From Oscillospiraceae bacterium (GTDB lineage: Bacteria > Bacillota > Clostridia > Oscillospirales > Ruminococcaceae), in assembly GCA_017472735.1 (NCBI GenBank), contig JAFUOD010000008.1, forward strand, positions 1 to 64,000: 64,000 nt of DNA, read 5' to 3'. The number at the start of each line of letters is the position of its first letter. Position 1 is the first letter of the stretch. A program made the translations under genes and the position numbers. Positions 1 through 64,000 of this stretch are shown piece after piece. The notes beneath the pieces are model-generated. The model was not told the origin of the DNA. It saw nothing but the letters and a program-made list of their open reading frames with translations, and ran no database searches.

Positions 1-9
1 GAATCACAG

Positions 10-57
10 CCCACGCTTATGGTATAATGTATCATAGGAAAGTATTGTAAGCGTGGG
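10..57 (+). promoter_or_regulatory. Palindrome around the recombinase promoter
   Basis: Perfect 10-bp inverted repeat CCCACGCTTA (10-19) and TAAGCGTGGG (48-57) encloses a TATAAT -10 box at 23-28. Any -35 box would lie at the window edge and cannot be seen. The arms bracket the core promoter, so an operator or a recombinase-binding site is plausible; a 28-nt hairpin loop is less likely to terminate transcription. Confidence 0.55.
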
Positions 58-83
58 TTGTTTCACGAACAGGAGGATTTTTA

Positions 84-1697
84 ATGAAACAACCGTACAA
101 TACAGCACTATATATGAGACTCAGCCGTGACGATGAAAATTTTGGCGACAGCGTATCCATTGAGACCCAGCGCACCATTTTACAGCAGTACGCAAAGGAA
201 CAGGAGCTTCATGTGGTTGGCGAGTTCGTCGATGACGGATGGAGTGGAACTACGTTTGAAAGACCGAATTTCAAGCGAATGATGGAGGAAGTGGAGGCAG
301 GGCGAGTAAACTGCATTGTCACCAAAGACCTCAGCCGCTTCGGGCGTGACCATATCATGGTCGGCTACTATCTGGAATATGTGTTCCCGGAGAAGCAGGT
401 ACGCTATATCGCCGTATCTGAGAACGAGGACACAAAGAAGGGTTTGTCCGATTTCGTGCCGTTCAAAAATCTGTTCAATGAATGGCTGGCAAAAGATACC
501 AGCCGCAAGGTCAAGACCGCACTTCATGCCAAGTATGCCGCAGGAGAACGCACCTTCACCTATGCACCCCTCGGATATATCCGACATCCCGAAATCAAGA
601 ACGCACTTGTAATTGACGTTGAGACACGCTGGATTATTGAGAAAATCTTTGATCTCGCTGTCAATGGCGCAGGTGCAGCCAAGATTACAAGGACTTTGGT
701 GGAAGAACAGGTTCCGACTGCCGGATGGCTGAACTTTCAGCGATATGGGAAATTTGCTCATATCTACGAGGGCGCACCTGCTGAAAAGTCTTATGCGTGG
801 ACGGTATCACAGATCAAGAGCATCCTAAAAGACGAGACCTATATCGGCAACAGCGTACACAACAAGCAGACCAACATTTCTTACAAGAACAAGAAAAAGG
901 TACGCAAGCCGCAGGAAGAATGGTTCAGAGTGGAGAACACCCACGAGGCTATTATCTCCAAGGAAGTCTTTGAACAGGTGCAAACGCAGATCGCCAGCCG
1001 CCGCAGACAGCAGAAGGACGCTACCACACAGATATTTGCAGGACTTGTCCGCTGCGCTGATTGTGGATGGTCAATGAGCTTCGGCACAAACAAGCAGAAC
1101 AGTAAACCGTACAGCTATTTCAACTGTACCTCTTACAGACAGCTTGGCAAGGTCAGCGGTGTCTGCTCCGCACACTATATCCGCTATGACTACCTCTACA
1201 CCTACGTTCTATCCAGAATACAGGATTTGTCGAGACAGGCACAGGTAGATGAAAAGGAGCTTCTGCGTCGAATACTGAAAGCCAGCGAACAGGAGCTTGC
1301 CGCCAACGCCAAAAAGCAGAGCGCAGAGCTGACAAGAGCCGAGAAGCGCAGAACAGAGGTTGACCGCAAGTTTGCGAAGCTGTATGAGGACTGGTCGGAC
1401 GGACGTATCACGGAGTACAACTTCAACATGATGTCTCAGAAATATCAGACCGAGCAGCAGGAGCTTGTAGAGAAGATCGAAAGGCTGTCTGTCGAGCTTG
1501 AATCTGAAAAGCAAACAACTGTCGATGCGGAGACGTGGATTTCTCTTATCAAGCAATACGCTAACCCCATCGAACTGACAGCGGAGCTTCTGAATACGCT
1601 GATTGAAAAGATCGTTGTTCACGAAGCAACCACCGTGGACGGTATGCGTGAGCAGAATATTGACATCTACTACCGCTTTATCGGCAAAATTGAGTAA
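84..1697 (+). CDS. Large serine recombinase (TnpX/TndX-like integrase)
   Basis: Site-specific DNA recombinase of the large serine family, which moves integrative elements through a covalent serine-DNA intermediate. The N-terminal resolvase domain (about 5-150) has the likely nucleophile Ser14 in the stretch YMRLSRDD and the Arg-rich motif DLSRFGRD at 82-89. A recombinase domain follows (about 155-300), then a zinc ribbon with Cys324, Cys327, Cys348 and Cys361, a coiled-coil stretch (about 390-480) and a C-terminal tail like those of transposon recombinases. The start follows AGGAGG at 71-76. At 537 residues it is full length. It lies at the extreme right end of its element, as in Tn4451/Tn5397-type elements; cargo would lie upstream of the window. 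Confidence 0.93.
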   Translation: MKQPYNTALYMRLSRDDENFGDSVSIETQRTILQQYAKEQELHVVGEFVDDGWSGTTFERPNFKRMMEEVEAGRVNCIVTKDLSRFGRDHIMVGYYLEYVFPEKQVRYIAVSENEDTKKGLSDFVPFKNLFNEWLAKDTSRKVKTALHAKYAAGERTFTYAPLGYIRHPEIKNALVIDVETRWIIEKIFDLAVNGAGAAKITRTLVEEQVPTAGWLNFQRYGKFAHIYEGAPAEKSYAWTVSQIKSILKDETYIGNSVHNKQTNISYKNKKKVRKPQEEWFRVENTHEAIISKEVFEQVQTQIASRRRQQKDATTQIFAGLVRCADCGWSMSFGTNKQNSKPYSYFNCTSYRQLGKVSGVCSAHYIRYDYLYTYVLSRIQDLSRQAQVDEKELLRRILKASEQELAANAKKQSAELTRAEKRRTEVDRKFAKLYEDWSDGRITEYNFNMMSQKYQTEQQELVEKIERLSVELESEKQTTVDAETWISLIKQYANPIELTAELLNTLIEKIVVHEATTVDGMREQNIDIYYRFIGKIE

Positions 1698-1701
1698 AAA
1701 C

Positions 1702-1760
1702 AAAGATATGAGTGCCTATGCAAATGGGCGTAGGCACTCATACATAACCAATATCTTTAG
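1702..1760. repeat. Nested inverted repeats at the element right end
   Basis: Outer arms AAAGATAT (1702-1709) and ATATCTTT (1751-1758) surround inner arms ATGAGTGCCTA (1708-1718) and TAGGCACTCAT (1731-1741), all perfect. The structure starts 5 bp after the recombinase stop and ends at the point where homology to an XRE regulator begins. It may be both a terminator and part of the attachment site; the exact crossover cannot be read from one end alone. Confidence 0.6.
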
Positions 1761-1781
1761 GTACGGGAAACGGGAACATCA

Positions 1782-2159
1782 ATGCCCGATGTAGCCCTAT
1801 TGCCCGAGATCGCAAACATTTTTGACGTAACTATCGATTCACTTTTTAGCAACGAAAAAGAGCCGGAGGTTCAAATGGTTCCTGTGGAAAACCGCAAGAA
1901 AATCGATGAGATGTATCTTCGTGTCAATATTATCGACGGTGGTGATAAGATCAAGGTCAATGTACCAATGGCACTTTTGATAGTGTGCTTAGAAGCGGGA
2001 ATCCCGGTTGAAAGCATGGTAAGCGTTGGCGATACGAAGGTAGATATGTCAAAGATCGACCTGCACAAGATAATCGACCTCGCAGAAAGAGGGATCATAG
2101 GCAAAATTGTCGAGATCGAGGGAGAGGACGGCGCAAGTGTTGTTGTTGAGGTCTGCTGA
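1782..2159 (+). CDS. Truncated XRE regulator with SHOCT/YvlB-like C-terminus
   Basis: The frame reads back upstream of this ATG as RETGTSMPDVALLPEIA, which matches the end of an XRE helix-turn-helix (usual pattern SRWE-G-S-PD--LLP-IA). It hits a stop at 1758 inside the element end. The DNA-binding half is therefore missing, and the recombinase element is the obvious cause. What remains is the HTH tail, a linker and a conserved domain (about 45-125, RVNIIDGGDKIKVNVP) resembling the SHOCT-like N-terminus of YvlB/LiaX proteins. No good ribosome site precedes 1782, so translation is uncertain. Its stop overlaps the next start (TGATG), so the pair was once coupled. Confidence 0.6.
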   Translation: MPDVALLPEIANIFDVTIDSLFSNEKEPEVQMVPVENRKKIDEMYLRVNIIDGGDKIKVNVPMALLIVCLEAGIPVESMVSVGDTKVDMSKIDLHKIIDLAERGIIGKIVEIEGEDGASVVVEVC

Positions 2160-2434
2160 TGAGAGTTAATGTTAAAGAATCAAGCGGCAAAAGATTTAAT
2201 ATCGCTTTCCCGTCGGGACTCATTTTTAATCCCGTCATGGCAACAATTTCGTGCAGTGCCGCAAACCGCGCGATCGAAGAAAACACCGAGGATACAGAAA
2301 TCAAGCTCACTCCCAAGCAAATGAGGGTTTTATTTAAAGCATTGAATGAAGCCTCGAAGCAGCTTAAAAGAGATAACCTTCCGCTTGTTGAGGTAGTGTC
2401 AGAAGACGGCGAAAACGTAACAGTAATACTGTAA
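2159..2434 (+). CDS. Small SHOCT/YvlB-like domain protein
   Basis: A 91-residue soluble protein starting inside the stop of the truncated regulator (TGATG overlap), so expression was probably coupled to it. The central part KLTPKQMRVLFKALNEASKQ is helical and the ends are beta-rich. This arrangement resembles the small partner of YvlB/LiaX-like stress proteins, but I cannot name it. With the upstream regulator broken, its own expression may be reduced or may depend on read-through from the element. A strong terminator follows 5 bp downstream. Confidence 0.65.
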   Translation: MRVNVKESSGKRFNIAFPSGLIFNPVMATISCSAANRAIEENTEDTEIKLTPKQMRVLFKALNEASKQLKRDNLPLVEVVSEDGENVTVIL

Positions 2435-2438
2435 ATTA

Positions 2439-2465
2439 AAAACCACCAGTTCAACTGGTGGTTTT
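2439..2465. terminator. Bidirectional terminator
   Basis: Perfect 13-bp stem AAAACCACCAGTT / AACTGGTGGTTTT around a single C, with A and T tracts on the two sides. It serves the convergent genes on both sides. Confidence 0.9.
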
Positions 2466-2468
2466 AGT

Positions 2469-3203
2469 TTAATGCCTCTCATCAAAATTTGAATACATCT
2501 CGCAAAATCTGCCTGCAAACGCGGGCGGCTCATCAGCGGCATAAAGGTGCGAAATATCGCCAAATGCCGAGCATCTGAAAATCGCAATGCCGTCCTCTCG
2601 TTCCTCGGTGTTAAGCGTTGTTACCGAGGACGGTGCAGCCATCGTTCCGTGCAAAAGCGCAATAGGGGATATGTTCAAAAGATGTCCCAGCAAAAAGCAC
2701 TCAAGCCCAAAGTGGCAGAACAAAACAACGGTGTCCATGTTCGGCTCGATCGCATCGTAATATCTTCCGTTGCGCTTATATCCGTGGCGCTCCAAAAGCT
2801 CGTCAAGTCCGTCGGTTACTTCTTTATAAAGCTCGGGCATTTTGCCCTCTTTTAAAAAATCAACATTCATAAAGTTATCGGCGTCAAAAAGACCGTCGAT
2901 CTTTGTATAAAACGAGGGCAAAAAGTCCCACGAGATCGTCGTTCTGTCCTCGGGTATGTAAGGCACCTTAACTTGACAGTGACCGAACTCCTTAAGCCAG
3001 TCGCATATAACCGCCTCACGCCCCATTTTATTTAGTGTTAACGAGGCTGTATCCTTTGCTCTGCCCAACGGTGAACAGTAAAACGCCTTTACATCAAGCT
3101 TGGTCAATCGTTTAGATAAAAGCTCTGCTTCCTTCCATCCTTTTTCGGTCAGCGAATCTATAGAATAGTCAGGGTCTGCGTGTCTAACGATTATCAGTTT
3201 CAT
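2469..3203 (-). CDS. Histidine phosphatase family protein
   Basis: Branch-1 histidine phosphatase (phosphoglycerate-mutase-like fold). The N-terminal motif LIIVRHADPD contains the RH pair whose histidine takes the phosphate (His8). The second catalytic histidine is probably in VVLFCHFGLE (about 170). At 244 residues it is somewhat longer than small phosphatases of the family, with an insert around 90-130. Substrate cannot be told from sequence. The start has AAGGAG upstream. It is a single gene, divergent from galE and convergent with the gene at 2159. Confidence 0.85.
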   Translation of the reverse strand: MKLIIVRHADPDYSIDSLTEKGWKEAELLSKRLTKLDVKAFYCSPLGRAKDTASLTLNKMGREAVICDWLKEFGHCQVKVPYIPEDRTTISWDFLPSFYTKIDGLFDADNFMNVDFLKEGKMPELYKEVTDGLDELLERHGYKRNGRYYDAIEPNMDTVVLFCHFGLECFLLGHLLNISPIALLHGTMAAPSSVTTLNTEEREDGIAIFRCSAFGDISHLYAADEPPAFAGRFCEMYSNFDERH

Positions 3204-3275
3204 AAAATCAACTCCTTATGTGTGAATTATACCATTCAGCGCCTTTGTTGTCCAGTATTTTGTTTTTTTAACGCC

Positions 3276-3304
3276 TTGAAATTTCCTTGCCGCTGTGTTA
3301 TTAT
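3276..3304 (+). promoter_or_regulatory. galE promoter
   Basis: TTGAAA (3276-3281), 17-bp spacer, TATTAT (3299-3304). Confidence 0.75.
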
Positions 3305-3342
3305 AAAATCTGAATCTGATGATACCGAAAGGAAGCGTTTTA

Positions 3343-4365
3343 ATGTCTATTCTTGTAACAGGCGGTGCCGGATATATCGGCTCGCATACAGTTCTTGAAC
3401 TTTTAGAAAAAGGCGAAAAGGTCGTCGTTTTCGATAACCTTGTTAACTCCTGCGAGGAATCTTTGAACCGCGTTCAAAAACTCACAGGCAAGTCTTTAAA
3501 ATTTTACGAGGCTGATATGCTTGACCGCACAGCTATGGATAAAATCTTCGACGAAAACCCCGACATTACCGCAGTCATCCATTTTGCAGGTCTCAAAGCT
3601 GTGGGTGAATCGGTTGCAAAGCCTATTGAATACTATTACAACAACATTTGCGGCACACTCGTTTTAATCGAGGCTATGAAAGCTCACAATTGCAAAAACA
3701 TCATCTTCAGTTCGTCCGCAACCGTTTACGGCATCCCCGAAACTCCCTGTATAACCGAGCTTTTCCCCAAGGGTCAGTGCTCCAACCCTTATGGCTGGAC
3801 AAAAAGCATGATCGAACAGATCTTAACAGATATTCAGACCTCAGACCCCGAATGGAATGTCGTTTTGCTCCGTTATTTCAACCCCATCGGCGCTCACAAA
3901 TCGGGCGAGATCGGCGAGGATCCTCAGGGTATCCCCAATAATTTGGTGCCTTACATTGCTCAGGTCGCAGTCGGCAGACGAGAACACCTAAACATATACG
4001 GAAATGACTACAACACCCCCGACGGCACAGGCGTGCGTGACTATATCCATGTTGTAGACCTCGCTTTGGGTCACATCAAATCGCTTGATAAGCTTAACGA
4101 AATGAACGGCGGCGTTAAAACTTATAACCTCGGCACAGGCAAAGGCTATTCTGTTTTAGACGTTTTGCACGCTTATGAAAAAGCCTGCGGAAAAGAGCTC
4201 CCTTACGTCATCGCTCCCAGGCGCCCCGGCGACATCGACGGCTTCTATTCCGACCCCTCTCTTGCAAAAGAGGAGCTTGGCTGGCAAGCTCAGTATGACA
4301 TCGATGAAATGTGCCGTGATTCATGGAACTGGCAAAGCAAAAACCCCCATGGATACAAGGGTTAG
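3343..4365 (+). CDS. galE: UDP-glucose 4-epimerase GalE
   Basis: Interconverts UDP-glucose and UDP-galactose (Leloir pathway, cell-wall and capsule sugars) using bound NAD. The Rossmann motif GGAGYIG is at 7-13, the SSSATVYG motif at 123-130, and the Tyr150-x3-Lys154 catalytic pair in YGWTK. I place the start at 3343 rather than the upstream ATG at 3319 because AAAGGA (3328-3333) is correctly spaced for it and the protein then begins MSILVTGGAG like other GalE. Length is 340 residues, as usual. It has its own promoter and no operon partner. Confidence 0.95.
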   Translation: MSILVTGGAGYIGSHTVLELLEKGEKVVVFDNLVNSCEESLNRVQKLTGKSLKFYEADMLDRTAMDKIFDENPDITAVIHFAGLKAVGESVAKPIEYYYNNICGTLVLIEAMKAHNCKNIIFSSSATVYGIPETPCITELFPKGQCSNPYGWTKSMIEQILTDIQTSDPEWNVVLLRYFNPIGAHKSGEIGEDPQGIPNNLVPYIAQVAVGRREHLNIYGNDYNTPDGTGVRDYIHVVDLALGHIKSLDKLNEMNGGVKTYNLGTGKGYSVLDVLHAYEKACGKELPYVIAPRRPGDIDGFYSDPSLAKEELGWQAQYDIDEMCRDSWNWQSKNPHGYKG

Positions 4366-4554
4366 ACCCATAATTTACCGCTTTAATTCACAGAAATTTT
4401 ACAAAATTCCTGCAATATTTTTCGCCCTTTTGCACCCTGCCCAAAATTAAACAAAAATCTTTGTATTAATTGGCAATAGTAAAATGGGGCCAAGTTATGT
4501 ATAATATATCTATCAAAGCGATATTTTCGCTTAATTTTAAGGAGGAAAAAGAAA

Positions 4555-4782
4555 ATGAAAAAGTTACTCGCTATGCTTTTGGCTCTCGTAATGGCTCTTT
4601 CCATGCTCACCATGGCTGTTTTTGCTGAACCCAGCACTGATGAAGAAGAGGATGTTAACGTTCCTGCTGTTGACGAAACTCCCGAAGAGACTCCTGAAGA
4701 GAACCCTGCAACCGGTCTTGCTTTGGCAGTAGTTCCCATGGTTCTTGCAGGCGCTGCAGTTGCAGTTTCCAAGAAGCACTAA
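4555..4782 (+). CDS. 75-aa secreted mini-protein with NPxTG sorting signal
   Basis: Signal peptide 1-24 (MKKLLAMLLALVMALSM..., likely cleavage after AVFA), then an acidic Glu/Pro/Thr-rich segment (25-49), the pentapeptide NPATG at 50-54, a hydrophobic helix (55-71) and the basic tail SKKH. This is the layout of a sortase substrate: pentapeptide, membrane span, positive tail. If cleaved at NPAT|G the anchored product is only about 29 residues, far smaller than ordinary surface proteins. A TATAAT at 4500-4505 and GGAGGAAA upstream support expression. Two sortases are encoded about 33-35 kb away. A plain two-span membrane peptide is the alternative reading. Confidence 0.8.
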   Translation: MKKLLAMLLALVMALSMLTMAVFAEPSTDEEEDVNVPAVDETPEETPEENPATGLALAVVPMVLAGAAVAVSKKH

Positions 4783-4807
4783 TTTGAGAATTGTTTAAAA
4801 GCAAAAG

Positions 4808-4840
4808 AACGCTGAGGTTTATCCTCGGCGTTTGTTTTTT
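4808..4840 (+). terminator. Terminator after the NPxTG gene
   Basis: Stem AACGCTGAGG (4808-4817) / CCTCGGCGTT (4823-4832), followed by a T-rich run. Confidence 0.85.
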
Positions 4841-4916
4841 TAATTGAAGTTTTAAACAACTTTTTTGTTTTAATGTTTTTGTTTGTGTTAAAATCGACAG
4901 ACTTCGTTTTATTTCG

Positions 4917-4945
4917 TTGACAATTTAACTTACAAATGCTAAAAT
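4917..4945 (+). promoter_or_regulatory. xpt promoter
   Basis: TTGACA (4917-4922), exact 17-bp spacer, TAAAAT (4940-4945). Transcription would start near 4951 and leave a leader of about 140 nt before xpt. Confidence 0.85.
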
Positions 4946-4950
4946 AAATA

Positions 4951-5066
4951 ACAGTTTACCAATATGGCGCAGATTCTTTTTCGTATCTTTTTCTTATTGG
5001 TCAAACTCCGAAGAAAACGGGTTTGACGGTCTTTTCTTGTTCAGTTAAGTAAAAGCCGTCTTTTTT
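4951..5066 (+). promoter_or_regulatory. Structured attenuator leader of xpt
   Basis: Three helices share edges. Stem 1: ACCAATA (4958-4964) / TATTGGT (4995-5001). Stem 2: GTCAAACTCCG (5000-5010) / CGGGTTTGAC (5018-5027). Stem 3, the terminator: GACGG-CTTTT (5025-5035) / AAAAGCCGTC (5051-5060), then six T. Stems 1/2 overlap at 5000-5001 and stems 2/3 at 5025-5027, so neighbouring stems compete. This is typical of a leader that switches between termination and read-through. I do not see the conserved core of the purine riboswitch usually found before xpt, so the ligand or binding protein is unknown. Confidence 0.65.
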
Positions 5067-5091
5067 ATTTCGTTTAAAGGAGCGTATTAAA

Positions 5092-5667
5092 ATGCAGGCG
5101 CTTATCGACAGAATTTTAGCAGATGCCGAGATACTTCCCGGTAACATCATAAAAGTCGGCGGATTTTTAAATCATCAGTATAATACTGACCTTCTTCGTG
5201 AAATGGGTAAAGAGGTAGCACGCCTTTATGCAAACGAGGGTGTAACAAAAATCGTCACGATTGAGGCTTCGGGCATTGCCTTTGCCGCTGCTGTCGCCCT
5301 TGAAATGAACGTTCCTTTTGTCTTTGCAAAAAAGCATTCAACAGCCAACCTCGGAGGAGAGGTTTATTCTGCCACGGTTCATTCATACACTCATAATAAA
5401 GACTATAACATCATCATTCCCAAGGCGTATTTGTCCCAAAACGACTGCGTCTTGATTCTTGATGATTTTTTGGCAAAGGGTGCGGCAGCACGCGGCCTTA
5501 TCGAAATAATTAAGGCTTCGGGTGCTAAGCTTGCAGGCGTTTGCACACAAATCGAAAAAGGCTTCCAGGGCGGGGGAGACGAGCTGCGTGATCTTGGTAT
5601 CAGGGTTGATGCGCTTGCTCTTGTTGAATCCATGTCCGAGGGAAGCATTACTTTCCGTCAGGACTGA
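5092..5667 (+). CDS. xpt: Xanthine phosphoribosyltransferase
   Basis: Transfers ribose-5-phosphate from PRPP to xanthine, giving XMP in purine salvage (cytoplasm). The 191-residue length and N-terminus (LPGNIIKVGGFLNHQ) match Xpt. The PRPP loop is CVLILDDFLAKGAAA (119-133), with the paired Asp residues in the expected place. AAAGGAG lies before the ATG. It sits behind a termination-controlled leader and just ahead of a nucleoside-type ABC transporter, so purine limitation probably controls it. Some HPRT-like activity on guanine cannot be excluded. Confidence 0.93.
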   Translation: MQALIDRILADAEILPGNIIKVGGFLNHQYNTDLLREMGKEVARLYANEGVTKIVTIEASGIAFAAAVALEMNVPFVFAKKHSTANLGGEVYSATVHSYTHNKDYNIIIPKAYLSQNDCVLILDDFLAKGAAARGLIEIIKASGAKLAGVCTQIEKGFQGGGDELRDLGIRVDALALVESMSEGSITFRQD

Positions 5668-5744
5668 GCCTTGGCGGATTTTCTTATTCTTGATGTAAAA
5701 GCAATTTTACATATATTTTCTTACAATTTAGGAGGATTTTTAAA

Positions 5745-6968
5745 ATGAAGAAGTTATTATCCATGCTTCTTGCTCTTGCAATGCTTCTTACTTGTATGGT
5801 AGCATTCTCTGCTTGCGGCGATGAAGCAGCAAACAACTCCGGCGAACTCACACTCGAAAACGTTAAGGTTGGCGCTATCTACATCACCAGCCAGAACGAC
5901 ACTGCAGGTTATACCTTTGCTCATCACAACGGCATCACTACCGCTATGGAAAAGCTCGGTATTCCCGCAGAAAATCTCTACATCGTTGACAACGTTGCAG
6001 AAGATGATACGGCTGTATCAAATGCTATCGACACCCTTGCGGGCAAGGGCTGTAACATCATCTTCGGTATCAGCTTCGGCTACCTCAACGCAATGAATGA
6101 TGCTGCCGCTAAGGAAGAATACGCAAACATTGCATTTTCCCATGCAACAGGTTACCTTGCAAACGAGACCAACTTCAACAACTACTTCGGCAGAATCTAT
6201 CAGGCAAGATATCTTGCAGGTATCGCTGCCGGTCTTAAGTCTTTAGAACTTGGCAACGATGCTTTGGGTTACGTTGCAGCATACGGCACCGAATACGCTG
6301 AAACCTGCTCCGGTATCAACGCATTCACGATGGGCGCTCTTTCTGTTAACCCCAATGCTCAGGTTTATGTTAAAACCATCAACGCATGGGCAGACGAAAC
6401 CATGGAAAAGCAGGCTGCAGAAAGCCTTATCAACACCTATAATGTCTGCGTAATCGCTCAGCACTGTGACTCTGCACAGCCTCAGCTTGTTGCTGCAAAT
6501 GCAGGCGTATTCGGCTGCGGTTACAACTCCGATATGACCGAACAGGCTCCTACATCTCACATCACCGCTCCCATCTGGAACTGGGATGTTTACTATGCAG
6601 AAGCAATCAAGGCAGCTGTTAATGCTCCTGCTTCCGAATTTGTAAATAACATCGGCATCTACTACGGCGGTCTTAAGGAAGGCTTTGTGGATATTTCTCC
6701 CATCAATGCAGCAGCTGCTTCCGAGGGTACCGAAGAAATCGTTTCCTTGGTTAAGGATCTCATCATCAGCGGTGAATGGGATGTATTCTCCGGCGTTAAG
6801 CTTTCCTACACTCAGGATGCTGACGGCAACTGGACGATCGTTAAGACCGATGCAGACCTTGTTACCAACACAGGTGAAGTTATTGTTACCGCCGGCGGCG
6901 CTTCTGTTGACGACGGCGTTATCAAGGGCAGCATGAATTATTATGTTGCAGGCGTTGTAGCTGAATAA
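5745..6968 (+). CDS. BMP-family nucleoside-binding lipoprotein
   Basis: Extracellular solute-binding protein of the BMP/PnrA family, which binds purine nucleosides for ABC import. A lipoprotein signal ends at FSAC with Cys24 as the acylated residue; Lgt, encoded at 25.1 kb, would modify it. The mature part (25-407) begins with LTLENVKVGAIYI and has the family's periplasmic-binding fold. It is the first gene of a four-gene transporter set (binding protein, double ATPase, two permeases) 77 bp after xpt. That supports purine nucleoside or nucleobase transport, although family members carry other nucleosides too. Confidence 0.9.
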   Translation: MKKLLSMLLALAMLLTCMVAFSACGDEAANNSGELTLENVKVGAIYITSQNDTAGYTFAHHNGITTAMEKLGIPAENLYIVDNVAEDDTAVSNAIDTLAGKGCNIIFGISFGYLNAMNDAAAKEEYANIAFSHATGYLANETNFNNYFGRIYQARYLAGIAAGLKSLELGNDALGYVAAYGTEYAETCSGINAFTMGALSVNPNAQVYVKTINAWADETMEKQAAESLINTYNVCVIAQHCDSAQPQLVAANAGVFGCGYNSDMTEQAPTSHITAPIWNWDVYYAEAIKAAVNAPASEFVNNIGIYYGGLKEGFVDISPINAAAASEGTEEIVSLVKDLIISGEWDVFSGVKLSYTQDADGNWTIVKTDADLVTNTGEVIVTAGGASVDDGVIKGSMNYYVAGVVAE

Positions 6969-7008
6969 TTTTTCTTAAACAATTTTTCATCGAAAGGATG
7001 TTCACATT

Positions 7009-8595
7009 ATGGCGGCAGAATATGCTATTGAACTTAAAAACATTAACAAAAGCTTTGGCAGCGTTGCCGCCAACAAGAACATCTCAATCGGGCTGCGCCG
7101 CGGCGAGATATTAGCTCTCTTGGGCGAAAACGGCTCGGGTAAAACAACACTCATGAACATGCTGTCGGGTATTTACAAACCCGACAGCGGTTCGATTTTT
7201 GTCGATGGCGAAGAGGTCTTAATTAACTCCCCCGAGGATTCAAAGCGTCTTGGCATCGGCATGGTTCACCAGCACTTTAAGCTGGTCGAAAAGTTCTCGG
7301 CGGCAGATAATATCTGGCTCGGTGCCGAAAAAACAGGGCTTTTCCTCAAAAAATCCCGATATAAAAAAATTGAAGAAATGGCATCTCGCTTCGGCTTCGA
7401 AATCGACGCTTCAAAGCTTGTTTCCAATATGTCCGTAAGCGAAAAGCAGACCCTTGAGATCCTCAAGGTTCTTTATTACGGCGCAAACATCATCATTTTA
7501 GATGAACCCACCGCCGTTTTGACCGTTCAGGAGATAAGAAAGCTTTTTTCTGTTCTTCGCAAAATGAAAGAGGACGGCCATTCAATAATCATCATTACCC
7601 ACAAGCTTGACGAGGTAATGGATATTTCCGACCGTGTGGCAGTTTTAAGAAAAGGCGAGTATATCGACACGGTTAACACTGCCGACACTAACCAGCAACA
7701 GCTTACCGAGCTTATGGTAGGCAAAAAGATCGACCTTAATATCGAGCGCGTTAAAACAGAAAAAAAGCTTCCCTTGCTCGAAATAAGGGATCTAACAGTT
7801 AATAACGATGAAAACGCCGTGGCTATCGACCACGTTAATTTCTATATAAGAGGCGGAGAGATTTTGGGCGTTGCAGGCATTGCAGGCTGCGGCCAGAAAG
7901 AGCTTTGCGAAGCAATTGCGGGCTTGCGCCCCGTTCAGTCGGGCATGATAATTCACGAGGGTGAAAACATCATCGGCTGGACACCTAAAAAGATAATCGA
8001 AAAAGGTATCTCCATGAGCTTTATTCCCGAGGACAGACTCGGAATGGGTCTTGCTCCCTCGCTTTCGATCATCGATAATATGCTCCTTAAAAAGTATAAC
8101 GATTCCAAAGGCATATTCGTTGACCGTGTTCAGGGCAAGGCTGACGCCGACAGAGTTATTAAAGAGCTTTCGGTCGTAACCCCCTCTGCAAACACGCCTG
8201 TAAGACTTCTTTCGGGCGGTAATGTTCAAAAGGTGCTTTTGGGCAGAGAAATCTCCTCGGGCCCCAACGTAATTGTAACAGCCTACCCTGTAAGAGGCCT
8301 TGACATCAACTCCTCTTACGCAATTTACGACATTTTAAATGCCGAAAAGAGAAAAGGCACAGGTATTCTCTTTGTAGGTGAGGATCTGGACGTTTTGCTT
8401 GCCTTGTGTGATAAAATAATGGTTTTGTGCCACGGCAAGGTAATGGGCATTGTTCATGCTCACAAAACCACAAAAGAAGAGCTTGGCTTAATGATGACCG
8501 GTGCGTTGGATTATAACGACGAAAAAGCATTCGGAATCGCCAAGGATTCAAGAATAAACGAAAAAACCGAAGCGGGAGGTGAACCGAATGAATAA
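7009..8595 (+). CDS. Nucleoside ABC transporter, double ATPase subunit
   Basis: Energises import with two fused ATPase domains, as in sugar and nucleoside importers (NupA/YufO, RbsA type). Domain 1 (about 5-240) has Walker A GENGSGKTT (39-47), a Q-loop in VHQHF and Walker B IIILDEPTA (161-169). Domain 2 (about 255-500) has LSGGN (401-405), but its Walker A is degenerate (GIAGCGQKEL, 290-299) and its Walker B lacks the Asp-Glu pair (VIVTAYP). Only domain 1 is likely to hydrolyse ATP, which is common in this family. The gene overlaps the next permease by 8 bp. Confidence 0.93.
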   Translation: MAAEYAIELKNINKSFGSVAANKNISIGLRRGEILALLGENGSGKTTLMNMLSGIYKPDSGSIFVDGEEVLINSPEDSKRLGIGMVHQHFKLVEKFSAADNIWLGAEKTGLFLKKSRYKKIEEMASRFGFEIDASKLVSNMSVSEKQTLEILKVLYYGANIIILDEPTAVLTVQEIRKLFSVLRKMKEDGHSIIIITHKLDEVMDISDRVAVLRKGEYIDTVNTADTNQQQLTELMVGKKIDLNIERVKTEKKLPLLEIRDLTVNNDENAVAIDHVNFYIRGGEILGVAGIAGCGQKELCEAIAGLRPVQSGMIIHEGENIIGWTPKKIIEKGISMSFIPEDRLGMGLAPSLSIIDNMLLKKYNDSKGIFVDRVQGKADADRVIKELSVVTPSANTPVRLLSGGNVQKVLLGREISSGPNVIVTAYPVRGLDINSSYAIYDILNAEKRKGTGILFVGEDLDVLLALCDKIMVLCHGKVMGIVHAHKTTKEELGLMMTGALDYNDEKAFGIAKDSRINEKTEAGGEPNE

Positions 8596-9739
8596 AACAG
8601 CCGCAAACACCCACTCTCATGTTAAAGAGCCCTTGATAAGAATTGTCAAGCGTGACGGTTTAAAGCTCTCAAAGCTTGTTTTAGTTTATGTCGGCGCTAT
8701 CCTGTTAGCCATGATAATCGGCTGCATATTGCTAGCCTCAATGGGCGTTAACCCTTTTAAGTTCTATGAAAAAATGCTCACCATCGGCGTTGTGGGCAAC
8801 GCATTCCCTTACAAGTGTTTCGAGGGTTACATAAAGCTGTTTACCCCATTGCTCATTGTTTCGGTTGCGCTTTCGTTAGCTTTTCGAATGAAATTCTGGA
8901 ACGTAGGCGGCGAGGGCCAGTTCATCGTCGGCGCACTTGTTGCCGGCTGGATATCTGCAATCATCGGTGAATCCGCCCCTTCGTTTTTGGTTTTGATTTT
9001 AATGAGCCTTGGCGGCGCAATTGCCGCAGGTTTTTACGGCTCGATAGCATCGGTGTTAAAGGTCAAGTTCGGCACAAACGAGACCCTTATGACCCTTATG
9101 CTTAACTATATTGCGCTTTATTTAATCATGTTCTTCGGCGAGACTAAAGCAGACTGGAACATCCTTTTAAACGAGGATTCCGCACGTCCGATCTTTAAAA
9201 CCTTCTTTGAAAATGCTTGGATGCCTGTTATCAAAATCGGCAGCTTCTCGCTTAATATTTCACTTATAATCGCTTTTGTTATAACTGCGCTTATCTTTGT
9301 TTACCTCAAAAAGACCAAGCAGGGCTACGAGCTTTCAGTAGTAGGCGACAGCATTTCCACCGCCAACTATGCAGGCATGAAAACCGGCAGGATCATCATT
9401 CGCACAGTTTTCATATCCGCCTTCTTAATAGGCCTTGCAGGCGCATTTTATGTTTCAACAGCGCACTCGCTTTCCACCTCTGTCACCAACGATGTAGGCT
9501 GGACAGGCGTTATCGTCGCATGGCTTTCAAAGCTTAACACGCTTGCAATCGTTGTCACCTCGGCACTCATCAGCATTTTGCGCTACGGCTGCACTCAGGC
9601 AGCCGCCGAGTTTGCGTCTGTCGATTCTCACTTTGCCGACCTTTTGCAGGGAATCATCCTCTTCAGCGTTCTCGCTTGCGATTTCCTTACGAGGTTTAAA
9701 GTCATTATCAATTTAAAGAGGAGGAAGAGCCATGAATAA
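8588..9739 (+). CDS. Nucleoside ABC transporter permease 1
   Basis: Integral membrane subunit of the BMP-type importer (YufP/NupB-like, branched-chain permease superfamily), with about 8-10 hydrophobic spans from residue 25 on. The motif GTNETLMTLMLNYIALYL is typical of the family. I chose ATG 8588 over GTG 8579 because GGGAGG (8574-8579) fits ATG spacing and would overlap a GTG start. It overlaps the ATPase gene upstream and permease 2 downstream by 8 bp each, so the genes are translationally coupled. Confidence 0.92.
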   Translation: MNKTAANTHSHVKEPLIRIVKRDGLKLSKLVLVYVGAILLAMIIGCILLASMGVNPFKFYEKMLTIGVVGNAFPYKCFEGYIKLFTPLLIVSVALSLAFRMKFWNVGGEGQFIVGALVAGWISAIIGESAPSFLVLILMSLGGAIAAGFYGSIASVLKVKFGTNETLMTLMLNYIALYLIMFFGETKADWNILLNEDSARPIFKTFFENAWMPVIKIGSFSLNISLIIAFVITALIFVYLKKTKQGYELSVVGDSISTANYAGMKTGRIIIRTVFISAFLIGLAGAFYVSTAHSLSTSVTNDVGWTGVIVAWLSKLNTLAIVVTSALISILRYGCTQAAAEFASVDSHFADLLQGIILFSVLACDFLTRFKVIINLKRRKSHE

Positions 9740-10733
9740 CGAAGCTTTAGGCATTTTTATCAACTTCCTGTTCAGTATCGTTGTTTACAGCATTCCTTTG
9801 CTTTACGGCACTGTTGGTGAAATCATCACCGAAAAATCAGGCTCCTTAAACCTCGGCGTCGAGGGCACAATGGCGATCGGCGGCGTAGCAGGCTATATCA
9901 TCGGCTGCTCCACAAACTCGGTCACTGTCGGAATTCTGGCGGCAATGTTATTCGGCGCTCTGTGCGGTTTGGTATTCTCATTCTTAACTGTTACTTTGCA
10001 GGCTAACCAAAACGTAACCGGTTTAACCATGACGACCTTCGGCCTTGGTGTTTATTTCTTCATCGGCAACGGCTTGGCATCGTCAGGCAAATGGCCCATA
10101 ATGACCGAACATTCCGCAATCATCAACAGCTGGGAGGCTAAGATACCCTTCCTTTCCAACATTCCCATAATCGGCAAAATACTTTTCTCTTACAACATTT
10201 TTGTTTATCTTGCAGTAATCATTGCCATTGTCGCTTATCTTTACATGAAGTACACAAAAATGGGTCTTAAAATGCGAGCTATTGGCGAAAACCCTGCCGC
10301 CGCCGACTCGCTTGGTGTTAATGTGATCGCTTATAAATACATTCACATTATGCTCGGCTCTGCAATCATGGGTATCGGCGGACTTTACATGGGTCTTAAT
10401 CTGGGAGGAAGCTTTGAAGGCAGCACCTGCTGGATAAACGGCTACGGCTGGATAGCTATTGCACTTGTAATTTTTGCAGGCTGGAACACAGCCTATGCCA
10501 TTTTGGGCACTTTGGTGTTCGGCTTCTTCAACACCCTGCAGGTCTACAACACCGACCTTGCTTACGCTTTCCCCAATGTTTTGGGCTGGCTTTCAAAAAT
10601 TCCGCCTCATCTTTTCAAGGCGCTTCCTTTCATCATCACGGCGATCGTTTTGGTAGCCGCCTCGATCAGAAAGAAGAAAAACCCCAACGAACCCTCTGCC
10701 TGCGGTATTAACTACTACCGCGAGGACAGATAG
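9732..10733 (+). CDS. Nucleoside ABC transporter permease 2
   Basis: Second membrane subunit (YufQ/NupC-like), pairing with permease 1 to form the channel. Around nine hydrophobic spans; EKSGSLNLGVEGTMAIGG near residues 35-52 is the family's diagnostic N-terminal motif. Start ATG overlaps the stop region of permease 1; GAGGAAG precedes it. A strong terminator follows and ends the purine-uptake unit. Confidence 0.92.
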   Translation: MNNEALGIFINFLFSIVVYSIPLLYGTVGEIITEKSGSLNLGVEGTMAIGGVAGYIIGCSTNSVTVGILAAMLFGALCGLVFSFLTVTLQANQNVTGLTMTTFGLGVYFFIGNGLASSGKWPIMTEHSAIINSWEAKIPFLSNIPIIGKILFSYNIFVYLAVIIAIVAYLYMKYTKMGLKMRAIGENPAAADSLGVNVIAYKYIHIMLGSAIMGIGGLYMGLNLGGSFEGSTCWINGYGWIAIALVIFAGWNTAYAILGTLVFGFFNTLQVYNTDLAYAFPNVLGWLSKIPPHLFKALPFIITAIVLVAASIRKKKNPNEPSACGINYYREDR

Positions 10734-10746
10734 CGCTTTAGTTTCA

Positions 10747-10777
10747 AAACGGCATTGCAGGTTTTGCAGTGCCGTTT
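10747..10777 (+). terminator. Terminator of the nucleoside transporter operon
   Basis: 13-bp stem AAACGGCATTGCA (10747-10759) / TGCAGTGCCGTTT (10765-10777) with one G-T pair. The following T run is poor. Confidence 0.75.
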
Positions 10778-10948
10778 ATGCATTTTAAAGATAAATTATG
10801 CATATTTATGGTATATTTTATGCTTATCTGTATATTCATGCATTATGCTTACTTTATGTTGATACACTTTGCATACATTTCAACAAAAGTACAATTGAAT
10901 ATTTGTATATTTATTCGATTGACAATGTATATTTATGCGTGCTATAAT
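10775..10948 (+). promoter_or_regulatory. AT-rich repeat region and promoter of the amino-acid importer
   Basis: About 170 bp of AT-rich DNA with at least five copies of TTATGC (near 10776, 10797, 10818, 10847 and 10934), often within TATTTATGC-like words. It ends in a strong promoter TTGACA (10919-10924), 18-bp spacer, TATAAT (10943-10948). Clustered degenerate words before an amino-acid transporter suggest a repressor of the ArgR type, but no full ARG box is visible. A 7-bp hairpin ATCCCCC/GGGGGAT at 10962-10984 lies in the 5' UTR. Confidence 0.5.
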
Positions 10949-11009
10949 TCACTCATACCAAATCCCCCAATCGAAGCGGGGGATACATATAAAAAGGAGA
11001 TCATCAGTT

Positions 11010-11804
11010 ATGAAAAAGGTTATATCACTCGTTTTAGTAGCGCTCATGGCGCTCACACTCTTTACCGCTTGCGGCGAAAAAGAAACCGAAACTCTTGTAA
11101 TGGCAACCAACGCAGCTTTCCCTCCTTATGAATTCAAAGAAGGCGACAGCTTTGCAGGTATCGACATTGAAATTGCACAGCTTATTGCTGAAAAGCTCGG
11201 CAAAGAACTCGTTATCGAAGACGTTGAGTTCGGTTCTATCATCACAGGCGTTCAGTCAGGTAAATACGACATGGGTATCGCAGGCTTGACCGTTACTGAC
11301 GAGCGTCTTACTCAGGTTAATTTCACAACCTCTTACGCTACCGCTGTTCAGGTAATGATCGTTAAAAACGATTCCGCTATCACCTCTATCGACGATTGCT
11401 TCAACTACGACGAAGAAGGCAACCCTGTTTCCTTAAAGATTGAAAACATCAAGATCGGTGTTCAGGAAAACACCACTGGCGACATCTACTGCTCTGATGA
11501 AGTTACAAAATGGGGCTTCGGCGAATCGAATGTTGTTCGTTACAAAACCGGTCCCGATGCTGTTTCCGCACTTATCAAGGGCGATATCGACGTTGTTGTA
11601 ATTGATAACGAACCCGCAAAGAGCTTTGTAGCAGCTAACGAAGGCATCAAGATTCTTGAAACCGAATATGCTTATGAAGATTATGCAATCGCAATCGCTA
11701 AGGAAAACGAACAGCTTTTGGCTGATGTTAACAAGGCATTGGCTGAACTTACCGAAGCAGGCGAGATCCAGAAGATCATCGACAAGTACATTCCCGCTGA
11801 ATAA
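11010..11804 (+). CDS. Polar amino-acid ABC transporter binding lipoprotein
   Basis: Captures an amino acid outside the membrane for the importer encoded downstream. Lipoprotein signal with lipobox FTAC (Cys21), then a family-3 binding fold: ATNAAFPPYEF near 32-42 and FAGIDIEIAQLIAEKLG match the ligand cleft of His/Arg/Gln binding proteins, and DVVVIDNEPAK near 193-203 the second lobe. The start at ATG 11010 is preceded by AAAAGGAGA; the upstream in-frame GTG at 10935 would lie inside the promoter. Specificity is not readable from sequence. Confidence 0.92.
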   Translation: MKKVISLVLVALMALTLFTACGEKETETLVMATNAAFPPYEFKEGDSFAGIDIEIAQLIAEKLGKELVIEDVEFGSIITGVQSGKYDMGIAGLTVTDERLTQVNFTTSYATAVQVMIVKNDSAITSIDDCFNYDEEGNPVSLKIENIKIGVQENTTGDIYCSDEVTKWGFGESNVVRYKTGPDAVSALIKGDIDVVVIDNEPAKSFVAANEGIKILETEYAYEDYAIAIAKENEQLLADVNKALAELTEAGEIQKIIDKYIPAE

Positions 11805-11832
11805 TTTTTGTCTTATTCACACACGCTAACTT

Positions 11833-11869
11833 GAATATGCAATGGCTCAAAATGGGTCATTGCGTATTC
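11833..11869 (+). terminator. Intra-operon hairpin between binding protein and permease
   Basis: 12-bp stem GAATATGCAATG (11833-11844) / CATTGCGTATTC (11858-11869), then a T-rich stretch. Placed between the binding-protein gene and its permease, it probably acts as a partial terminator or RNA stabiliser, giving excess binding protein. Confidence 0.7.
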
Positions 11870-11905
11870 TTGTGTTTATACATAATTATCGAAAGGTAGA
11901 TATTC

Positions 11906-12640
11906 ATGGCTGAATGGTTTGCAAAACTTAAAGCAGATTTTATTCTAAATTTTATCGACGGTGACAGGTGGAAGTGGCTTGTCGAGGGCTTGGGCAACAC
12001 CTTGCTTATAACCTTGTTCGCCACCATCATCGGCATTGTCATTGGTGTTGTCATAGCCGCTGTGCGCTCGACCTATGACAAAAACTATGAAAACCTTCGC
12101 AAACAGGGCGGAATAAAGTTTATATTCTCATGGATCCTTAACTTTATTTGCAATATATACCTCACAGTTATTCGCGGCACGCCTGTTGTAGTTCAGCTTT
12201 TGATCATATACTTTGTCATTCTCGCTTCTGTACGAAACAGTGTTTTGGTAGCTGTTTTGGCATTCGGTATCAATTCGGGTGCATACGTTGCCGAAATCTT
12301 CCGCGGAGGAATCCTCTCTATCGACAACGGTCAGTTCGAGGCAGGCCGCTCGTTAGGCTTTAATTACTTCCAAACCATGATTTACATAATCATTCCGCAG
12401 GTCATTAAAAACACCCTGCCCACCCTTTGCAACGAGTTTATCGTTTTGCTTAAAGAAACCTCGGTTGCCGGTTATGTCGGCATTATGGATTTAACCAAAG
12501 CAGGCGATCTTATAAGAGGGCGCACCTTCTCGGCGTTCATGCCGCTTATTGCCGTTGCGCTTATCTACCTTGTTGTGGTTGTTATCCTCACTCAGCTTGT
12601 AAAAATTCTTGAAAGGAGGCTGAGAAGAAGTGAACGCTAA
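11906..12640 (+). CDS. Amino-acid ABC transporter permease
   Basis: Membrane subunit of the HisMQ/GlnP/ArtQ family. A short N-terminal part leads into TM1 (about 25-50), and the core (about 85-235) includes the ATPase-contact (EAA) loop [39 protein letters not shown] is diagnostic. A single permease gene implies a homodimeric channel. Its end overlaps the ATPase gene by 11 bp. Confidence 0.93.
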
Positions 12641-13376
12641 CCAAACCGTTATTACAACAGTTGACCTTAAAAAATATTACCGTGGCGACAAAATAAAGGC
12701 GCTTGACGGCGTTAATGCCACCGTTAACAAGGGCGAGGTCGTAGTTATCATCGGCCCTTCGGGCAGCGGTAAATCAACCTTCCTGCGCTCATTAAACCTT
12801 CTCGAGCTTCCAACAAGCGGCTCGATATTCTTCAATGGCACCGATATTGCCGCTAAAAACGTCAACATCAACATTCACCGTCAAAAAATGGGCATGGTGT
12901 TCCAGCACTTCAATCTTTTCCCTCACATGACCATTTTGCGCAACATGACTGTTGCCCCCACGAAGCTTTTGGGTAAATCGAAAGAAGATGCCGAAGCAAA
13001 GGCAATGGAACTTTTGACCCGTGTAGGCCTTGCCGACAGAGCCGACGCTTATCCCAGCCAGCTCTCGGGAGGACAGAAGCAGCGCATTGCAATCGTTCGT
13101 GCCTTGTGCATGGAGCCTGAGGTAATGCTTTTTGACGAGCCAACCTCCGCCCTCGACCCCGAAATGGTAGGCGAGGTTTTAGACCTTATAAAGCAGCTTG
13201 CACACGAGGGCATGACAATGGTTGTAGTAACCCACGAAATGGGCTTTGCAAAAGAGGTTGCCGACCGTGTGATCTTTATGGATGAAGGAAAGATCGTCGA
13301 GCAGGGCACGCCTGATGAGATATTCAACGCTCCTCAAAACCCACGATTAAAGGATTTCCTTTCTAAAGTGTTATAA
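12630..13376 (+). CDS. Amino-acid ABC transporter ATPase (GlnQ/ArtM type)
   Basis: ATP-hydrolysing subunit of the polar amino-acid importer. Walker [10 protein letters not shown] (42-50), Q-loop in [10 protein letters not shown] (about 91-100), signature LSGGQKQR, Walker [10 protein letters not shown], switch His in [11 protein letters not shown] start with AAAGGAGG (12612-12619) ten bases upstream; the next in-frame ATG would lose Walker A. At 248 residues it is normal length. It is the last gene of the importer operon. Confidence 0.95.
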
Positions 13377-13381
13377 AATTT

Positions 13382-13411
13382 AAGACCGAGCATAACTGCT
13401 TGGTCTTTTTT
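13382..13411 (+). terminator. Terminator of the amino-acid importer
   Basis: Stem AAGACCGAGCA (13382-13392) / TGCTTGGTCTT (13397-13407) followed by T-run. Confidence 0.88.
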
Positions 13412-13475
13412 GTTGATATTTTTTCGGTTTTGTGTTACAATTACTTTTAGATTTTTAAAAAACGGAGGCAAGCAT

Positions 13476-15653
13476 ATGGCCGGCAACTTATCCGAAAAAT
13501 TCATACGTGCACAGCTTTCGCTTGCCCGTCCCATAATTTCAAGCTTCTCCCTCGAAACCGTCCGCAAATGGCAGGATACGCTTGGCAAGCTTATGAGCTT
13601 TACCCACCGTTCCGACCTTCGATATGAAAAGCGTGCAACAGGCAATTGCGAATCCGAATGGATAATTCCAAACGGCAAGTCATGCGCAGGTGTTATTTTA
13701 TATTTGCACGGTGGAGGGTATACCTGCGGCGGTGAAAATTATGCCAAAGGCTTCGGCTCGGTGCTGGCAAGCGAATATAATGCACCTGTTTTTTGCTGTG
13801 CCTACCGTTTAGCGCCCGAAAACAAATTTCCCTGCGCGGTCAATGATGCACTCTCGGCTTATCAGTTTTTGTTAAATAACGGTTACTCAAGCGATAGCAT
13901 AATGCTTTGCGGTGAAAGTGCAGGCGGAGGACTATGCTACAGCCTTTGCATAAAGCTTCACGAGCTTGGAATTGCAATGCCTGCAGGCATCATTGCGATC
14001 TCCCCTTGGACCGATTTGACACAGTCGAGCGAGTCATTTGTTACAAACGCAGATAATGATCCCTCGATGACAAAGGAGACTCTTCAGTATTTTGCTGATT
14101 CATATACCGATGAACCTAAGAATCCTCTTGCATCACCTTTGTTTTACGAGGGAAATGCCAAGTTTCCGCCGTCTTTAATCTTTGTCGGCGGAGATGAGGT
14201 AATGCTCGATGATTCGCGCCGTATGCATGAAAAGCTTGTTAAAAAAGGTTGCAAGTGTGAGCTTGTTGTTGAGCCCAAAATGTGGCACGCCTTTTTGCTT
14301 TACGGCTTAAAAGAGCATAGAAACCATCTTGCGAAAATCGGTGAATTCATTGCCTCGCATCTGCCCGATAATAAACGCCGCTGGCTAAGGCTCGACAATG
14401 CTGCAAAAATCTTCCCGGCGTCAAAGCGCAAGGGGTGGTATAACATGTTCCGCCTCTCGGCAGAGCTTACCGAGCATATCGACCCGACCGTTTTGCAATC
14501 AGCGCTCGAGGTAACGTTAAGACGTTTTCCCTCGGTTGCAACAAGACTGAGACGGGGAGTATTCTGGTATTACTTAGAGGAGATTGAAAAACCGCCCAAG
14601 GTCATCTTAGACGGACATCAGCCATTAATGCGCCGCCCGTTTGACGATGTGCGAAAGTGCGCTATTCGTGTGCTTTATTATAAAAACCGTATTGCGGTTG
14701 AATTCTTCCATGCTGTTACCGACGGCACGGGCGGATTAGTGTTTCTAAAAAGCCTTGTCGCTGAGTATATTACGCAAAAGTATAATGTCACGGTTTCGAA
14801 TACTAACGGTGTACTCGACAGATATGCCCTTGCCACCGAGGAAGAGCTTGAAGACAGCTTCCTTAAAAACACCGGTAATGTGTCGTTTAACCGTAAGGAA
14901 GAAAAGACCTTCAGAATTCTCGGCACCCCCGAAAAAGACGGCTTTTTAAACCTCACCTGCGGCATTGTTGCTGCTGATAAGGTAATAGAGCTTGCCCATA
15001 AATACGGTGTAACCGTAACGGCATTCTTAACCGCCGTTATGATAGATTCGATCATCAGTATTCAAAACAGGCGAGTCTTAAACCCCAAAAAGCACCGCCC
15101 TGTTAAAATTCACATTCCCGTAAATCTACGCAAGCTTTACGGCAGCAAAACAATGCGCAACTTTGTTATGACCGTAAATATAGGCGTTGACCCAAGAATG
15201 GGTGAATACACCTTTGAAGAGCTTGTTCAAATCATTCATCACCAAATGGCACTTTCAATAACCCCCAAAAACATGCAGGCAATATTCACAACAAACGTCA
15301 ACACCGAAAAAGTGTTTGCAATCAAGGTCGTTCCTTTGTTCCTCAAAAACATTATAATGAGGCTTGTTTTCGACTCGTGCGGAGACTCGAAAGCGTGTTT
15401 ATCAATTTCAAACCTTGCAAATGTTGAGATACCCGCTGAAATGAAGCCTTATGTTACCCGCTTCGATTTCATTATCGGCCCGCAGTCGGCAGCACCATAT
15501 AACTGCGGTGTGTGCTCATATAACGGCAAAATGTATATCAATATGATCCGCAATTCAGTAGAACCCGAGCTTGAGGGCGAATTTTTCCGCAGACTTGTTA
15601 AATTCGGGCTTAATGTTAAGCTCGAAAGTAATCAGAGAAGAGGTGAAAAGTAA
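13476..15653 (+). CDS. Fused alpha/beta hydrolase and condensation-type acyltransferase
   Basis: A 725-residue two-domain protein. Domain 1 (about 1-295) is a hormone-sensitive-lipase-like esterase: oxyanion motif HGGG (78-81), nucleophile Ser148 in GESAG, likely acid near Asp240 (VGGDE) and His271 in MWHAF. Domain 2 (about 305-715) is a CoA-dependent acyltransferase/condensation-fold enzyme with HAVTDG (412-417), matching the catalytic HxxxDG of alcohol acyltransferases and NRPS condensation domains. Joining hydrolase and acyltransferase suggests transfer of an acyl group or editing of an acylated lipid or sugar; the substrate is unknown. Start at ATG 13476 after GGAGG. It is coupled by TAATG to the next gene. 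Confidence 0.85.
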   Translation: MAGNLSEKFIRAQLSLARPIISSFSLETVRKWQDTLGKLMSFTHRSDLRYEKRATGNCESEWIIPNGKSCAGVILYLHGGGYTCGGENYAKGFGSVLASEYNAPVFCCAYRLAPENKFPCAVNDALSAYQFLLNNGYSSDSIMLCGESAGGGLCYSLCIKLHELGIAMPAGIIAISPWTDLTQSSESFVTNADNDPSMTKETLQYFADSYTDEPKNPLASPLFYEGNAKFPPSLIFVGGDEVMLDDSRRMHEKLVKKGCKCELVVEPKMWHAFLLYGLKEHRNHLAKIGEFIASHLPDNKRRWLRLDNAAKIFPASKRKGWYNMFRLSAELTEHIDPTVLQSALEVTLRRFPSVATRLRRGVFWYYLEEIEKPPKVILDGHQPLMRRPFDDVRKCAIRVLYYKNRIAVEFFHAVTDGTGGLVFLKSLVAEYITQKYNVTVSNTNGVLDRYALATEEELEDSFLKNTGNVSFNRKEEKTFRILGTPEKDGFLNLTCGIVAADKVIELAHKYGVTVTAFLTAVMIDSIISIQNRRVLNPKKHRPVKIHIPVNLRKLYGSKTMRNFVMTVNIGVDPRMGEYTFEELVQIIHHQMALSITPKNMQAIFTTNVNTEKVFAIKVVPLFLKNIIMRLVFDSCGDSKACLSISNLANVEIPAEMKPYVTRFDFIIGPQSAAPYNCGVCSYNGKMYINMIRNSVEPELEGEFFRRLVKFGLNVKLESNQRRGEK

Positions 15654-16348
15654 TGTATTGTGTAAAATGCGGCGTCGAGCTTGCAAACAGCGAGGTGTGC
15701 TGTCCTCTTTGCAAAACAAGGGCATATCACCCCGATGTTGACAGAGAAATTGCCGAGCCCAAATATCCCGACTTCAAAAGCATAGACAAGCAGTATAACC
15801 GAGGATTGATTATGATTGTTATAACAGTGCTATACTTTTTGCCTGCTGTTTTAACTTTGCTTATCGACTTAAGGGCAAACGGTCAGGTTAACTGGTCGGG
15901 CTATGTAGTAGGCGCACAGGTCGTCATATACACGTCCGCACTTCTGCCTTTTTGGTTCCAGCGTCCAAACCCTGTAATCTTCGTGCCTTGTGCCTTCGCT
16001 TCGGTGGTGCTTTATTTATGGTATATAGATTTTGCGGTTTCGGGTAATTGGTTCTTGAGCTTCGCAATGCCAATAACAGTTGCATTTGGCATCATTGTAA
16101 CCGCGGTCGTAACCTTAACCAGATATATCCGCAAAGGCCACCTTTACATTTGGGGAGGGGCAAGCATTGCATTCGGCGCTTATTTCTCGCTTATCGAGCT
16201 TTTAATGTTCTTCACCTTCGATAAAGTCGGATTTGTATTTTGGTCTCTTTACCCGTTTATAGTTTTCTTTGTAATAGGGATTTTGCTTATCGTAATTGCA
16301 ATCTGCAGGCCTATTCGCGAATCTCTTCATAAAAAGTTCTTTATTTAA
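15653..16348 (+). CDS. Zinc-ribbon membrane protein, partner of the fusion enzyme
   Basis: A 231-residue protein with an N-terminal zinc ribbon (Cys3, Cys6, Cys17, Cys20) facing the cytoplasm, a short linker and six hydrophobic spans (from about 50 to 222). It resembles the DUF6320-type family, though I assign that with reserve. Its start overlaps the stop of the hydrolase-acyltransferase gene by one base, so the two are made together. It may anchor or deliver the lipid substrate of the fusion enzyme; that is inference from coupling only. Confidence 0.75.
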   Translation: MYCVKCGVELANSEVCCPLCKTRAYHPDVDREIAEPKYPDFKSIDKQYNRGLIMIVITVLYFLPAVLTLLIDLRANGQVNWSGYVVGAQVVIYTSALLPFWFQRPNPVIFVPCAFASVVLYLWYIDFAVSGNWFLSFAMPITVAFGIIVTAVVTLTRYIRKGHLYIWGGASIAFGAYFSLIELLMFFTFDKVGFVFWSLYPFIVFFVIGILLIVIAICRPIRESLHKKFFI

Positions 16349-16354
16349 AGTCAG

Positions 16355-16378
16355 GCTCCCGTCGCTTTTGATGGGAGC
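16355..16378 (+). terminator. Terminator
   Basis: Stem GCTCCCGTC (16355-16363) / GATGGGAGC (16370-16378); weak T tract follows. Confidence 0.65.
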
Positions 16379-16478
16379 TTACTCATTTTCTGCAATTAGG
16401 GAGTGAGTAATGGCCTGCCTTGGTCGGCGCATTTATTTCATCTTTTCTGAAAACTTTGTGAAAACACCGCTTTTTGGC

Positions 16479-16507
16479 TTGACATATTGACAAAAAAATC
16501 GTAAAAT
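16479..16507 (+). promoter_or_regulatory. PEPCK promoter
   Basis: TTGACA (16479-16484), 17-bp spacer, TAAAAT (16502-16507). The 5' UTR to 16577 is about 65 nt. Confidence 0.85.
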
Positions 16508-16577
16508 TGTATATGAGGAAATTTGGTTTTCTCAGTAAATGTTTATAATTATTTTTACAATAAAAGGAGAATTTGCG

Positions 16578-18368
16578 ATGGCAACATTAACCCAAAACCC
16601 CAATGTTAACAAGTGGGTAGAAGAAATGATCGCTTTAACCAAGCCCGAAAAGGTTGTTTGGATCGACGGCAGCGAAGCTCAGCTTGAAGCGCTTCGTGAA
16701 GAAGCTTGTGCTACCGGCGAAATGATCAAGCTCAATCAGGAACTCCTTCCCGATTGCTACTACCACAGAACTCTTCCTAACGACGTAGCTCGTGTTGAGG
16801 ATAGAACCTTCATCTGCTCCAGAAACAAGGAAGATGCAGGACCGACCAACAACTGGTGCGACCCCAAGGAGATGTATGCTAAGCTCACTCCCATGTACGA
16901 CGGCTCCATGAAGGGCAGAACAATGTACGTTATCCCTTATTCCATGGGCCCCATCGGCTCTGACCTTGCAAAGGTAGGCGTTGAAGTTACCGACTCTATC
17001 TATGTTGTACTTAACATGGCAATCATGACCCGTGTTGGTGTTAAGGCTTTTGAAAACTTGGGCGACACCTCTAACGACTTCGTTCGCGGCTTGCACGCTA
17101 AGTGCGATGTTGACCCCGAAAAGAGATACATCGTTCAGTTCCCCGAGGATAACACCATTTGGTCCATCAACTCCGCTTACGGCGGAAACGTACTCCTCGG
17201 TAAAAAGTGCTTCGCTTTAAGAATCGCTTCCTATCAGGGCAAGAACGAAGGCTGGATGGCAGAACATATGCTTATTTTAGGCCTTGAAAAGCCCAATGGC
17301 GAAGTTAAGTACATCACAGCTGCTTTCCCCTCTGCTTGCGGTAAGACCAACCTCGCAATGCTCATTCCGCCCGAGGGATACATCAAGAACGGCTACAAGG
17401 TTTGGACTGTCGGCGACGATATCGCTTGGCTTAAGCCCGGTGAGGATGGCAGACTCTACGCTATCAACCCCGAAAACGGCTTCTTTGGCGTAGCACCCGG
17501 CACCAACGAAAACTCTAACTACAACGCTTTGGCTTCAACCAAAAAGGGCACAATCTTCACCAACGTCGCTATCAATAACGATAATATGACCGTTTGGTGG
17601 GAAAAGCTTGATAAGAATCCTCCCGTAAATGCAACCGAGTGGAAGGGTGCGCGTGTTAACGGCCCCGAGTATGTTGCCGAGGGCAACAAGCTTGCTCACC
17701 CCAACTCCCGTTTCACGGCTCCTGCTGAAAACTGCCCCTGCATTTCTAAGGAATTCAACAACCCCAAGGGCGTTCCCGTTTCTGCTATCATCTTCGGCGG
17801 CAGACGTGCAAAGACTGCTCCTTTGGTATACCAGTCGTTCGACTGGCAGCACGGCACATTCGTAGGCTCTATCATGGCTTCCGAAACCACTGCTGCCGCA
17901 ACAGGTGCTGTCGGCGTTGTAAGACGTGACCCCATGGCTATGCTTCCTTTCTGTGGCTACCACATGGGCGACTACTGGGCACATTGGCTCGAAATGGGCA
18001 AGGTTTTGGGCGACAAGGCTCCTAAGATCTTCAATGTTAACTGGTTCAGAACCGACGATGATGGCAACTTTGTATGGCCCGGCTTCGGCGACAACATGAG
18101 AGTCCTTGACTGGATCATCGACCGTTGCGAAGGCGAGGTTGACGCTGTTGAAACCGCTATCGGTTACGAGCCCAAGCCCGAAGACATTAATGTTGAAGGC
18201 TTGGACGGTATCACTACCGAAACTATTGCAGACCTCTTGAGCGTTGACAACAACCTTTGGCTTGAAGAAACCAAGGGTATCGAAGAGTTCTATGCTAAGT
18301 TTGGCGATAAGCTTCCCAAGGAACTTTCTTGCGAGCTTGAAGCACTTAAAGCAAGACTTGCTAAGTAA
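16578..18368 (+). CDS. pckG: Phosphoenolpyruvate carboxykinase (GTP)
   Basis: Interconverts oxaloacetate and phosphoenolpyruvate with GTP/GDP; in anaerobes it often runs toward oxaloacetate. The 596-residue length and sequence identify the GTP-dependent family (ATP-dependent enzymes are shorter and unrelated in these motifs). FPSACGKTN (250-258) is the P-loop with the reactive Cys254, and VGDDIAWLK (278-286) is the metal-binding kinase-2 motif. ATG 16578 follows AAAAGGAGAA; an in-frame ATG at 16539 is too far upstream and sits in the UTR. Codon use is strongly biased, suggesting high expression. It is monocistronic. Confidence 0.96.
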   Translation: MATLTQNPNVNKWVEEMIALTKPEKVVWIDGSEAQLEALREEACATGEMIKLNQELLPDCYYHRTLPNDVARVEDRTFICSRNKEDAGPTNNWCDPKEMYAKLTPMYDGSMKGRTMYVIPYSMGPIGSDLAKVGVEVTDSIYVVLNMAIMTRVGVKAFENLGDTSNDFVRGLHAKCDVDPEKRYIVQFPEDNTIWSINSAYGGNVLLGKKCFALRIASYQGKNEGWMAEHMLILGLEKPNGEVKYITAAFPSACGKTNLAMLIPPEGYIKNGYKVWTVGDDIAWLKPGEDGRLYAINPENGFFGVAPGTNENSNYNALASTKKGTIFTNVAINNDNMTVWWEKLDKNPPVNATEWKGARVNGPEYVAEGNKLAHPNSRFTAPAENCPCISKEFNNPKGVPVSAIIFGGRRAKTAPLVYQSFDWQHGTFVGSIMASETTAAATGAVGVVRRDPMAMLPFCGYHMGDYWAHWLEMGKVLGDKAPKIFNVNWFRTDDDGNFVWPGFGDNMRVLDWIIDRCEGEVDAVETAIGYEPKPEDINVEGLDGITTETIADLLSVDNNLWLEETKGIEEFYAKFGDKLPKELSCELEALKARLAK

Positions 18369-18379
18369 TTATTACCACA

Positions 18380-18409
18380 AATGTCCTCTGACTAAAATCA
18401 GAGGACATT
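18380..18409 (+). terminator. PEPCK terminator
   Basis: Perfect 12-bp stem AATGTCCTCTGA (18380-18391) / TCAGAGGACATT (18398-18409). Confidence 0.88.
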
Positions 18410-18549
18410 TTCATATCTTAAAACGAGTTTCATATTTTATAATGGAGTTTTTCAATTGTTCAATATACATTATAATAATTCGCATTTTGCGCAATTTTTT
18501 TGGTGCTTTTTACCCTTTACAAACCTGTTTTTTTGTGTATAATATATAT

Positions 18550-18665
18550 TGTGAGCTGAATAGTTCACCAATTAATTTTTTGACATCTTCATAATATAGT
18601 GTTCCAAGTAAATGGTGAAGTAAGAGAGTGCTTAGCATTCTCTTATTTCACTTTTATTATGTTTT
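18550..18665 (+). ncRNA. Candidate small RNA or attenuator with three competing stems
   Basis: A promoter TTTACA (18516-18521), 16-bp spacer, TATAAT (18538-18543) points at a start near 18550. The RNA opens with hairpin GTGAGCT/AGTTCAC (18551-18568) and ends with a 17-bp terminator stem (18615-18631 / 18635-18651) and a T-rich tail. TTCACCA (18564-18570) can instead pair with TGGTGAA (18613-18619), breaking both hairpins. A separate -10 TATACT at 18701-18706 seems to serve the next gene, so a free small RNA of about 115 nt is as likely as a leader. No known RNA family recognised. Confidence 0.5.
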
Positions 18666-18738
18666 TTAATTCAGCACTTTTCAAATTGTACTTATTGTGG
18701 TATACTATCGCTGATACTTCTAACTTCGGGTGATTACT

Positions 18739-19488
18739 ATGCAGAAAATTTACGGCTATATGCGCAAAGCGATAACTGAGTTTGATATGATTCAAAACGG
18801 TGACAGAATTGCCGTCGGTGTTTCGGGCGGCAAGGACAGCCTTGTTCTGCTTATGGGTTTAGTCGGGCTTCGCCGCTTTATCGGAATCGAATATGAAATA
18901 GTTGCAATCACACTCGACCCTTGCTTTGGCGGTGTGCAGGGCGATTATTCCTCGGTGGAAAAGCTTTGCAAAGAAAACGGAATTGAATATATACTTCAAA
19001 GAACGCACATCGGTGAAATCGTCTTTGATATAAGAAAAGAGCCTAACCCGTGTTCTTTGTGTGCCCGCATGAGGCGCGGTGCTTTGCACGATGCCGCAAA
19101 AGCCGCAGGCTGTAATAAAATTGCTTTGGGTCACCACTTTAACGACGCTGTAGAAACCTTTATGATGAACCTTTTTATCGAGGGCAGGGTAGGGTGCTTT
19201 GCCCCAAAAAGCTATCTTTCACGCAAGGATTTATGGATGATTCGTCCCATGGTCTTCGCCCCCGAGCAGGAGGTAAGACGAGCTGCCAACCGCACAGGGC
19301 TCACAGTGGTAAAATCCGCTTGCCCTGCAGACGGACACACCAAGCGTGAAGAAATGAAAGAGTTTTTAGCCCAGCGCGAGCGCGAAGATAAAGGCTTTGC
19401 CGACAGAATTTTCGGCGCAATGAGAAGAAGCGGTGTTGACGGCTGGGGATTTAAGAATGTTGATGAGGAGGAAGAAACGTGCGATTAA
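18739..19488 (+). CDS. TtcA-like tRNA 2-thiolation enzyme
   Basis: PP-loop ATPase of the TtcA family, which adenylates a cytidine in the tRNA anticodon loop and replaces oxygen by sulfur, using a [4Fe-4S] cluster. PP-loop SGGKDS at 29-34; Cys105 and Cys108 in CSLCARMRRG; one further Cys near 190 (KSACPADG) could be the third cluster ligand. 249 residues. I prefer ATG 18739 to the in-frame GTG 18730 because GGGTGAT lies just upstream of the ATG. Its end overlaps the ymdB-like gene by 10 bp. The exact target base is not proven by sequence. Confidence 0.82.
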   Translation: MQKIYGYMRKAITEFDMIQNGDRIAVGVSGGKDSLVLLMGLVGLRRFIGIEYEIVAITLDPCFGGVQGDYSSVEKLCKENGIEYILQRTHIGEIVFDIRKEPNPCSLCARMRRGALHDAAKAAGCNKIALGHHFNDAVETFMMNLFIEGRVGCFAPKSYLSRKDLWMIRPMVFAPEQEVRRAANRTGLTVVKSACPADGHTKREEMKEFLAQREREDKGFADRIFGAMRRSGVDGWGFKNVDEEEETCD

Positions 19489-20246
19489 TGTTTATCGGTG
19501 ATGTTGTGGGAGGCACAGGCTGCGAGTTCTTGGCCTCTAAAATGCATTACCTAAAACAAAAATACAAAGTTGACATAACTGTTATCAATGGTGAAAACTC
19601 GGCAACAGGCAACGGCATTACTGCCGCCAGCTGTGATTATCTAACAAGTATCGGCGCTGATGTTATAACTACAGGTAACCACGCCTTTAAGCGTCGTGAA
19701 TCGCTTGCAATATTTGATGAAGTCGAGCATCTTCTTCGCCCTTTAAATTACCCCGATGGTGTCATCGGCAAGGGCGTTTATGTGCTCGATATGGGCAGAT
19801 GTCAGGTTGCAATTGTAAACCTTATCGGCGTTGTATATATGGAGCCGTTAGACAACCCATATTTTGCGATGGATAAGGTTTTAGAGAATATCGGTACCAA
19901 AAACATTTTTGTTGATATTCATGCCGAGGCTACAGCCGAAAAAAAGGCTTTGGGCTATTACCTCGATGGAAAAGTAACCGCTGTTTTGGGTACCCATACG
20001 CACGTGCAGACTGCAGATGAGCAGATCCTTCCAAATGGCACAGCTTACATTACTGATGCGGGTATGACAGGTCCGGAAGAGTCAGTTTTGGGTGTGCAAA
20101 AAGAACCTGCGATTGAAAAACAGCGCTTCCACATTCCTGTCCGCTTCGTCGAAGCCGATACGCCTTGCTTTATTTGCGGTGTTGTCGTCGAGTTTGATGA
20201 AAAAACAGGCAAAGCACTAAGCATTGAAAGATTTATTGAAAGATAG
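19479..20246 (+). CDS. YmdB-like metallophosphoesterase
   Basis: TIGR00282-type phosphodiesterase; B. subtilis YmdB hydrolyses 2',3'-cyclic nucleotides and affects RNA turnover and biofilm choice. Metal-binding motifs: GDVVGG (7-12), NGENSATGNG (about 37-46), TTGNHAF (about 65-71), VDIHAEAT and LGTHTHVQT. At 255 residues it is full length. GTG start with GAGGAGGAAG six bases upstream matches the family start (M-R-L-M-F-I-G-D). It overlaps the TtcA-like gene, linking two RNA-directed enzymes. Confidence 0.9.
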   Translation: MRLMFIGDVVGGTGCEFLASKMHYLKQKYKVDITVINGENSATGNGITAASCDYLTSIGADVITTGNHAFKRRESLAIFDEVEHLLRPLNYPDGVIGKGVYVLDMGRCQVAIVNLIGVVYMEPLDNPYFAMDKVLENIGTKNIFVDIHAEATAEKKALGYYLDGKVTAVLGTHTHVQTADEQILPNGTAYITDAGMTGPEESVLGVQKEPAIEKQRFHIPVRFVEADTPCFICGVVVEFDEKTGKALSIERFIER

Positions 20247-20250
20247 TTTT

Positions 20251-20276
20251 AGCCGCACTTTTTGTGCGGCTTTTTT
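20251..20276 (+). terminator. Terminator after ymdB-like gene
   Basis: Perfect 8-bp stem AGCCGCAC / GTGCGGCT with a T5 loop and T6 tail. Confidence 0.92.
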
Positions 20277-20278
20277 GT

Positions 20279-20485
20279 CCACCGCCAAGCGGTGCCTTCC
20301 GCCACCGCCCCTCCCTTCGGTCGGGGGGCACCGCCCCGCACCGCGCCGCCCACTGCCGCCCTCGCTCGCGCTCGGGCGTCAACTCGGCGGCACTTGTTAC
20401 TGCCTCGGCGCCCCCATCAGCATAACGCCGCCACGGCTCACCACACCTCGCTTTGCTCGCACGGCTCGCCACGGCGGCAGATCAG
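20279..20485. repeat. GC-rich intergenic island 1
   Basis: About 205 bp of very GC-rich, C-biased DNA filling the gap between convergent genes. Contains hairpins CACCGC/GCGGTG (20280-20294) and CCTCCC/GGGGGG-type pairing around 20330, plus repeated words CACCGC, CTCGC and CACGGC. Flanking GCCGCC and GGCGGC words enclose the right part (20428-20479). No gene is seen on either strand. Member of the island family described under findings. Confidence 0.6.
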
Positions 20486-20580
20486 CAATTCTTCCATAGT
20501 AATAACTGCTGAGAAAAACGCCCCCTTGGCATGAAAAAACTCGCACGCAAGCGTGATGACTTTTTTAGTAAGTCACACAC

Positions 20581-21102
20581 TTATAAAATCATCCTCACCG
20601 CAATGCACGAAAGTATTATCGCTGTTAAATCGCCAAGCAGCGCCGAGACTAAAGCGTAGCGTGTGTTTTTAACCTTTGTCGCAGCAAAATAAACCGCAAG
20701 AGTGTAAAATGTCGTTTCGGTCGAGCCTGCCATAACGCTGGCAACCTTACCTGCAAAGCTGTCAGGTGTGTTATCTTTAAATATCTCCTCTAAAACGGTT
20801 AGTGCTCCACTGCCCGAAACAGGCTTTAAAATCGCCAGCGGCACACACTCGGCAGGAAATCCTATAGCCTCCATAACCGGTGAAATAAGCCTTGTAAACC
20901 CATCTAAAGCACCGCTTGCTTTAAGCATGCCAATTGCCAGCATAAGCAAAACAAGTGTCGGCAATAGGTCAAACGCCACCTTAATGTTCTCCTTTGCACC
21001 TTTAACAAACGAGTCAAACACATTTACCTTTTTAAACAACGCATATGTAAAAATTCCAAATACCAAAACGGGAATTATAGCATCAGAAAAGCTCACATCC
21101 AA
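20581..21102 (-). CDS. spmB: Spore maturation protein B
   Basis: Membrane protein of the nucleoside-recognition (Gate) fold, required with SpmA for core dehydration and heat resistance of endospores. 173 residues with about five spans; the motif KPVSGSGALTVLEEIF and MAGSTETTFYTLAVYF are the paired Gate motifs typical of SpmB. Follows spmA by 8 bp on the same strand. Its presence supports an endospore-forming lineage. Confidence 0.93.
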   Translation of the reverse strand: MDVSFSDAIIPVLVFGIFTYALFKKVNVFDSFVKGAKENIKVAFDLLPTLVLLMLAIGMLKASGALDGFTRLISPVMEAIGFPAECVPLAILKPVSGSGALTVLEEIFKDNTPDSFAGKVASVMAGSTETTFYTLAVYFAATKVKNTRYALVSALLGDLTAIILSCIAVRMIL

Positions 21103-21110
21103 ACCCTCTT

Positions 21111-21692
21111 TTATTTCTTTTTAATATCAAACGCAAAAACGCTCGCAACAGACACCAAAAGCGAGATTATCGAAACCACTATCACGCATGGTATTATTTC
21201 CGAGGGCGAAGCACTCCCGTGTGCAATTCTAAGCGCAATAACCGTTGTCGGAATTAACTCAATAGATGATGTGTTGAAAACAGATAGCATTATCATGTTT
21301 CTCGAGGCTTTGTTGCCCGGACATTCTTCCTCTTCAAGACGCTTCATTGCCTCAATTCCCAATGGCGTTGCCGCGTTTCCGAGCCCAAAGATGTTCGCTG
21401 TCACGTTCATGGCAATCGCTTTAAGTGCCTTCGAATCTTTATCTAACCCCGTAAAAACCTTCCTTAAAAGAGGCGTTAACAGCTTTGCCAGCTTGTCGGT
21501 AAGCCCCGAATCTTTTGCAATTTGCAAAATTCCGCCCCATGTTGCCATTACTCCCAGTAATGTAATTACAAGACTTACCGCCTCGTTGCCCGCGCTCATT
21601 ACAGCTTGCGAAATTTCAAATATTTCACATTTTGTAATAATATTATATACAACAGACAAAATGACCATAAAAGCAACAATTATACTAAGCAT
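21111..21692 (-). CDS. spmA: Spore maturation protein A
   Basis: Partner of SpmB, with the same Gate fold. The motif FGLGNAATPLGIEAMKRLEEE is diagnostic of SpmA, and MLSVFNTSSIELIPTTVIALR follows. I place the start at 21692: an earlier in-frame ATG at 21704 directly abuts the GGAG ribosome site with no spacer. The gene is about 194 residues and forms an operon with spmB. Confidence 0.9.
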   Translation of the reverse strand: MLSIIVAFMVILSVVYNIITKCEIFEISQAVMSAGNEAVSLVITLLGVMATWGGILQIAKDSGLTDKLAKLLTPLLRKVFTGLDKDSKALKAIAMNVTANIFGLGNAATPLGIEAMKRLEEEECPGNKASRNMIMLSVFNTSSIELIPTTVIALRIAHGSASPSEIIPCVIVVSIISLLVSVASVFAFDIKKK

Positions 21693-21772
21693 TTTTAAGC
21701 ACATCTCCTAAGTTTTAAAGTAAGTTATTAACAATTATTTAACAATGTTTGATTATTTTTTTACAAATAGTA

Positions 21773-21801
21773 TTGACAAATGGTGATAAATGTCGTAATA
21801 T
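21773..21801 (+). promoter_or_regulatory. Promoter of the AbrB-like gene
   Basis: TTGACA (21773-21778), 17-bp spacer, TAATAT (21796-21801). Confidence 0.8.
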
Positions 21802-21839
21802 AAGGATGTAGTTGTTTAATATTTTTGGAGGTGTTTGAC

Positions 21840-22082
21840 GTGAAATCTACTGGCATTGTAAGAAAAGTTGATGAACTCGGACGTATAGTTATCCCAATGG
21901 AGCTTAGAAAATCTATGGATATTAAGGAAAAAGATCCTCTTGAGATTTTTACCGATGGTGACCGTATAGTCTTAAAGAAATATTCAAATTCTTGCATTTT
22001 CTGCGGTGAAGGCGAAGATATTATCGAATTTGGCGGTAAGCACTTGTGCCCCAATTGCCTTAAGGAAATTAAGAACTTGTAA
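21840..22082 (+). CDS. AbrB/SpoVT-type transition-state regulator with zinc-ribbon tail
   Basis: DNA-binding swapped-hairpin beta-barrel protein. The N-terminus VKSTGIVRKVDELGRIVIP is the classic AbrB domain (1-50). The C-terminal third has a four-Cys knuckle (CIFC about residue 52-55, CPNC about 71-74), a form common in clostridial AbrB-like proteins. Start: GTG 21840 placed 8 bases after GGAGG. AbrB-type proteins control growth-phase genes; targets are unknown here. 80 residues. Confidence 0.9.
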   Translation: MKSTGIVRKVDELGRIVIPMELRKSMDIKEKDPLEIFTDGDRIVLKKYSNSCIFCGEGEDIIEFGGKHLCPNCLKEIKNL

Positions 22083-22099
22083 TCAACTGCCTATTGAAA

Positions 22100-22296
22100 A
22101 CAACTTAATAGCGTAACCTGCTTAGGATTGCATTTTTTAGACGAAAAAGTCGAGCAAATTCGCAAGTCTAAAATCGTGCATTGTATAAAAACCTGCTGTT
22201 ACATATCAATCGGACTTCACGGCAAAAAAGTATTGCTGTGAAGTCTTGTTGTATCGTCTGTTTGTTCGTCTTGATTTTCAAGGCGAACCTTTTTAT
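22100..22296 (+). ncRNA. Candidate structured RNA of about 190 nt
   Basis: The gap after the AbrB-like gene holds three strong helices in a row. A long rod: GTAAC (22113) with GTTAC (22202), AGG/CCT, TGCA (22129-22132 / 22177-22180) and TTTTAGAC (22135-22142) / GTCTAAAA (22166-22173) around a short apical region. Next, a 12-bp stem at 22213-22224 / 22234-22245. Last, a terminator GTTCGTCTTG (22264-22273) / CAAGGCGAAC (22279-22288) with a T5 tail. A rod with internal loops recalls 6S-type RNA, but I see no decisive match. It may be made by read-through from the AbrB-like promoter. Confidence 0.5.
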
Positions 22297-22386
22297 TAAT
22301 TATATTTGCACAAAAGCGCTTTTATGAAGACAACCTTAATGAATTGTGTTTTACTGCTTTTGTTTCATAAATCCTGTTCCTTTACG

Positions 22387-22485
22387 CAAGTCGGGCGCCA
22401 CGAAGCCGCACAACCTCGCTCCGCCCCACAAGGGTGCGGAGCTCGCCGCGCGCCTCCACGGCGCCTCTCACCTCAGCTTCAAGCC
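22387..22485. repeat. GC-rich intergenic island 2
   Basis: GC-rich block just upstream of the ymfF promoter, with hairpin CTCCGC-CCC / GGG-GCGGAG at 22419-22441 and the family words CACAACCTCG and CGCCTCCACGGCGCCTC. No coding signal. Confidence 0.55.
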
Positions 22486-22497
22486 AACAAATATTTC

Positions 22498-22526
22498 TTG
22501 CATAATATGCGATATTGTGGTACAAT
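22498..22526 (+). promoter_or_regulatory. ymfF promoter
   Basis: TTGCAT (22498-22503), 17-bp spacer, TACAAT (22521-22526). Confidence 0.75.
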
Positions 22527-22557
22527 ATTTATAATTGTTCGCAAAGAGGTGAATGCG

Positions 22558-23817
22558 TTGCAAATCGAATATTCATCACGCAATTTAGCAGATGGTGTTA
22601 CCCTAAAAACTGTTCGTGACGGTAAATTCAAGTCAAACATTGTTTCTGTCAAATTTCTTACCGAAAATGTCGAGGAAGATTTGGCTTCTCTTGCACTTTT
22701 GCCGTCGGTGCTTTCTTATACCAACGCAAATTACCCTACCTGCAGTCAGATGAACCATCGCTTAAATTCGCTCTATGGCGCTTCGCTTTTCTCCTCCTGC
22801 GGTCAGCGAGGGGATATGTACGAAGTCAGCGTTTCCTGCGAATACGTTTTAGATAAATACACCTTGGGCGACAAGGTTGCCGATGAAACCGTTAAAATTT
22901 TAATTGATTGCCTTGTTGACCCTGCTCTTGAAAACGGCGCTTTTGCCGAGGAAGAGTTCCTTATTCGCAAAAACGACCTTTTAGACTCGATCGACGGCGA
23001 GATAAACGATAAAACCTCATATGCTCTCACTCTCTCGTGCGAGACTGCTTATGCCGGCGAAAAAGCTGCCAAGCGTTATTACGGCTCAAGGGAGGAGGTC
23101 GAAGCCCTCACACCCAAGCAGGTTTACAAGGTTTACAAAAAGCTTTTAAAAACCGCCGCTATTGAAATTATCTTTACAGGCGGAGGGGATTTCGACTCTC
23201 AGACGGCTCTTTTCAAAAACGTCTTTGATAATAGATGCCCCCCTGAAATCAAATACCATTCCTACAGTCCTCAAAAGCCCACCCCGGCATATGCCCAAGA
23301 GCTTTTAGATGTTTCTCAGGCAAACCTTGTGCTTGCCTTTAAAACCGATTATTACAACCACCCTGCCAACCGCTTAATGGCTTCTTTATATGGCGGAGGG
23401 TATTCAAAGCTTTTTGAAAACGTCCGCGAAAAGCTCAGTCTTTGCTATTTCTGCGACGCCATGTATTCCGAGGTTAAGGCAACGATGACTGTTGTAAGCG
23501 CTGTCGATTTTTGCAACATAGAAAAAGCCAAGGATGAAATTATCCGTCAGCTTTCGCTGGTGGCGCAGGGCGATTTCACCCTCGAAGAGTTAGAGGATAA
23601 AAAGCACCAGACAGCCGCCGCATTAAGATCAAGCTACGATAGCATAAGCGCACTTTCATCCTGGTATTATCTTTGTACCTTAAAAGGCGAGGTCGAAACC
23701 ATTGATGAATATATTAAAAAAGTTCAAAGCGTCACCCGTGACGAAATTGTTCAAGCCGCAAGCCGAATGAAGCTTGACACCGTTTTTGTTTTAAAAGAAG
23801 GTGAGGCGTTAAAGTGA
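22558..23817 (+). CDS. ymfF: M16-family protein YmfF (EF-P modification associated)
   Basis: Inactive-type member of the M16 (insulinase-like) family: the N-terminal half lacks the zinc motif HxxEH, while the fold-specific C-terminal half is kept. In B. subtilis ymfF, ymfH and ymfI act together in 5-aminopentanol modification of elongation factor P. I start at TTG 22558, seven bases after GAGGT, because upstream in-frame codons run into the promoter and the GC-rich island. 419 residues. It overlaps ymfH by 4 bp (GTGA), forming a heterodimer-type pair as in other M16 pairs. Confidence 0.88.
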   Translation: MQIEYSSRNLADGVTLKTVRDGKFKSNIVSVKFLTENVEEDLASLALLPSVLSYTNANYPTCSQMNHRLNSLYGASLFSSCGQRGDMYEVSVSCEYVLDKYTLGDKVADETVKILIDCLVDPALENGAFAEEEFLIRKNDLLDSIDGEINDKTSYALTLSCETAYAGEKAAKRYYGSREEVEALTPKQVYKVYKKLLKTAAIEIIFTGGGDFDSQTALFKNVFDNRCPPEIKYHSYSPQKPTPAYAQELLDVSQANLVLAFKTDYYNHPANRLMASLYGGGYSKLFENVREKLSLCYFCDAMYSEVKATMTVVSAVDFCNIEKAKDEIIRQLSLVAQGDFTLEELEDKKHQTAAALRSSYDSISALSSWYYLCTLKGEVETIDEYIKKVQSVTRDEIVQAASRMKLDTVFVLKEGEALK

Positions 23818-25091
23818 GTTATAACATCGAAACCATTTATAACAAACGTATCGGTGCCAAAGCTTATTACATTAAGCACCAAAGCGGTTTAAGCATTTAT
23901 GTTATGGAGATGGACGGTTTTACCGGCACCAGCGCCATGTTCGGCACAAAATACGGTTCGGTAAACACCACCTTCAAAACCGTTAATGATGACGACTTTA
24001 TCACCGTGCCCGAGGGTGTAGCCCACTTCTTAGAACACAAGCTCTTTGAAAACGAAGACTGCGATGTTTTTAAACTGTTTGCCAAAACAGGCGCACACGA
24101 TAACGCCTACACCAGCTTCGATTCAACCGTATGTTACTTCGATTGCACCGATAATTTTACCCAATCGCTCGAAATCTTGCTCGATTTTGTTCAAAAGCCT
24201 TACTTCACACAAGAGACCGTTGACAAAGAGCAGGGAATAATAGGGCAGGAAATTAGAATGTGCGAGGACAACCCTTACAGACGAGTTTACTTTAACCTTT
24301 TAAGTGCGGTTTATAAAAACCACCCTGTTAAAATTGAAATTGCGGGAACTGTTGATTCTATTTCCAAAATCGACGCAGACCTGCTTTATCGCTGCTATAA
24401 CACGTTTTATAACCTTAACAACATGGTTTTGGCAGTTGCAGGCAATTGTCGGGTCAACGAGGTTTTGGCTGTCTGTGATAAAATGCTTAAGCCAAGCCGG
24501 AATATAGACCTTGAATGTATTTCACCTGACGAACCCGAAGAGGTTGCAAGCAAAATGATAACCCAAAAAATGTCTGTCGGCATACCGTTGTTTGCTTTTG
24601 GCTTCAAAGCGTCGCCCTCAAACGGCAGGCAAAGGCTTAAAGATGAATATATAAGTTCATTTTTGTTAAGTCTTGTTTTCGGTCAAACCTCTCGCTTTTA
24701 TCAGGAAAACTCCGCTTCGGGGCTTATCAATTCAAGCCTCGAATCAGAAACCCTTGACGGCGACGGTTATTTTGTAAACATATTAACAGGCGAGTCTCGC
24801 GACCCCGAAAGGTTGAAGGAACTTGTTATCCGTGAGATACAAAAAGTCCTTAACACAGGAATTGACGAAGCCGAGTTCGAAATGCTCAAGCGCTCACGCT
24901 ACGGCTCAATCATCAAAAGCTTCAACAGCGTGTCGGGCTGCTGCTCGCGCCTGTTGGAAACTCACATCGGCGGCTGCGGACCGTTCGATTCTGTCGATGT
25001 TTTAGCAAGCCTAACGGCCTTGGATATTAACGAGGGAATTAAAAAGCTCCTTGATCCAAACCGTATGGCTGTTTCAATAATTTACCCTTAA
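23814..25091 (+). CDS. ymfH: M16-family metalloprotease YmfH (EF-P modification associated)
   Basis: Zinc peptidase partner of YmfF. The inverted zinc motif HFLEH (in VAHFLEHKLFE, about residues 67-77) and a downstream Glu in EQGIIGQEIRM form the metal site. 425 residues, full length. GTG start overlaps the ymfF stop, so translation is coupled. Linked in Bacillus to modification of elongation factor P; an SDR like YmfI is encoded at 35.4 kb rather than next door. Confidence 0.92.
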   Translation: MSYNIETIYNKRIGAKAYYIKHQSGLSIYVMEMDGFTGTSAMFGTKYGSVNTTFKTVNDDDFITVPEGVAHFLEHKLFENEDCDVFKLFAKTGAHDNAYTSFDSTVCYFDCTDNFTQSLEILLDFVQKPYFTQETVDKEQGIIGQEIRMCEDNPYRRVYFNLLSAVYKNHPVKIEIAGTVDSISKIDADLLYRCYNTFYNLNNMVLAVAGNCRVNEVLAVCDKMLKPSRNIDLECISPDEPEEVASKMITQKMSVGIPLFAFGFKASPSNGRQRLKDEYISSFLLSLVFGQTSRFYQENSASGLINSSLESETLDGDGYFVNILTGESRDPERLKELVIREIQKVLNTGIDEAEFEMLKRSRYGSIIKSFNSVSGCCSRLLETHIGGCGPFDSVDVLASLTALDINEGIKKLLDPNRMAVSIIYP

Positions 25092-25115
25092 GCACACCCT
25101 CGAAAGGAGACAACA

Positions 25116-26297
25116 ATGATTAGCACAATGACAACAGATTTTGTAAGAGAACTGCTTGCGGGCGAAGGTGATAAGCTTTATTTCCCCAACGCCGACTGGC
25201 TTTTCCCTAACGGCCTTAAAATCGACCGTGTAATGTTCACCATCCCCGGCCTCGATATCGACGTTTATTGGTACGGCTTTTTAATCGCATTCGGCATGCT
25301 TCTTGCCATGATCTATGGCTTTAAGCGCCTTAGCCAATGGGGTCTCGAGCCTGACCGTTTTACCGACACTGTTTTGGTCGGCTTGGTTGGAGGTATCATC
25401 GGCGCACGACTTTTCTATGTAATCTTCAGTCTCGACAGGTATATGACTGATGAAGGCACTTTCGACCTTGTTGCCGCACTAAGCATCCGAGACGGCGGTC
25501 TTGCCATTTACGGCGGTGTCATCGGCGCACTTATTCTTGGCTGCACCATGGCAAAAATCCGCAAAGTGCACATTCCTGCACTTTTAGACCTCGTAGGCCT
25601 CGGCTTCTTAATAGGTCAGTCTTTAGGCCGCTGGGGCAACTTCTTTAATCAAGAGGCTTTTGGCTCAAAAACCACCCTCCCTTGGGGCATGACAAGTAAG
25701 TCGATAATTAACTATCTCCACTCATTCTATTATCCCGATAGAGTTACTGTCGTCACCGCTGACGCTTTAGATTTAGTCGCTCACCCTTGCTTCCTTTACG
25801 AGTCGCTTTGGTGCCTTGCAGGTCTTGTTCTTTTGCACTTTTATTCAAAGCGCCGCAAGTTCGACGGCGAAATCTTTTTGGGCTATATCGGCTGGTACGG
25901 TTTGGGCAGATTCTGGATCGAAGGACTTAGAACCGACAGCCTTTACATTCCCGGCACCGAATTCCGTGTTTCTCAGGTAATCGCAGGCACCTGTGTGCTT
26001 TTTGCAATCGCTTTAATAGTCTTTGTACGAATGAATATCAAAAAGAACGGATATACCTTATATCGCGATACCGAAGAATCTAAACAGCTTCTTGCTTTAT
26101 ACGAGGAAAAGAAGGTTCAGTCCAAGCGCCGCGGCAAGCACGCCGATGACGAGTGCGACACAATTTTAGACGCTTCCATTATTGCCGAGGATGAAGACGG
26201 CGAAACATTAAAAGAGGATAATGAAGAATCTGAAAATTCAGACGAAGCACCTCTTGTAGCAGAAAACGACGAAATTAAGGAGACAGACAATGACTAA
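25116..26297 (+). CDS. lgt: Prolipoprotein diacylglyceryl transferase
   Basis: Attaches diacylglycerol to the lipobox Cys of pre-lipoproteins at the membrane, the first step of lipoprotein maturation. Seven-span core (about 35-310), with [10 protein letters not shown] and the Lgt signature [13 protein letters not shown]. The chain has an extra hydrophilic, acidic tail (about 325-393) rich in Glu/Asp, longer than usual. AAAGGAGA lies before the ATG. Several lipoproteins in this window are its substrates. Overlaps folD by 8 bp. Confidence 0.95.
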
Positions 26298-27144
26298 TAT
26301 CATCAACGGTAAAGAAATTTCAGCCTCGGTTAAAGAAAGAATCAGACTTGAAACCGAAAAGCTTTTTAACGAAACAGGCGTAAAGCCCGGACTTGCTGTA
26401 ATCATCGTAGGCGATGATCCCGCTTCGAGAATTTATGTAAACAACAAAAAGAAAGCCTGCTCCGACATCGGCTTCAACTCGTGGGAATATGCCTTGCCTG
26501 CCGAAACCACCGAAGCCGAGCTTTTAGAGCTTATCAACAAGCTTAATAATGATAACAGCGTGCACGGCATTTTGTGTCAGCTTCCTTTGCCCAAGCATTT
26601 AGATGAAAAGACAGTTATCGACGCGATCGACCCCAAAAAAGACGTTGACGCTTTCCATCCCGTAAACGTAGGTAAGATCATGATAGGTGATTACGATTTC
26701 CTTCCCTGCACCCCTGCCGGTGTTATGGAACTTATTCACTCAACAGGCGTAAGCGTTTCGGGCAAGAAGTGTGTTGTTGTCGGCAGGAGTAACATCGTCG
26801 GCAAGCCCATGGCAATGCTTTTGCTGCACGAAAGCGGCACTGTTACCATCTGCCACTCCCGCACCAAAGATTTGGCTGCTGAATGCCGTGAAGCCGATAT
26901 TTTGGTGGTTGCAACAGGCGTTGCAAAAATGGTTAACGGCGACATGGTCAAAGAAGGTGCAGTTGTAATTGACGTTGGCATGGACAGAGACGAAAACGGC
27001 AAGCTCTGCGGCGACGTTGATTTCGACTCCGTTGCTCCCAAGGCTTCGTTCATCACCCCCGTCCCCGGCGGCGTTGGCCCCATGACCATTGCAATGCTCA
27101 TGTCCAACACATTAACAGCTTGCAAAATCGCAATATGCAAATAA
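26290..27144 (+). CDS. folD: Bifunctional methylenetetrahydrofolate dehydrogenase/cyclohydrolase
   Basis: Converts 5,10-methylene-THF to 10-formyl-THF for purines and formyl-Met-tRNA. Catalytic Tyr-x3-Lys appears in YVNNKKKAC (about 50-58); the conserved [12 protein letters not shown] and [11 protein letters not shown] follow; the NADP fold has [28 protein letters not shown] closes the protein. 284 residues, typical. Coupled to lgt. Confidence 0.96.
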
Positions 27145-27149
27145 ATAAT

Positions 27150-27182
27150 AACCCCGTCGGGCACCAAAAGCTCGGCGGGGTT
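27150..27182. terminator. Bidirectional terminator folD / anion permease
   Basis: 13-bp stem AACCCCGTCGGGC (27150-27162) / GCTCGGCGGGGTT (27170-27182). Confidence 0.85.
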
Positions 27183-27191
27183 GCTTTATTT

Positions 27192-28298
27192 TTATCTTTT
27201 AATTGCCATCATCGTGCCTGTAAGCAGAATTAAAAAAGCAAAGTTAACTATCGAAAATTCACCAATATACTTAAGCGTCTTGCGAGGGTTGTGCTTAACA
27301 TATTCCCTTAATGTTATAAGGCTTGCCAATGAGGCAATCAGTGTGCCTACACCGCCAATGTTAACGCCCACAAGCAGGTCAGCATAGTCTTCTGTAAACT
27401 GTGACAAAAGAATTGCCGAAGGTACATTACTAATAAACTGACAAGATAAAACGCTGAACAAAAGTGTGTTTTTCTCAAGCAGAATTGACATAATATTGCT
27501 CACAGCGTCAATTCTTGCCATATTGCCGGAAAAAACAAAGAAGAAAACAAATGTCAGAAGTAACGGGTAATCAACTGCCTTGAGCGCATTTCTGTCAGTA
27601 AACCAAAGCGCCAAAGGTATAACAATTAGGCCGGTCCAATAGGGGATGCCTCTGAAAACTATTGCAATTGAAAAAGCAAATAGAATTAAATAAAACGAGG
27701 TTTTCTTCCAATTAAGCCTGGGTATCTGTTGTTCAAGTTTTAACGGCTCGGGACGAATTAAAAAGCAGCAAGCAGTTATAATAACTATTGATATTATAAA
27801 CGGCAAAGCCATTATTGAAACAAACTCACCGTTAGGTATCGAGAATTTAGTATATAAGTACAGATTCTGAGGGTTACCAAAAGGTGTCAACATTCCGCCA
27901 AGGTTAGCGGCAACGTTTTGCAAAATAAAAGTGAACGCCATATATTTCTCTTTGCCTGTTGTAGACAGCACCAAATAACCCAGTGGCAAAAACGTTAAAA
28001 GCGCCATGTCATTCGCAATAAGCATTGAACCGATAAAAGTTATGTAAACAAGCGCTATAACGCAAAGCCTTACGTTTTTAAAATGCTCAACAATCTTTTC
28101 TGCCAATATGTAAAAGAAGTTTACGTCTTTAAGCGCACATACAACCGCCAAAACGCAGAACAAGCAGGTAAGCGTCTTGAAATCAAAATATCCAAAATAT
28201 TCTTTATCTATAGGTACAAAAAAGCAGGTGATAAGTGCCGCTAAAAATGCAATACACATCACAATGTTCTTTTTTATGAAATTTTTAACTAAAACCAT
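27192..28298 (-). CDS. SLC13/CitMHS-like anion permease
   Basis: About 10-11 membrane spans over about 370 residues, in the ion-transporter superfamily that includes SLC13 and ArsB. Half-repeats are marked by SMLIANDMALLTFLPLGYL and CQFISNVPSAILLSQF, and GGMLTPFGNPQNLYLY is the family's re-entrant loop. Substrate may be a dicarboxylate or another anion. I prefer the ATG at 28298; a GTG at 28307 sits very close to the GAGGAA ribosome site. Monocistronic. Confidence 0.82.
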   Translation of the reverse strand: MVLVKNFIKKNIVMCIAFLAALITCFFVPIDKEYFGYFDFKTLTCLFCVLAVVCALKDVNFFYILAEKIVEHFKNVRLCVIALVYITFIGSMLIANDMALLTFLPLGYLVLSTTGKEKYMAFTFILQNVAANLGGMLTPFGNPQNLYLYTKFSIPNGEFVSIMALPFIISIVIITACCFLIRPEPLKLEQQIPRLNWKKTSFYLILFAFSIAIVFRGIPYWTGLIVIPLALWFTDRNALKAVDYPLLLTFVFFFVFSGNMARIDAVSNIMSILLEKNTLLFSVLSCQFISNVPSAILLSQFTEDYADLLVGVNIGGVGTLIASLASLITLREYVKHNPRKTLKYIGEFSIVNFAFLILLTGTMMAIKR

Positions 28299-28464
28299 TT
28301 TTCTCACGCTTCCTCGTGTTGACTTATCAGCTATTATAATGTATTATTTAATCAATCACGAACTTAATAAATGTAGCACAACAAAGGCTTTCAGTCAATT
28401 ATTAATCTGAACATTTTTTATTGATATTTTATAGAAAAAATCAGCAAAAATTGTGAAAACCCCC

Positions 28465-28618
28465 TTTACATTTTCACCGGTTTATGATAAACTATCTAAG
28501 GTTGTGCTTGTCACACCAAAAAATACCGCATACGCAGACTGCGGAGTAAGCCGCCAAGCGGAATATACCCACCGCCGCCTATGTTGACGGAAAATAATTA
28601 AGAAAGAGGTATACAAAA
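28465..28618 (+). promoter_or_regulatory. rpsO promoter and structured leader
   Basis: Promoter TTTACA (28465-28470), 17-bp spacer, TAAACT (28488-28493). The leader of about 120 nt folds into adjacent hairpins CCGCA/TGCGG (28526-28544) and CCGC/GCGG (28551-28561), followed by a GC-rich CCGCCGCC...CGG segment. Such leaders bind S15 in other bacteria and repress rpsO; the same role is likely here but unproven. Apart from this, 28308-28464 is AT-rich with no clear signal. Confidence 0.55.
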
Positions 28619-28885
28619 ATGTTACTCAAAGACGAAAAGACAGCTATTATCGAAGCTAACAGACTTTCCGAGACCGATACCGGTTCGCCCGAAGTTCAGA
28701 TCGCTATCCTCACCAAGAGAATTTCCGATCTTACCGAGCATCTCAAGGCTCACAAGAACGACCACCACTCCCGCCGCGGTCTTCTTAAGATGGTAGGCCG
28801 CCGTCGTAACCTTCTCAACTACTTGATGAAGAACGACATCAACCGTTACAGAGCAATCATCGAAAAGCTCGGCCTCAGAAAGTAA
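28619..28885 (+). CDS. rpsO: 30S ribosomal protein S15
   Basis: Primary 16S rRNA-binding protein of the platform. 88 residues with the S15 signatures [15 protein letters not shown] and [15 protein letters not shown]. Ribosome site GAAAGAGG. Followed, as in most bacteria, by pnp. Confidence 0.97.
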
Positions 28886-28907
28886 TTTTAAAACCAATGC
28901 ATTCAAT

Positions 28908-29015
28908 AAGGCAGTTGTACCCTAAGTGCTTCTGCCTTTTGATGTATTTTCAGGCAGTGCGTTTTTTAGTAATAATTTAAGCTTTTTAGGGTTTTAAACG
29001 GTTTAAATTATTGCT
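28908..29015 (+). promoter_or_regulatory. Hairpins between rpsO and pnp
   Basis: First stem AAGGCAG (28908-28914) / CTGCCTT (28932-28938), terminator-like. Second stem 13 bp, AGTAATAATTTAA (28968-28980) / TTAAATTATTGCT (29003-29015). The second resembles the RNase-processed hairpin that lets PNPase control its own mRNA in other bacteria. Confidence 0.6.
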
Positions 29016-29077
29016 AAAACTCCTGCTTGAAGATACTTTAATCAAAAAAGTAAATCAAATTAAGGAGGACAAAATTT

Positions 29078-31219
29078 ATGGCAATGTCAGAAATCAAAAC
29101 ATTCGACAAGTACAGAAAATTTGAAACCACATTTGCAGGCAGACCTTTGGTTGTTGAAACAGGCAAGACCTGTGAGCTTTCCAACGGTTCATGCTGGGTA
29201 CACTACGGCGAAACCGTTGTAATGGCAAACGTTACAGCATCTGTTAAGCCTCGTGAGGGCGTAGACTTCTTCCCTTTGTCCGTTGACTTCGAGGAAAAGC
29301 TCTATTCCGTCGGCAGAATTCCCGGTTCCTTCACCAAGCGTGAGGGCAAGCCTACCGACAAGGCAATTCTCACTTCCCGTATGGTCGACAGACCTATCCG
29401 TCCTTTGTTCCCCAAGGATATGAGAAACGACGTAAGCGTTGTTATGACGGTTATGGCTGTTGATCCCGATTGCTCACCCGAAATTACAGGCATGCTTGCA
29501 GCATCCATCGCAATTTCCATTTCCGATATTCCGTGGGCAGGTCCCATCGCAGGCATCAGCGTTGGTTTGGTCGATGACGAGATCGTTTTAAACCCCACCC
29601 TTGCACAAAGAGCTAAGAATCACTTAAACCTCACCGTTGCAGGTACTATGGAAAAGATCGTTATGATCGAAGCAGGTGCTGACGAAGTTGACGATGAAAC
29701 CATGCTCGAGGCTATCAAGACCGGTCACAAGGAAATTCAGAAGATGGTGGAATTCATCAACACCATCAAGGCAGAGATCGGCAAGCCCAAGTTCGAATTT
29801 GAATCTCAGGAAGTTGACCACGACCTCTTTGAAGCTATTGAAGAAATGGCTGCTGAAGATGTTAAGGTTGCACTTGATACCGATGATAAGAACGTTCGCG
29901 AAGCAAGACTTCAGCCTATTAAAGATGCTATCCACGAAAGATTTGACGCTGAATATGAAGACAAGATCGCTATGATCGACGAATGTATCTACAAGCTTCA
30001 AAAGAAGATCGTTCGTAACTGGCTTTACGAGGGCAAGCGTGTAGACGGCAGAAGTCTCGACCAGATTAGACCCCTTAGCTCCGAAGTAGGACTTTTGCCC
30101 AGAGTTCACGGCTCGGGTCTCTTTACTCGCGGACAGACTCAGGTTCTTTCTATCGTAACCTTGGGCCCTGTTTCCGATTGCCAGAAGCTCGACGGACTTG
30201 ATGAAGAAACCGAAAAGAGATATATCCACCACTACAACTTCCCCAGCTACTCTGTTGGCGAAACCAAGCCCTCTCGCGGCCCCGGCAGACGTGAAGTAGG
30301 TCACGGTGCTTTGGCTGAAAAGGCACTTGTTCCTGTTTTGCCCTCTGTTGAAGAGTTCCCTTATGCTATCCGCGTTGTATCCGAGGTTCTTTCCTCTAAC
30401 GGCTCCACCTCTCAGGGCTCTATCTGCGGCTCTACCTTGGCTCTTATGGATGCCGGCGTTCCTCTTAAGGCACCCGTTGCAGGCATTTCCTGCGGTCTTA
30501 TCACCAAGGATGACGGCAGCTTTGCAACAATGGTAGATATTCAGGGACTTGAAGACTTCTTCGGCGATATGGACTTTAAAGTAGGCGGCACCAAAAAGGG
30601 TATCACTGCAATCCAGGTTGATATTAAGGTTGACGGCTTGACCTATGAAATTATTGAAGAAGCATTCGCTAAAACTCACAAGGCTCGTGATTACATCCTT
30701 GATGAGATCATGCTTAAGGCTATTGCCGAGCCCAGAGCACAGGTTTCCAAGTGGGCACCCAAAATGCTTACTACAAAGGTTCCTGTTGATAAGATCCGTG
30801 AAGTTATCGGTTCCGGCGGCAAGGTTATCCAAAAGATATCTGCTGACTGCGAAGTAAAGATCGACATCAACGACGACGGTAACGTATTCGTTTCCGGTAT
30901 CGACCTTGAAAAGGCGCAGGCTGCAATCAACATTATCAACACCATTGCATTTGACCCCGAAATCGGCTCTATTTTTAAAGGCAAGGTCGTTCGCCTTATG
31001 AACTTCGGCGCATTCGTTGAGATTGCTCCCGGTAAGGACGGTCTTGTTCACATCTCCAAGCTCGATTTGCAAAGAGTTGAAAAGGTTGAAGACGTTGTAA
31101 CCATCGGTGATGAAATTTTGGTTAAGGTTGTCGAGATAGACGACCAGGGCAGAATCAATCTTTCCCGTAAGGATGCTTTACTCGACCTTCAGGCAAAGAA
31201 GAACGCTGAAAACAAGTAA
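29078..31219 (+). CDS. pnp: Polyribonucleotide nucleotidyltransferase
   Basis: 3'-5' phosphorolytic exoribonuclease and RNA-tailing enzyme. Two RNase PH domains (about 10-230 and 320-545), a KH domain with IREVIGSGGKVIQKI and an S1 domain from about 620 (GSIFKGKVVRLMNFGAFV). 713 residues is standard. TTAAGGAGGAC precedes the ATG. Follows rpsO after a processed spacer. Confidence 0.97.
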   Translation: MAMSEIKTFDKYRKFETTFAGRPLVVETGKTCELSNGSCWVHYGETVVMANVTASVKPREGVDFFPLSVDFEEKLYSVGRIPGSFTKREGKPTDKAILTSRMVDRPIRPLFPKDMRNDVSVVMTVMAVDPDCSPEITGMLAASIAISISDIPWAGPIAGISVGLVDDEIVLNPTLAQRAKNHLNLTVAGTMEKIVMIEAGADEVDDETMLEAIKTGHKEIQKMVEFINTIKAEIGKPKFEFESQEVDHDLFEAIEEMAAEDVKVALDTDDKNVREARLQPIKDAIHERFDAEYEDKIAMIDECIYKLQKKIVRNWLYEGKRVDGRSLDQIRPLSSEVGLLPRVHGSGLFTRGQTQVLSIVTLGPVSDCQKLDGLDEETEKRYIHHYNFPSYSVGETKPSRGPGRREVGHGALAEKALVPVLPSVEEFPYAIRVVSEVLSSNGSTSQGSICGSTLALMDAGVPLKAPVAGISCGLITKDDGSFATMVDIQGLEDFFGDMDFKVGGTKKGITAIQVDIKVDGLTYEIIEEAFAKTHKARDYILDEIMLKAIAEPRAQVSKWAPKMLTTKVPVDKIREVIGSGGKVIQKISADCEVKIDINDDGNVFVSGIDLEKAQAAINIINTIAFDPEIGSIFKGKVVRLMNFGAFVEIAPGKDGLVHISKLDLQRVEKVEDVVTIGDEILVKVVEIDDQGRINLSRKDALLDLQAKKNAENK

Positions 31220-31230
31220 TAAATAAATTA

Positions 31231-31266
31231 ACCGCTCAGGGTGTTGCACCTTGAGCGGTATTTTTG
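31231..31266 (+). terminator. pnp terminator
   Basis: Perfect 13-bp stem ACCGCTCAGGGTG / CACCTTGAGCGGT with one G-T pair, T run after. Confidence 0.9.
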
Positions 31267-31297
31267 TATAATAAAGGATAGAAAAGGAGAATTCTAT

Positions 31298-31876
31298 ATG
31301 AAAAGATCGTTTGAAACTCTACCCGAAGGCTACACCGAGATATATTCTGTGAACCTGCAAGAGGATAAAAAGCTTGCTGTAATAATCAACATTTTGTCTT
31401 TGCTGATTGGTGCTGTTATGCTTGCTTTGGTTGCTCCGTTTGTTCCGTTAAGTACGCTTTTTGACTCAAAAGATTCGTCTGCATACGCCGCTCTCGTGTT
31501 AATTGTGTCAATGATTTTGTATATAATTCTGCACGAGGCTGTTCACGGCATAACAATGAAGTATTTTGGCTGCAAAAAGGTCCGATACGGTTTCACCGGG
31601 TTATATGCTTTTGCCGGCTGTGACGATTATTTTGATAAGTGCAGCTACATAATCATCGCTCTTGCACCCGTTGTTTTGTGGGGCGCTGTGCTTGCAATAC
31701 TCAGTTTTATTGTACCAACAAGCTATTTTTGGGTGGTTTACTTAATTCAGATCACGAATATCAGCGGTGCAGCAGGCGATTTCTTTGTAACTGCAAAGTT
31801 TTCAAAAATGCCCAAAGATATTTTAGTGCGAGATAGCGGTGTTGGAATGACTGTATACTCTAAAGAACAGATTTAA
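31298..31876 (+). CDS. DUF3267-type membrane zincin
   Basis: 192-residue membrane protein with four to five spans and a zinc motif HEAVH (about residue 81-85, in ILHEAVHGITMKYFG), characteristic of DUF3267 putative metalloproteases, which resemble site-2-type proteases. A second conserved stretch is YAFAGCDDYF. Start at ATG 31298 with AAAAGGAGAA; the ORF extends further but through the pnp terminator. Role unknown; it could process membrane-bound regulators. Confidence 0.8.
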   Translation: MKRSFETLPEGYTEIYSVNLQEDKKLAVIINILSLLIGAVMLALVAPFVPLSTLFDSKDSSAYAALVLIVSMILYIILHEAVHGITMKYFGCKKVRYGFTGLYAFAGCDDYFDKCSYIIIALAPVVLWGAVLAILSFIVPTSYFWVVYLIQITNISGAAGDFFVTAKFSKMPKDILVRDSGVGMTVYSKEQI

Positions 31877-31961
31877 TACGTTAGCCGTTTTTGGTCTTAC
31901 TGATTTCATTTTTGCATATATCAAAAGTAATAATATATAGTCGTTAGTTAGGAGGTTACAG

Positions 31962-32711
31962 ATGAATCAGCTTTGCCACCAAGAATATATCCGTGTTGTA
32001 GACGGTGCAAAAACTGCTGTTTTATGTATCCACGGCATTGTCGGCTCGCCGAATCACTTCAGAGAAATTATTCCTCTGCTGCCCGAGGATTGGTCTGTTT
32101 ATTGCATCATGCTCGATGGCCACGGCAAAAGGGTAGAGGACTTTTCGGAAACCTCAATGGAAAAGTGGAAGATTCAAGTGGCTGAAGTTCTTCACAAACT
32201 CTGCTATCAATATGAAAATGTCATAATCGTCGCTCACTCAATGGGCACACTTCTTGCGTTAAATGAATCGCAAAAACACCCTGACAGAATCAATAAGATG
32301 ATACTTCTTGCCGTTCCGCTAAAGGTATATGTTCATCCTTCGCTTATGTCCAGCTCGATGAAGCTTGTTTTCGATAGAATTAATGAAGATGATGTTATTG
32401 ATATCGCCACCCGTGATGCCTGCAGTGTTGAGCCGGATAAACAAATTTGGAAATACCTTGGCTGGATCCCTCGGTTCTTAGAATTGTTCGAGCTTATCCG
32501 CGATACAAGAAAAATTATTCCCGAAATTTCTGTTCCCACTTATGTGTTCCAGTCTAAAAACGATGAACTTGTTCTGTACTCTGCAAAGGAGTATTTAAAA
32601 GGTAACGCCAATATCAAGGTGCAAACACTTGAAAATTCGGGCCATTTCTATTACAGCCCCACTGATGAAGCCTATCTGCACGCACAAATAAAAGAAATAT
32701 TAGGTATATAA
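31962..32711 (+). CDS. Alpha/beta hydrolase (carboxylesterase/monoglyceride lipase-like)
   Basis: 249-residue serine hydrolase. LCIHGIVGSPNHF holds the oxyanion loop, nucleophile Ser in VAHSMGTLLAL (about residue 94), acid Asp near QSKNDELV (about 203) and His in NSGHFYY (about 229). This matches EstD/YvaK-type carboxylesterases acting on short acyl esters. TTAGGAGG ribosome site. Single gene with its own terminator. Confidence 0.88.
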   Translation: MNQLCHQEYIRVVDGAKTAVLCIHGIVGSPNHFREIIPLLPEDWSVYCIMLDGHGKRVEDFSETSMEKWKIQVAEVLHKLCYQYENVIIVAHSMGTLLALNESQKHPDRINKMILLAVPLKVYVHPSLMSSSMKLVFDRINEDDVIDIATRDACSVEPDKQIWKYLGWIPRFLELFELIRDTRKIIPEISVPTYVFQSKNDELVLYSAKEYLKGNANIKVQTLENSGHFYYSPTDEAYLHAQIKEILGI

Positions 32712-32735
32712 AAAGCACCCAAAAGGGTGCTTTTT
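32710..32735 (+). terminator. Terminator of the hydrolase gene
   Basis: Perfect 11-bp stem AAAAAGCACCC / GGGTGCTTTTT with AAAA loop. Confidence 0.93.
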
Positions 32736-32740
32736 GCAAC

Positions 32741-32820
32741 AGATGCTGCCCTAACGCGCTCGGCACGGTGCGGCACTCGTCCTCTTGCGAGGACCACGCC
32801 GCACCACGCCTCGCCCCTCA
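32741..32820. repeat. GC-rich intergenic island 3
   Basis: Contains a two-level hairpin: outer GGTGCGGC (32767-32774) / GCCGCACC (32798-32805) and inner GTCCTC (32779-32784) / GAGGAC (32789-32794), all perfect. Family words CGCTCGGCAC and CACGCCTCGCC flank it. Lies between two terminators of convergent genes. Confidence 0.6.
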
Positions 32821-32825
32821 ACAAA

Positions 32826-32852
32826 AAAGACTGCCCGAAAAAGGCAGTCTTT
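32826..32852 (-). terminator. Terminator of the lipoprotein gene
   Basis: Perfect 10-bp stem AAAGACTGCC / GGCAGTCTTT; a T-run follows on the minus strand. Confidence 0.9.
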
Positions 32853-32860
32853 CAATTTTT

Positions 32861-33373
32861 TCATTCACCCACAGTAATAATCTCAAACTCGGCAAAGGTA
32901 ATCTTCATTCCGCTGTCGCCCAGCTCAAGCGTTAAAGGAATACCGTTTTTGTCAAGAGTCAAAGCAAAGCTCATGCCGTCAATCTCACCCGAGGCAAAAT
33001 CGGTCGTCTCGCCCTCAACAACACTCAGCTCAGTCGGCACAATTCTGTCAATTGATTTCGTCAGCATCGAAACAACCGACCCTACAGGGAACTTCTCGGT
33101 ATCGAAAGTGAAGTGCAAACCGTTAAACGAGATCTCAATTTCGTCGCCCTCAACCGTAAAGATAAGCCCCTTTACAGCATCAGGCGCCAAGAATTCAACT
33201 CTCCATTGGCTGTCAGCATAGCGCTCAACCACAGCTTCATAAACCATGTCGTCGAATTCAATCTGCGCTGTTGCACAAAACATTGGCGGCAACGCACTTT
33301 TAGAGGTGCCTGTTACATCGCAACCGCAAAATAAAACCAAAACCGATAAAAATAAAATTGCTAATCTTTTCAA
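32861..33373 (-). CDS. Uncharacterised lipoprotein
   Basis: 170 residues. Lipoprotein signal MKRLAILFLSVLVLFCGC with Cys near 16-18. The rest is beta-rich (ALTLDKNGIPLTLELGDSGM) and resembles LolA-like or DUF-type lipid-binding barrels, but I cannot assign a family. TTG start; TGAGGTAG ribosome site lies over the stop of nnrD, so it is the last gene of the acpS-nnrD operon. Confidence 0.75.
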   Translation of the reverse strand: MKRLAILFLSVLVLFCGCDVTGTSKSALPPMFCATAQIEFDDMVYEAVVERYADSQWRVEFLAPDAVKGLIFTVEGDEIEISFNGLHFTFDTEKFPVGSVVSMLTKSIDRIVPTELSVVEGETTDFASGEIDGMSFALTLDKNGIPLTLELGDSGMKITFAEFEIITVGE

Positions 33374-33375
33374 AT

Positions 33376-34359
33376 CTACCTCAGCCTCTCAATTTTCTTG
33401 AAAAGCATAGGCAGACAATCCAAAATGTCGCTTGCAAGCATTCCTGTGCGTGAGGTCCTTTTTGAGACTTCTTCACAGCCAACCCCCAAAACCGTAACGC
33501 CAAGTCTTGCCGCTGTGTCGGGCGTATATCCCTGCGCCAAAAACGAGGCTATAAGTCCTGCAAGCAGGTCACCGCTGCCTCCCTTTGCAAGCCCATCGTT
33601 ACCGCAAAGCGATAAGTAAGCCTTGTCAGAGGTTGAAATAACCGTTGCCGCCGATTTTGCAACAACCGTCACGCCAAATTCCTTGCACAGCTTTTTGCTA
33701 AGCTCATACCGCTTCGCCAAAGCTTCTTTGGTGTCAACACCGCACAGCCTTGCAAGCTCGGCAGGGTGAGGGGTTAAAACAATGTCCGTCTTTGCCTTTC
33801 TAAGCAATTCTATGCATGTACTAAGGGCATTTATTCCGTCTGCGTCAATAATTATCGGACAATTTGCTTTTTCTATCACAAGCTCTAAAATTTTCTTAGT
33901 GTCCAAGGTGTTTCTAAGTCCACAGCCAATTAAAACAGCATCTGCCGATTCGATTGCGACTTCGATTCTTTGTAAAGCACATTCGCTTGCCACTATAAAT
34001 CCGTCAGCATTTCTTTCAAGAGGGAGAAGTGTTGCCTCTTTAGCCGCAACACTAAGAGCCAAAGCGCTTGCCTTGGTAGTTATAACCTGCACAAGCCCCA
34101 CCCCCGAGCGCAAAGCTGCAAGAGCTGATATCTGTGCCGCACCCATAAACCTGTCCGAGCCGACAATGCAAACAAGCCTGCCAAACGTTCCCTTGTGTGA
34201 GTTAGGTGAACGCCTTTTGACGAGCTTAAATACTTTACTCTTATTTATGATCTCTATCTCTCCGCCACGTGGCATAATTGCTCTTTTAACAGAGATATCT
34301 TTTTCGAGCGCCCTCTTTTCAGCGGCGTTAAAATCATCAGCACTAATATATCTGCTCAT
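33376..34359 (-). CDS. nnrD: ADP-dependent NAD(P)H-hydrate dehydratase
   Basis: Repairs damaged NAD(P)H hydrates, using ADP. Ribokinase-like core with GTFGRLVCIVGSDRFMGAAQ, a conserved Asp in IIIDADGINAL and the catalytic GNDGLAKGGSGDLLAG. The usual N-terminal epimerase domain (NnrE) is missing: only about 40 residues precede the core, although they look like the end of such a domain. The epimerase must be elsewhere, or the step be spontaneous. Overlaps acpS by 4 bp. Confidence 0.9.
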   Translation of the reverse strand: MSRYISADDFNAAEKRALEKDISVKRAIMPRGGEIEIINKSKVFKLVKRRSPNSHKGTFGRLVCIVGSDRFMGAAQISALAALRSGVGLVQVITTKASALALSVAAKEATLLPLERNADGFIVASECALQRIEVAIESADAVLIGCGLRNTLDTKKILELVIEKANCPIIIDADGINALSTCIELLRKAKTDIVLTPHPAELARLCGVDTKEALAKRYELSKKLCKEFGVTVVAKSAATVISTSDKAYLSLCGNDGLAKGGSGDLLAGLIASFLAQGYTPDTAARLGVTVLGVGCEEVSKRTSRTGMLASDILDCLPMLFKKIERLR

Positions 34360-34715
34360 TTTATCTCGTTTGCAATAACGATTGCTGTCGCAACACTGTC
34401 GGTGTGTGTAATGCTTACCGAAAACTCCAAGCCCTTTGCAACCTCTTTAGCTCTGCCCGAAAGTTCAAGATAAGGTGCCCCCAAGCTGTCTCTTAAAACA
34501 GATATCTCGTTCAAAGCAAAACCTCTTACCCCTGTACCAAGAGCTTTTGAGAAAGCCTCTTTAGCTGCAAAATTTGCCGCCGCCGATGGAACCATGTTCT
34601 TTTTAACAGCCAAAAAAACTCTTTCCTTAAGCGAATATACCTTCTCGGTAAAGCCGTTAATCTCAAGGCTTTTTTCAATTCGTGCCAGCTCAACAGTGTC
34701 AATTCCAACTCTCAT
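34356..34715 (-). CDS. acpS: Holo-[acyl-carrier-protein] synthase
   Basis: Transfers 4'-phosphopantetheine from CoA to apo-ACP. 119 residues. RVGIDTVELARIEKSL holds the metal-binding Asp, NFAAKEAFSKALGTG the catalytic Glu/Lys. The acpS-nnrD pairing is widespread in Firmicutes. Confidence 0.94.
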   Translation of the reverse strand: MRVGIDTVELARIEKSLEINGFTEKVYSLKERVFLAVKKNMVPSAAANFAAKEAFSKALGTGVRGFALNEISVLRDSLGAPYLELSGRAKEVAKGLEFSVSITHTDSVATAIVIANEIK

Positions 34716-34741
34716 GTCTTATAAATCCTTTACAAGTCGTC

Positions 34742-35236
34742 TTAGCTTATTCTGGGTAAATAGGGCTTGATCATCTCAAGCATCTTTTCATCGGGTGTAA
34801 ACACCAAAACGCTTCTGCCGTATTTCGGGTCGCTATACTCAATCGCATACTTCTCAAATTCAGTTCCGCAAGCGTTTATTTCTGTCACATTGGGGAGGGA
34901 AGCGGGCGCCTTCATAAATCTTTCTGCCGAACGAAGATTTACACTGCACATGCCTTTTCTTCTTTTTTGGTTTATGATCTTATCAACGGTCAGCTCGCCG
35001 CCCGAGAAGCAATATTCATATTCAACATTAAATTCGCCCGTTAGCCAATATCCGCCGTATAGGATCCCTCCGGCAACAAGTAATCCGATAAGTATCATCG
35101 TTGCGCCAAACACAATGTTAACAATCATCACAATTAAAATTGCAAGCAAAAGTGCCCCAAAAAGCACCGCATATGTTTTGATTCTGTCCGATTGTGTCTC
35201 CGGCTTCTTAACAAGCTGTTCTCTAATGCCTTCCAT
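34742..35236 (-). CDS. Small two-span membrane protein of unknown function
   Basis: 164 residues: a short cytoplasmic N-terminus, two hydrophobic spans (about 24-45 and 48-68), then a soluble C-terminal domain (about 75-160) with beta-strands. Similar clostridial proteins sit beside acpS (I recall the DUF6106 label, without certainty). AAAGGAG ribosome site; same strand, 26 bp ahead of acpS. Confidence 0.7.
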   Translation of the reverse strand: MEGIREQLVKKPETQSDRIKTYAVLFGALLLAILIVMIVNIVFGATMILIGLLVAGGILYGGYWLTGEFNVEYEYCFSGGELTVDKIINQKRRKGMCSVNLRSAERFMKAPASLPNVTEINACGTEFEKYAIEYSDPKYGRSVLVFTPDEKMLEMIKPYLPRIS

Positions 35237-35260
35237 TTTTTACGCTCCTTTAATAAATAT

Positions 35261-35353
35261 TGACCGCCGCTACGCAAAACCGCCGCAACTTTGCCCACTT
35301 CATGGGCAAAGCGCGCCTTTGCGTGTTAATACACGCAGTTTTGCACAGCGGCT
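35261..35353. repeat. GC-rich intergenic island 4, three-way palindrome
   Basis: Outer arms GCCGCT-ac-GCAAAAC (35266-35280) and GTTTTGC-ac-AGCGGC (35338-35352) enclose two perfect hairpins: CTTTGCCCA/TGGGCAAAG (35289-35311, loop CTTCA) and TGCGTGT/ACACGCA (35320-35337, loop TAAT). A three-way junction results, with left head ACCGCCGC as in other islands. Confidence 0.7.
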
Positions 35354-35366
35354 TGTTTTGTCAGTC

Positions 35367-36095
35367 TTAAATAATTCCGCCGTTTACCGAGAATATCTGC
35401 CCCGTAACAAAATCAGCTTCATCGCTCGCTAAAAATGCAACTGTTCGAGCAACGTCTTCAGGCGTTCCAATCCGCAAAAGGGGAGTCTCCTGACACAAAG
35501 CGTCGATTGCTTCGTCGTTAAGCTCTCGGTTCATATCTGTGTTAATAACTCCGGGAGAAACACAGTTAACTCTTATTCCGCTTGGCCCGACCTCTTTAGC
35601 CAAGGCTTTTGTAAATCCAATAAGCCCTGCCTTGCAAGCCGAGTATACCACCTCGCACGAGGCTCCAACCTCTCCCCACATCGAGGATATATTAATGATA
35701 ACGCCCTCTTTTTTTGCAATCATCGGCTTAATAGCCTCTTTAGAACAGTAAATCGCGCCCAAAAGGTTAACCTGTGTTAAAGAGAGAATTTCCTCATCAC
35801 TCATATCCTGCAAAAGCCCAATGTGCGAAATTCCCGCATTGTTTACCAAAACGTCAACCTCGCCAAATGCGTTTGCTATGTCAGCAAACATCTGCCCTAC
35901 TTCCTCGGGGCTTGAAATATCAGCCCTAAAGCTTTTAGCCTCACCGCCAAAACCGATAATGCACTTAACAACATCTTCGGCAGCAGCATCATTGCTTTTG
36001 TAATTCACAGCAACTTTATATCCCGCCTTTGCAAGCATCTTCGCCGTCGCTGCTCCAATCCCACGTGATGAACCGGTAACAAGCGCAACTTTCAT
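35367..36095 (-). CDS. SDR oxidoreductase, FabG/YmfI-like
   Basis: Short-chain dehydrogenase. NADP fold GSSRGIGAA (8-16), NNAG near 89, catalytic Ser (INISSMWG, about 140) and YxxxK in VYSACK (about 153-157). Two annotations compete: 3-oxoacyl-ACP reductase (FabG) or the EF-P 5-aminopentanone reductase YmfI. Since this genome has ymfF/ymfH and no fab genes adjoin this locus, YmfI is attractive but not decided. 242 residues. Confidence 0.85.
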   Translation of the reverse strand: MKVALVTGSSRGIGAATAKMLAKAGYKVAVNYKSNDAAAEDVVKCIIGFGGEAKSFRADISSPEEVGQMFADIANAFGEVDVLVNNAGISHIGLLQDMSDEEILSLTQVNLLGAIYCSKEAIKPMIAKKEGVIINISSMWGEVGASCEVVYSACKAGLIGFTKALAKEVGPSGIRVNCVSPGVINTDMNRELNDEAIDALCQETPLLRIGTPEDVARTVAFLASDEADFVTGQIFSVNGGII

Positions 36096-36115
36096 TCTCT
36101 CACCCTCTTTTGCTC

Positions 36116-36205
36116 GTTTAACGTGCCTCCACCTGTCGCACTCTGCCGTTTTTAAGTCTCGCTGTCGCTCAACTTAAAACAGCAGGCGCCGACAGACGTC
36201 GGCAC
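36116..36205. repeat. GC-rich intergenic island 5
   Basis: Hairpins TTTTAAGT/ACTTAAAA (36150-36157 / 36172-36179) and GCCGAC/GTCGGC (36188-36203). The word CCTCCACCTGTCGCACTCTG at 36126-36145 recurs almost unchanged in island 8. Confidence 0.6.
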
Positions 36206-36227
36206 TCATTATTCAAACCGCCTTTGC

Positions 36228-37730
36228 CTATCTAATTACAACATCGGTATAGTAATGGTGTAAAATCTGGTCAAAGGTATATCCGCCATAGGTAGCATAA
36301 AGGTCAGCACCGGTCTGCGACATACCCACTCCGTGACCGTAACCGTAAGTAACAAAGGTGAACACACCGTTGTCATAGCTTACGCTGAAGCAGGTCGAGC
36401 GAATACCTAAAATATAAGTTCTGAACACATAACCCGTAAGTCTTCTTTCCTTGCCCGAAACATGAGCCGAGGTGTGACCGTCTATAGAAAGCTGATCAAC
36501 ATAAATATTATCGGCGTGAGAAAGTATCTGGATCCACTGGCTCGGATCACCTGAAAGGTCAATATCAGTCTTCGACTCTATCTTGCTTTTAACTTCGTCA
36601 AGTGTATAAGTCGTCACTCTGCCATAGTTTTTGCTGTCTAAATAGTCATAATCGTTCTTAACAGATCTCAAATAAGCCCTGTATCCGCCCCAAACGTTCT
36701 CGCTCGAAGCGGAATATCCACCGGTAGATGCCGAGAAGCAGGACATAATGTACTCGTTATCATAATAAATTGCCAGTCCGTCAACAGCCTCAACGCACTT
36801 AAGTACCTTTTCGGGTATCTCATCCTTCATGCTGATATCGGGAATCTCGCCCTTTGCAAGGTAATATTTTAAATATGTGTAAGCCGCAACAGCCTGCGCT
36901 TTAATTGCTTCCTCGTGCATCGAAGTACCCACTTCGTTAAAGGTTATCTTGCAAACGAGGTTAAAAGCTGTGTCGGTAACATACGAACCTGTTTTCTTGT
37001 TATAAATGGTTAAAATCTCATCTTTCCAACTGTTCGAGGTGTAAAGATTATCCTCGGGGTAAAATTCGGGCGTGCCTATCTCTGGCAGAACGATACCGAC
37101 ATTGTCATCAGTCGATGACGTTCCAAGGCTCTGATAATACTCCTCTAAAACACTTGCAAGCCACTCGTCGTCCAAAGTGGTCCAGTCGTCTAAAGTAGTA
37201 ACTTCCTCTTCCTCGTCCTCTATCTCATAATCATAATCTTCGTCAACAATCTCTTCCTCGTCGTCAATTATAACAATTCCCTCGTCATCATCTTCTTCGG
37301 TAGTGGTAGTTTCCTTTTCAGTCGTTGTAGGAACTGTTGTAACCTCTTCCTCGGTGGTGGTAACGGTGGTTGTTATCTTGGTCGTTGTGTCAGGAGTAGT
37401 CACGCTGGGCAGCGTTGTAACGCTTGTAGGAGGTGTAGTCTCGCTGGTCGTAACAGTTGTAACTGTGGTAACCCTTGTAGCCTCAGGTACAAGCTCGGGA
37501 TATTGGTTAATATCCGCTTTCGATACGATCTCCTCGGCATTTTCTTCGCTGTCATAACTATAAGGTGTCTCATTGACAACAGTGTTGTTAACTTTAATGT
37601 AATTCTGCGATTCAACTTCATTAAGAATCGTGCTTTTCGCAAATTCCGAAATCATGTAAAACGCCGTAGCATATAAAGCCACCAGCACCACAACAATTAT
37701 CATTCGCTTAACAGTGAATTTTTCCTTCAA
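36228..37730 (-). CDS. SpoIID/LytB-domain protein with Thr-rich linker
   Basis: Membrane-anchored peptidoglycan enzyme related to SpoIID, which cleaves glycan strands during engulfment. TM helix about 9-30; Thr/Val/Glu-rich repetitive linker about 80-190 with TTVTTTEEE-type repeats and an acidic block; SpoIID domain about 240-500 with the family features AVAAYTYLKY, SASTGGYSASSENVWGG and YGHGVGMSQTGA near the C-terminus. A threonine-rich linker is also present in the neighbouring sortase, so both may span the wall. TTG start eight bases after AAAGGAG. It may act outside sporulation. Confidence 0.88.
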   Translation of the reverse strand: MKEKFTVKRMIIVVVLVALYATAFYMISEFAKSTILNEVESQNYIKVNNTVVNETPYSYDSEENAEEIVSKADINQYPELVPEATRVTTVTTVTTSETTPPTSVTTLPSVTTPDTTTKITTTVTTTEEEVTTVPTTTEKETTTTEEDDDEGIVIIDDEEEIVDEDYDYEIEDEEEEVTTLDDWTTLDDEWLASVLEEYYQSLGTSSTDDNVGIVLPEIGTPEFYPEDNLYTSNSWKDEILTIYNKKTGSYVTDTAFNLVCKITFNEVGTSMHEEAIKAQAVAAYTYLKYYLAKGEIPDISMKDEIPEKVLKCVEAVDGLAIYYDNEYIMSCFSASTGGYSASSENVWGGYRAYLRSVKNDYDYLDSKNYGRVTTYTLDEVKSKIESKTDIDLSGDPSQWIQILSHADNIYVDQLSIDGHTSAHVSGKERRLTGYVFRTYILGIRSTCFSVSYDNGVFTFVTYGYGHGVGMSQTGADLYATYGGYTFDQILHHYYTDVVIR

Positions 37731-37769
37731 ATCCTAAGCTCCTTTCAGTCGGCTTTGAATAAGGCTTTA

Positions 37770-38675
37770 TCAATCCTTGGTAATAGCGGGCATGTGTTTA
37801 TTTCTATTCTTTGTATATGTATCAGCATAGCCGGAAATGTCTTCGCCCTCGCGCACTTTTCTTGCAACCACAACAAATCTTGAGTCGCTGAAGGTGTAAG
37901 CGCAGGTAGAAAGTGTAATAAATTCATCACCGTAAACACATTCAATTTCACTGTTGTAATATGTGCGGAGCATTATGTTATCATAAAAATAGTTAAAGTC
38001 CTCTTCGGTTTCAAAGTTACGGCATTTAAAATATTCAAACAAGGGCAAATCGTCCTGATGTTCATAAACACCGATAAGGAAGCACGCAACCACTACATAT
38101 TGGTTTTCTTCCCAGCGTGTGTCAAAGTTGATAACATAGTTTTCTTTCAAGAAATCTACGCCCTTGTTCTGATAATCCAAAACGTGTCTGAAGAAGCTGC
38201 CGTCCTTCATGCTGTGACCGTAAAACGTAATATTATCAGCATGGCTTGTTTCGGTAATCGGCACCTTATAGTCGGCATAGATCCAGCCGCCTTCGGTTTT
38301 CTTTCCCCAAAAGTCGGTGTTCAAATATTTGCTGTTATCCTCAGCCTGCAAAACAGCATAGTCTATCCACAAATCGCCGTTCGATTTTTTAAGCGAGGGA
38401 ATAGCCAGCCAGCCAACAAAATCGTTGTTTTCTTCATAATAAGAGAGGTATTTTTCAAGCGGTTCGGGCAGTGGAGGCTCTGTAACTATCGGCTCTGTGG
38501 TCGTAGGCTCTGTGGTGGTAACGGTAGGCTCTGTTGTAACAATCGGTTCGGTAGTCGTCACGTCGGGCGTAACTGTCTGCTCAACATCGTTACAGCCTGC
38601 CAGCGATAGTGCCGTAAGTGCTGCCAAAATTCCCGCAAGAGCTCTCTTGCCGTGCTTAATAAACGGTTTTGTCAT
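37770..38675 (-). CDS. Class B sortase with lipoprotein signal
   Basis: Transpeptidase that cuts a sorting motif and links proteins to peptidoglycan. Catalytic triad (numbered from ATG 38675): His154 in YGHSM, Cys258 in TLSTC, Arg266 in DSRFVVV. Unusually, the N-terminus carries a lipobox LAGC with Cys28 instead of a plain TM anchor, followed by a Thr/Glu/Pro repeat (TTEP-type, about 38-68). Sortases are normally held by a TM segment. The ATG at 38675 has proper spacing to AAAGGA; the one at 38681 is too close. Confidence 0.88.
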   Translation of the reverse strand: MTKPFIKHGKRALAGILAALTALSLAGCNDVEQTVTPDVTTTEPIVTTEPTVTTTEPTTTEPIVTEPPLPEPLEKYLSYYEENNDFVGWLAIPSLKKSNGDLWIDYAVLQAEDNSKYLNTDFWGKKTEGGWIYADYKVPITETSHADNITFYGHSMKDGSFFRHVLDYQNKGVDFLKENYVINFDTRWEENQYVVVACFLIGVYEHQDDLPLFEYFKCRNFETEEDFNYFYDNIMLRTYYNSEIECVYGDEFITLSTCAYTFSDSRFVVVARKVREGEDISGYADTYTKNRNKHMPAITKD

Positions 38676-38735
38676 TTTCATTTTCCTTTCAGTGTGCGCT
38701 TAGTCATCTTTGCCTTTGTTTCTTTTGCCGAGGTT

Positions 38736-39884
38736 TTATTCCTCGGGTACATAATATTCATAGTCGGGTCCGTTGTCCTTGGGAACTTCCATTCCGTAAG
38801 CCTCATAAAAAACAGCAGGCTTGTGAACATTCGGGTTTGCAACATAAGTGTATTGATTTGGGTCTTCGCCCTCTCTTAATTTTCTTGCAATAACAACAAA
38901 TCTCGAATCATAAAACTCTGTCGAACAGGTCGAAAGCGTAATGTATTCGTCCTCAATAGTGCAGTCAATGTCAGTAATATAATAGTTTCTGTATAAAAGG
39001 TTCTTATACCAATAATCAAAGTCCGACATATCCTTAAAGTCAAAGCAATAATGATACCTAAACATCGGCTGATTGTCCTGCTCGTCCTTAACACCGGTTA
39101 AAAAGCAGCCAATAACGATATAATCGTTTTCTTCCCACAGCGTGCTATAGGTTATAATGTTATGCTCCTTAACAAACGAGGCTCTCTTTTTATAATCGTG
39201 CAAATGGCTAAAGAACGTACCGGCACCCATGTTATGTCCATAAATTATTGTGTTCTTGGGTCCTGAATCTTTTGTTATCTTAACGTGATAATCGGCAAAC
39301 AAAGCACCGTATTCCTTCTCGTTTTTAAAGAAGTCGTGGTCTAAATAAAAATCGTTATCTTCAGTCTGAACAACAGGGTAGTCAATGTAATCGTCACCCT
39401 TGCTGTCAGCAAGGCCGGGAATGTTAAGCCAGCCGATAATGTCCGGGTTGATGTCGTAAAGCGCTGTGAAGTTTGTTAACATTCCCTCGGGATAGGGCGA
39501 GATCGGTGCAACATCCGCAGCATCGTTATTGTCGCTTGACACATCACTCGGGTCTTCTTCGCTATTATCATCAGGATCAGTAGTAACCTCGGGGTTAACA
39601 ACAGGGGTGTTGTTTTGAGTATTATCGGGCAAAACGCCGCCCTGCTGGTAAAGGTCAGATAAAAAGTCGGTATCCTCGTGCATTGAGCTTGAACCGAATT
39701 CAAAAATTATTGCGTCATAAACCGTATAGGTCAAACAAACAACAGCAACCAAAAACACAAGTTTTCTTACAATTTCTTTTGTGTCGTCACCCTTCCACGG
39801 CAAAAGCTCTTTAACTCTTCCCATAAACGAGCGGTCACGGTCATCTGTCAACGTGCCTCTGCGGGCCTCATTAAGCATCGACAT
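38736..39884 (-). CDS. Class B sortase, TM-anchored
   Basis: 382-residue sortase with a cytoplasmic N-terminus of about 40 residues, TM about 40-60, an acidic Asp/Asn/Pro-rich linker (about 85-128) and a class B catalytic domain (about 135-345): His217 in YGHNM, Cys320 in TLSTC, Arg328 in YDSRFVVIARK. The final stretch (345-382) is Pro/Tyr-rich. Its ribosome site lies within the end of pncC, so the genes are cotranscribed. It is a close paralogue of the next sortase. Confidence 0.92.
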   Translation of the reverse strand: MSMLNEARRGTLTDDRDRSFMGRVKELLPWKGDDTKEIVRKLVFLVAVVCLTYTVYDAIIFEFGSSSMHEDTDFLSDLYQQGGVLPDNTQNNTPVVNPEVTTDPDDNSEEDPSDVSSDNNDAADVAPISPYPEGMLTNFTALYDINPDIIGWLNIPGLADSKGDDYIDYPVVQTEDNDFYLDHDFFKNEKEYGALFADYHVKITKDSGPKNTIIYGHNMGAGTFFSHLHDYKKRASFVKEHNIITYSTLWEENDYIVIGCFLTGVKDEQDNQPMFRYHYCFDFKDMSDFDYWYKNLLYRNYYITDIDCTIEDEYITLSTCSTEFYDSRFVVIARKLREGEDPNQYTYVANPNVHKPAVFYEAYGMEVPKDNGPDYEYYVPEE

Positions 39885-39889
39885 ATTTA

Positions 39890-40390
39890 TTATCCTTTCA
39901 AAATATCAACTATGCTCTTCAAAGCGTATGAAACCGTCAAAAGTCGGTTTGTGTCTCTGTCAAAATTTCCTTTTTCATAAAGTTTTAAGTTTTTTGTTAT
40001 CTCCTTGTTCTTATAAACAACCGAAACGTAAACCGTGCCGACAGGTTGTTCGTCGGTTCCGCCAGCGGGTCCTGCAATGCCTGTAATACCGATCCCAACA
40101 TCGCACCCCGAAAGCTTAATGACTCCCTGTGCCATTTTCAAGGAAACTTCTTGGCTTACAACACCATATTCGTTAATAAACTCCCGTGTCATGCCTAAAA
40201 GCTCCGACTTGATCCTTTCCGAGTAAGAGACAATACCGCATTCAAAAACACTTGACGCCCCCGAAACCGAGGTTATAGTACCTGCCAGCAAACCGCCCGT
40301 GCAGCTCTCGGCGCAGCCAACGGTAAGCCCAAGTGCCTTAAGAGATTCGACCGCTTTTTCAGCTGCGTTCTTCATTTCTTTAGTTATCAT
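39890..40390 (-). CDS. pncC: CinA-C type nicotinamide-nucleotide amidase
   Basis: Deamidates NMN to nicotinate mononucleotide in pyridine-nucleotide recycling. Conserved TVGCAESCTGGLLAGTITSVSGASSVF and GITGIAGPAGGTDEQPVGTVYV. Only the C-terminal (PncC) domain is present, as in many stand-alone enzymes. The start at 40390 uses an ATG 12 bases from GGAAAGG; a TTG further upstream is possible. Confidence 0.9.
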   Translation of the reverse strand: MITKEMKNAAEKAVESLKALGLTVGCAESCTGGLLAGTITSVSGASSVFECGIVSYSERIKSELLGMTREFINEYGVVSQEVSLKMAQGVIKLSGCDVGIGITGIAGPAGGTDEQPVGTVYVSVVYKNKEITKNLKLYEKGNFDRDTNRLLTVSYALKSIVDILKG

Positions 40391-40410
40391 AAAAAAACAC
40401 AACCTTTCCA

Positions 40411-40596
40411 ATCGGCGGTCACATTTTCGCTCACAGCTTCACTGCCTACACCGCCGATATAAATATTTCTTGCGGCTTTGTCAAACCGCATTTTGCTAAC
40501 GCAAAACCGAAATATTTCAAACTGCCATCGCGTCAACGCTCGGCACGAAACGCCACTGTGCTCCGCACGCGCCGCTCCACGCCTCGCGCTCGGCAG
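40411..40596. repeat. GC-rich intergenic island 6, compound palindrome
   Basis: Left part: perfect arms ATCGGCGGT (40411-40419) / ACCGCCGAT (40450-40458). Middle: outer AAATATTTC (40461-40469) / GAAATATTT (40509-40517) around hairpins TGCGG-TTT/AAACCGCA (40471-40490) and TTTTGC/GCAAAA (40491-40506), a three-way junction like island 4. Right part is C-rich with CTCCACGCCTCGCGCTCGGC near 40574-40593. Confidence 0.7.
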
Positions 40597-40601
40597 ATAT
40601 A

Positions 40602-41777
40602 TTATCCGATCTTAAACTTCTTAACGGTAATTCCCTCGATAGCCTCTTTGATCAAAGGCTCAAAATCAAATGCCGCCTGAGCTGCCTCAACCTCTGCCAA
40701 AACAGGTCTTGTTTTCGGGTGGCGAGGAGTAAACACCGTGCAGCAGTCCTCATAAGGCTCAATCGAAATATCAAAAGTCCCAATCTTATAAGAAATATCA
40801 ATAATCTCTTTCTTGTCCATGCCAATGCAGGGCCTAAAAACAGGCATTCTGCACACGGCGTCGGTGCAAACCATTGCAGCCATCGTCTGCGATGCTACCT
40901 GCCCAATGCTTTCACCCGTCACCAATGCCGTAAGCTCATAGTCTTCGGCAAGACGTTGGGCAATTTCCATCATCAAGCGTCGCATAATAATGGTAAAAAG
41001 CTCCTCTGGGCAGTGCTCTTTAATCTCTTCCTGAATTCTTGTGAACGGAACGCAGAAAAAGTTTATCTGTCCGCAATAATCGGTCATCTTCTTTGCAAGT
41101 CTTTCGACCTTCATCAAAGCTCTTTCCGAGGTGTAAGGCGGCGCCTCAAAGTGCATGGCGCTTATCTGAACACCGCGCTTAGCCATCATATATCCCGCAA
41201 CAGGTGAATCAATACCGCCCGAAAGTAAAAGCAAAGCTCTGCCCGAGGTTCCTACAGGTATACCCCCTGCACCTTCAATCGGCAAATCGTGAATGTATGC
41301 ACCGTTATCACGTATCTCGCAGGTAACGGTAACATCAGGGTTATGAACATCAACCGAAAGGTGTGAAAAGCACTCTAAAAGCCTTCCGCCCAACTCAGCA
41401 CAAATCTCGGGAGATTTAAGCGGAAATTTCTTATCCGAACGCTTTGCCGCAACCTTAAAGGTCTTCGCGTTTTTTAACGCTCTACCTAAATACACCTTTG
41501 CAGTCTCAAATATTGCATCCATGTCCTTTTCGATCTCAACTGCACGGCACAGTTTAGCAATGCCAAACACTTTCGAAAGTTTTAAAACAACTTCATCAAT
41601 GTCAATATCATCGCTTAACGGTGTAATATAAAGCGTTGACTGCGCAGATATATATTTGAACTCGCCCAAGGGCTTTAATCTTCTGCGAATGTTTCTAAGC
41701 ATCTCAGCCTCAAAGCTTGTTCTGTTAAGCCCTTTAAGTACAATTTCACCATATTTGCAAAGAATAATCTCTTTCAT
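40602..41777 (-). CDS. thiI: tRNA uracil 4-sulfurtransferase
   Basis: Makes 4-thiouridine at tRNA position 8 and often supplies sulfur for thiamine thiazole. N-terminal ferredoxin-like and THUMP domains (about 1-165), PP-loop SGGIDSPVAGYMMAKRG (about 184-200). The C-terminal rhodanese domain of the E. coli protein is absent, as in B. subtilis, where a dedicated cysteine desulfurase supplies the sulfur. One such gene lies immediately upstream. 391 residues. Confidence 0.95.
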   Translation of the reverse strand: MKEIILCKYGEIVLKGLNRTSFEAEMLRNIRRRLKPLGEFKYISAQSTLYITPLSDDIDIDEVVLKLSKVFGIAKLCRAVEIEKDMDAIFETAKVYLGRALKNAKTFKVAAKRSDKKFPLKSPEICAELGGRLLECFSHLSVDVHNPDVTVTCEIRDNGAYIHDLPIEGAGGIPVGTSGRALLLLSGGIDSPVAGYMMAKRGVQISAMHFEAPPYTSERALMKVERLAKKMTDYCGQINFFCVPFTRIQEEIKEHCPEELFTIIMRRLMMEIAQRLAEDYELTALVTGESIGQVASQTMAAMVCTDAVCRMPVFRPCIGMDKKEIIDISYKIGTFDISIEPYEDCCTVFTPRHPKTRPVLAEVEAAQAAFDFEPLIKEAIEGITVKKFKIG

Positions 41778-41820
41778 AATCTAACCTTCTTGCTTATATA
41801 AACTTATAAATTTGCTAACC

Positions 41821-41885
41821 CAATCGGCTCCACCGCTTGCTCGTTGCCACTCACGCAAGCGACGTCGCCTCAATAAGCGTCAAGC
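41821..41885. repeat. GC-rich intergenic island 7
   Basis: Short island between the desulfurase and thiI. Perfect stem CGCTTGC (41834-41840) / GCAAGCG (41855-41861) and family words CTCCACCGC and GACGTCGCC. Confidence 0.55.
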
Positions 41886-41891
41886 CATAAT

Positions 41892-43025
41892 TCATTTGAT
41901 CCTCGCCAAACTCTCCCTTGCCCTAAAAAGCCCGTCTGCCAAAGAGTCAATGTGTGCATGCGTGTTCTCGCACGAGAAACTTATTCTCAAAGTTGAATCA
42001 AGCAGCTTGTCGCCATAGCCAAACGCCGCTAAAACACTGCTCTTTTTGCCTCGCGAACAAGCTGAACCGCTTGAAACATAAATCCCCGACTGCTCTAAAA
42101 AATGCAAAACGGTCTCGCTTTTATAACCAGGCAGGGAAACGCTTAAAATATATGGACTGTAGTTATCTTTCGAGTTGATTATAACTCCGTCGATCTCGCC
42201 AAGCTTATAAATTGCATGGCTCTTTAAGTCAGAGGCTTTTTCATAGCGCTCAGTTATTGTCGGGGTCAGCATTTCAACTGTTTTGCCTAAAGCATAAATC
42301 AGCGGTACGCTCTCTGTTCCCGAGCGAAGATTTTTCTGTTGTCCTCCGCCAACAAGCAAAGGTGCAACCCTTACGCCCTTTTTAATATAAAGTCCGCCAA
42401 CACCCTTGGGCGCATAAATCTTGTGCCCGCTGAAAGAAATCGTATCAGCGCACAAAGCTTTTGCTTTAATCGAAAGCTTTTCAAATCCCTGCACAGCATC
42501 ACAATGTGTGTAACATTCGGGAAAATACCTTTTGACTTCGCTGAATGCTTTTGCAATCGGTAAAATATATCCCGTTTCATTGTTGACAAGCATTGCGCTT
42601 ACCAAACATGTGTTGTCATCAACTGCATCAATAATCATGTCGGCGGTCATCTCGCCGTTTTCGTCAGGGTTTATAACGCAAACCTCAAAACCCATGGCTT
42701 TAAGCTTTTCAAAGGGCTCCGCCACCGAGGGATGCTCAACAGCCGTTGTTACAACACGCCTTTTGCGCTTTCCGTAATTTGCGGCAAGCCCCAAAATTGC
42801 CGTGTTGTTGCTTTCGGTCGCACCCGAGGTGAAAATGATCTCATCTGCACTGCAGCTAAGTGCCGAAGCAATCTGCTCTTTTGTAAAGTTAATCAGCTTC
42901 TCGGCTTCAATTCCCATTCCGTGCAAGCTCGAAGGGTTCCCGAAAGCTTCACGCATTGCAAACAAAGCGGCTTCACCGGCTTCTAAACATACTTTTGTTG
43001 TCGCCGCATTGTCCAAATAAATCAT
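41892..43025 (-). CDS. Cysteine desulfurase (NifS/IscS-like, ThiI partner)
   Basis: PLP enzyme that takes sulfur from cysteine as a persulfide. Lys202 in SFSGHKIYAPKG binds PLP; Cys323 in SSGSACSRGKK carries the persulfide; HPSVAEP and NNETG are cofactor motifs. 377 residues. Directly upstream of thiI on the same strand, as nifZ-thiI in B. subtilis, so tRNA thiolation is the likely role rather than general Fe-S assembly. Confidence 0.94.
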   Translation of the reverse strand: MIYLDNAATTKVCLEAGEAALFAMREAFGNPSSLHGMGIEAEKLINFTKEQIASALSCSADEIIFTSGATESNNTAILGLAANYGKRKRRVVTTAVEHPSVAEPFEKLKAMGFEVCVINPDENGEMTADMIIDAVDDNTCLVSAMLVNNETGYILPIAKAFSEVKRYFPECYTHCDAVQGFEKLSIKAKALCADTISFSGHKIYAPKGVGGLYIKKGVRVAPLLVGGGQQKNLRSGTESVPLIYALGKTVEMLTPTITERYEKASDLKSHAIYKLGEIDGVIINSKDNYSPYILSVSLPGYKSETVLHFLEQSGIYVSSGSACSRGKKSSVLAAFGYGDKLLDSTLRISFSCENTHAHIDSLADGLFRARESLARIK

Positions 43026-43075
43026 GTTCGCTCTCCTTAATATATCTCAATTCCAAAATTTTAAAAAACTGCGCC

Positions 43076-43146
43076 TCAAACCGCTCCTCCACCCGCCGCA
43101 CTCTGCCTTCGGCAGGCGCGCCGGACGTCGTCGCTCATCCGGACAT
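43076..43146. repeat. GC-rich intergenic island 8
   Basis: Contains CCTCCACCCGCCGCACTCTG (43086-43105), matching the word in island 5 at all but two or three positions, plus the hairpin CTGCC/GGCAG and a direct repeat CCGGAC. Sits in the 5' region of the desulfurase gene. Confidence 0.6.
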
Positions 43147-43180
43147 AACAACCCATAATAATACTATTATATATACAACG

Positions 43181-43266
43181 ATTATAGCAAAAAACGCGCA
43201 AAAAATCAACACACGCAAGGCTTATTTAATAACATTATTGAATATTTTGCGCCTTTGTGCTAAAAT
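43181..43266. promoter_or_regulatory. Divergent promoters: desulfurase (-) and hemW (+)
   Basis: Minus strand: TTGATT (complement of 43204-43209), 17-bp spacer, TATAAT (complement of 43181-43186). Plus strand: TTGAAT (43238-43243), 17-bp spacer, TAAAAT (43261-43266). The desulfurase mRNA therefore carries island 8 in its leader. Confidence 0.8.
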
Positions 43267-43299
43267 ATCGTAGAAATTGTTTAAACAAGAGGTGATTCT

Positions 43300-44418
43300 G
43301 TGCCCAATATTGCTAAAGGAGTCTACATTCACGTCCCGTTTTGCCGCCGTAAATGCCCTTATTGCGACTTTTATTCCGTTGTGGCAGATGATGAAACCAT
43401 TCACAATTACGCCTTGGCTTTAATAAGAAACATCTTAAGCTTTAACGCCTGCGGTGAAAAGGTCGATACCGTCTATTTCGGGGGAGGGACCCCGTCATTA
43501 ATGTCGCCCGAAGATGTTGCTAAAATTTTATATGCTGTCAGTCACACCTTCACCCTTTGCAATAACGCCGAGATCACGCTTGAAGCCAACCCCTGCACAG
43601 TAGATCTTAACAAGCTCTGCGCTTTTAAACAGGCAGGCATAAACCGCCTTTCTTTCGGTGTTCAGTCTGCCAACAACAACGAGCTTTCCCGCCTCGGCAG
43701 GCTCCACGATTTCTCACAAGCCGAGCTTGCCGTCATAAATGCTCAAAATGCAGGCTTTACCAACATCTCCTGCGATTTAATGATAGGCACGCCAAATCAA
43801 ACCCTTGCTTCGCTTAAAGAATCCGTTCATCGCCTTGCCTCTCTTAAAATTCAGCACATATCTGCCTATATGCTTAAAATCGAGGAAGGTACGGCTTATG
43901 ACTGCGACTCGGTAAGAAATTCCGTCGCAGATGATGACACCGTTTCAGATATGTATCTTTTAATGTGCCGCGAGCTTGAAAGCTTGGGCTATAAGCAATA
44001 TGAGATCTCCAATTTCGCTGCCAAGGGTTACGAAAGCCGTCATAACTTAAAATATTGGCAGGGAACCGACTACATCGGCTTTGGCCCCGCCGCCCACTCG
44101 TTTTGGCATGGCAAGCGTTTTTATGTGCCTGCCGATTTAAAAAGCTACCTTTCAAGCTCAGCTCAAATCACCGTTGCCGAGGATGAAGCCCCCGACCCGT
44201 TAGAAGAATACATCATGCTCTCGCTTCGTTTGTGCTCGGGCTTAAGCCTTAAAAAGCTTTCGTCGATCGGCGGAAATCCCAAGGCTCTTTTAAATGCCGC
44301 ACAGCCTTTTATTAATGGAGGCTTCGCTAACGTTAATGGTGACAGCATTTGCTTAACACCCAATGGTTTTTTGGTTTCTAACCAAATTATTTTAAAGCTT
44401 ATAATGTCACAGCTTTAG
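43300..44418 (+). CDS. hemW: Radical SAM family heme chaperone HemW
   Basis: Binds and delivers heme; related to coproporphyrinogen III oxidase HemN but distinct. The cluster motif Cys15-x3-Cys19-x2-Cys22 (FCRRKCPYCDF) is of the HemW type, which lacks the extra HemN Cys. GGGTPSLM, RLSFGVQSAN and a C-terminal HemN-like domain follow. GTG start after AAGAGGTGATT. 372 residues. Confidence 0.93.
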   Translation: MPNIAKGVYIHVPFCRRKCPYCDFYSVVADDETIHNYALALIRNILSFNACGEKVDTVYFGGGTPSLMSPEDVAKILYAVSHTFTLCNNAEITLEANPCTVDLNKLCAFKQAGINRLSFGVQSANNNELSRLGRLHDFSQAELAVINAQNAGFTNISCDLMIGTPNQTLASLKESVHRLASLKIQHISAYMLKIEEGTAYDCDSVRNSVADDDTVSDMYLLMCRELESLGYKQYEISNFAAKGYESRHNLKYWQGTDYIGFGPAAHSFWHGKRFYVPADLKSYLSSSAQITVAEDEAPDPLEEYIMLSLRLCSGLSLKKLSSIGGNPKALLNAAQPFINGGFANVNGDSICLTPNGFLVSNQIILKLIMSQL

Positions 44419-44484
44419 TCAAAATATATAAAAATATTAGCGAATTTTAGTGTATTCCGCAACCAAAAAATCTCACATCAACTA

Positions 44485-44513
44485 TTGTCATTTTTGCTTG
44501 TTCGTGTTAAAAT
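44485..44513 (+). promoter_or_regulatory. Promoter of the HlyD-like lipoprotein gene
   Basis: TTGTCA (44485-44490), 17-bp spacer, TAAAAT (44508-44513). Confidence 0.8.
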
Positions 44514-44558
44514 AAACTAGTATAAGCATTACTGTTTGCATTTTCTCGGAGGTATCTC

Positions 44559-45566
44559 ATGAAAAGACTTCTTTCAATTGTTTTGGTTTTGATTCTCAGC
44601 CTTACTCTCTTCACCGCTTGTAATGAAGAAGACAAGGTAGCACAGGAAATATACGTTCCCATAAGAACAGGCAACTCCATCAACTACGAAACTGTTGTTG
44701 CTTACCGTGGCTCGATAACTGAGCGCGAAGTTCTTACCGCTGAAATCACATATCCTTACTCTACCAACCTTGCATTTACACTCACAGGCGGTACCATCGC
44801 TCACATTGATCTCAGACCTGACATGAGCGTTAAGGAAGGCGATGTTTTGTGCAGATTAAGCGACGAAGCTTTGGAAGAAGAAATTGTTATCCAAAAGCTT
44901 AAGCTCGATTCTGCAAAGAATACCTACGAAATCCTTATTGAGAAAAAGGCAAGCGAAGAAGAAATTGCATTCGCTAAAATCGAATATGATGTAGAACAGC
45001 TTGAATATGACGCTCTTATCGAAAAGCGTGAGCACTTGGTCCTCAAAGCTCCATTCGATGGCATAATCACATATGTCGGCAACGTATGGAACGGTGCAAG
45101 CGTAAGACAGAATCAGACCATTTGCACAATTGCCGATGCTTCACGTCCCCGCCTTGCGGCAAACGATTACCGCGGAGTTTTAAAGAACATTGAATTCGGC
45201 ACTAAGGTCGAGGTTAATCAGGGCGCTCTTGCTAACACAACAGGCAAGGTTGTCGATTTCAGAACAACTTCTACCCGTTGGGGATTTGGTGATGATCCTA
45301 TCACCGTCAACCAGTATGTTATCCAGTGCGACGAAGAGGTTGAATTCTCTGATATGGGCGGTATTGAAGTAACCTTCACCACCTTAAGACGTGACGAAGC
45401 CATCATCGTACCCACCGACGCAGTTTTTGAAACCGATGAAGGACATTACGTAAACGTTTTAATGAACGGCGTAAAGGTTCAGATAACCGTTACAGTCGGT
45501 GTCGTTTCGGGCGACAGAACCGAGATCTTAACCGGTCTCGAGGGCGGCGAAGTCATCATCATCTAA
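44559..45566 (+). CDS. Lone HlyD/RND-adaptor-like lipoprotein
   Basis: 335 residues. Lipobox FTAC (Cys21), then a periplasmic-adaptor-type architecture: a biotinyl-lipoyl hairpin with IDLRPDMSVKEGDVLCRL (about 88-105), a short coiled hairpin (about 110-160, EEEIVIQKLKLDSAKN), VLKAPFDGIITYVGNVWNG (about 167-185) and beta-barrel segments. Such adaptors normally pair with an ABC transporter (MacB/YknZ type), but no transporter gene adjoins. It has its own promoter and terminator, so it is either an orphan or a protein with a different role. Confidence 0.82.
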   Translation: MKRLLSIVLVLILSLTLFTACNEEDKVAQEIYVPIRTGNSINYETVVAYRGSITEREVLTAEITYPYSTNLAFTLTGGTIAHIDLRPDMSVKEGDVLCRLSDEALEEEIVIQKLKLDSAKNTYEILIEKKASEEEIAFAKIEYDVEQLEYDALIEKREHLVLKAPFDGIITYVGNVWNGASVRQNQTICTIADASRPRLAANDYRGVLKNIEFGTKVEVNQGALANTTGKVVDFRTTSTRWGFGDDPITVNQYVIQCDEEVEFSDMGGIEVTFTTLRRDEAIIVPTDAVFETDEGHYVNVLMNGVKVQITVTVGVVSGDRTEILTGLEGGEVIII

Positions 45567-45581
45567 AAAATTAAAAGTTTT

Positions 45582-45611
45582 AACCGCCTTGTTTTTGCAA
45601 GGCGGTTTTTT
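45582..45611 (+). terminator. Terminator of the HlyD-like gene
   Basis: Perfect 10-bp stem AACCGCCTTG / CAAGGCGGTT with T-run. Confidence 0.92.
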
Positions 45612-45619
45612 ACTGCAAA

Positions 45620-45648
45620 AAAATACCGTCCTGTTCGGGCGGTATTTT
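45620..45648 (-). terminator. Terminator of the membrane protein gene at 45652
   Basis: 12-bp stem AAAATACCGTCC / GGGCGGTATTTT, one G-T pair. Confidence 0.85.
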
Positions 45649-45651
45649 CAT

Positions 45652-46476
45652 TTATGCAATGTTTAAAAATCTCAGATAATTCTTCTCGGTCGGTATATTT
45701 ATCGTCGAGGTCTTCCACTCAGCACCCTCACCAAACCTATATCTTATCTGGTTACCAGAGATCCATTCAATATCAGGTGTTACTCCTCGTGTTGCAAATT
45801 TCGCAATTCTCGAGGTATATCCAACCTCCACCAGAGTAAAGTAACGGTACTTTATATCCATATCGTTCGGCTCAACAACAATTATCACCTTGCCGCGTTC
45901 GTTGTCCTGCACGTCTAAAATATAATATCTGTATTTCCCATCGGGCGAAACGCTGTTTGCATTGAGCTGATCGATTTTATTCATATCATACTGCTCAATA
46001 ATCGCTGTGTCCGTTAGGCTTGCATCAAGCCTCGTTTCAATTGCCGAGCCGCCAAACAAGGTGCTTATCAGCATAAACCCAACAAGCCCCACAAAATACA
46101 TAAGAATGTAAATTGTGCCCATTATAACCTTTGTTGTTGCGCTCGAGGTGCACACAAAGAACATTATCACTCCCACAATCAGCGGGGGAAGATATATAGC
46201 AGGGTTAGCCTCGTTAAAAACAACAAGCATAAACACAGGCATCAGCAAAAGCATTGATATTATACGCGTTATAAACTGGCTTCGTGATATTATCATAAGA
46301 GCCAAAAACAGCACACTTGCCGTAATATAAACTATGTTAAATGTGGTTGCGTTTTCAAATTCAATCTCATACAAAAACGTCCAAATTGCCAAAACGCCGA
46401 CAAGCAGTAAATACAAAAGGTTAAACAGCGAGATCCCGAATCCCAGCCATTTGTTCGAAAGAAAGCTTTTATTCAA
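45652..46476 (-). CDS. Uncharacterised six-span membrane protein
   Basis: 274 residues with about five or six hydrophobic spans in the first 145 residues, then a soluble C-terminal domain (about 150-274) with beta-rich repeats (YRYYILDVQDNERGKVIIVV). I do not recognise the family. TTG start after AAAGGAG is forced, because a stop codon lies three codons upstream and the next Met is far inside. It is monocistronic. Confidence 0.75.
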   Translation of the reverse strand: MNKSFLSNKWLGFGISLFNLLYLLLVGVLAIWTFLYEIEFENATTFNIVYITASVLFLALMIISRSQFITRIISMLLLMPVFMLVVFNEANPAIYLPPLIVGVIMFFVCTSSATTKVIMGTIYILMYFVGLVGFMLISTLFGGSAIETRLDASLTDTAIIEQYDMNKIDQLNANSVSPDGKYRYYILDVQDNERGKVIIVVEPNDMDIKYRYFTLVEVGYTSRIAKFATRGVTPDIEWISGNQIRYRFGEGAEWKTSTINIPTEKNYLRFLNIA

Positions 46477-46568
46477 ACAAGCTCACACTCCTTTCTTGTC
46501 GATTATAATATGAAGTCGTGTTAAAATCAACAAATGTTGCCAAATTGTATTAAGTTGTAACCCGTTTG

Positions 46569-48371
46569 TTACGAATCAAGCTTCAAAACGCTCATAAACG
46601 CTTCCTGAGGCACTTCAACGGTGCCAAGCTGTCTCATGCGCTTTTTGCCCTCTTTCTGCTTTTCCAAAAGCTTTTTCTTACGGGTAATATCACCGCCATA
46701 GCATTTAGCCAAAACATCTTTTCTGTATGCCTTAACGGTTTCACGGGCAATAATCTTTCCTCCGATAGCCGCTTGAATAGGCACTTCAAACATCTGCCTC
46801 GGAATATTCTCTTTAAGCTTTTCGCACAAACGTCTGCCACGGTTATAAGCTCTGTCTGCATGAACGATAAACGACAATGCGTCAACTATCTCTCCGTTCA
46901 AAAGCAGGTCTAATTTTACCAGCTTCGAGGGCGCATAGCCAAGCATCTCATAGTCATACGAAGCATATCCTCTGGTTCTTGATTTCAATGTGTCAAAAAA
47001 GTCGTAAATAACTTCGTTCAGCGGCAGCTCATAATGAATATCAACTCTTGTGTCGTCAATATACTTCATGTCTTTAAATGTGCCTCTGCGCTCCTGGCAA
47101 AGCTCCATAATGTTTCCCACAAAATCGTTAGGCGCATAAATGTGGGCGTTTATCACCGGCTCCTCGGCAGAGGCTATCAGCGATGGGTCGGGATAATTCG
47201 TCGGGTTGTCAATATAAACCGTTTCGCCGCTCATCATTTTGACCTTGTAAATAACCGAGGGCGCAGTTGTAATAAGATCGAGGTTATATTCTCTCTCCAA
47301 ACGCTCCTGAATGATCTCCATGTGCAAAAGGCCCAAAAAGCCGCATCTGAAGCCAAAGCCCAAAGCCACCGATGTCTCGGGCTCAAAGGTAAGCGAGGCA
47401 TCGTTAAGCTGAAGTTTTTCAAGCGCGTCTCTAAGGTCACCGTATTTAGCACCGTCTGCCGGGTAAATACCCGAGAATACCATCGACTGAACGTTTCGAT
47501 AACCGGGCAGGGGACCGTCGCAGGGGTCAAACGCATTGGTAACAGTGTCGCCCACCTTTGTGTCGGTAATGTTTTTTATCGAGGCTGTAATATATCCAAC
47601 GTCGCCTGCCTTAAGCTCACCCGTGGGTATAAGCTCTGTTGCACCCATGCAGCCAACCTCAACCGTCTGAAACTGTGCATCGGTCGCAAAGAATTTAATT
47701 GTGTCGCCAACCTTAAGAGTACCCTCTTTAACTCTAACATAAATAATTACACCCTTATAAGGGTCGTAATAGCTGTCAAATATCAGTGCTTTAAGAGGCT
47801 TTTCGGTATCGCCCTTAGGTGCAGGAATATCGGTAATAATGCGCTCTAAAACCTCTTTAATATTTATACCCATTTTCGCCGAAACTCTCGGTGCATCCTC
47901 AGCAGGCAGGCCAATAATGTTTTCAATCTCGGCAATAGCCGCTTCGGGGTTTGCCGAAGGTAAATCGATTTTATTAATAACAGGCAAAACCTCAAGGTCG
48001 TGCTCAATCGCAAGGTAGGTGTTAGCAAGCGTCTGTGCTTCAATTCCTTGCGAGGCGTCAACTATTAAAATCGCACCCTCACAAGCTGCAAGCGAACGTG
48101 ATACCTCATAGTTAAAGTCAACGTGACCGGGAGTGTCAATAAGATTGAAGACATAGTCCTCACCGTTGTCAGCATGATATTTCATTCTGACAGCACGTGC
48201 TTTAATGGTAATACCGCGCTCACGTTCAATGTCCATGTTGTCCAAAAGCTGTTCCGACATATCACGCTTTGCAACGGTTTCGGTAAGCTCCAAAATTCTG
48301 TCTGCAAGGGTCGACTTTCCGTGGTCTATATGAGCAATAATGCAAAAGTTTCTAATATGATCCTGATTCAT
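46569..48371 (-). CDS. lepA: Elongation factor 4 (LepA)
   Basis: Ribosome-bound translational GTPase affecting back-translocation and subunit biogenesis. G1 AHIDHGKST (near 13-21), G3 DTPGHVDF, G4 [11 protein letters not shown]-like domains II, III and V; C-terminal LepA domain with [21 protein letters not shown]. 600 residues, typical. Confidence 0.97.
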
Positions 48372-48407
48372 TCTAAACCGCCTCTACATTTGTAAATATA
48401 CACATTT

Positions 48408-48436
48408 ACTATACCACAAATCTCTTAAAAAGTAAA
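48408..48436 (-). promoter_or_regulatory. lepA promoter
   Basis: Minus strand TTTACT (complement of 48431-48436), 17-bp spacer, TATAGT (complement of 48408-48413). Confidence 0.7.
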
Positions 48437-48439
48437 TAC

Positions 48440-48540
48440 AATCCGCCGCTTTTTTGCTTAGCTCACCCGCTCCACGCGTGCGGCACTGCCGCGCCAATGA
48501 GCACCGCAGCCGCACGCACGTCGCTCAAAAACAGCAAAAA
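48440..48540. repeat. GC-rich intergenic island 9
   Basis: Between divergent lepA and the RING-like gene. Perfect 9-bp stem GCGTGCGGC (48476-48484) / GCCGCACGC (48509-48517), wrapped by TTTTTGCT (48451-48458) / AGCAAAAA (48533-48540). Left head is CCGCCGC as in other islands. Confidence 0.65.
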
Positions 48541-48582
48541 TAAACATTTAGTGAAAATAAGATGAAATTATCACAAATTGAT

Positions 48583-48610
48583 TTGCTTTTTTAGAAAATG
48601 GTGGTATACT
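48583..48610 (+). promoter_or_regulatory. Promoter of the RING-like gene
   Basis: TTGCTT (48583-48588), 16-bp spacer, TATACT (48605-48610). Confidence 0.65.
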
Positions 48611-48671
48611 ACATTATGTACTATCAGACTGTAGCTTATCAGCCTGTCATCAATCAAGAAAGGAATTTCAT

Positions 48672-49766
48672 ATGGCAAAAGAAAAATATATCGGTCAGCA
48701 GTGTGCCTCGTGCCGAGCACCGTTTAACAAAAACGATGATATTGTAGTTTGCCCCGATTGCGGCACGCCTTATCACCGTGACTGCTATAAAAATGAGGGT
48801 AAGTGTATAAACACCCTTCTGCACGAAACGGGTGAGGAGTGGAAGCCGGTGCTCCCTCATAACGAACAAACTGCAACCCCTATTGCAAGCGGAATAGCAA
48901 CCTCGCCGAATTCCGACAGTGAAGCAAAATCCGCCCCTAACGAACATGGAGGCGTTTCCTCTTATCAGGAGGAATATACAAAGCATTATTGCCCCATCTG
49001 CAATAACGAAACCAATCATAATGATGCTTTTTGTTCAAAGTGCGGTGCCAAGCTGAGCGAAAACCGCAATCAAAAGAATATCTGCCCGGTTTGCCAGCTC
49101 GAAAACAAACCCTTTGAGGTTTTTTGTGTTCGCTGCGGCGCACCCTTAGATATGGAAAAGGCGACTTCACAAGGCGCATTTTTCGGTATGCCTTTCATCA
49201 ATGCACAACAGTTCAAGCCCGAATCGGATATTGACGGAAATACTATTGATGAATATACCCATTATGTCGGCGGCAAGTTCTTTAGCTTTATTCCCAAGTT
49301 CTTAAAGTTCTCAAAGCAGGGGAATAAGACATCATTTAATGTCTGGGCATTTTTCTTCCCGCAATTTTATTTCTTTTACCGCAAAATGAACGGCATTGGC
49401 GCTGCTTCATTAATTATAACAATTCTTTTGTCGGTTCCTTCTGTGTTCGAATATCTTATGAGTGCAGGACTGATATCGAATGCGCTTGCAAATAATCAGG
49501 CATTTATAAATATTGTTATGATATTTTATCTCTTATCAATGGTGTTTAAGTTTGCCTGCGGTCTGTTTGCGGATTGGTTCTATTATAGCAAGGCGAAAAA
49601 GGATATAGGAAAAATTAAAAAAGATACGGTTAATAACGAGGTAAGAAAGCTTGCGATCTCCTCGAAGGGCGGCACTTCATGGATCGGCGTTTTAGTTGCC
49701 TCAACCATTATGGTTATTGTAAATATTGCAATAATGATGCTTATTACTGCATTGAATGTGATGTAG
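48672..49766 (+). CDS. Zinc-finger membrane protein with RING-like and DUF2628-like parts
   Basis: 364 residues. The N-terminus (about 8-50) has CASC...CPDCGTPYHRDCY...C, a prokaryotic RING-like treble-clef pattern. Two zinc-ribbon pairs follow (CPIC...CSKCG about 103-122; CPVC...CVRCG about 136-156). The C-terminal half has a DUF2628-like signature (FNVWAFFFPQFYFFYRKMNG, about 217-236) and three to four TM spans. Proteins of this type are common in clostridia, with unknown role. It could be a protein-interaction scaffold at the membrane. GAAAGGAA ribosome site. Confidence 0.78.
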   Translation: MAKEKYIGQQCASCRAPFNKNDDIVVCPDCGTPYHRDCYKNEGKCINTLLHETGEEWKPVLPHNEQTATPIASGIATSPNSDSEAKSAPNEHGGVSSYQEEYTKHYCPICNNETNHNDAFCSKCGAKLSENRNQKNICPVCQLENKPFEVFCVRCGAPLDMEKATSQGAFFGMPFINAQQFKPESDIDGNTIDEYTHYVGGKFFSFIPKFLKFSKQGNKTSFNVWAFFFPQFYFFYRKMNGIGAASLIITILLSVPSVFEYLMSAGLISNALANNQAFINIVMIFYLLSMVFKFACGLFADWFYYSKAKKDIGKIKKDTVNNEVRKLAISSKGGTSWIGVLVASTIMVIVNIAIMMLITALNVM

Positions 49767-49809
49767 TAACTTACACATAAATAATTTCCGATTTGTTACA
49801 TTATTACCC

Positions 49810-49899
49810 TTGACAAATCGGATTTATTTTGTTATACTATCTGAGTTATCCTTGTCCATCGTATGAGCGGTGGGCGAAATCCAAAAGGAGGTGCAACAA
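49810..49899 (+). promoter_or_regulatory. rpsF operon promoter and leader
   Basis: TTGACA (49810-49815), 17-bp spacer, TATACT (49833-49838). The short leader has a small hairpin GTCCA/TGGGC (about 49854-49875), the place where S6:S18-binding leaders occur in other bacteria; I cannot confirm the consensus. Confidence 0.6.
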
Positions 49900-50190
49900 A
49901 TGGCAAAGATTACCGGAATCTACGAGTCAATGGTAGTATTCTCAACCAAGGCAGGCGAGGAAGCAGTTAACGCTCTCGTTGCTAAGTTCAAGGACATGAT
50001 CGAAGCTAATGCAACTTTAACAGGTGTTGAAGAATGGGGCAAGAGAAAGCTTGCTTACGAAATCAACTACGAGTCCGAAGGTTACTATGTACTTTATAAC
50101 TTCGAGGCTAACCCTGATTTCCCTGCAGAATTCGAGCGTGTACTCAACATCACTGACGGCGTTCTTCGTTCCATGGTTATCACCAAGTAA
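49900..50190 (+). CDS. rpsF: 30S ribosomal protein S6
   Basis: 96-residue platform protein that dimerises with S18. YESMVVFSTK and the C-terminal RVLNITDGVLRSMVI are typical. ATG 49900 lies 8 bases after AAAGGAGG; earlier in-frame starts overlap that site. First gene of rpsF-ssb-rpsR. Confidence 0.96.
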   Translation: MAKITGIYESMVVFSTKAGEEAVNALVAKFKDMIEANATLTGVEEWGKRKLAYEINYESEGYYVLYNFEANPDFPAEFERVLNITDGVLRSMVITK

Positions 50191-50224
50191 TTAGTGATAA
50201 GGACAAGAAAAATGGAGGTTTCTT

Positions 50225-50701
50225 ATGCTTAACAGAGTTATTTTGATGGGTAGGATCACACAGGATCTCGATCTTCGCACAACATCAAGCGGTGTAAGCG
50301 TGCTTACATTCAACATTGCTGTTGACCGCGGTTATGTTAAACAGGGCGAAGAAAGACAGTCCGATTTTATCACCTGCGTCGCATGGCGCCAGCAGGCAGA
50401 ATTCATTAACAGATATTTTGCCAAGGGCAGAATGATTGCGCTCGAGGGTAGCCTCAGAAGCCGTACTTACGATGATAAGAACGGCACAAAGCACTATGTC
50501 ACCGAGGTATTCGTTGATAACGTATCCTTCACAGGTGAGCGTGCAACCCAGGGCGGCGAATCAAATTATGCCTCTAACTCAAATTACAAAGCAAGAACTC
50601 CCGAAGCAGGCTATAAAGAGCCTGCCAACAATCAGTCACTTTCCATTGGAGGATTTGACGATTTTGAAGAAATTTTAAGTGATGACGGCGTTCCGTTCTA
50701 A
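50225..50701 (+). CDS. ssb: Single-stranded DNA-binding protein
   Basis: OB-fold protein covering single-stranded DNA in replication and repair. OB core 1-108 (MLNRVILMGRITQDLDLRTT), Gly/Asn linker, acidic tip EEILSDDGVPF that recruits partner proteins. 158 residues. Placed between rpsF and rpsR as in most Firmicutes. Confidence 0.96.
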   Translation: MLNRVILMGRITQDLDLRTTSSGVSVLTFNIAVDRGYVKQGEERQSDFITCVAWRQQAEFINRYFAKGRMIALEGSLRSRTYDDKNGTKHYVTEVFVDNVSFTGERATQGGESNYASNSNYKARTPEAGYKEPANNQSLSIGGFDDFEEILSDDGVPF

Positions 50702-50738
50702 AATCACGGAACTATTACCTTGAAAGGAGAATACTAAA

Positions 50739-50978
50739 ATGGAGAGAAATTCCGCAAGACCCGGCAAGAGACCTCACAAGAAGGTTTGCATGTTCTGCGT
50801 TGATAGAGCTACCACCATTGATTATAAGGACACTGCTAAGCTCAAAAAGTGCATGACCGAAAGATCCAAGATCCTTCCTCGTCGTGTAACCGGCACATGT
50901 GCTTACCACCAGAGAGAGCTCACCAAGGCTATCAAAAGAGCAAGATTCATGGCTTTGCTTCCTTACTCTGCTGACTAA
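50739..50978 (+). CDS. rpsR: 30S ribosomal protein S18 (zinc-binding type)
   Basis: 79 residues. Has Cys residues in KVCMFC, KKCM and GTCAYH, the C+ form able to bind zinc; a zinc-free paralogue may exist elsewhere. Third gene of the rpsF operon. Confidence 0.96.
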
Positions 50979-51007
50979 TTCAGCAAGATTAAGCTAATTG
51001 CAAAAAC

Positions 51008-51042
51008 AACAGGTATTCGCTAATTGCGAGTACCTGTTTTTT
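51008..51042 (+). terminator. rpsF operon terminator
   Basis: 13-bp stem AACAGGTATTCGC / GCGAGTACCTGTT (one T-G pair) with a T6 tail. Confidence 0.9.
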
Positions 51043-51049
51043 CATGCAA

Positions 51050-51118
51050 ACAAACCGCCGCCACGCCTCGGCACTCGCCGCACCTGCGGTGCGCCCACGC
51101 CTCGCCACGGCTGCTCAC
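51050..51118. repeat. GC-rich intergenic island 10
   Basis: Head AAACCGCCGCC, two copies of CCACGCCTCG (51060-51070 and 51104-51114 region) and a perfect hairpin CGCACC/GGTGCG with TGC loop (51079-51093). Lies between convergent units. Confidence 0.6.
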
Positions 51119-51158
51119 AATAAAAAGCAACCCTCCCGTTCACCAAGAGGGGATAAGC

Positions 51159-51317
51159 TTATTTTTTGCGTATCTTTTTCTTTATCAAAACAACTGCCGT
51201 AACAACTACCGCTACAACCACAACAGCAGCAACAATCACTGCAACAGGCGAGCCTGTAACAAAAACAGCAGTCGGTCCGTCAGAACCGCCTATAATTCCA
51301 ATAGATGAATCGTCCAT
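51159..51317 (-). CDS. 52-aa membrane peptide with a decarboxylase-beta motif
   Basis: Reading starts with MDDSSIGIIGGSDGPTAVFV, nearly the GIIGGADGPTAIF motif of sodium-pumping decarboxylase beta subunits (OadB/GcdB). A single Val/Ala-rich span (about 21-46) and the tail IKKKIRKK follow. It is too short to be that enzyme. GGAGG lies eight bases before the ATG, the start is 14 bp after the HAD gene, and a hairpin CCCTC/GAGGG near 51131-51150 with a T-rich run follows on this strand, so it looks like a genuine small gene in an operon with the HAD gene. Function unknown. Confidence 0.72.
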   Translation of the reverse strand: MDDSSIGIIGGSDGPTAVFVTGSPVAVIVAAVVVVAVVVTAVVLIKKKIRKK

Positions 51318-51331
51318 TTTGTGTTCCTCCG

Positions 51332-52042
51332 TCAGTCAAGTGTGTCAATAAATGCTTCCAACTCGTCAAATCCACCCTGAGGTATTTCAGAAATGTCCTC
51401 GTTATTCTTGTTGATCAGGTTGTCCGTCAACAAAAACACCTTCATTCCAAGCTTTTGCGTCACCATGTCATCGCCAACATCGTTGCCAACCATTACACAT
51501 TCGCTTGCGGCAACACCAAGCTGATTTAAAATCACTCTGTAATAATCGAGGTTTGGCTTGCAGTAATTCGAGTTTTCATAAGTGGTGTAAAGCTCGAAGT
51601 CGTTTTCGTCAAGCCCTGCCCACTTCATTCTCTTGCGTGTAGCAATCTGCGGGAAGATGGGATTTGTCGCCAAAGCAACTTTCATGCCCTTTTCTTTGAT
51701 CTTCTTAACGATCCTGTCAGCACGCTCGTCATGGCCGCAAACAGAACTTACATCATCAAAATTCTCTTCATAAAACTCTGCAAATTTAGGCTCGTCAGCT
51801 CTCGATCTCTCCCCGAAAACAGTGGCAAAAAAGTCCCAAAAAACGGCTTCGTTCGTCTTCTCACCGTTGTTTGCAATCATAGCCTCGGTGCCGCCCCAAA
51901 TGCTCTTAATAAGCTTTTCGGGGTCATATCCGTGCGGTGCCAGCCTTTTGGCAATACCCTTAAAATATGCCTTAACAAAAATCTCCTGGTCCATTGGCAA
52001 AAGTGTACCGTCTAAATCAAAAAGTATAACCTTGGTTTTCAT
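51332..52042 (-). CDS. HAD-superfamily phosphatase
   Basis: Haloacid-dehalogenase-like hydrolase, probably a phosphatase for a small phosphorylated metabolite. Motif I LFDLDGTLLP (about 6-15, Asp nucleophile and general acid), motif II near ALATNP, motif III Lys near YCKPN and motif IV VGNDVGDD. 236 residues with an alpha-helical cap inserted after motif I. Followed by the 52-aa membrane peptide. Confidence 0.9.
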   Translation of the reverse strand: MKTKVILFDLDGTLLPMDQEIFVKAYFKGIAKRLAPHGYDPEKLIKSIWGGTEAMIANNGEKTNEAVFWDFFATVFGERSRADEPKFAEFYEENFDDVSSVCGHDERADRIVKKIKEKGMKVALATNPIFPQIATRKRMKWAGLDENDFELYTTYENSNYCKPNLDYYRVILNQLGVAASECVMVGNDVGDDMVTQKLGMKVFLLTDNLINKNNEDISEIPQGGFDELEAFIDTLD

Positions 52043-52059
52043 GTTGTCTCCTTAATGCA

Positions 52060-52093
52060 ATTATAGTCTCTAATTGTTGATTATACAACAATT
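52060..52093 (-). promoter_or_regulatory. HAD gene promoter with palindromic operator
   Basis: Minus strand TTGTAT (complement of 52083-52088), 17-bp spacer, TATAAT (complement of 52060-52065). A perfect palindrome AATTGTTG (52072-52079) / CAACAATT (52086-52093) covers the -35 box, as a repressor site would. Confidence 0.7.
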
Positions 52094-52188
52094 TATAAAA
52101 TCAATCAATAGGCATGAGGGGATTTCATAAAAAAACACACCTGCATTTCAGATGTGTTTTTGACCGCTTTTATAAAAAAGATGCCACA

Positions 52189-52563
52189 TCAATTCAGCAT
52201 GATTTTTTCGAGTATAACCACGCCTTCAGGATGCTGTCCTTCATCAAGAGGATGTGTATGCATTTCTTTGATTGTCCAGCCATCGTCCAAATATTTGTTG
52301 ACTATATCGGCGCTTTCTTGCCACCGAAATTGAAAATACAGCATTTTTTGCTTTTTAACAGTTTTCTTAACACCAAGCAAATCATCAACAGTTGTTTCAA
52401 AATACGACGCAATTCCGGGAAGCAAAGTAATATCCGGATAGGATGTTGCATTTTCCCAACGGCTTATTGCTTGCGGAGAAACCCCAAAAATTTCAGCAAC
52501 TTGCTCCTGCGTTAGTTGTTTATCTTTCCTTAATGCTTTGAATATTTCCGAAAAAGTAGCCAT
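52189..52563 (-). CDS. XRE regulator with DUF4177-like domain
   Basis: 124 residues. HTH at about 8-55 (LTQEQVAEIFGVSPQAISRWENATSYPDITLLP). The C-terminal part (about 72-120, KMLYFQFRWQESADIVNKYLDDGW) resembles DUF4177. It has its own promoter. The HTH tail is the same design as the broken regulator at 1782. Confidence 0.88.
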   Translation of the reverse strand: MATFSEIFKALRKDKQLTQEQVAEIFGVSPQAISRWENATSYPDITLLPGIASYFETTVDDLLGVKKTVKKQKMLYFQFRWQESADIVNKYLDDGWTIKEMHTHPLDEGQHPEGVVILEKIMLN

Positions 52564-52593
52564 AATATCCTCTCCTTTACTTGACTTGCATGT

Positions 52594-52622
52594 ATTATAA
52601 CATTTTTATCTGACAGTTTCAA
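52594..52622 (-). promoter_or_regulatory. Promoter of the XRE-DUF4177 gene
   Basis: Minus strand TTGAAA (complement of 52617-52622), 17-bp spacer, TATAAT (complement of 52594-52599). Confidence 0.8.
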
Positions 52623-52716
52623 ATCAAATAATGAGAATTTGTATAAAGTGCTAGTTGATTTTGCGACATGAATAGTGAAAAGGACTGTTTGAAGTAAAAG
52701 TGAAGAGGTAAGAAGT

Positions 52717-52747
52717 AAGCCCCAAGAACTAATCGTCCTTGGGGCTT
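52717..52747 (-). terminator. Terminator after the XRE gene at 52780
   Basis: Perfect 10-bp stem AAGCCCCAAG / CTTGGGGCTT. Confidence 0.8.
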
Positions 52748-52779
52748 TGGCTCGTTTTGACAAAAAAGATGCCAAGTGT

Positions 52780-53538
52780 TTATTTCAAGATTTCATTAAG
52801 AAGCTCGATTTTCCTTTTTGCAATCTCGGTATTATACGGTTTCTTTTCTTCCTCAGTCAGAATATTAGGACATTCAAAATACTCCAAACATTCAAGTATT
52901 GCTTTTCCGTAAAGCTGGATATTATCCAGCAAATATTTGGAGAGTTCCTTCCCTTCAAAAAGATTTCCTCTGCCAAGATGATATTCTCGACATAACTCAA
53001 ACGAGGGGAGAGTATTTGCATAATACAGCGCCTTTTCAATATTTCCTAAGGTGTTATATCTGTACATCAAATCACGTGACACCTTATTCCTCATTTCGGT
53101 ATCTGTGCTGATTTCAAGAATTTTATGATAAAGCAAAATTGCTTCCTCATAATTTTCTTTTGATTCTCTTTTCGTACCCGACAACGCCCACGCAAGATTA
53201 TACATCAACTTTTCATTTCCGGGATGCTTTATCAACATTTCACGAAGGAGTGGAATTGTCTCCATATAACGATCTTCGGAAAACAGTTCAATTACCAGAG
53301 CACAAGTGTTATTGATTTCTTCTATCTGCTTGCTTGTGTCGTGTCCAATCAAATAATCCACAGACACACCAAAATAATCCGCAATGATTGGAAGAAGAGA
53401 AATATCGGGATAGGACGAATTTGTTTCCCACTTGCTGACCGCTTGGCAAGAAACGCCCAATGTTTCAGCAATTTGTTCTTGTGTTAAGCTTCTCTGCTTA
53501 CGCATATACTTAAAGTTGTCAGAAAAATTTTCACTCAT
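52780..53538 (-). CDS. XRE regulator with helical repeat domain
   Basis: 252 residues. N-terminal HTH (about 8-60, LTQEQIAETLGVSCQAVSKWETNSSYPDISLLP), then a helical repeat segment (about 85-215) with TPR-like spacing (LREMLIKHPGNEKLMYNLAWAL, HKILEIS). This RGG/Rap-like layout suggests sensing of a ligand or peptide. A perfect palindrome sits at its promoter, consistent with autoregulation. No export or peptide gene is adjacent. Confidence 0.85.
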   Translation of the reverse strand: MSENFSDNFKYMRKQRSLTQEQIAETLGVSCQAVSKWETNSSYPDISLLPIIADYFGVSVDYLIGHDTSKQIEEINNTCALVIELFSEDRYMETIPLLREMLIKHPGNEKLMYNLAWALSGTKRESKENYEEAILLYHKILEISTDTEMRNKVSRDLMYRYNTLGNIEKALYYANTLPSFELCREYHLGRGNLFEGKELSKYLLDNIQLYGKAILECLEYFECPNILTEEEKKPYNTEIAKRKIELLNEILK

Positions 53539-53562
53539 AATCTTACCTCAATATTTGTTATT

Positions 53563-53607
53563 GAACCGGTTCTGATTATACTATATCACATACTGCCGCA
53601 GAGTCAA
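53563..53607 (-). promoter_or_regulatory. Promoter and operator of the XRE-repeat gene
   Basis: Minus strand TTGACT (complement of 53602-53607), 16-bp spacer, TATAGT (complement of 53580-53585). The perfect palindrome GAACCGGTTC (53563-53572) lies at about +1 to +15, a good repressor site. Confidence 0.7.
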
Positions 53608-53661
53608 TATACAACTATTTTAATTTTTTTCCACCAATGGTTGTATTATTAAAATAAAAAC

Positions 53662-53701
53662 TTCCTTTCGGTCGGGTTTTACACCTTTATACCGAGAGGA
53701 A
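53662..53701 (-). terminator. Terminator of the four-helix-bundle gene
   Basis: 11-bp stem TTCCTTTCGGT (53662-53672) / ACCGAGAGGAA (53691-53701), one T-G pair; TTTTTATTTT follows on the minus strand. Confidence 0.8.
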
Positions 53702-53718
53702 AGATAAGATTTTGAAAT

Positions 53719-54078
53719 TTATTTGTTATCAATATTTGATTTCGCTGTTCTGCAAGAAGAAACAAGCATTACGCGAAGCGTGGCGCATTTGTCGGAGAGA
53801 AATTTATATTGCTTTTCATCAATATAATTCGTTCTATGCAAAAGCTCAAGCCAATATCCTGTTTCACTTGCTTCTTTGAGTGCAATTTCAAGCTTGGATA
53901 TAAAATCCTTTTTGCCTTGGGCGTATTGTGCCTCATGAATGTTTGCACCAATGGAAGTGCCACTTCTGCCAATCTGATTGGCGATAACAGATTCGTGATT
54001 AGATTTCAAGAATTTGACGAGATTTATAATATCAACGGAAAACTCCATTGACAGTTCACGGAGTTTAGATTCAGCCAT
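53719..54078 (-). CDS. Four-helix-bundle protein (S23/IVS type)
   Basis: 119-residue helical protein of the family found in intervening sequences of 23S rRNA and as the Avd-like partner of diversity-generating retroelements. Markers: SGTSIGANIHEAQYAQGKKDFISKLEIALKEASET (middle) and ELLHRTNYI. These proteins bind nucleic acid. It has a good promoter and terminator, but here it is free-standing, with no rRNA or reverse transcriptase nearby. A striking octamer repeat array lies directly upstream of its promoter. Confidence 0.88.
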   Translation of the reverse strand: MAESKLRELSMEFSVDIINLVKFLKSNHESVIANQIGRSGTSIGANIHEAQYAQGKKDFISKLEIALKEASETGYWLELLHRTNYIDEKQYKFLSDKCATLRVMLVSSCRTAKSNIDNK

Positions 54079-54102
54079 AGTAACACCTCGCTTTCAGTTA
54101 TA

Positions 54103-54131
54103 ATTATAGTATAAATTTGATTGCTTGTAAA
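54103..54131 (-). promoter_or_regulatory. Promoter of the four-helix-bundle gene
   Basis: Minus strand TTTACA (complement of 54126-54131), exact 17-bp spacer, TATAAT (complement of 54103-54108). Confidence 0.85.
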
Positions 54132-54139
54132 GAGTTGAT

Positions 54140-54309
54140 GTATCGGCTACGCCTAAGTGATGTTGTTCGCTACGCTCACAGTGATGTATTGCACCCTTGG
54201 CGCAAAGTGATGTGATGCTTGCCCACTTCGCCGTAAGGCGAAACATCACTCACGCAGTGAACATCACTGCCGAAGGCTACATCACTTGCCCGTAAGGGCA
54301 AACATCGTT
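54140..54309. repeat. Octamer repeat array with variable hairpin spacers
   Basis: AGTGATGT occurs at 54156, 54180 and 54206; its complement ACATCACT at 54243, 54261 and 54279, with ACATCG at 54302. The spacers differ in sequence but several are small hairpins: TTCGCC-gtaa-GGCGAA at the centre, GCC-gaa-GGC, TGCCC-gtaa-GGGCA. The whole is one large imperfect palindrome with a centre near 54228. Not a CRISPR array: the repeat is too short and changes orientation. Confidence 0.8.
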
Positions 54310-54351
54310 CCAAAACAAAAAGCACTTCTTACGAAGTGCTTTTTGTTTTGG
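54310..54351. terminator. Perfect 19-bp palindromic terminator of the tRNA cluster
   Basis: Arms 54310-54328 and 54333-54351 pair without mismatch around TTAC. On the minus strand it starts within the CCA of tRNA-Cys and ends the tRNA transcript; it would stop plus-strand reading too. Confidence 0.88.
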
Positions 54352-54422
54352 AGGTGCCACCCAGATTTGAACTGGGGATCAGGGAGTTGCAGTCCCACGC
54401 CTTACCACTTGGCTATGGCACC
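54349..54422 (-). tRNA. tRNA-Cys (GCA)
   Basis: 7-bp acceptor GGTGCCA/TGGCACC, anticodon loop with GCA, discriminator U, which is the cysteine identity element, and encoded CCA. Last gene of a four-tRNA unit. Confidence 0.93.
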
Positions 54423-54425
54423 ATA

Positions 54426-54501
54426 TGGAGCGGATTACGAGGCTCGAACTCGCTACCTCCACCTTGGCAAGGTGGCGCTCTACCAGATGAGCTAAATCCG
54501 C
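54426..54501 (-). tRNA. tRNA-Gly (GCC)
   Basis: Acceptor GCGGATT pairs with AATCCGC; anticodon stem-loop CCACCTTGCCAAGGTGG gives GCC; T-arm GTTCGAGCC; CCA encoded. 76 nt. Confidence 0.95.
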
Positions 54502-54506
54502 ATTTT

Positions 54507-54583
54507 TGGCGACCCGAATCGGGCTCGAACCGACGACCTCTAGCGTGACAGGCTAGCGTTCTAACCAACTGAACTACCGGGCC
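54507..54583 (-). tRNA. tRNA-Asp (GTC)
   Basis: Acceptor GGCCCGG / TCGGGTC, anticodon loop CTGTCAC gives GTC, discriminator G, CCA encoded. 77 nt. Confidence 0.95.
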
Positions 54584-54588
54584 AAAAA

Positions 54589-54664
54589 TGGTGGGAACAA
54601 TAGGGCTCGAACCTATGACCCCCTGCTTGTAAGGCAGGTGCTCTCCCAGCTGAGCTATGCTCCC
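54589..54664 (-). tRNA. tRNA-Val (TAC)
   Basis: Acceptor GGGAGCA / TGTTCCC, anticodon loop CTTACAA gives TAC, discriminator A, CCA encoded. First tRNA of the unit. Confidence 0.95.
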
Positions 54665-54696
54665 ATCCTTGTCGCCTTCATCGGGCGACTTTGATT

Positions 54697-54725
54697 ATTA
54701 TACCCAACCAAAAGGCTTTTGTCAA
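54697..54725 (-). promoter_or_regulatory. tRNA cluster promoter
   Basis: Minus strand consensus TTGACA (complement of 54720-54725), 17-bp spacer, TATAAT (complement of 54697-54702). Confidence 0.92.
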
Positions 54726-54743
54726 TACCTTTTAGTAAATTCT

Positions 54744-55613
54744 TTATTTTTTAACGAGGTTTAAAATCTCCTCGCTTGTAAATTTGTAAACCTTGTTGCA
54801 AAAATGACACTTAACCTCGGTCACTTCGTCTTCGGCAAGCTCTTTAATATCATTCTCACCCAGCGATATGATTATTCTTTCGGTCTTCTCTCGGCTGCAT
54901 CCGCACTTATATCCTACCTCAAAGTCGTCCAAAACGTTAGGCTCCAAGCCCTCAAGCGCACGCATGGCGATCTGCTCAGCCGTATATCCAAGCTCCAAGA
55001 GGTTTGTAACGCTCGACATCGTCTGAATGTTTCTTTCAATCACGTCAATGCACTCATCGCTCGCAAAGGGGAGGAGCTGGATAATAAATCCGCCTGCCTG
55101 TTTAACGCTTAAGTCGGGGTTTACCAAAACGCCCAAAGCGCAAACCGTGGGTACCTGCTCACTTGTTGCCAAATAATTTGTAATATCCTCGGCGATCTCA
55201 CCGCTTACAAGCTCGGTCTGACCGACATAAGGCTCCTTAAGTCCCAAGTCCTTAACCACGCTTATTGTTCCGTTTACGCCCACAGCGCCGCTAACATCAA
55301 GCTTGCCGTTTGGCTTCAAAGGTATCTCTACAACAGGCTCGTCGCAATATGCCTTAACATTGCCAAAGCTGTCCGAAACCGCAACCATATTGCCCACGGG
55401 TCCGCCGCCGTTAATTCTCACCGAAACGCTGTCGTCCTTGTCTTTTAACCCAAATCCAATCAGCGAGGTTCCAAGCGCCAGCCTTCCCAAAGCGGCAGTT
55501 ACAACAGCACTTGTTTCGTGGATCTTTTCAATTTCCGCAACAATGTCAGTGCCGTCAATAGCACTGCAAACAACTGCCGCGTCCTTGCTTATCGTTCTTA
55601 CTATTCTACCCAT
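54744..55613 (-). CDS. hslO: Hsp33 redox-regulated chaperone
   Basis: Holdase activated by oxidation. 289 residues; the C-terminal zinc switch has CGC (YKCGCS, about 238-240) and CHFC (about 268-271), four Cys that form disulfides on oxidative stress. N-terminal core typical (AIDGTDIVAEIEKIHETSAVV). Last gene of yerC-methyltransferase-hslO on this strand. Confidence 0.94.
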   Translation of the reverse strand: MGRIVRTISKDAAVVCSAIDGTDIVAEIEKIHETSAVVTAALGRLALGTSLIGFGLKDKDDSVSVRINGGGPVGNMVAVSDSFGNVKAYCDEPVVEIPLKPNGKLDVSGAVGVNGTISVVKDLGLKEPYVGQTELVSGEIAEDITNYLATSEQVPTVCALGVLVNPDLSVKQAGGFIIQLLPFASDECIDVIERNIQTMSSVTNLLELGYTAEQIAMRALEGLEPNVLDDFEVGYKCGCSREKTERIIISLGENDIKELAEDEVTEVKCHFCNKVYKFTSEEILNLVKK

Positions 55614-55627
55614 TTATATGTTCCTTC

Positions 55628-56374
55628 TTACCTCTTTAGTCCGCAAACAAATAAAATTCTCTCTGTTTTTTCGTGGGGGAGGTCGTTTGACAGCCCATCA
55701 TACATTTCTATAATTCTAAGTCCTGCATTATCAAGCGATCTTCTGATTTCATCCACGCTATAAGCCATTTCTTTAAAGCTTTCGCTATACCTCTGAAAAT
55801 TCTCTTCCTCATCAGGCACAAAGAAATCAAGCGTTATCAAAACACTTCTTTCCATGTCGTTATATTCATTCTGCCACGTAACAAACACTTCATCCGTGTC
55901 AAAAACAAAAGCATTATCTGCCAAAACATACTTGTGCTTATAAACAGTGTTCATGTCAAAAATAAACAAGCTGTCTTTTTTCATATATTTCGCAACGCGC
56001 GCAAAAGTCATTTCAACAAATATAAGGCATTCCAAATGATTCAAAGCGTCAAGCGAGCACACAAAAACATCAGCTCTACCCGGTAAAGAAAGAGCTGTCA
56101 TATCCTGCTGAACAAGAGTTATTTTTGAATTCTGGGAATACTTCTTTTGAGCCGCATACGAAAGCATATCACAGGAAAGGTCACACCCTGTAACGGTGTA
56201 ACCTAATCCCTCAAGCTCAAAGCTAAGCGAGGCAGTACCGCATGCCAGATCAACAAGCTTGCCTTTTTTACCGCCGTGCTTTTTAACCAGCTCATCAATA
56301 CGCTTTGCATATTTCTTATAATCGACATTGCCCGTCAGCAAGTCATAATACGAAGCGAATATGCCGTAACTCAT
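55628..56374 (-). CDS. Class I SAM-dependent methyltransferase
   Basis: 248 residues. SAM-binding motif I VDLACGTASLSFELEGLGY (about 42-60) and the acidic VTGCDLS follow; motif near QQDMTALSL. Substrate unknown. The start overlaps the yerC stop by one base. Confidence 0.88.
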   Translation of the reverse strand: MSYGIFASYYDLLTGNVDYKKYAKRIDELVKKHGGKKGKLVDLACGTASLSFELEGLGYTVTGCDLSCDMLSYAAQKKYSQNSKITLVQQDMTALSLPGRADVFVCSLDALNHLECLIFVEMTFARVAKYMKKDSLFIFDMNTVYKHKYVLADNAFVFDTDEVFVTWQNEYNDMERSVLITLDFFVPDEEENFQRYSESFKEMAYSVDEIRRSLDNAGLRIIEMYDGLSNDLPHEKTERILFVCGLKR

Positions 56375-56676
56375 CAGTCGTTTTCGTGCTTTTTCTTAAG
56401 TCTATCAAAAACAACAGCATAGCCGTTAGAACCGTAGTTAATAGAACGGTTTACGCGGCTTATGGTAGCAGTTGAAGCACCTGTCTCCGAAACAATGTCG
56501 CTGTAAACGTTGCGGTCGTTAAGCATCTTAGCAACCTGATAACGCTGAGAAAGCGATCTTAACTCTAAAACAGTGCAAAGATCTTCAAAGAAGTTATAGC
56601 ACTCTTCTTCGGTCTCCAAAAGAAGAATAGCTTCAAAAAGGTCATCAAGATATTTGTCCTTAATTCTCGAATTCAT
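56374..56676 (-). CDS. YerC/YecD-type TrpR-related regulator
   Basis: 100 residues with a TrpR-like helix-turn-helix: VAKMLNDRNVYSDIVSETGASTATISRVNRSINYG (about 45-79). Binds DNA in a family with few known targets. Heads a three-gene operon; coupled to the methyltransferase. Confidence 0.9.
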   Translation of the reverse strand: MNSRIKDKYLDDLFEAILLLETEEECYNFFEDLCTVLELRSLSQRYQVAKMLNDRNVYSDIVSETGASTATISRVNRSINYGSNGYAVVFDRLKKKHEND

Positions 56677-56740
56677 ATGAAAATTCCTCCAATATTATTA
56701 GTACATTTTTATACAAATATCATTCTACCATATTGCTTTA

Positions 56741-56778
56741 AAAAAGTAAAGCGTTAATGTGCATTACATTAACGCTTT
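56741..56778 (-). terminator. engB-lon terminator
   Basis: Perfect 13-bp palindrome AAAGCGTTAATGT (56748-56760) / ACATTAACGCTTT (56766-56778); ACTTTTTT follows on the minus strand. Confidence 0.9.
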
Positions 56779-56817
56779 GTGAATTTTGCTCAAATATTTT
56801 CGGCTTTTTCATTATTG

Positions 56818-57438
56818 CTATGCCTCGTCGCCCAACATCTCGCCGTCCTCGCAGGCAACATCTTCAATAATTCGTCTTACTTCGGCAACACCCTCGTCTG
56901 TCACCGCCGAGAAGGGTATGACCGTAATATCCTCATAATAAGGAATCTCTGTCTTAAGCGCCTCAAGTCGTTTAGCGCGCTCAGTCTTGTTAAGCTTGTC
57001 AGCCTTTGTGAGTACGACGATAAACGGCAGTTCGTTTTCAACCAAAAAGTCTATCATTTGCAAGTCGTCCTTCGTCGGTGGGTGACGCATATCAATAAGC
57101 GACAAAACCAAAACCAGATCACGCTCCGTGTCACCCAAATATCCGCCTATAAGTCCGCTCCAACGCTCCTTTTCGCTCTTTGCAACCTTTGCATAGCCAT
57201 AACCCGGCAGGTCAACAAAATAAACATTTTCCAAGCCATAAAAGTTAATAGTTGCAGTTTTGCCCGGCACCGAGCTGACACGAGCCAAGTTCTTTCTGCC
57301 GAATATTCTGTTTATCAGCGAGGACTTACCCACGTTCGACCTTCCGGCAAATGCGATCTCCAGCCTTTCAGGCTTAGGTATCTGCGAAAAACTGCCGTAA
57401 GAAGCACAAAACTCAGCTCTTCTAAAATCCATCAGCAT
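56818..57438 (-). CDS. engB: Ribosome biogenesis GTPase EngB/YsxC
   Basis: Essential GTPase for late 50S assembly. G1 GRSNVGKSS (about 31-39), G3 DLPGYG (about 76), G4 TKAD (about 142). 206 residues. The start overlaps lon by 7 bp; ATG 57438 and a second in-frame ATG two codons on are both possible. Follows lon as in Bacillus. Confidence 0.95.
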   Translation of the reverse strand: MLMDFRRAEFCASYGSFSQIPKPERLEIAFAGRSNVGKSSLINRIFGRKNLARVSSVPGKTATINFYGLENVYFVDLPGYGYAKVAKSEKERWSGLIGGYLGDTERDLVLVLSLIDMRHPPTKDDLQMIDFLVENELPFIVVLTKADKLNKTERAKRLEALKTEIPYYEDITVIPFSAVTDEGVAEVRRIIEDVACEDGEMLGDEA

Positions 57439-59837
57439 CTTACTCCTAACTGTTTGTTTGTCTTTTTCATTATGTTCGAGGGTATCTGCTTTTCGGGTTT
57501 GTTGTCAACAATCAAAGCCACATTCAAAACATCGTCAATGGTTTCGGCAAAAACAAATTCAATTGCTTGCTTAACCTTGTCATCAACCTCTTCAAGGTCG
57601 GGCTTGTTCGCCGCAGGAATAACCACCGTCTTAATTCCTGCCTTATAAGCTGCCATTGTCTTTTCACGCAGACCGCCAATAGCCAAAACCTTGCCTCTTA
57701 AGGTTATTTCGCCTGTCATAGCAACGTCAGCTCTTACAGGTATACCCGAAAGCTCAGATATAATAGCGGTTGCCATTGTTACACCTGCCGAGGGGCCGTC
57801 CTTCGGCACTGCACCCTCGGGTGCATGAATGTGAATATCTTTTTTAGTATAAAAATCCTTGTCGATATTAAATCTCTCGGCAACGCTTCTGGCATAGCTT
57901 ACTGCAATTTTTGCGCTTTCCTTCATAACATCGCCTAAAGAGCCTGTCAGCTCAATAACACCCTTGCCGTCCAAAGATATAACTTCAAGAGGCATAAGCG
58001 TTCCCCCTACCGAGGTCCACGCAAGGCCGTTAACCTCGCCAACGCAAGGTGTGCTCAATTTCAAATCGTCGGTAAACTTTCTTGTACCAAGATATTTTTC
58101 TGCAGTTTCGGGGGTAATAGTCACGCGTGAAGCATTTTTAGAAACTATCTCCTTAGCCGCTTTTCTGCAAAGCGAGGCAATAGTGCGCTCCAAGGTTCTC
58201 ACGCCTGCTTCTTTTGTATAGTGGTCAATTATCTCATAAAGCCCTGCATCAGAAATTCTGAACATATTGCCGTTAAGACCGTTTTTCTTAAGCTGTTTTG
58301 GCAAAAGGTGACGCTTTGCAATTTCAAACTTTTCCTCTCTTGTATAGCTGGGCAGCTCAATAACGTCCATTCTGTCCAAAAGGGGAGGAGCTACAGTTGA
58401 AAGGTCGTTTGCCGTCGTCACAAACAAAACATCCGATAAATCAAACGGTATTTCCAAAAAGTGATCTCTGAACTCCTTGTTTTGTTCAGCGTCCAAAACC
58501 TCAAGCATCGCACTCGAAGGGTCGCCCTTAAAGTCGTTCGACATCTTATCAATTTCATCAAGCAAAATCAAAGGGTTCTTTGTGCCTGCCTGCTTAATTG
58601 CGTTTATAATTCTGCCGGGCATCGAACCGATATATGTCTTTCTGTGACCTCTTATGTCCGATTCATCCTTAACGCCGCCCAAAGAGACTCTTACATACTT
58701 TCTTCCCAAAGCCTCGGCGATCGAGCGTCCTATCGAGGTTTTTCCCACACCCGGAGGGCCTGCAAGACAGATTATCTGTCCCTTAACATCCGGTGTCAAA
58801 GATCTTACAGATAAAAGCTCCAAAATTCGTTCCTTAACCTTTTTCATACCATAGTGGTCACGGTCAAGCTGATCGGAAACCTTTTTAATGTCGGTGTTGT
58901 CAATTGTCGATTCATTCCACGGCAAAGCCAAAACCGTGTCTAAATATCCTCTTATAACCGCAGCCTCCTGCGATCCAGAAGGCATCTTCGTCAGGCGGTT
59001 AGCTTCGTCAACAAGCTTTTCTACTGTCTGCTCGCTAAGACCAAGCTTCGAGATCCTTTCAAGATACTTATAAGCCTCATCGTCACCGTCGTCATCGCCA
59101 AGCTCGCGTTTAATAACTCTAAGCTCCTCGCGCAAGTAATACTCACGCTGACTGCGCTCAATAACCTCGCTAACCTTCGAGTGAATATCCTTTTCAATCG
59201 AAAGAATATGTGTTTCCTTTGTTAAAATTGCAAGCAAAACCGCAAGCTTGTCGCTTAGTGCCGAGGTCTCCAAAACCTGCTGCTTATCCTCAGTTGTCAT
59301 GTTAACGTTAAAAGCAATAGCTTCATAAAGCTCAAGCGGGCTCTTTGCATTCAAAACGGCAGCTTTAAGCTCCTCTGGCATTCTGGGCACAACGTGCGAA
59401 TAAGCCTCAAAAGCGCTTTTAACAACTCTGGTCATTGCATTAATTTCATCAGCCAATGCCTTGTCCTTCGCAAAGTTCCGCATCGGCTTAACGGTTGCGG
59501 TAATTCCTAAGCCCTCTTTTGAAAGCTTTAAAAGCTTTGCACGGTAAAGTCCGTCAACACGCACTCTCGAGATCCCGTCGGTACCCTTAACTATCTGCTT
59601 TATCTCGCAAACAGTACCAATCTTATAAACGTCGTTAATGTCGGGGTCCTGAACGCTGTTATCCTTCTGCGCTGTTAAAAACACAAGCCTTGTGCTTTCA
59701 AGCGCTGTTTTTAACGAGGCCAAAGACCTCGCGCGTGAAACGTCAAATCTCACAGTCATCTTAGGGTGAACAATAACATCCCTCGTAGCAACACAGGGCA
59801 GTTCTAAATCCTGTATAACTTTATTCTCTAAATCCAT
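57432..59837 (-). CDS. lon: Lon ATP-dependent protease
   Basis: Degrades misfolded and regulatory proteins. LAN domain (about 10-205), helical linker, AAA+ domain with Walker A GPPGVGKTS (360-368) and Walker B LILLDEID; C-terminal protease with Ser683 in PKDGPSAGV and Lys726 in GGLREKTMAA as the catalytic dyad. 801 residues, standard. Cotranscribed with engB. Confidence 0.97.
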   Translation of the reverse strand: MDLENKVIQDLELPCVATRDVIVHPKMTVRFDVSRARSLASLKTALESTRLVFLTAQKDNSVQDPDINDVYKIGTVCEIKQIVKGTDGISRVRVDGLYRAKLLKLSKEGLGITATVKPMRNFAKDKALADEINAMTRVVKSAFEAYSHVVPRMPEELKAAVLNAKSPLELYEAIAFNVNMTTEDKQQVLETSALSDKLAVLLAILTKETHILSIEKDIHSKVSEVIERSQREYYLREELRVIKRELGDDDGDDEAYKYLERISKLGLSEQTVEKLVDEANRLTKMPSGSQEAAVIRGYLDTVLALPWNESTIDNTDIKKVSDQLDRDHYGMKKVKERILELLSVRSLTPDVKGQIICLAGPPGVGKTSIGRSIAEALGRKYVRVSLGGVKDESDIRGHRKTYIGSMPGRIINAIKQAGTKNPLILLDEIDKMSNDFKGDPSSAMLEVLDAEQNKEFRDHFLEIPFDLSDVLFVTTANDLSTVAPPLLDRMDVIELPSYTREEKFEIAKRHLLPKQLKKNGLNGNMFRISDAGLYEIIDHYTKEAGVRTLERTIASLCRKAAKEIVSKNASRVTITPETAEKYLGTRKFTDDLKLSTPCVGEVNGLAWTSVGGTLMPLEVISLDGKGVIELTGSLGDVMKESAKIAVSYARSVAERFNIDKDFYTKKDIHIHAPEGAVPKDGPSAGVTMATAIISELSGIPVRADVAMTGEITLRGKVLAIGGLREKTMAAYKAGIKTVVIPAANKPDLEEVDDKVKQAIEFVFAETIDDVLNVALIVDNKPEKQIPSNIMKKTNKQLGVRC

Positions 59838-59926
59838 ATATGTACCATCCTTAGTTTTTGCGTTTATATGTAAAAGAAATTGTGTACTTTCAATATCAAT
59901 GCGACACTAACGCATCGGTAGAAACA

Positions 59927-59955
59927 ATTATAGCAAATATGAATAATTTTTGCAA
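59927..59955 (-). promoter_or_regulatory. lon promoter
   Basis: Minus strand TTGCAA (complement of 59950-59955), 17-bp spacer, TATAAT (complement of 59927-59932). A small hairpin ATGCG/CGCAT at 59900-59915 lies in the leader. Confidence 0.8.
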
Positions 59956-59999
59956 TAGAAAACAAGTGGAGAATATCAACGCATTTTTTTCAAAAACGC

Positions 60000-60028
60000 T
60001 TGACATTTTTATTTATTTGTGGTAACAT
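60000..60028 (+). promoter_or_regulatory. tRNA-Arg promoter
   Basis: TTGACA (60000-60005), 17-bp spacer, TAACAT (60023-60028). Confidence 0.85.
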
Positions 60029-60043
60029 AATTTCTCGTGGAAT

Positions 60044-60120
60044 GCGCTCGTAGCTCAGCTGGATAGAGTGACTGGCTACGAACCAGTAGGTCAGGGGTTC
60101 GAGTCCCTTCGGGCGCGCCA
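60044..60120 (+). tRNA. tRNA-Arg (ACG)
   Basis: Acceptor GCGCTCG / CGGGCGC, anticodon loop CTACGAA gives ACG (A34 becomes inosine), T-arm GTTCGAGTC, discriminator G, CCA encoded. 77 nt. Confidence 0.95.
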
Positions 60121-60223
60121 AAACAAAGAACACCAACCCTTGTGGTTGGTGTTTTTTTGTTTGCCCGAACGGGACTCGAAGCCTGAGAGGGTGAGGCACG
60201 TTAAAAAAACAGTCCTGCGGACT
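60103..60223 (+). repeat. 121-bp repeat, copy 1 (starts inside tRNA-Arg)
   Basis: Identical to 60293-60413 but for one base, period 190 bp. Begins with the last 18 nt of the tRNA and carries a terminator, an antisense copy of the T-arm (60163-60180) and part of another hairpin ACAGTCC/GGACTGT (60209-60225). Confidence 0.9.
60129..60158 (+). terminator. tRNA-Arg terminator
   Basis: Perfect 10-bp stem AACACCAACC (60129-60138) / GGTTGGTGTT (60144-60153), T-run after. Confidence 0.92.
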
Positions 60224-60292
60224 GTTTTTAGTGCCGAAGTCCGAAGCGGTTGTGCCGCGAGGACGGATCATGCGAACAAAGAGAGCAGGATC

Positions 60293-60413
60293 GTCCCTTC
60301 GGGCGCGCCAAAACAAAGAACACCAACCCATGTGGTTGGTGTTTTTTTGTTTGCCCGAACGGGACTCGAAGCCTGAGAGGGTGAGGCACGTTAAAAAAAC
60401 AGTCCTGCGGACT
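60293..60413 (+). repeat. 121-bp repeat, copy 2
   Basis: Second copy, including the tRNA 3' end without the rest of the tRNA. It stops in the middle of the GGACTGT hairpin arm. The 69 bp between copies (60224-60292) hold hairpin GTCC-GCGG/CCGC-GGAC pairing near 60240-60265. From 60414 to 60522 is AT-rich and leads to the next gene. Confidence 0.9.
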
Positions 60414-60522
60414 TACCTAAGCCTTTGCAACATTGACAAAAATCTCCTTTTACGATATATTTTAATCATAAGCCTTTGTTTCACAGTTTTTTCATTAGAT
60501 TTCAAGCAGGAGGTAATACATT

Positions 60523-61794
60523 GTGTTTATACTTGAATTGCTTATGATTTCTCCGATTATATTGATAATTTTAGGCGTTATCGGTTACAACCTTGTAGCT
60601 CATAATAAGCTGTTGCATTTAGGCAGGGTATTTATGATGCTTCCGATAATAGGACTCATATTCTTTGTTGAAATAATTTTGCATCTTCTTTTTAACTTTA
60701 TAAGCTCATATGCCGATGCAATCAACACGATGTTATGGATTCTTGGCTTGTTGCTTATAGCTTTATTCGCTTTTGTTATGTGGAAAGTTATAAAAAAGAA
60801 AGCCGTTTACATACCTCTTATAGTCTGTACAGCAATATGTGTGTGCATCACCGGCGTTCTTATCGCTCTTGATAACAAAGATAACAGTATTCCGACTATG
60901 AGAGAAAACGAAGATTTATTATCTTCGTATGTTCCTTATGTAGAAGATACCAAAGTCGCCGAGCTTGACGAAGAATCCACCTTGCTTATTACTGAAGATG
61001 TCCCTAAAATGGACGGCGCAACTGCCATGTATCCTGTGTATTCAGCTTTTGCAAAGGCGGTTTATCCTGAAACATTGATTGGAAACGAATTTGAGTATGA
61101 TTACTTAGTTAACGAGCATCTAATGTGCAACACAACTACCGAAGCATATATCAGAATTGCACAGGGCGATGCCGATATAATCTTTGCTTTTGCTCCTTCT
61201 GCCGAGCAAGTGCAGTTCGCCAAAGAAAAGGGTGCTGAGCTTGTGCTAACCCCTGTCGGTAAAGAAGCATTTGTATTTTTCGTTAATAGCAGAAATCCCA
61301 TAGACAACTTAACTCTTGAACAGGTTCAGGCAATCTATTCGGGTGAAATAACTCGTTGGAATGATCTTGGTGTCGAAGGCTTTGGCGATATTCGTGCATT
61401 CCAGCGTGATGAAGGAAGCGGAAGCCAAAGCACCTTGATAAGTATAATGGAAGGAAAAGAACTTGTCGAAGCTCCCAAAGAAAATATTGTCAGAGCAATG
61501 GGCGGTATCATCTCACAAACCGCCGACTACAAAAACTATAAAAACGCAATCGGGTTCTCTTTCAGATTCTATTCAACAGAAATGGCGGCAAATGACCAAA
61601 TCAAGATTTTGAGCATTGATGGCGTTGCCCCGACAGTAGAAAATATCGAAAACGGCACCTATCCTCTGACGTATGATTTCTACGCTGTCACCCGAAGCGA
61701 TGCGAGCGAAAATACGCTAAAGCTTGTTGAATGGATTCTTTCCGAACAGGGTCAGGAATTAGTCGAAAAAACAGGATATACCCCTGTTAAATAA
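60523..61794 (+). CDS. Membrane-anchored PstS-like substrate-binding protein
   Basis: 423 residues. The first 115 residues form four TM spans (about 4-24, 36-60, 66-88, 97-116), followed by a periplasmic-binding domain (about 155-423) of the phosphate-binding PstS class: MDGATAMYPVYSAFAKAVYP, EAFVFFVNSRNPIDNLTLEQVQAIYSGEITRW and the loop RDEGSGSQST that binds an oxyanion. A PstS protein is normally a lipoprotein next to pstCAB; here no transporter genes adjoin. GTG start nine bases after AGGAGG. It may be a sensor. Confidence 0.85.
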   Translation: MFILELLMISPIILIILGVIGYNLVAHNKLLHLGRVFMMLPIIGLIFFVEIILHLLFNFISSYADAINTMLWILGLLLIALFAFVMWKVIKKKAVYIPLIVCTAICVCITGVLIALDNKDNSIPTMRENEDLLSSYVPYVEDTKVAELDEESTLLITEDVPKMDGATAMYPVYSAFAKAVYPETLIGNEFEYDYLVNEHLMCNTTTEAYIRIAQGDADIIFAFAPSAEQVQFAKEKGAELVLTPVGKEAFVFFVNSRNPIDNLTLEQVQAIYSGEITRWNDLGVEGFGDIRAFQRDEGSGSQSTLISIMEGKELVEAPKENIVRAMGGIISQTADYKNYKNAIGFSFRFYSTEMAANDQIKILSIDGVAPTVENIENGTYPLTYDFYAVTRSDASENTLKLVEWILSEQGQELVEKTGYTPVK

Positions 61795-61951
61795 GATATA
61801 CTCCGAATTGATATAGCTTCATTTTAATACCGAGTGCCTTCGCAATGTTGCGTGTGGACAATCAATCTCATGGAATTTAAAAAAATCCCTTGCTAACTGC
61901 TTGGGATTTTTGTATTATATAAGAAATGCATTTATTCAAAAAGGTGACACC

Positions 61952-63124
61952 ATGAAACTAAATTACAATCACACTGTTTATGCTTGCTACTTAGGCTACA
62001 TAACTCAGGCAATAATCAACAACTTTGCTCCGCTTCTTTTTCTCACTTTTCAAGATAGCTTCGGTATCCCTCTTGAAAAGATAACGCTTTTAATTACACT
62101 GAATTTTGTGACCCAGCTTTTTGTCGATTTCATATCGGCAAAGTTCGTTGATAAAATAGGTTATCGCACAAGCATAATCATTGCACACATCTGCTGTGCT
62201 TTGGGACTTATCGGAATGGCGGTCTTGCCTCATCTTATCGCACCTTATGCAGGGCTTATGATCTCTGTTATACTTTACGCCATCGGCGGAGGCATTATCG
62301 AAGTTCTCATCAGCCCCATAGTCGAAGCTTGCCCCTCTGATAACAAGGCTTCTGCCATGAGCTTGCTTCATTCCTTTTACTGCTGGGGCAGTGTTGCTGT
62401 AGTTTTACTCTCCACCCTGTTTTTGGGAGGGTTCGGCAAGCAAAGCTGGCCGATATTAGCGCTTATTTGGGCACTTGTACCTGTTTTTAATACGGTTTAT
62501 TTCACAATGGTTCCCATAAACAGCCTTGCCGATGAAACCGAACCTATGTCTATAAAACAGCTTTTCAGTTTAAAGATATTCTGGATATTTGCAGTTTTAA
62601 TGCTTTGTGCAGGTGCCAGCGAGCTTGCGATGACCCAGTGGGCATCAGCATTTACCGAAAGCGCATTGGGTGTATCAAAAGCAGTCGGAGATCTGGCAGG
62701 ACCCTGCTTCTTTGCTGTTTTAATGGGTACTTGCCGAGTTTTATATGCCAAGTTCGGCGCAAAGCTCGACCTTATAAAAGCGGTAACGCTTAGCTGCTGC
62801 CTTTGTATCTTTGCTTATCTTATTATCGTATTTTCACCCTCACCGATAATGTCGCTCATTGGCTGTGGCATTTGCGGCTTCTCGGTAGGTCTGCTTTGGC
62901 CGGGCGTGTTTAGCCTCGCCGCCGAAAAATGCCCCAAAGGTGCAACAGCAATGTTTGCGTTTTTGGCACTTGCAGGCGACCTTGGTTGTTCAACAGGCCC
63001 AACACTCGTCGGCTTTATTGCAGGCGCATTTAACGATAACCTGAAAGCAGGTTTACTTGCCGCAATAATTTTCCCGATAATAATGATAATATTTGCTCAA
63101 ATTCTGAAACGAACCGAAAAATAA
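61952..63124 (+). CDS. MFS transporter
   Basis: 390 residues, 12 spans, major facilitator family. The half-break falls near EPMSIKQLFSLKIFW. Start ATG 61952 after AAAGGTGACACC; the longer frame lacks a ribosome site. Resembles sugar/drug porters of the FucP/YbjJ kind, but substrate cannot be named. Confidence 0.85.
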   Translation: MKLNYNHTVYACYLGYITQAIINNFAPLLFLTFQDSFGIPLEKITLLITLNFVTQLFVDFISAKFVDKIGYRTSIIIAHICCALGLIGMAVLPHLIAPYAGLMISVILYAIGGGIIEVLISPIVEACPSDNKASAMSLLHSFYCWGSVAVVLLSTLFLGGFGKQSWPILALIWALVPVFNTVYFTMVPINSLADETEPMSIKQLFSLKIFWIFAVLMLCAGASELAMTQWASAFTESALGVSKAVGDLAGPCFFAVLMGTCRVLYAKFGAKLDLIKAVTLSCCLCIFAYLIIVFSPSPIMSLIGCGICGFSVGLLWPGVFSLAAEKCPKGATAMFAFLALAGDLGCSTGPTLVGFIAGAFNDNLKAGLLAAIIFPIIMIIFAQILKRTEK

Positions 63125-63180
63125 CCGCCGCCACTACTTCCGCACAGGTTTCACCGCGCGTTCGTAACGGCGGCTCCCCA
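63123..63180. repeat. GC-rich intergenic island 11
   Basis: Head AACCGCCGCC right at the MFS stop; CCGCCG and CGGCGG words pair across the island (near 63125 and 63168). Confidence 0.55.
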
Positions 63181-63196
63181 TACAAGGAGACACACT

Positions 63197-63616
63197 ATGC
63201 TAAAAGTTAAATTTTATGATTCGGTTGATGATTCACTTCTTAAGTTTGCAGTCATCGTTTCAAAACACGACGGTAAATGGGTCTTCTGCAAGCATAAAGA
63301 CAGAGATACATTCGAATGTCCGGGTGGTCACCGCGAACAAAACGAAAACATAACCGATACCGCTAAGCGCGAGCTTTATGAGGAAACTGGCGCCGATGAC
63401 TATTCACTCACACCCGTTTGCGTATATTCAGTTGCCAGCGACACTGCCGAAACCTGCGGAATGCTCTATTTTGCCGATATTCACAGCTTTTCAGAGCTCC
63501 CGCCCTCCGAAATAGAAAAGGTTCTTTTGTTCGATGATTTGCCCGCAGATTGGACATATCCGCTTATCCAGCCAAAGCTTGTTGAAAAGGTCAAGCAGGT
63601 AATAAACATTAAATAA
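63197..63616 (+). CDS. Nudix hydrolase
   Basis: 139 residues. Complete Nudix box GGHREQNENITDTAKRELYE-ETGA (G-x5-E-x7-RE-x2-EE-x-G) at about 49-72. Cleaves a nucleoside diphosphate linked to another moiety; 8-oxo-dGTP is one possibility. ACAAGGAGAC ribosome site. Confidence 0.9.
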   Translation: MLKVKFYDSVDDSLLKFAVIVSKHDGKWVFCKHKDRDTFECPGGHREQNENITDTAKRELYEETGADDYSLTPVCVYSVASDTAETCGMLYFADIHSFSELPPSEIEKVLLFDDLPADWTYPLIQPKLVEKVKQVINIK

Positions 63617-63618
63617 TA

Positions 63619-63649
63619 AAAAGCCCACCGGAAATACCGATGGGCTTTT
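63619..63649. terminator. Terminator between convergent genes
   Basis: Stem AAAAGCCCA-CGG / CCG-TGGGCTTTT with one mismatch, A and T tracts on both sides. Confidence 0.88.
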
Positions 63650-63664
63650 AACATTTGTATGCAA

Positions 63665-64000
63665 TTATCTTCTGCCTTCGTGCTGATCTTCCCAGCTTGC
63701 ACCGTCATTTTCCTTGATGTAGTTGACCAAGGTGTCAACATCGGTGAATGCAAGGCCAACATAGCTGTCAGCACAGCCGTAATAAAGCGCGATTCTGCCG
63801 GTTTCAGCGTCCTGCAAGGTCGAGCAGGGGAAAGTAACGTTGGGAACAAAGCCCATTTCCTCATACCACTTTTCGGGGGTCAAAAGATATCTCTTAGAAC
63901 GGTAAAGCACCTTCGAAGGCTCGTTAATATCCAAAATAGCGCCGCCGATAGAATATACATAGCCATTGCAGGTGTTAACAACACCGTGATACAAGATAAG
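63665..64000 (-). CDS. GH130 beta-mannoside phosphorylase, C-terminal part
   Basis: Last 110 or so residues of a glycoside phosphorylase of family GH130, which splits beta-mannosides with phosphate. LYHGVVNTCNGYVYSIGGAI, VLYRSKRYLLTPEKWYE, VTFPCS and the closing IALYYGCADSYVGLAF are family motifs. The gene continues past the window end. It suggests mannan or N-glycan use; the exact substrate cannot be known from this end. Confidence 0.85.
   Translation of the reverse strand, partial: LILYHGVVNTCNGYVYSIGGAILDINEPSKVLYRSKRYLLTPEKWYEEMGFVPNVTFPCSTLQDAETGRIALYYGCADSYVGLAFTDVDTLVNYIKENDGASWEDQHEGRR

Follow-up and report, generated by a model that had tools for sequence, protein, structure and literature searches.

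REP and REPIN sequences are small, GC-rich hairpin repeats of bacterial spacers, often species-specific and arranged in mosaics, and they are thought to move as single-stranded hairpins (PMC2817692, PMC3116915, PMC3733652). Repetitive hairpin elements are also described from mitochondria, where they are non-coding, partly GC-rich and invade spacers in a few lineages (PMC2800124). Palindromic repeats known from bacteria are detected through their sequence, whereas the islands considered here keep their fold while their stems change. They come from a gut bacterium related to Ruminococcus, which has dozens of short GC-rich pieces between its genes; the window is a stretch of 64,000 nucleotides of its DNA (contig JAFUOD010000008.1, positions 1 to 64,000). 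We put at about 0.55 the probability that the islands are non-autonomous mobile elements of about 50–90 bp, recognised as single-stranded folds, that behave like REPs while failing the tests that define REPs. The islands form a natural set for studying how shape can identify a small piece of DNA, and raise the question of what moves them in a genome with no detectable RAYT or reverse transcriptase.

The islands of the window

An earlier note, made from the sequence, had picked out eleven gaps (20279, 22387, 32741, 35261, 36116, 40411, 41821, 43076, 48440, 51050 and 63123) as C-biased, GC-rich and unlike the AT-rich spacers elsewhere. This holds throughout: all eleven have a GC content of 0.51–0.68 and more C than G, whereas in the other 28 spacers of at least 60 bp the GC content is 0.354 and C shows no excess (957 C vs 988 G). 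They are also all intergenic, as had been stated; an open reading frame (22306-23817) spans island 22387, but its family match begins only at residue 97, downstream of the island. The common head and words are present but weaker than claimed (ACCGCCGC and CACGCCTCG in 3/11 islands each, CTCCAC in 6/11), and all three are absent from the opposite strand of the window islands. Islands 36116 and 43076 do have a stretch in common, with 11 exact bases (17/19 by eye). The hairpins are borne out by fold z-scores of -2.6 to -7.6 (100 approximate dinucleotide shuffles per island). The minus strand is the better-folding one in all eleven islands, a run that is partly due to choice, the islands having been picked as C-biased. 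Thus the view that they are attached to no one strand is true with respect to genes but not with respect to the fold.

The islands are not the single family that had been proposed but several: classes A and D and a few more. One covariance model, R1 (built from 11 copies in the genome itself), matches six of them at E<=0.012, and three of these six lie outside its training set; all the window elements that follow are on the minus strand. The training set includes a typical class A element directly after an intrinsic terminator (51052..51117, 69.5 bits), one with a better minus-strand fold (20422..20481, 69.1 bits) and one flanked on both sides by terminator-like hairpins (32754..32816, 48 bits, z -6.0). 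Outside it are an element with a long inner hairpin (22389..22468, 26.5 bits, E 0.0011), a short one (63122..63177, 26.7 bits, E 0.001) and a third at 40534..40589 (21.6 bits, E 0.012). The element at 20422..20481 sits in a larger GC-rich island (20279-20495) with more hairpins, and that at 40534..40589 adjoins, by eye, a two-hairpin unit, AAATATTTC...GAAATATTT.

In four of the five remaining islands, three of them strictly, GACGT faces GTGGA (class D). These are 36118..36210, with an inner GA-GC-GACA-GC-GA hairpin (descriptor match 36128-36200, z -7.6), 41820..41875, between a nifS-type gene and thiI (descriptor match 41829-41866), 48461..48532 (descriptor match 48471-48522) and a degenerate copy at 43071..43146, which is missed by the strict descriptor and in which GACGT, GTGGA and an imperfect inner stem are recognised from sequence and fold by eye. 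Across 724,621 bases the descriptor has 8 matches, and none with its sides exchanged; 35 control motif pairs gave a mean of 0.09 matches and a maximum of 1. The last island is a two-hairpin element with a GT/GT step (35260..35352, z -6.8; R1 only 8.4 bits, E 8), pairing by eye as AGCCGCT-GT-GCAAAAC ... GTTTTGC-GT-AGCGGC.

Dispersal in the genome and the genus

R1 has at least 42 matches at E<=0.1 in its own genome, spread over at least 14 of 29 contigs, and at least one match, a weak one (G011, E 0.0067), in 30 other congeners; these counts are from 150 candidates scored per genome, with rough E-values. With a 226-bp window query, a sequence search of the same genome found 14 matches at E<=10: because the fold is kept and the stems change, such searches see little of the islands. 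Three class A copies are 100% identical over 54 bp, bounded by GGCGCC...GGCGCC, in unrelated flanks, and no target-site duplication was seen at these three. The gap from the nifS-type gene to thiI measures 114 bp with its island and 0-47 bp in 15 of 25 compared loci; it is longer in nine (84-552 bp, AT-rich), and one locus has no nifS match. Similarly, the gap that holds 35260..35352 is 130 bp long; of 15 relatives, 13 have only 15-27 bp there. It should be noted that none of the relatives in these comparisons is conspecific, and hence no true empty site is among them. Since identical copies lie at unrelated sites and the gaps are short in most relatives, the islands are small interspersed elements that insert. 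Their dispersal is well supported and, together with their amplification in the species, supports the suggestion of mobile, non-autonomous elements.

A sister class, the cloverleaf, lies outside the window and consists of a GGCGAAGC arm, then three hairpins whose sequence is almost free, and GCTTCGCC. Its pattern, which has some false matches (C1:170986 in G010 is unlike a cloverleaf), is found in 18 of the 30 congeners (at least 11 times in ten of these) and in 10 contigs of the own assembly; counts run from 11 to 160 per genome in eleven species. A viral origin was considered and rejected for both classes: a slightly longer cloverleaf pattern had 75 matches in viral contigs, only 6 of them with three hairpins and 70% pairing (against 77/77 of the genus copies folded), and the sole viral match to a class A word falls inside open reading frames. 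One query of plasmids gave no match.

This distribution bears on the suspicion that the islands come from faulty assembly or binning. One region (C29:140-300 kb) is island-poor and of lower GC, and C7 and C27 share one copy with identical flanks, resembling a duplicated contig end. However, C29 also bears a cloverleaf (398 kb) and a class A match (410 kb), and the spread of R1 over contigs and of the cloverleaf over contigs and congeners makes an artefact scarcely credible; binning, which the earlier note had kept in view, is an unlikely source.

Fold, strand and setting

The class A unit of about 54-66 bp ends in paired GGCGCC/GCCGCC arms and folds into a series of short helices with tandem GT/GT (wobble) and GA/GA steps between them. 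Its halves are near-identical direct repeats (GTGGCGAGGCGTG / GTGCCGAGCCGTG), which fold onto each other via variable G/C positions and the GT/GA steps. The GA/GA steps are probably tandem sheared G.A pairs, which such sequences form in both RNA and DNA; such steps, like GNA triloops, are unusually stable. A survey of 2x2 steps in hairpins of G000 spacers, the start condition of which misses class A, found no excess of GT/GT or GA/GA (2 and 1 of 51), and the idea that one tandem-GA hairpin sequence is common in gut Firmicutes gained no support, the sequence being found in 0/299 genomes. There is evidence that structure rather than sequence is kept, as the earlier note had supposed. Double-sided pair changes in class A number 10, against 4.2 +-1.2 in shuffles (0/500, MAFFT alignment), and 14 against 8.3 on model-fitted rows (29 distinct ones, biased towards the structure). 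Of the two strands, the G-rich one folds more stably in 27/27 class A places (mean -10.9 kcal/mol) and in 10/10 class D or other islands (mean -10.3 kcal/mol), and G.U makes up 107/598 of the pairs on this strand as against 11/478 on the opposite one.

A single-strand constraint with G.U pairs would also be expected of a structured cis-acting RNA, in which the transcribed G-rich strand would stabilise, process or terminate the neighbouring mRNA. Terminator-like hairpins lie within 80 bp of 17/28 class A places, compared with 34.9% of 3000 random spacer positions (binomial p 0.008), and islands 41820 and 35260 lie between co-directional genes with the folded strand as the coding strand. Against this, the folded strand is sense to the upstream gene in 13 and antisense in 14 of 27 places judged (from 42), so that a gene-sense rule was dropped and the RNA-processing role once suggested gains nothing from gene orientation; 12 of the 27 lie between two genes that are both antisense to it, and 1/27 overlaps a called open reading frame. 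With Rfam 15, no window island matched at the gathering threshold, the window's only matches being five tRNAs (7 of a set of 20 stretches gave six tRNAs, a T-box, a lysine riboswitch, HTH-XRE and pemK). The absence of the islands from most relatives at the two compared gaps also counts against such an RNA, which we regard as unlikely.

Some REP/BIME sequences are known nucleoid, gyrase or segregation sites, and the islands might likewise be protein binding sites on duplex DNA. The common direction of the eleven window islands (0.001 if random, weakened by the C-biased choice) would suit this, as would the same direction of two further R1 matches on that contig and its agreement with the strand that third-codon skew shows to be G-rich. 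Other regions of clear skew agree (C2, C10, C8, C22, C29 at 410 kb and C19 at 43 kb), but C19 at 60-62 kb is split and C11 disagrees; on C16, where skew is weak, class D agrees but class A does not, and on C7, C18, C20, C25 and C27 skew is too small to judge direction. A replication-strand rule for orientation is therefore suggestive only; IS200/IS605 elements act on the lagging-strand template. Duplex sites are very improbable, given the mixed directions on other contigs and strand-specific wobble pairs for which a duplex site has no need.

The cloverleaf probably represents another family of this style, one in which pairing is perfect on both strands: G.U forms 25/2910 of its pairs, and the strands differ by a mean of 1.5 kcal/mol. 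Energy folding gave three hairpins in 77/77 copies (including 20 of the 25 G010 pattern matches), and structure is kept here too. Of 173 parsed triloops, 65 are GNA and 81 the complement TNC. These features make the old question of whether perfect palindromes reflect selection or template switching directly testable. It might be that perfect hairpins, above all those of the cloverleaf, are kept by template switching and the copying of hairpin arms in single-stranded DNA, with neither selection nor transposase. Watson–Crick pairing on both strands and the two complementary loop types speak for this, as do the loops of the third hairpin in a single G010 subfamily (11 copies, with the first hairpin setting the orientation: TTC 5, GAA 4, TTT 1, TCC 1), which are as expected from loop inversion. 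Nevertheless, we consider it quite unlikely, since it leaves unexplained the spread to new sites, the constant three hairpins and the constant outer arm (although copies were selected by it), and since it does not fit class A, whose GT/GT and GA/GA steps are unable to pair on the complementary strand.

Under the mobile-element reading, each copy is a unit that folds, better on its G-rich strand, into a long hairpin of short Watson–Crick helices with GT/GT and GA/GA steps. We infer an enzyme that would recognise the folded single strand, either as transient single-stranded DNA at replication or as an RNA copy, and would move the unit, for the most part into terminator-adjacent spacers that may tolerate insertion. 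Stem sequence could then drift while pairs are kept, because it is the fold that would be recognised. In a further-reaching reading, this would be a style of mobile element with the fold itself as its inherited identity: an enzyme or replication process, no known HUH transposase or reverse transcriptase, would recognise a single-stranded architecture, while each species amplifies its own sequences, with hairpins swapped and loops inverted. This is possible, if on the doubtful side. The architecture in question would be helices with GT/GT and GA/GA steps in classes A and D and, for the cloverleaf, an outer arm plus exactly three hairpins.

Mobilisation and known systems

Y1_Tnp (PF01797) has 0 matches in the own genome (97.95% complete), with a positive E. 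coli control; within the genus it is found in 8/31 genomes and is absent from the cloverleaf-rich G042, G010 and G003. Mobilisation by a Y1 or RAYT protein was rejected on these grounds, its presence not tracking cloverleaf number, as was a reverse transcriptase or group II intron origin (RVT_1, 0 matches in the own genome). On C25, two of the identical copies flank a gene that is not a transposase; by eye it reads as luxS. We know of no transposase with ends that match the islands. No description of such elements, or of folding rules like theirs, was found in openly licensed PMC papers.

The islands resemble Rfam structured RNAs in their covarying fold and G.U pairs, but differ in having no Rfam 15 match on the window islands and no consistent gene sense. 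Mitochondrial hairpin elements have conserved stems and varying loops (PMC2800124), whereas the stems of the elements studied here change while staying paired, and most triloops of the cloverleaf are GNA or its complement. Like MITEs, the islands are short, non-coding and multi-copy with complementary ends; terminal inverted repeats are present in the three identical copies (GGCGCC...GGCGCC), and the arms of others vary but are mostly complementary. No target-site duplication was seen at those copies, and the islands differ from MITEs in an interior that is structured throughout. REPs of the GTAG or CGTC super-families are 20-40 bp palindromes with an unpaired GTAG/GTGG or CGTC end tag; class A has GTGG and CGTC internally, in paired steps, has no tag and is about twice as long. 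REPINs consist of two inverted units, whereas class A halves are direct repeats; REP and REPIN systems have a RAYT (Y1) gene flanked by repeats, whereas no Y1_Tnp was found in this genome; and the stems, in comparison with the REP stem sequence, vary. What the islands share with REPs and REPINs is that they are small, often species-specific and arranged in mosaics, and that they are GC-rich hairpin repeats in spacers.

The islands as a set

The draft genome (1.94 Mb in 29 contigs, completeness 97.95%) contributes the window as the first 64 000 nt of contig C2. Nine of ten window proteins checked have ordinary family matches (among them thiI, a nifS-type cysteine desulfurase, hemW, lepA, lon, a SpoIID-like protein and a sortase-like protein), and one is without any match. 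Eighty thiI relatives, from MAGs and isolates, were kept from a named search; they are labelled mostly Ruminococcus, Oscillospiraceae or Clostridia, the nearest having 75% protein identity and Candidatus Faeciplasma pullistercoris (Oscillospiraceae) 72%. Judged by coordinates, G012 is probably this Ca. Faeciplasma pullistercoris, and G018 is probably Lapin-015__bin65. Two 121-bp direct repeats, 99% identical and 190 bp apart, occupy 60103-60413, beside a tRNA at 60044-60117.

The earlier note had described distinctive GC-rich, C-biased islands, and these are real: all 11 named gaps have 51-68% GC and the C bias, whereas 28 other spacers lack the bias and have an overall GC content of 35.4%. 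Its proposal that the islands share words holds in that the words occur, but in only 3, 3 and 6 of the 11. The minus strand gives the better fold in every island, irrespective of the direction of the neighbouring genes; the chance of such a run is 0.001, but the run partly reflects choice, because the islands had been selected for C bias. Two further model matches on C2, outside that selection, are on the minus strand too. Elsewhere, a 160-kb stretch at lower GC (0.409; C29:140001-300000, L024-L031) is nearly island-free, unlike the same contig at 398 and 410 kb, where islands occur.

Class A: a covarying fold on one strand

The plan of class A was drawn from an alignment of 11 copies. On the G-rich strand a first arm (GGCGCC or GCCGCC) and a closing arm enclose an inner hairpin, which is set off from each arm by the series GT, three bases, GA, three bases, GT. 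In the folded form the blocks of three bases are paired, with GT opposite GT (two wobble pairs) and GA opposite GA. Searching for this plan without regard to pairing gave 7 copies in the sequence of the studied genome that was searched; all had complementarity in 5 or 6 of their 6 block pairs, with GGC/GCC swapped for GCC/GGC among them. In the 80 named loci the same search gave 4 matches, with 0-2 of 6 complementary. Covariation far exceeds that in shuffles and also exceeds that in slid structures. In 29 distinct model-fitted rows the outer GT/GT step keeps both pairs throughout; in the inner step one pair is never broken (C-G in 15, U.G in 13), and the other is broken in 3 rows and G.U in 24.

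The covariance model places class A at no fewer than 42 sites in its own genome (E<=0.1), a lower bound because 150 candidates per genome were scored in the first look and the window match at 63122 (26.7 bits) is absent from that list; the 42 include the 11 training copies, two mutually overlapping places and one contig-end repeat. C7:19952 and C27:20084 (L212, L213) hold one and the same copy, and their flanks too are identical in the stretch shown; contig overlap or a duplicated contig end is the probable cause. Within the window the model recovers three training islands (51052, 20422, 32754) and three from outside the training set (63122, 22389, 40534), all at E<=0.012; of the remaining five, two are unlisted and three have E of 7-9, a range shared by chance matches elsewhere. 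Among 30 congeners there is one weak place, in G011, and none among the matches listed in the other 29.

The G-rich strand has the stronger fold in 27 of 27 places, comprising 25 of the 42 with 63122 and 40534 added (17 were excluded as weaker, overlapping, duplicate or lacking sequence). G.U pairs make up 107 of 598 on the folded strand vs 11 of 478 on its complement, in places found by a model that favours such pairs. The strands differ by at least 8 kcal/mol in 78% of class A, compared with 23% of 300 other stable GC-rich spacer windows, a set from which class A had been removed and in which class D and cloverleaves were left.

Class D, cloverleaves and other units

Three of the other islands (36128, 41829, 48471) carry GACGT opposite GTGGA between complementary stems, which gives GA/GA, a single C-G pair and GT/GT. 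They are among 8 matches to a strict class D descriptor in 724,621 bases searched; exchanging its sides gave none in the same bases, and 35 control motif pairs averaged 0.09 (maximum 1). By eye, island 43071 is a degenerate member, and 35260 has the GT/GT step only. One set of steps thus recurs across classes A and D, and the claim is limited to these classes; a general survey of hairpins found no genome-wide excess of GT/GT and GA/GA steps. There is also a third unit type, in which AT-rich arms AAATATTTC...GAAATATTT (or AAATTTGG...) surround two hairpins, at about 40460-40520 in the window (by eye), C2:93222-93277, C16:23685-23741 and C16:61134-61194.

Islands of other contigs include cloverleaves, elements with an outer arm and three back-to-back hairpins. 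Counts were made with the arm set to GGCGAAGC...GCTTCGCC and so are silent on cloverleaves with other arms. The pattern has 12 matches in the studied genome; ten of the 30 congeners have 160, 120, 73, 25, 21, 21, 20, 14, 12 and 11, eight have 1-5 (some evidently chance) and 12 have none, while a reversed control pattern gives 0-1. In 295 genomes of the order, the study genus itself aside, more than two matches occur only in g16, a genus of the same family (3, 7 and 23). At least three cloverleaves with other arms are present in the studied genome (C2:112362, C10:70058, C10:71273), and when 1.36 Mb from the 80 named loci was scanned by structure only, two were found, both in L036, against none in shuffles.

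All 77 copies folded (12 from the studied genome, 22 from G018, 20 of the 25 in G010, 16 from G041, 4 from G042 and 3 from named loci) have three hairpins and at least 70% of bases paired. A slightly extended form of the pattern matched viral contigs 75 times, and 6 of those matches fold to the same standard. Unlike class A, cloverleaves are Watson-Crick paired on both strands (G.U 25 of 2910). GNA (65) and its complement TNC (81) account for 146 of the 173 triloops parsed, and C-G closes 142 of the 146. Eleven of the 20 copies from G010 form a subfamily whose first hairpin does not change; the second is free in sequence yet mostly still pairs, and the third keeps its stem around the loops TTC (5), GAA (4), TTT (1) and TCC (1). 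None of the 22 G018 copies examined overlaps a called gene. Spacers near the G018 cloverleaves (L167-L186) appear by eye to be mosaics of more repeated modules (AAAGTGCAGACTCAGCG, GGTATTCGCT...CATGCTATTTTAAGCCCC and CTCCC...GGGAG hairpins). A repeat unrelated to these, which contains TTCATAACT/AGTTATGA words and has GGCGAAGC at its ends, occurs in several further families within the order (G284:C29, G029:C45, G050:C3, G306:C41).

Dispersal and possible mechanism

The first guess of the earlier note, mobile non-autonomous elements, is the best one. The 54 bp from GGCGCC to GGCGCC are identical in three class A copies (C18:785, C25:22926, C25:23475), whose flanks differ on either side; no target duplication is visible at these three. 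Here an island sits between the nifS-type gene and thiI, in a gap of 114 bp. Of 25 loci compared from the 80, 15 have 0-47 bp at this place, 9 have 84-552 bp of AT-rich DNA, and one is without a nifS match. The gap of island 35260 measures 130 bp; by tblastn ends it does not exceed 27 bp in 13 of 15 relatives, the remaining two having 64 and 135 bp. Judged from these non-conspecific loci, some of which are near-duplicates (L039 and L041), the comparison suggests that the islands arrived later. A terminator-like hairpin lies within 80 bp of class A in 17 of 28 places, vs 34.9% of random spacer positions, though the detector could partly be picking up hairpins of the elements.

The elements fold, covary, are constrained on a single strand and are dispersed; a folded single strand may be what an enzyme recognises. 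Judged by third-codon skew, the folded strand may be the G-rich strand, with contigs mixed: this is so on C2, C10, C8 and C22, on C29 at 410 kb and on C19 at 43 kb, the exceptions being C19 at 60-62 kb (split), C11 (opposite) and C16, where class A is opposite and class D agrees. IS200/IS605-like elements act on the lagging-strand template, and if the skew rule held the fold would sit there. Neither a Y1 transposase nor a reverse transcriptase was found in the studied genome. The elements behave as REPs or MITEs do, yet by the three features tested they are not REPs.
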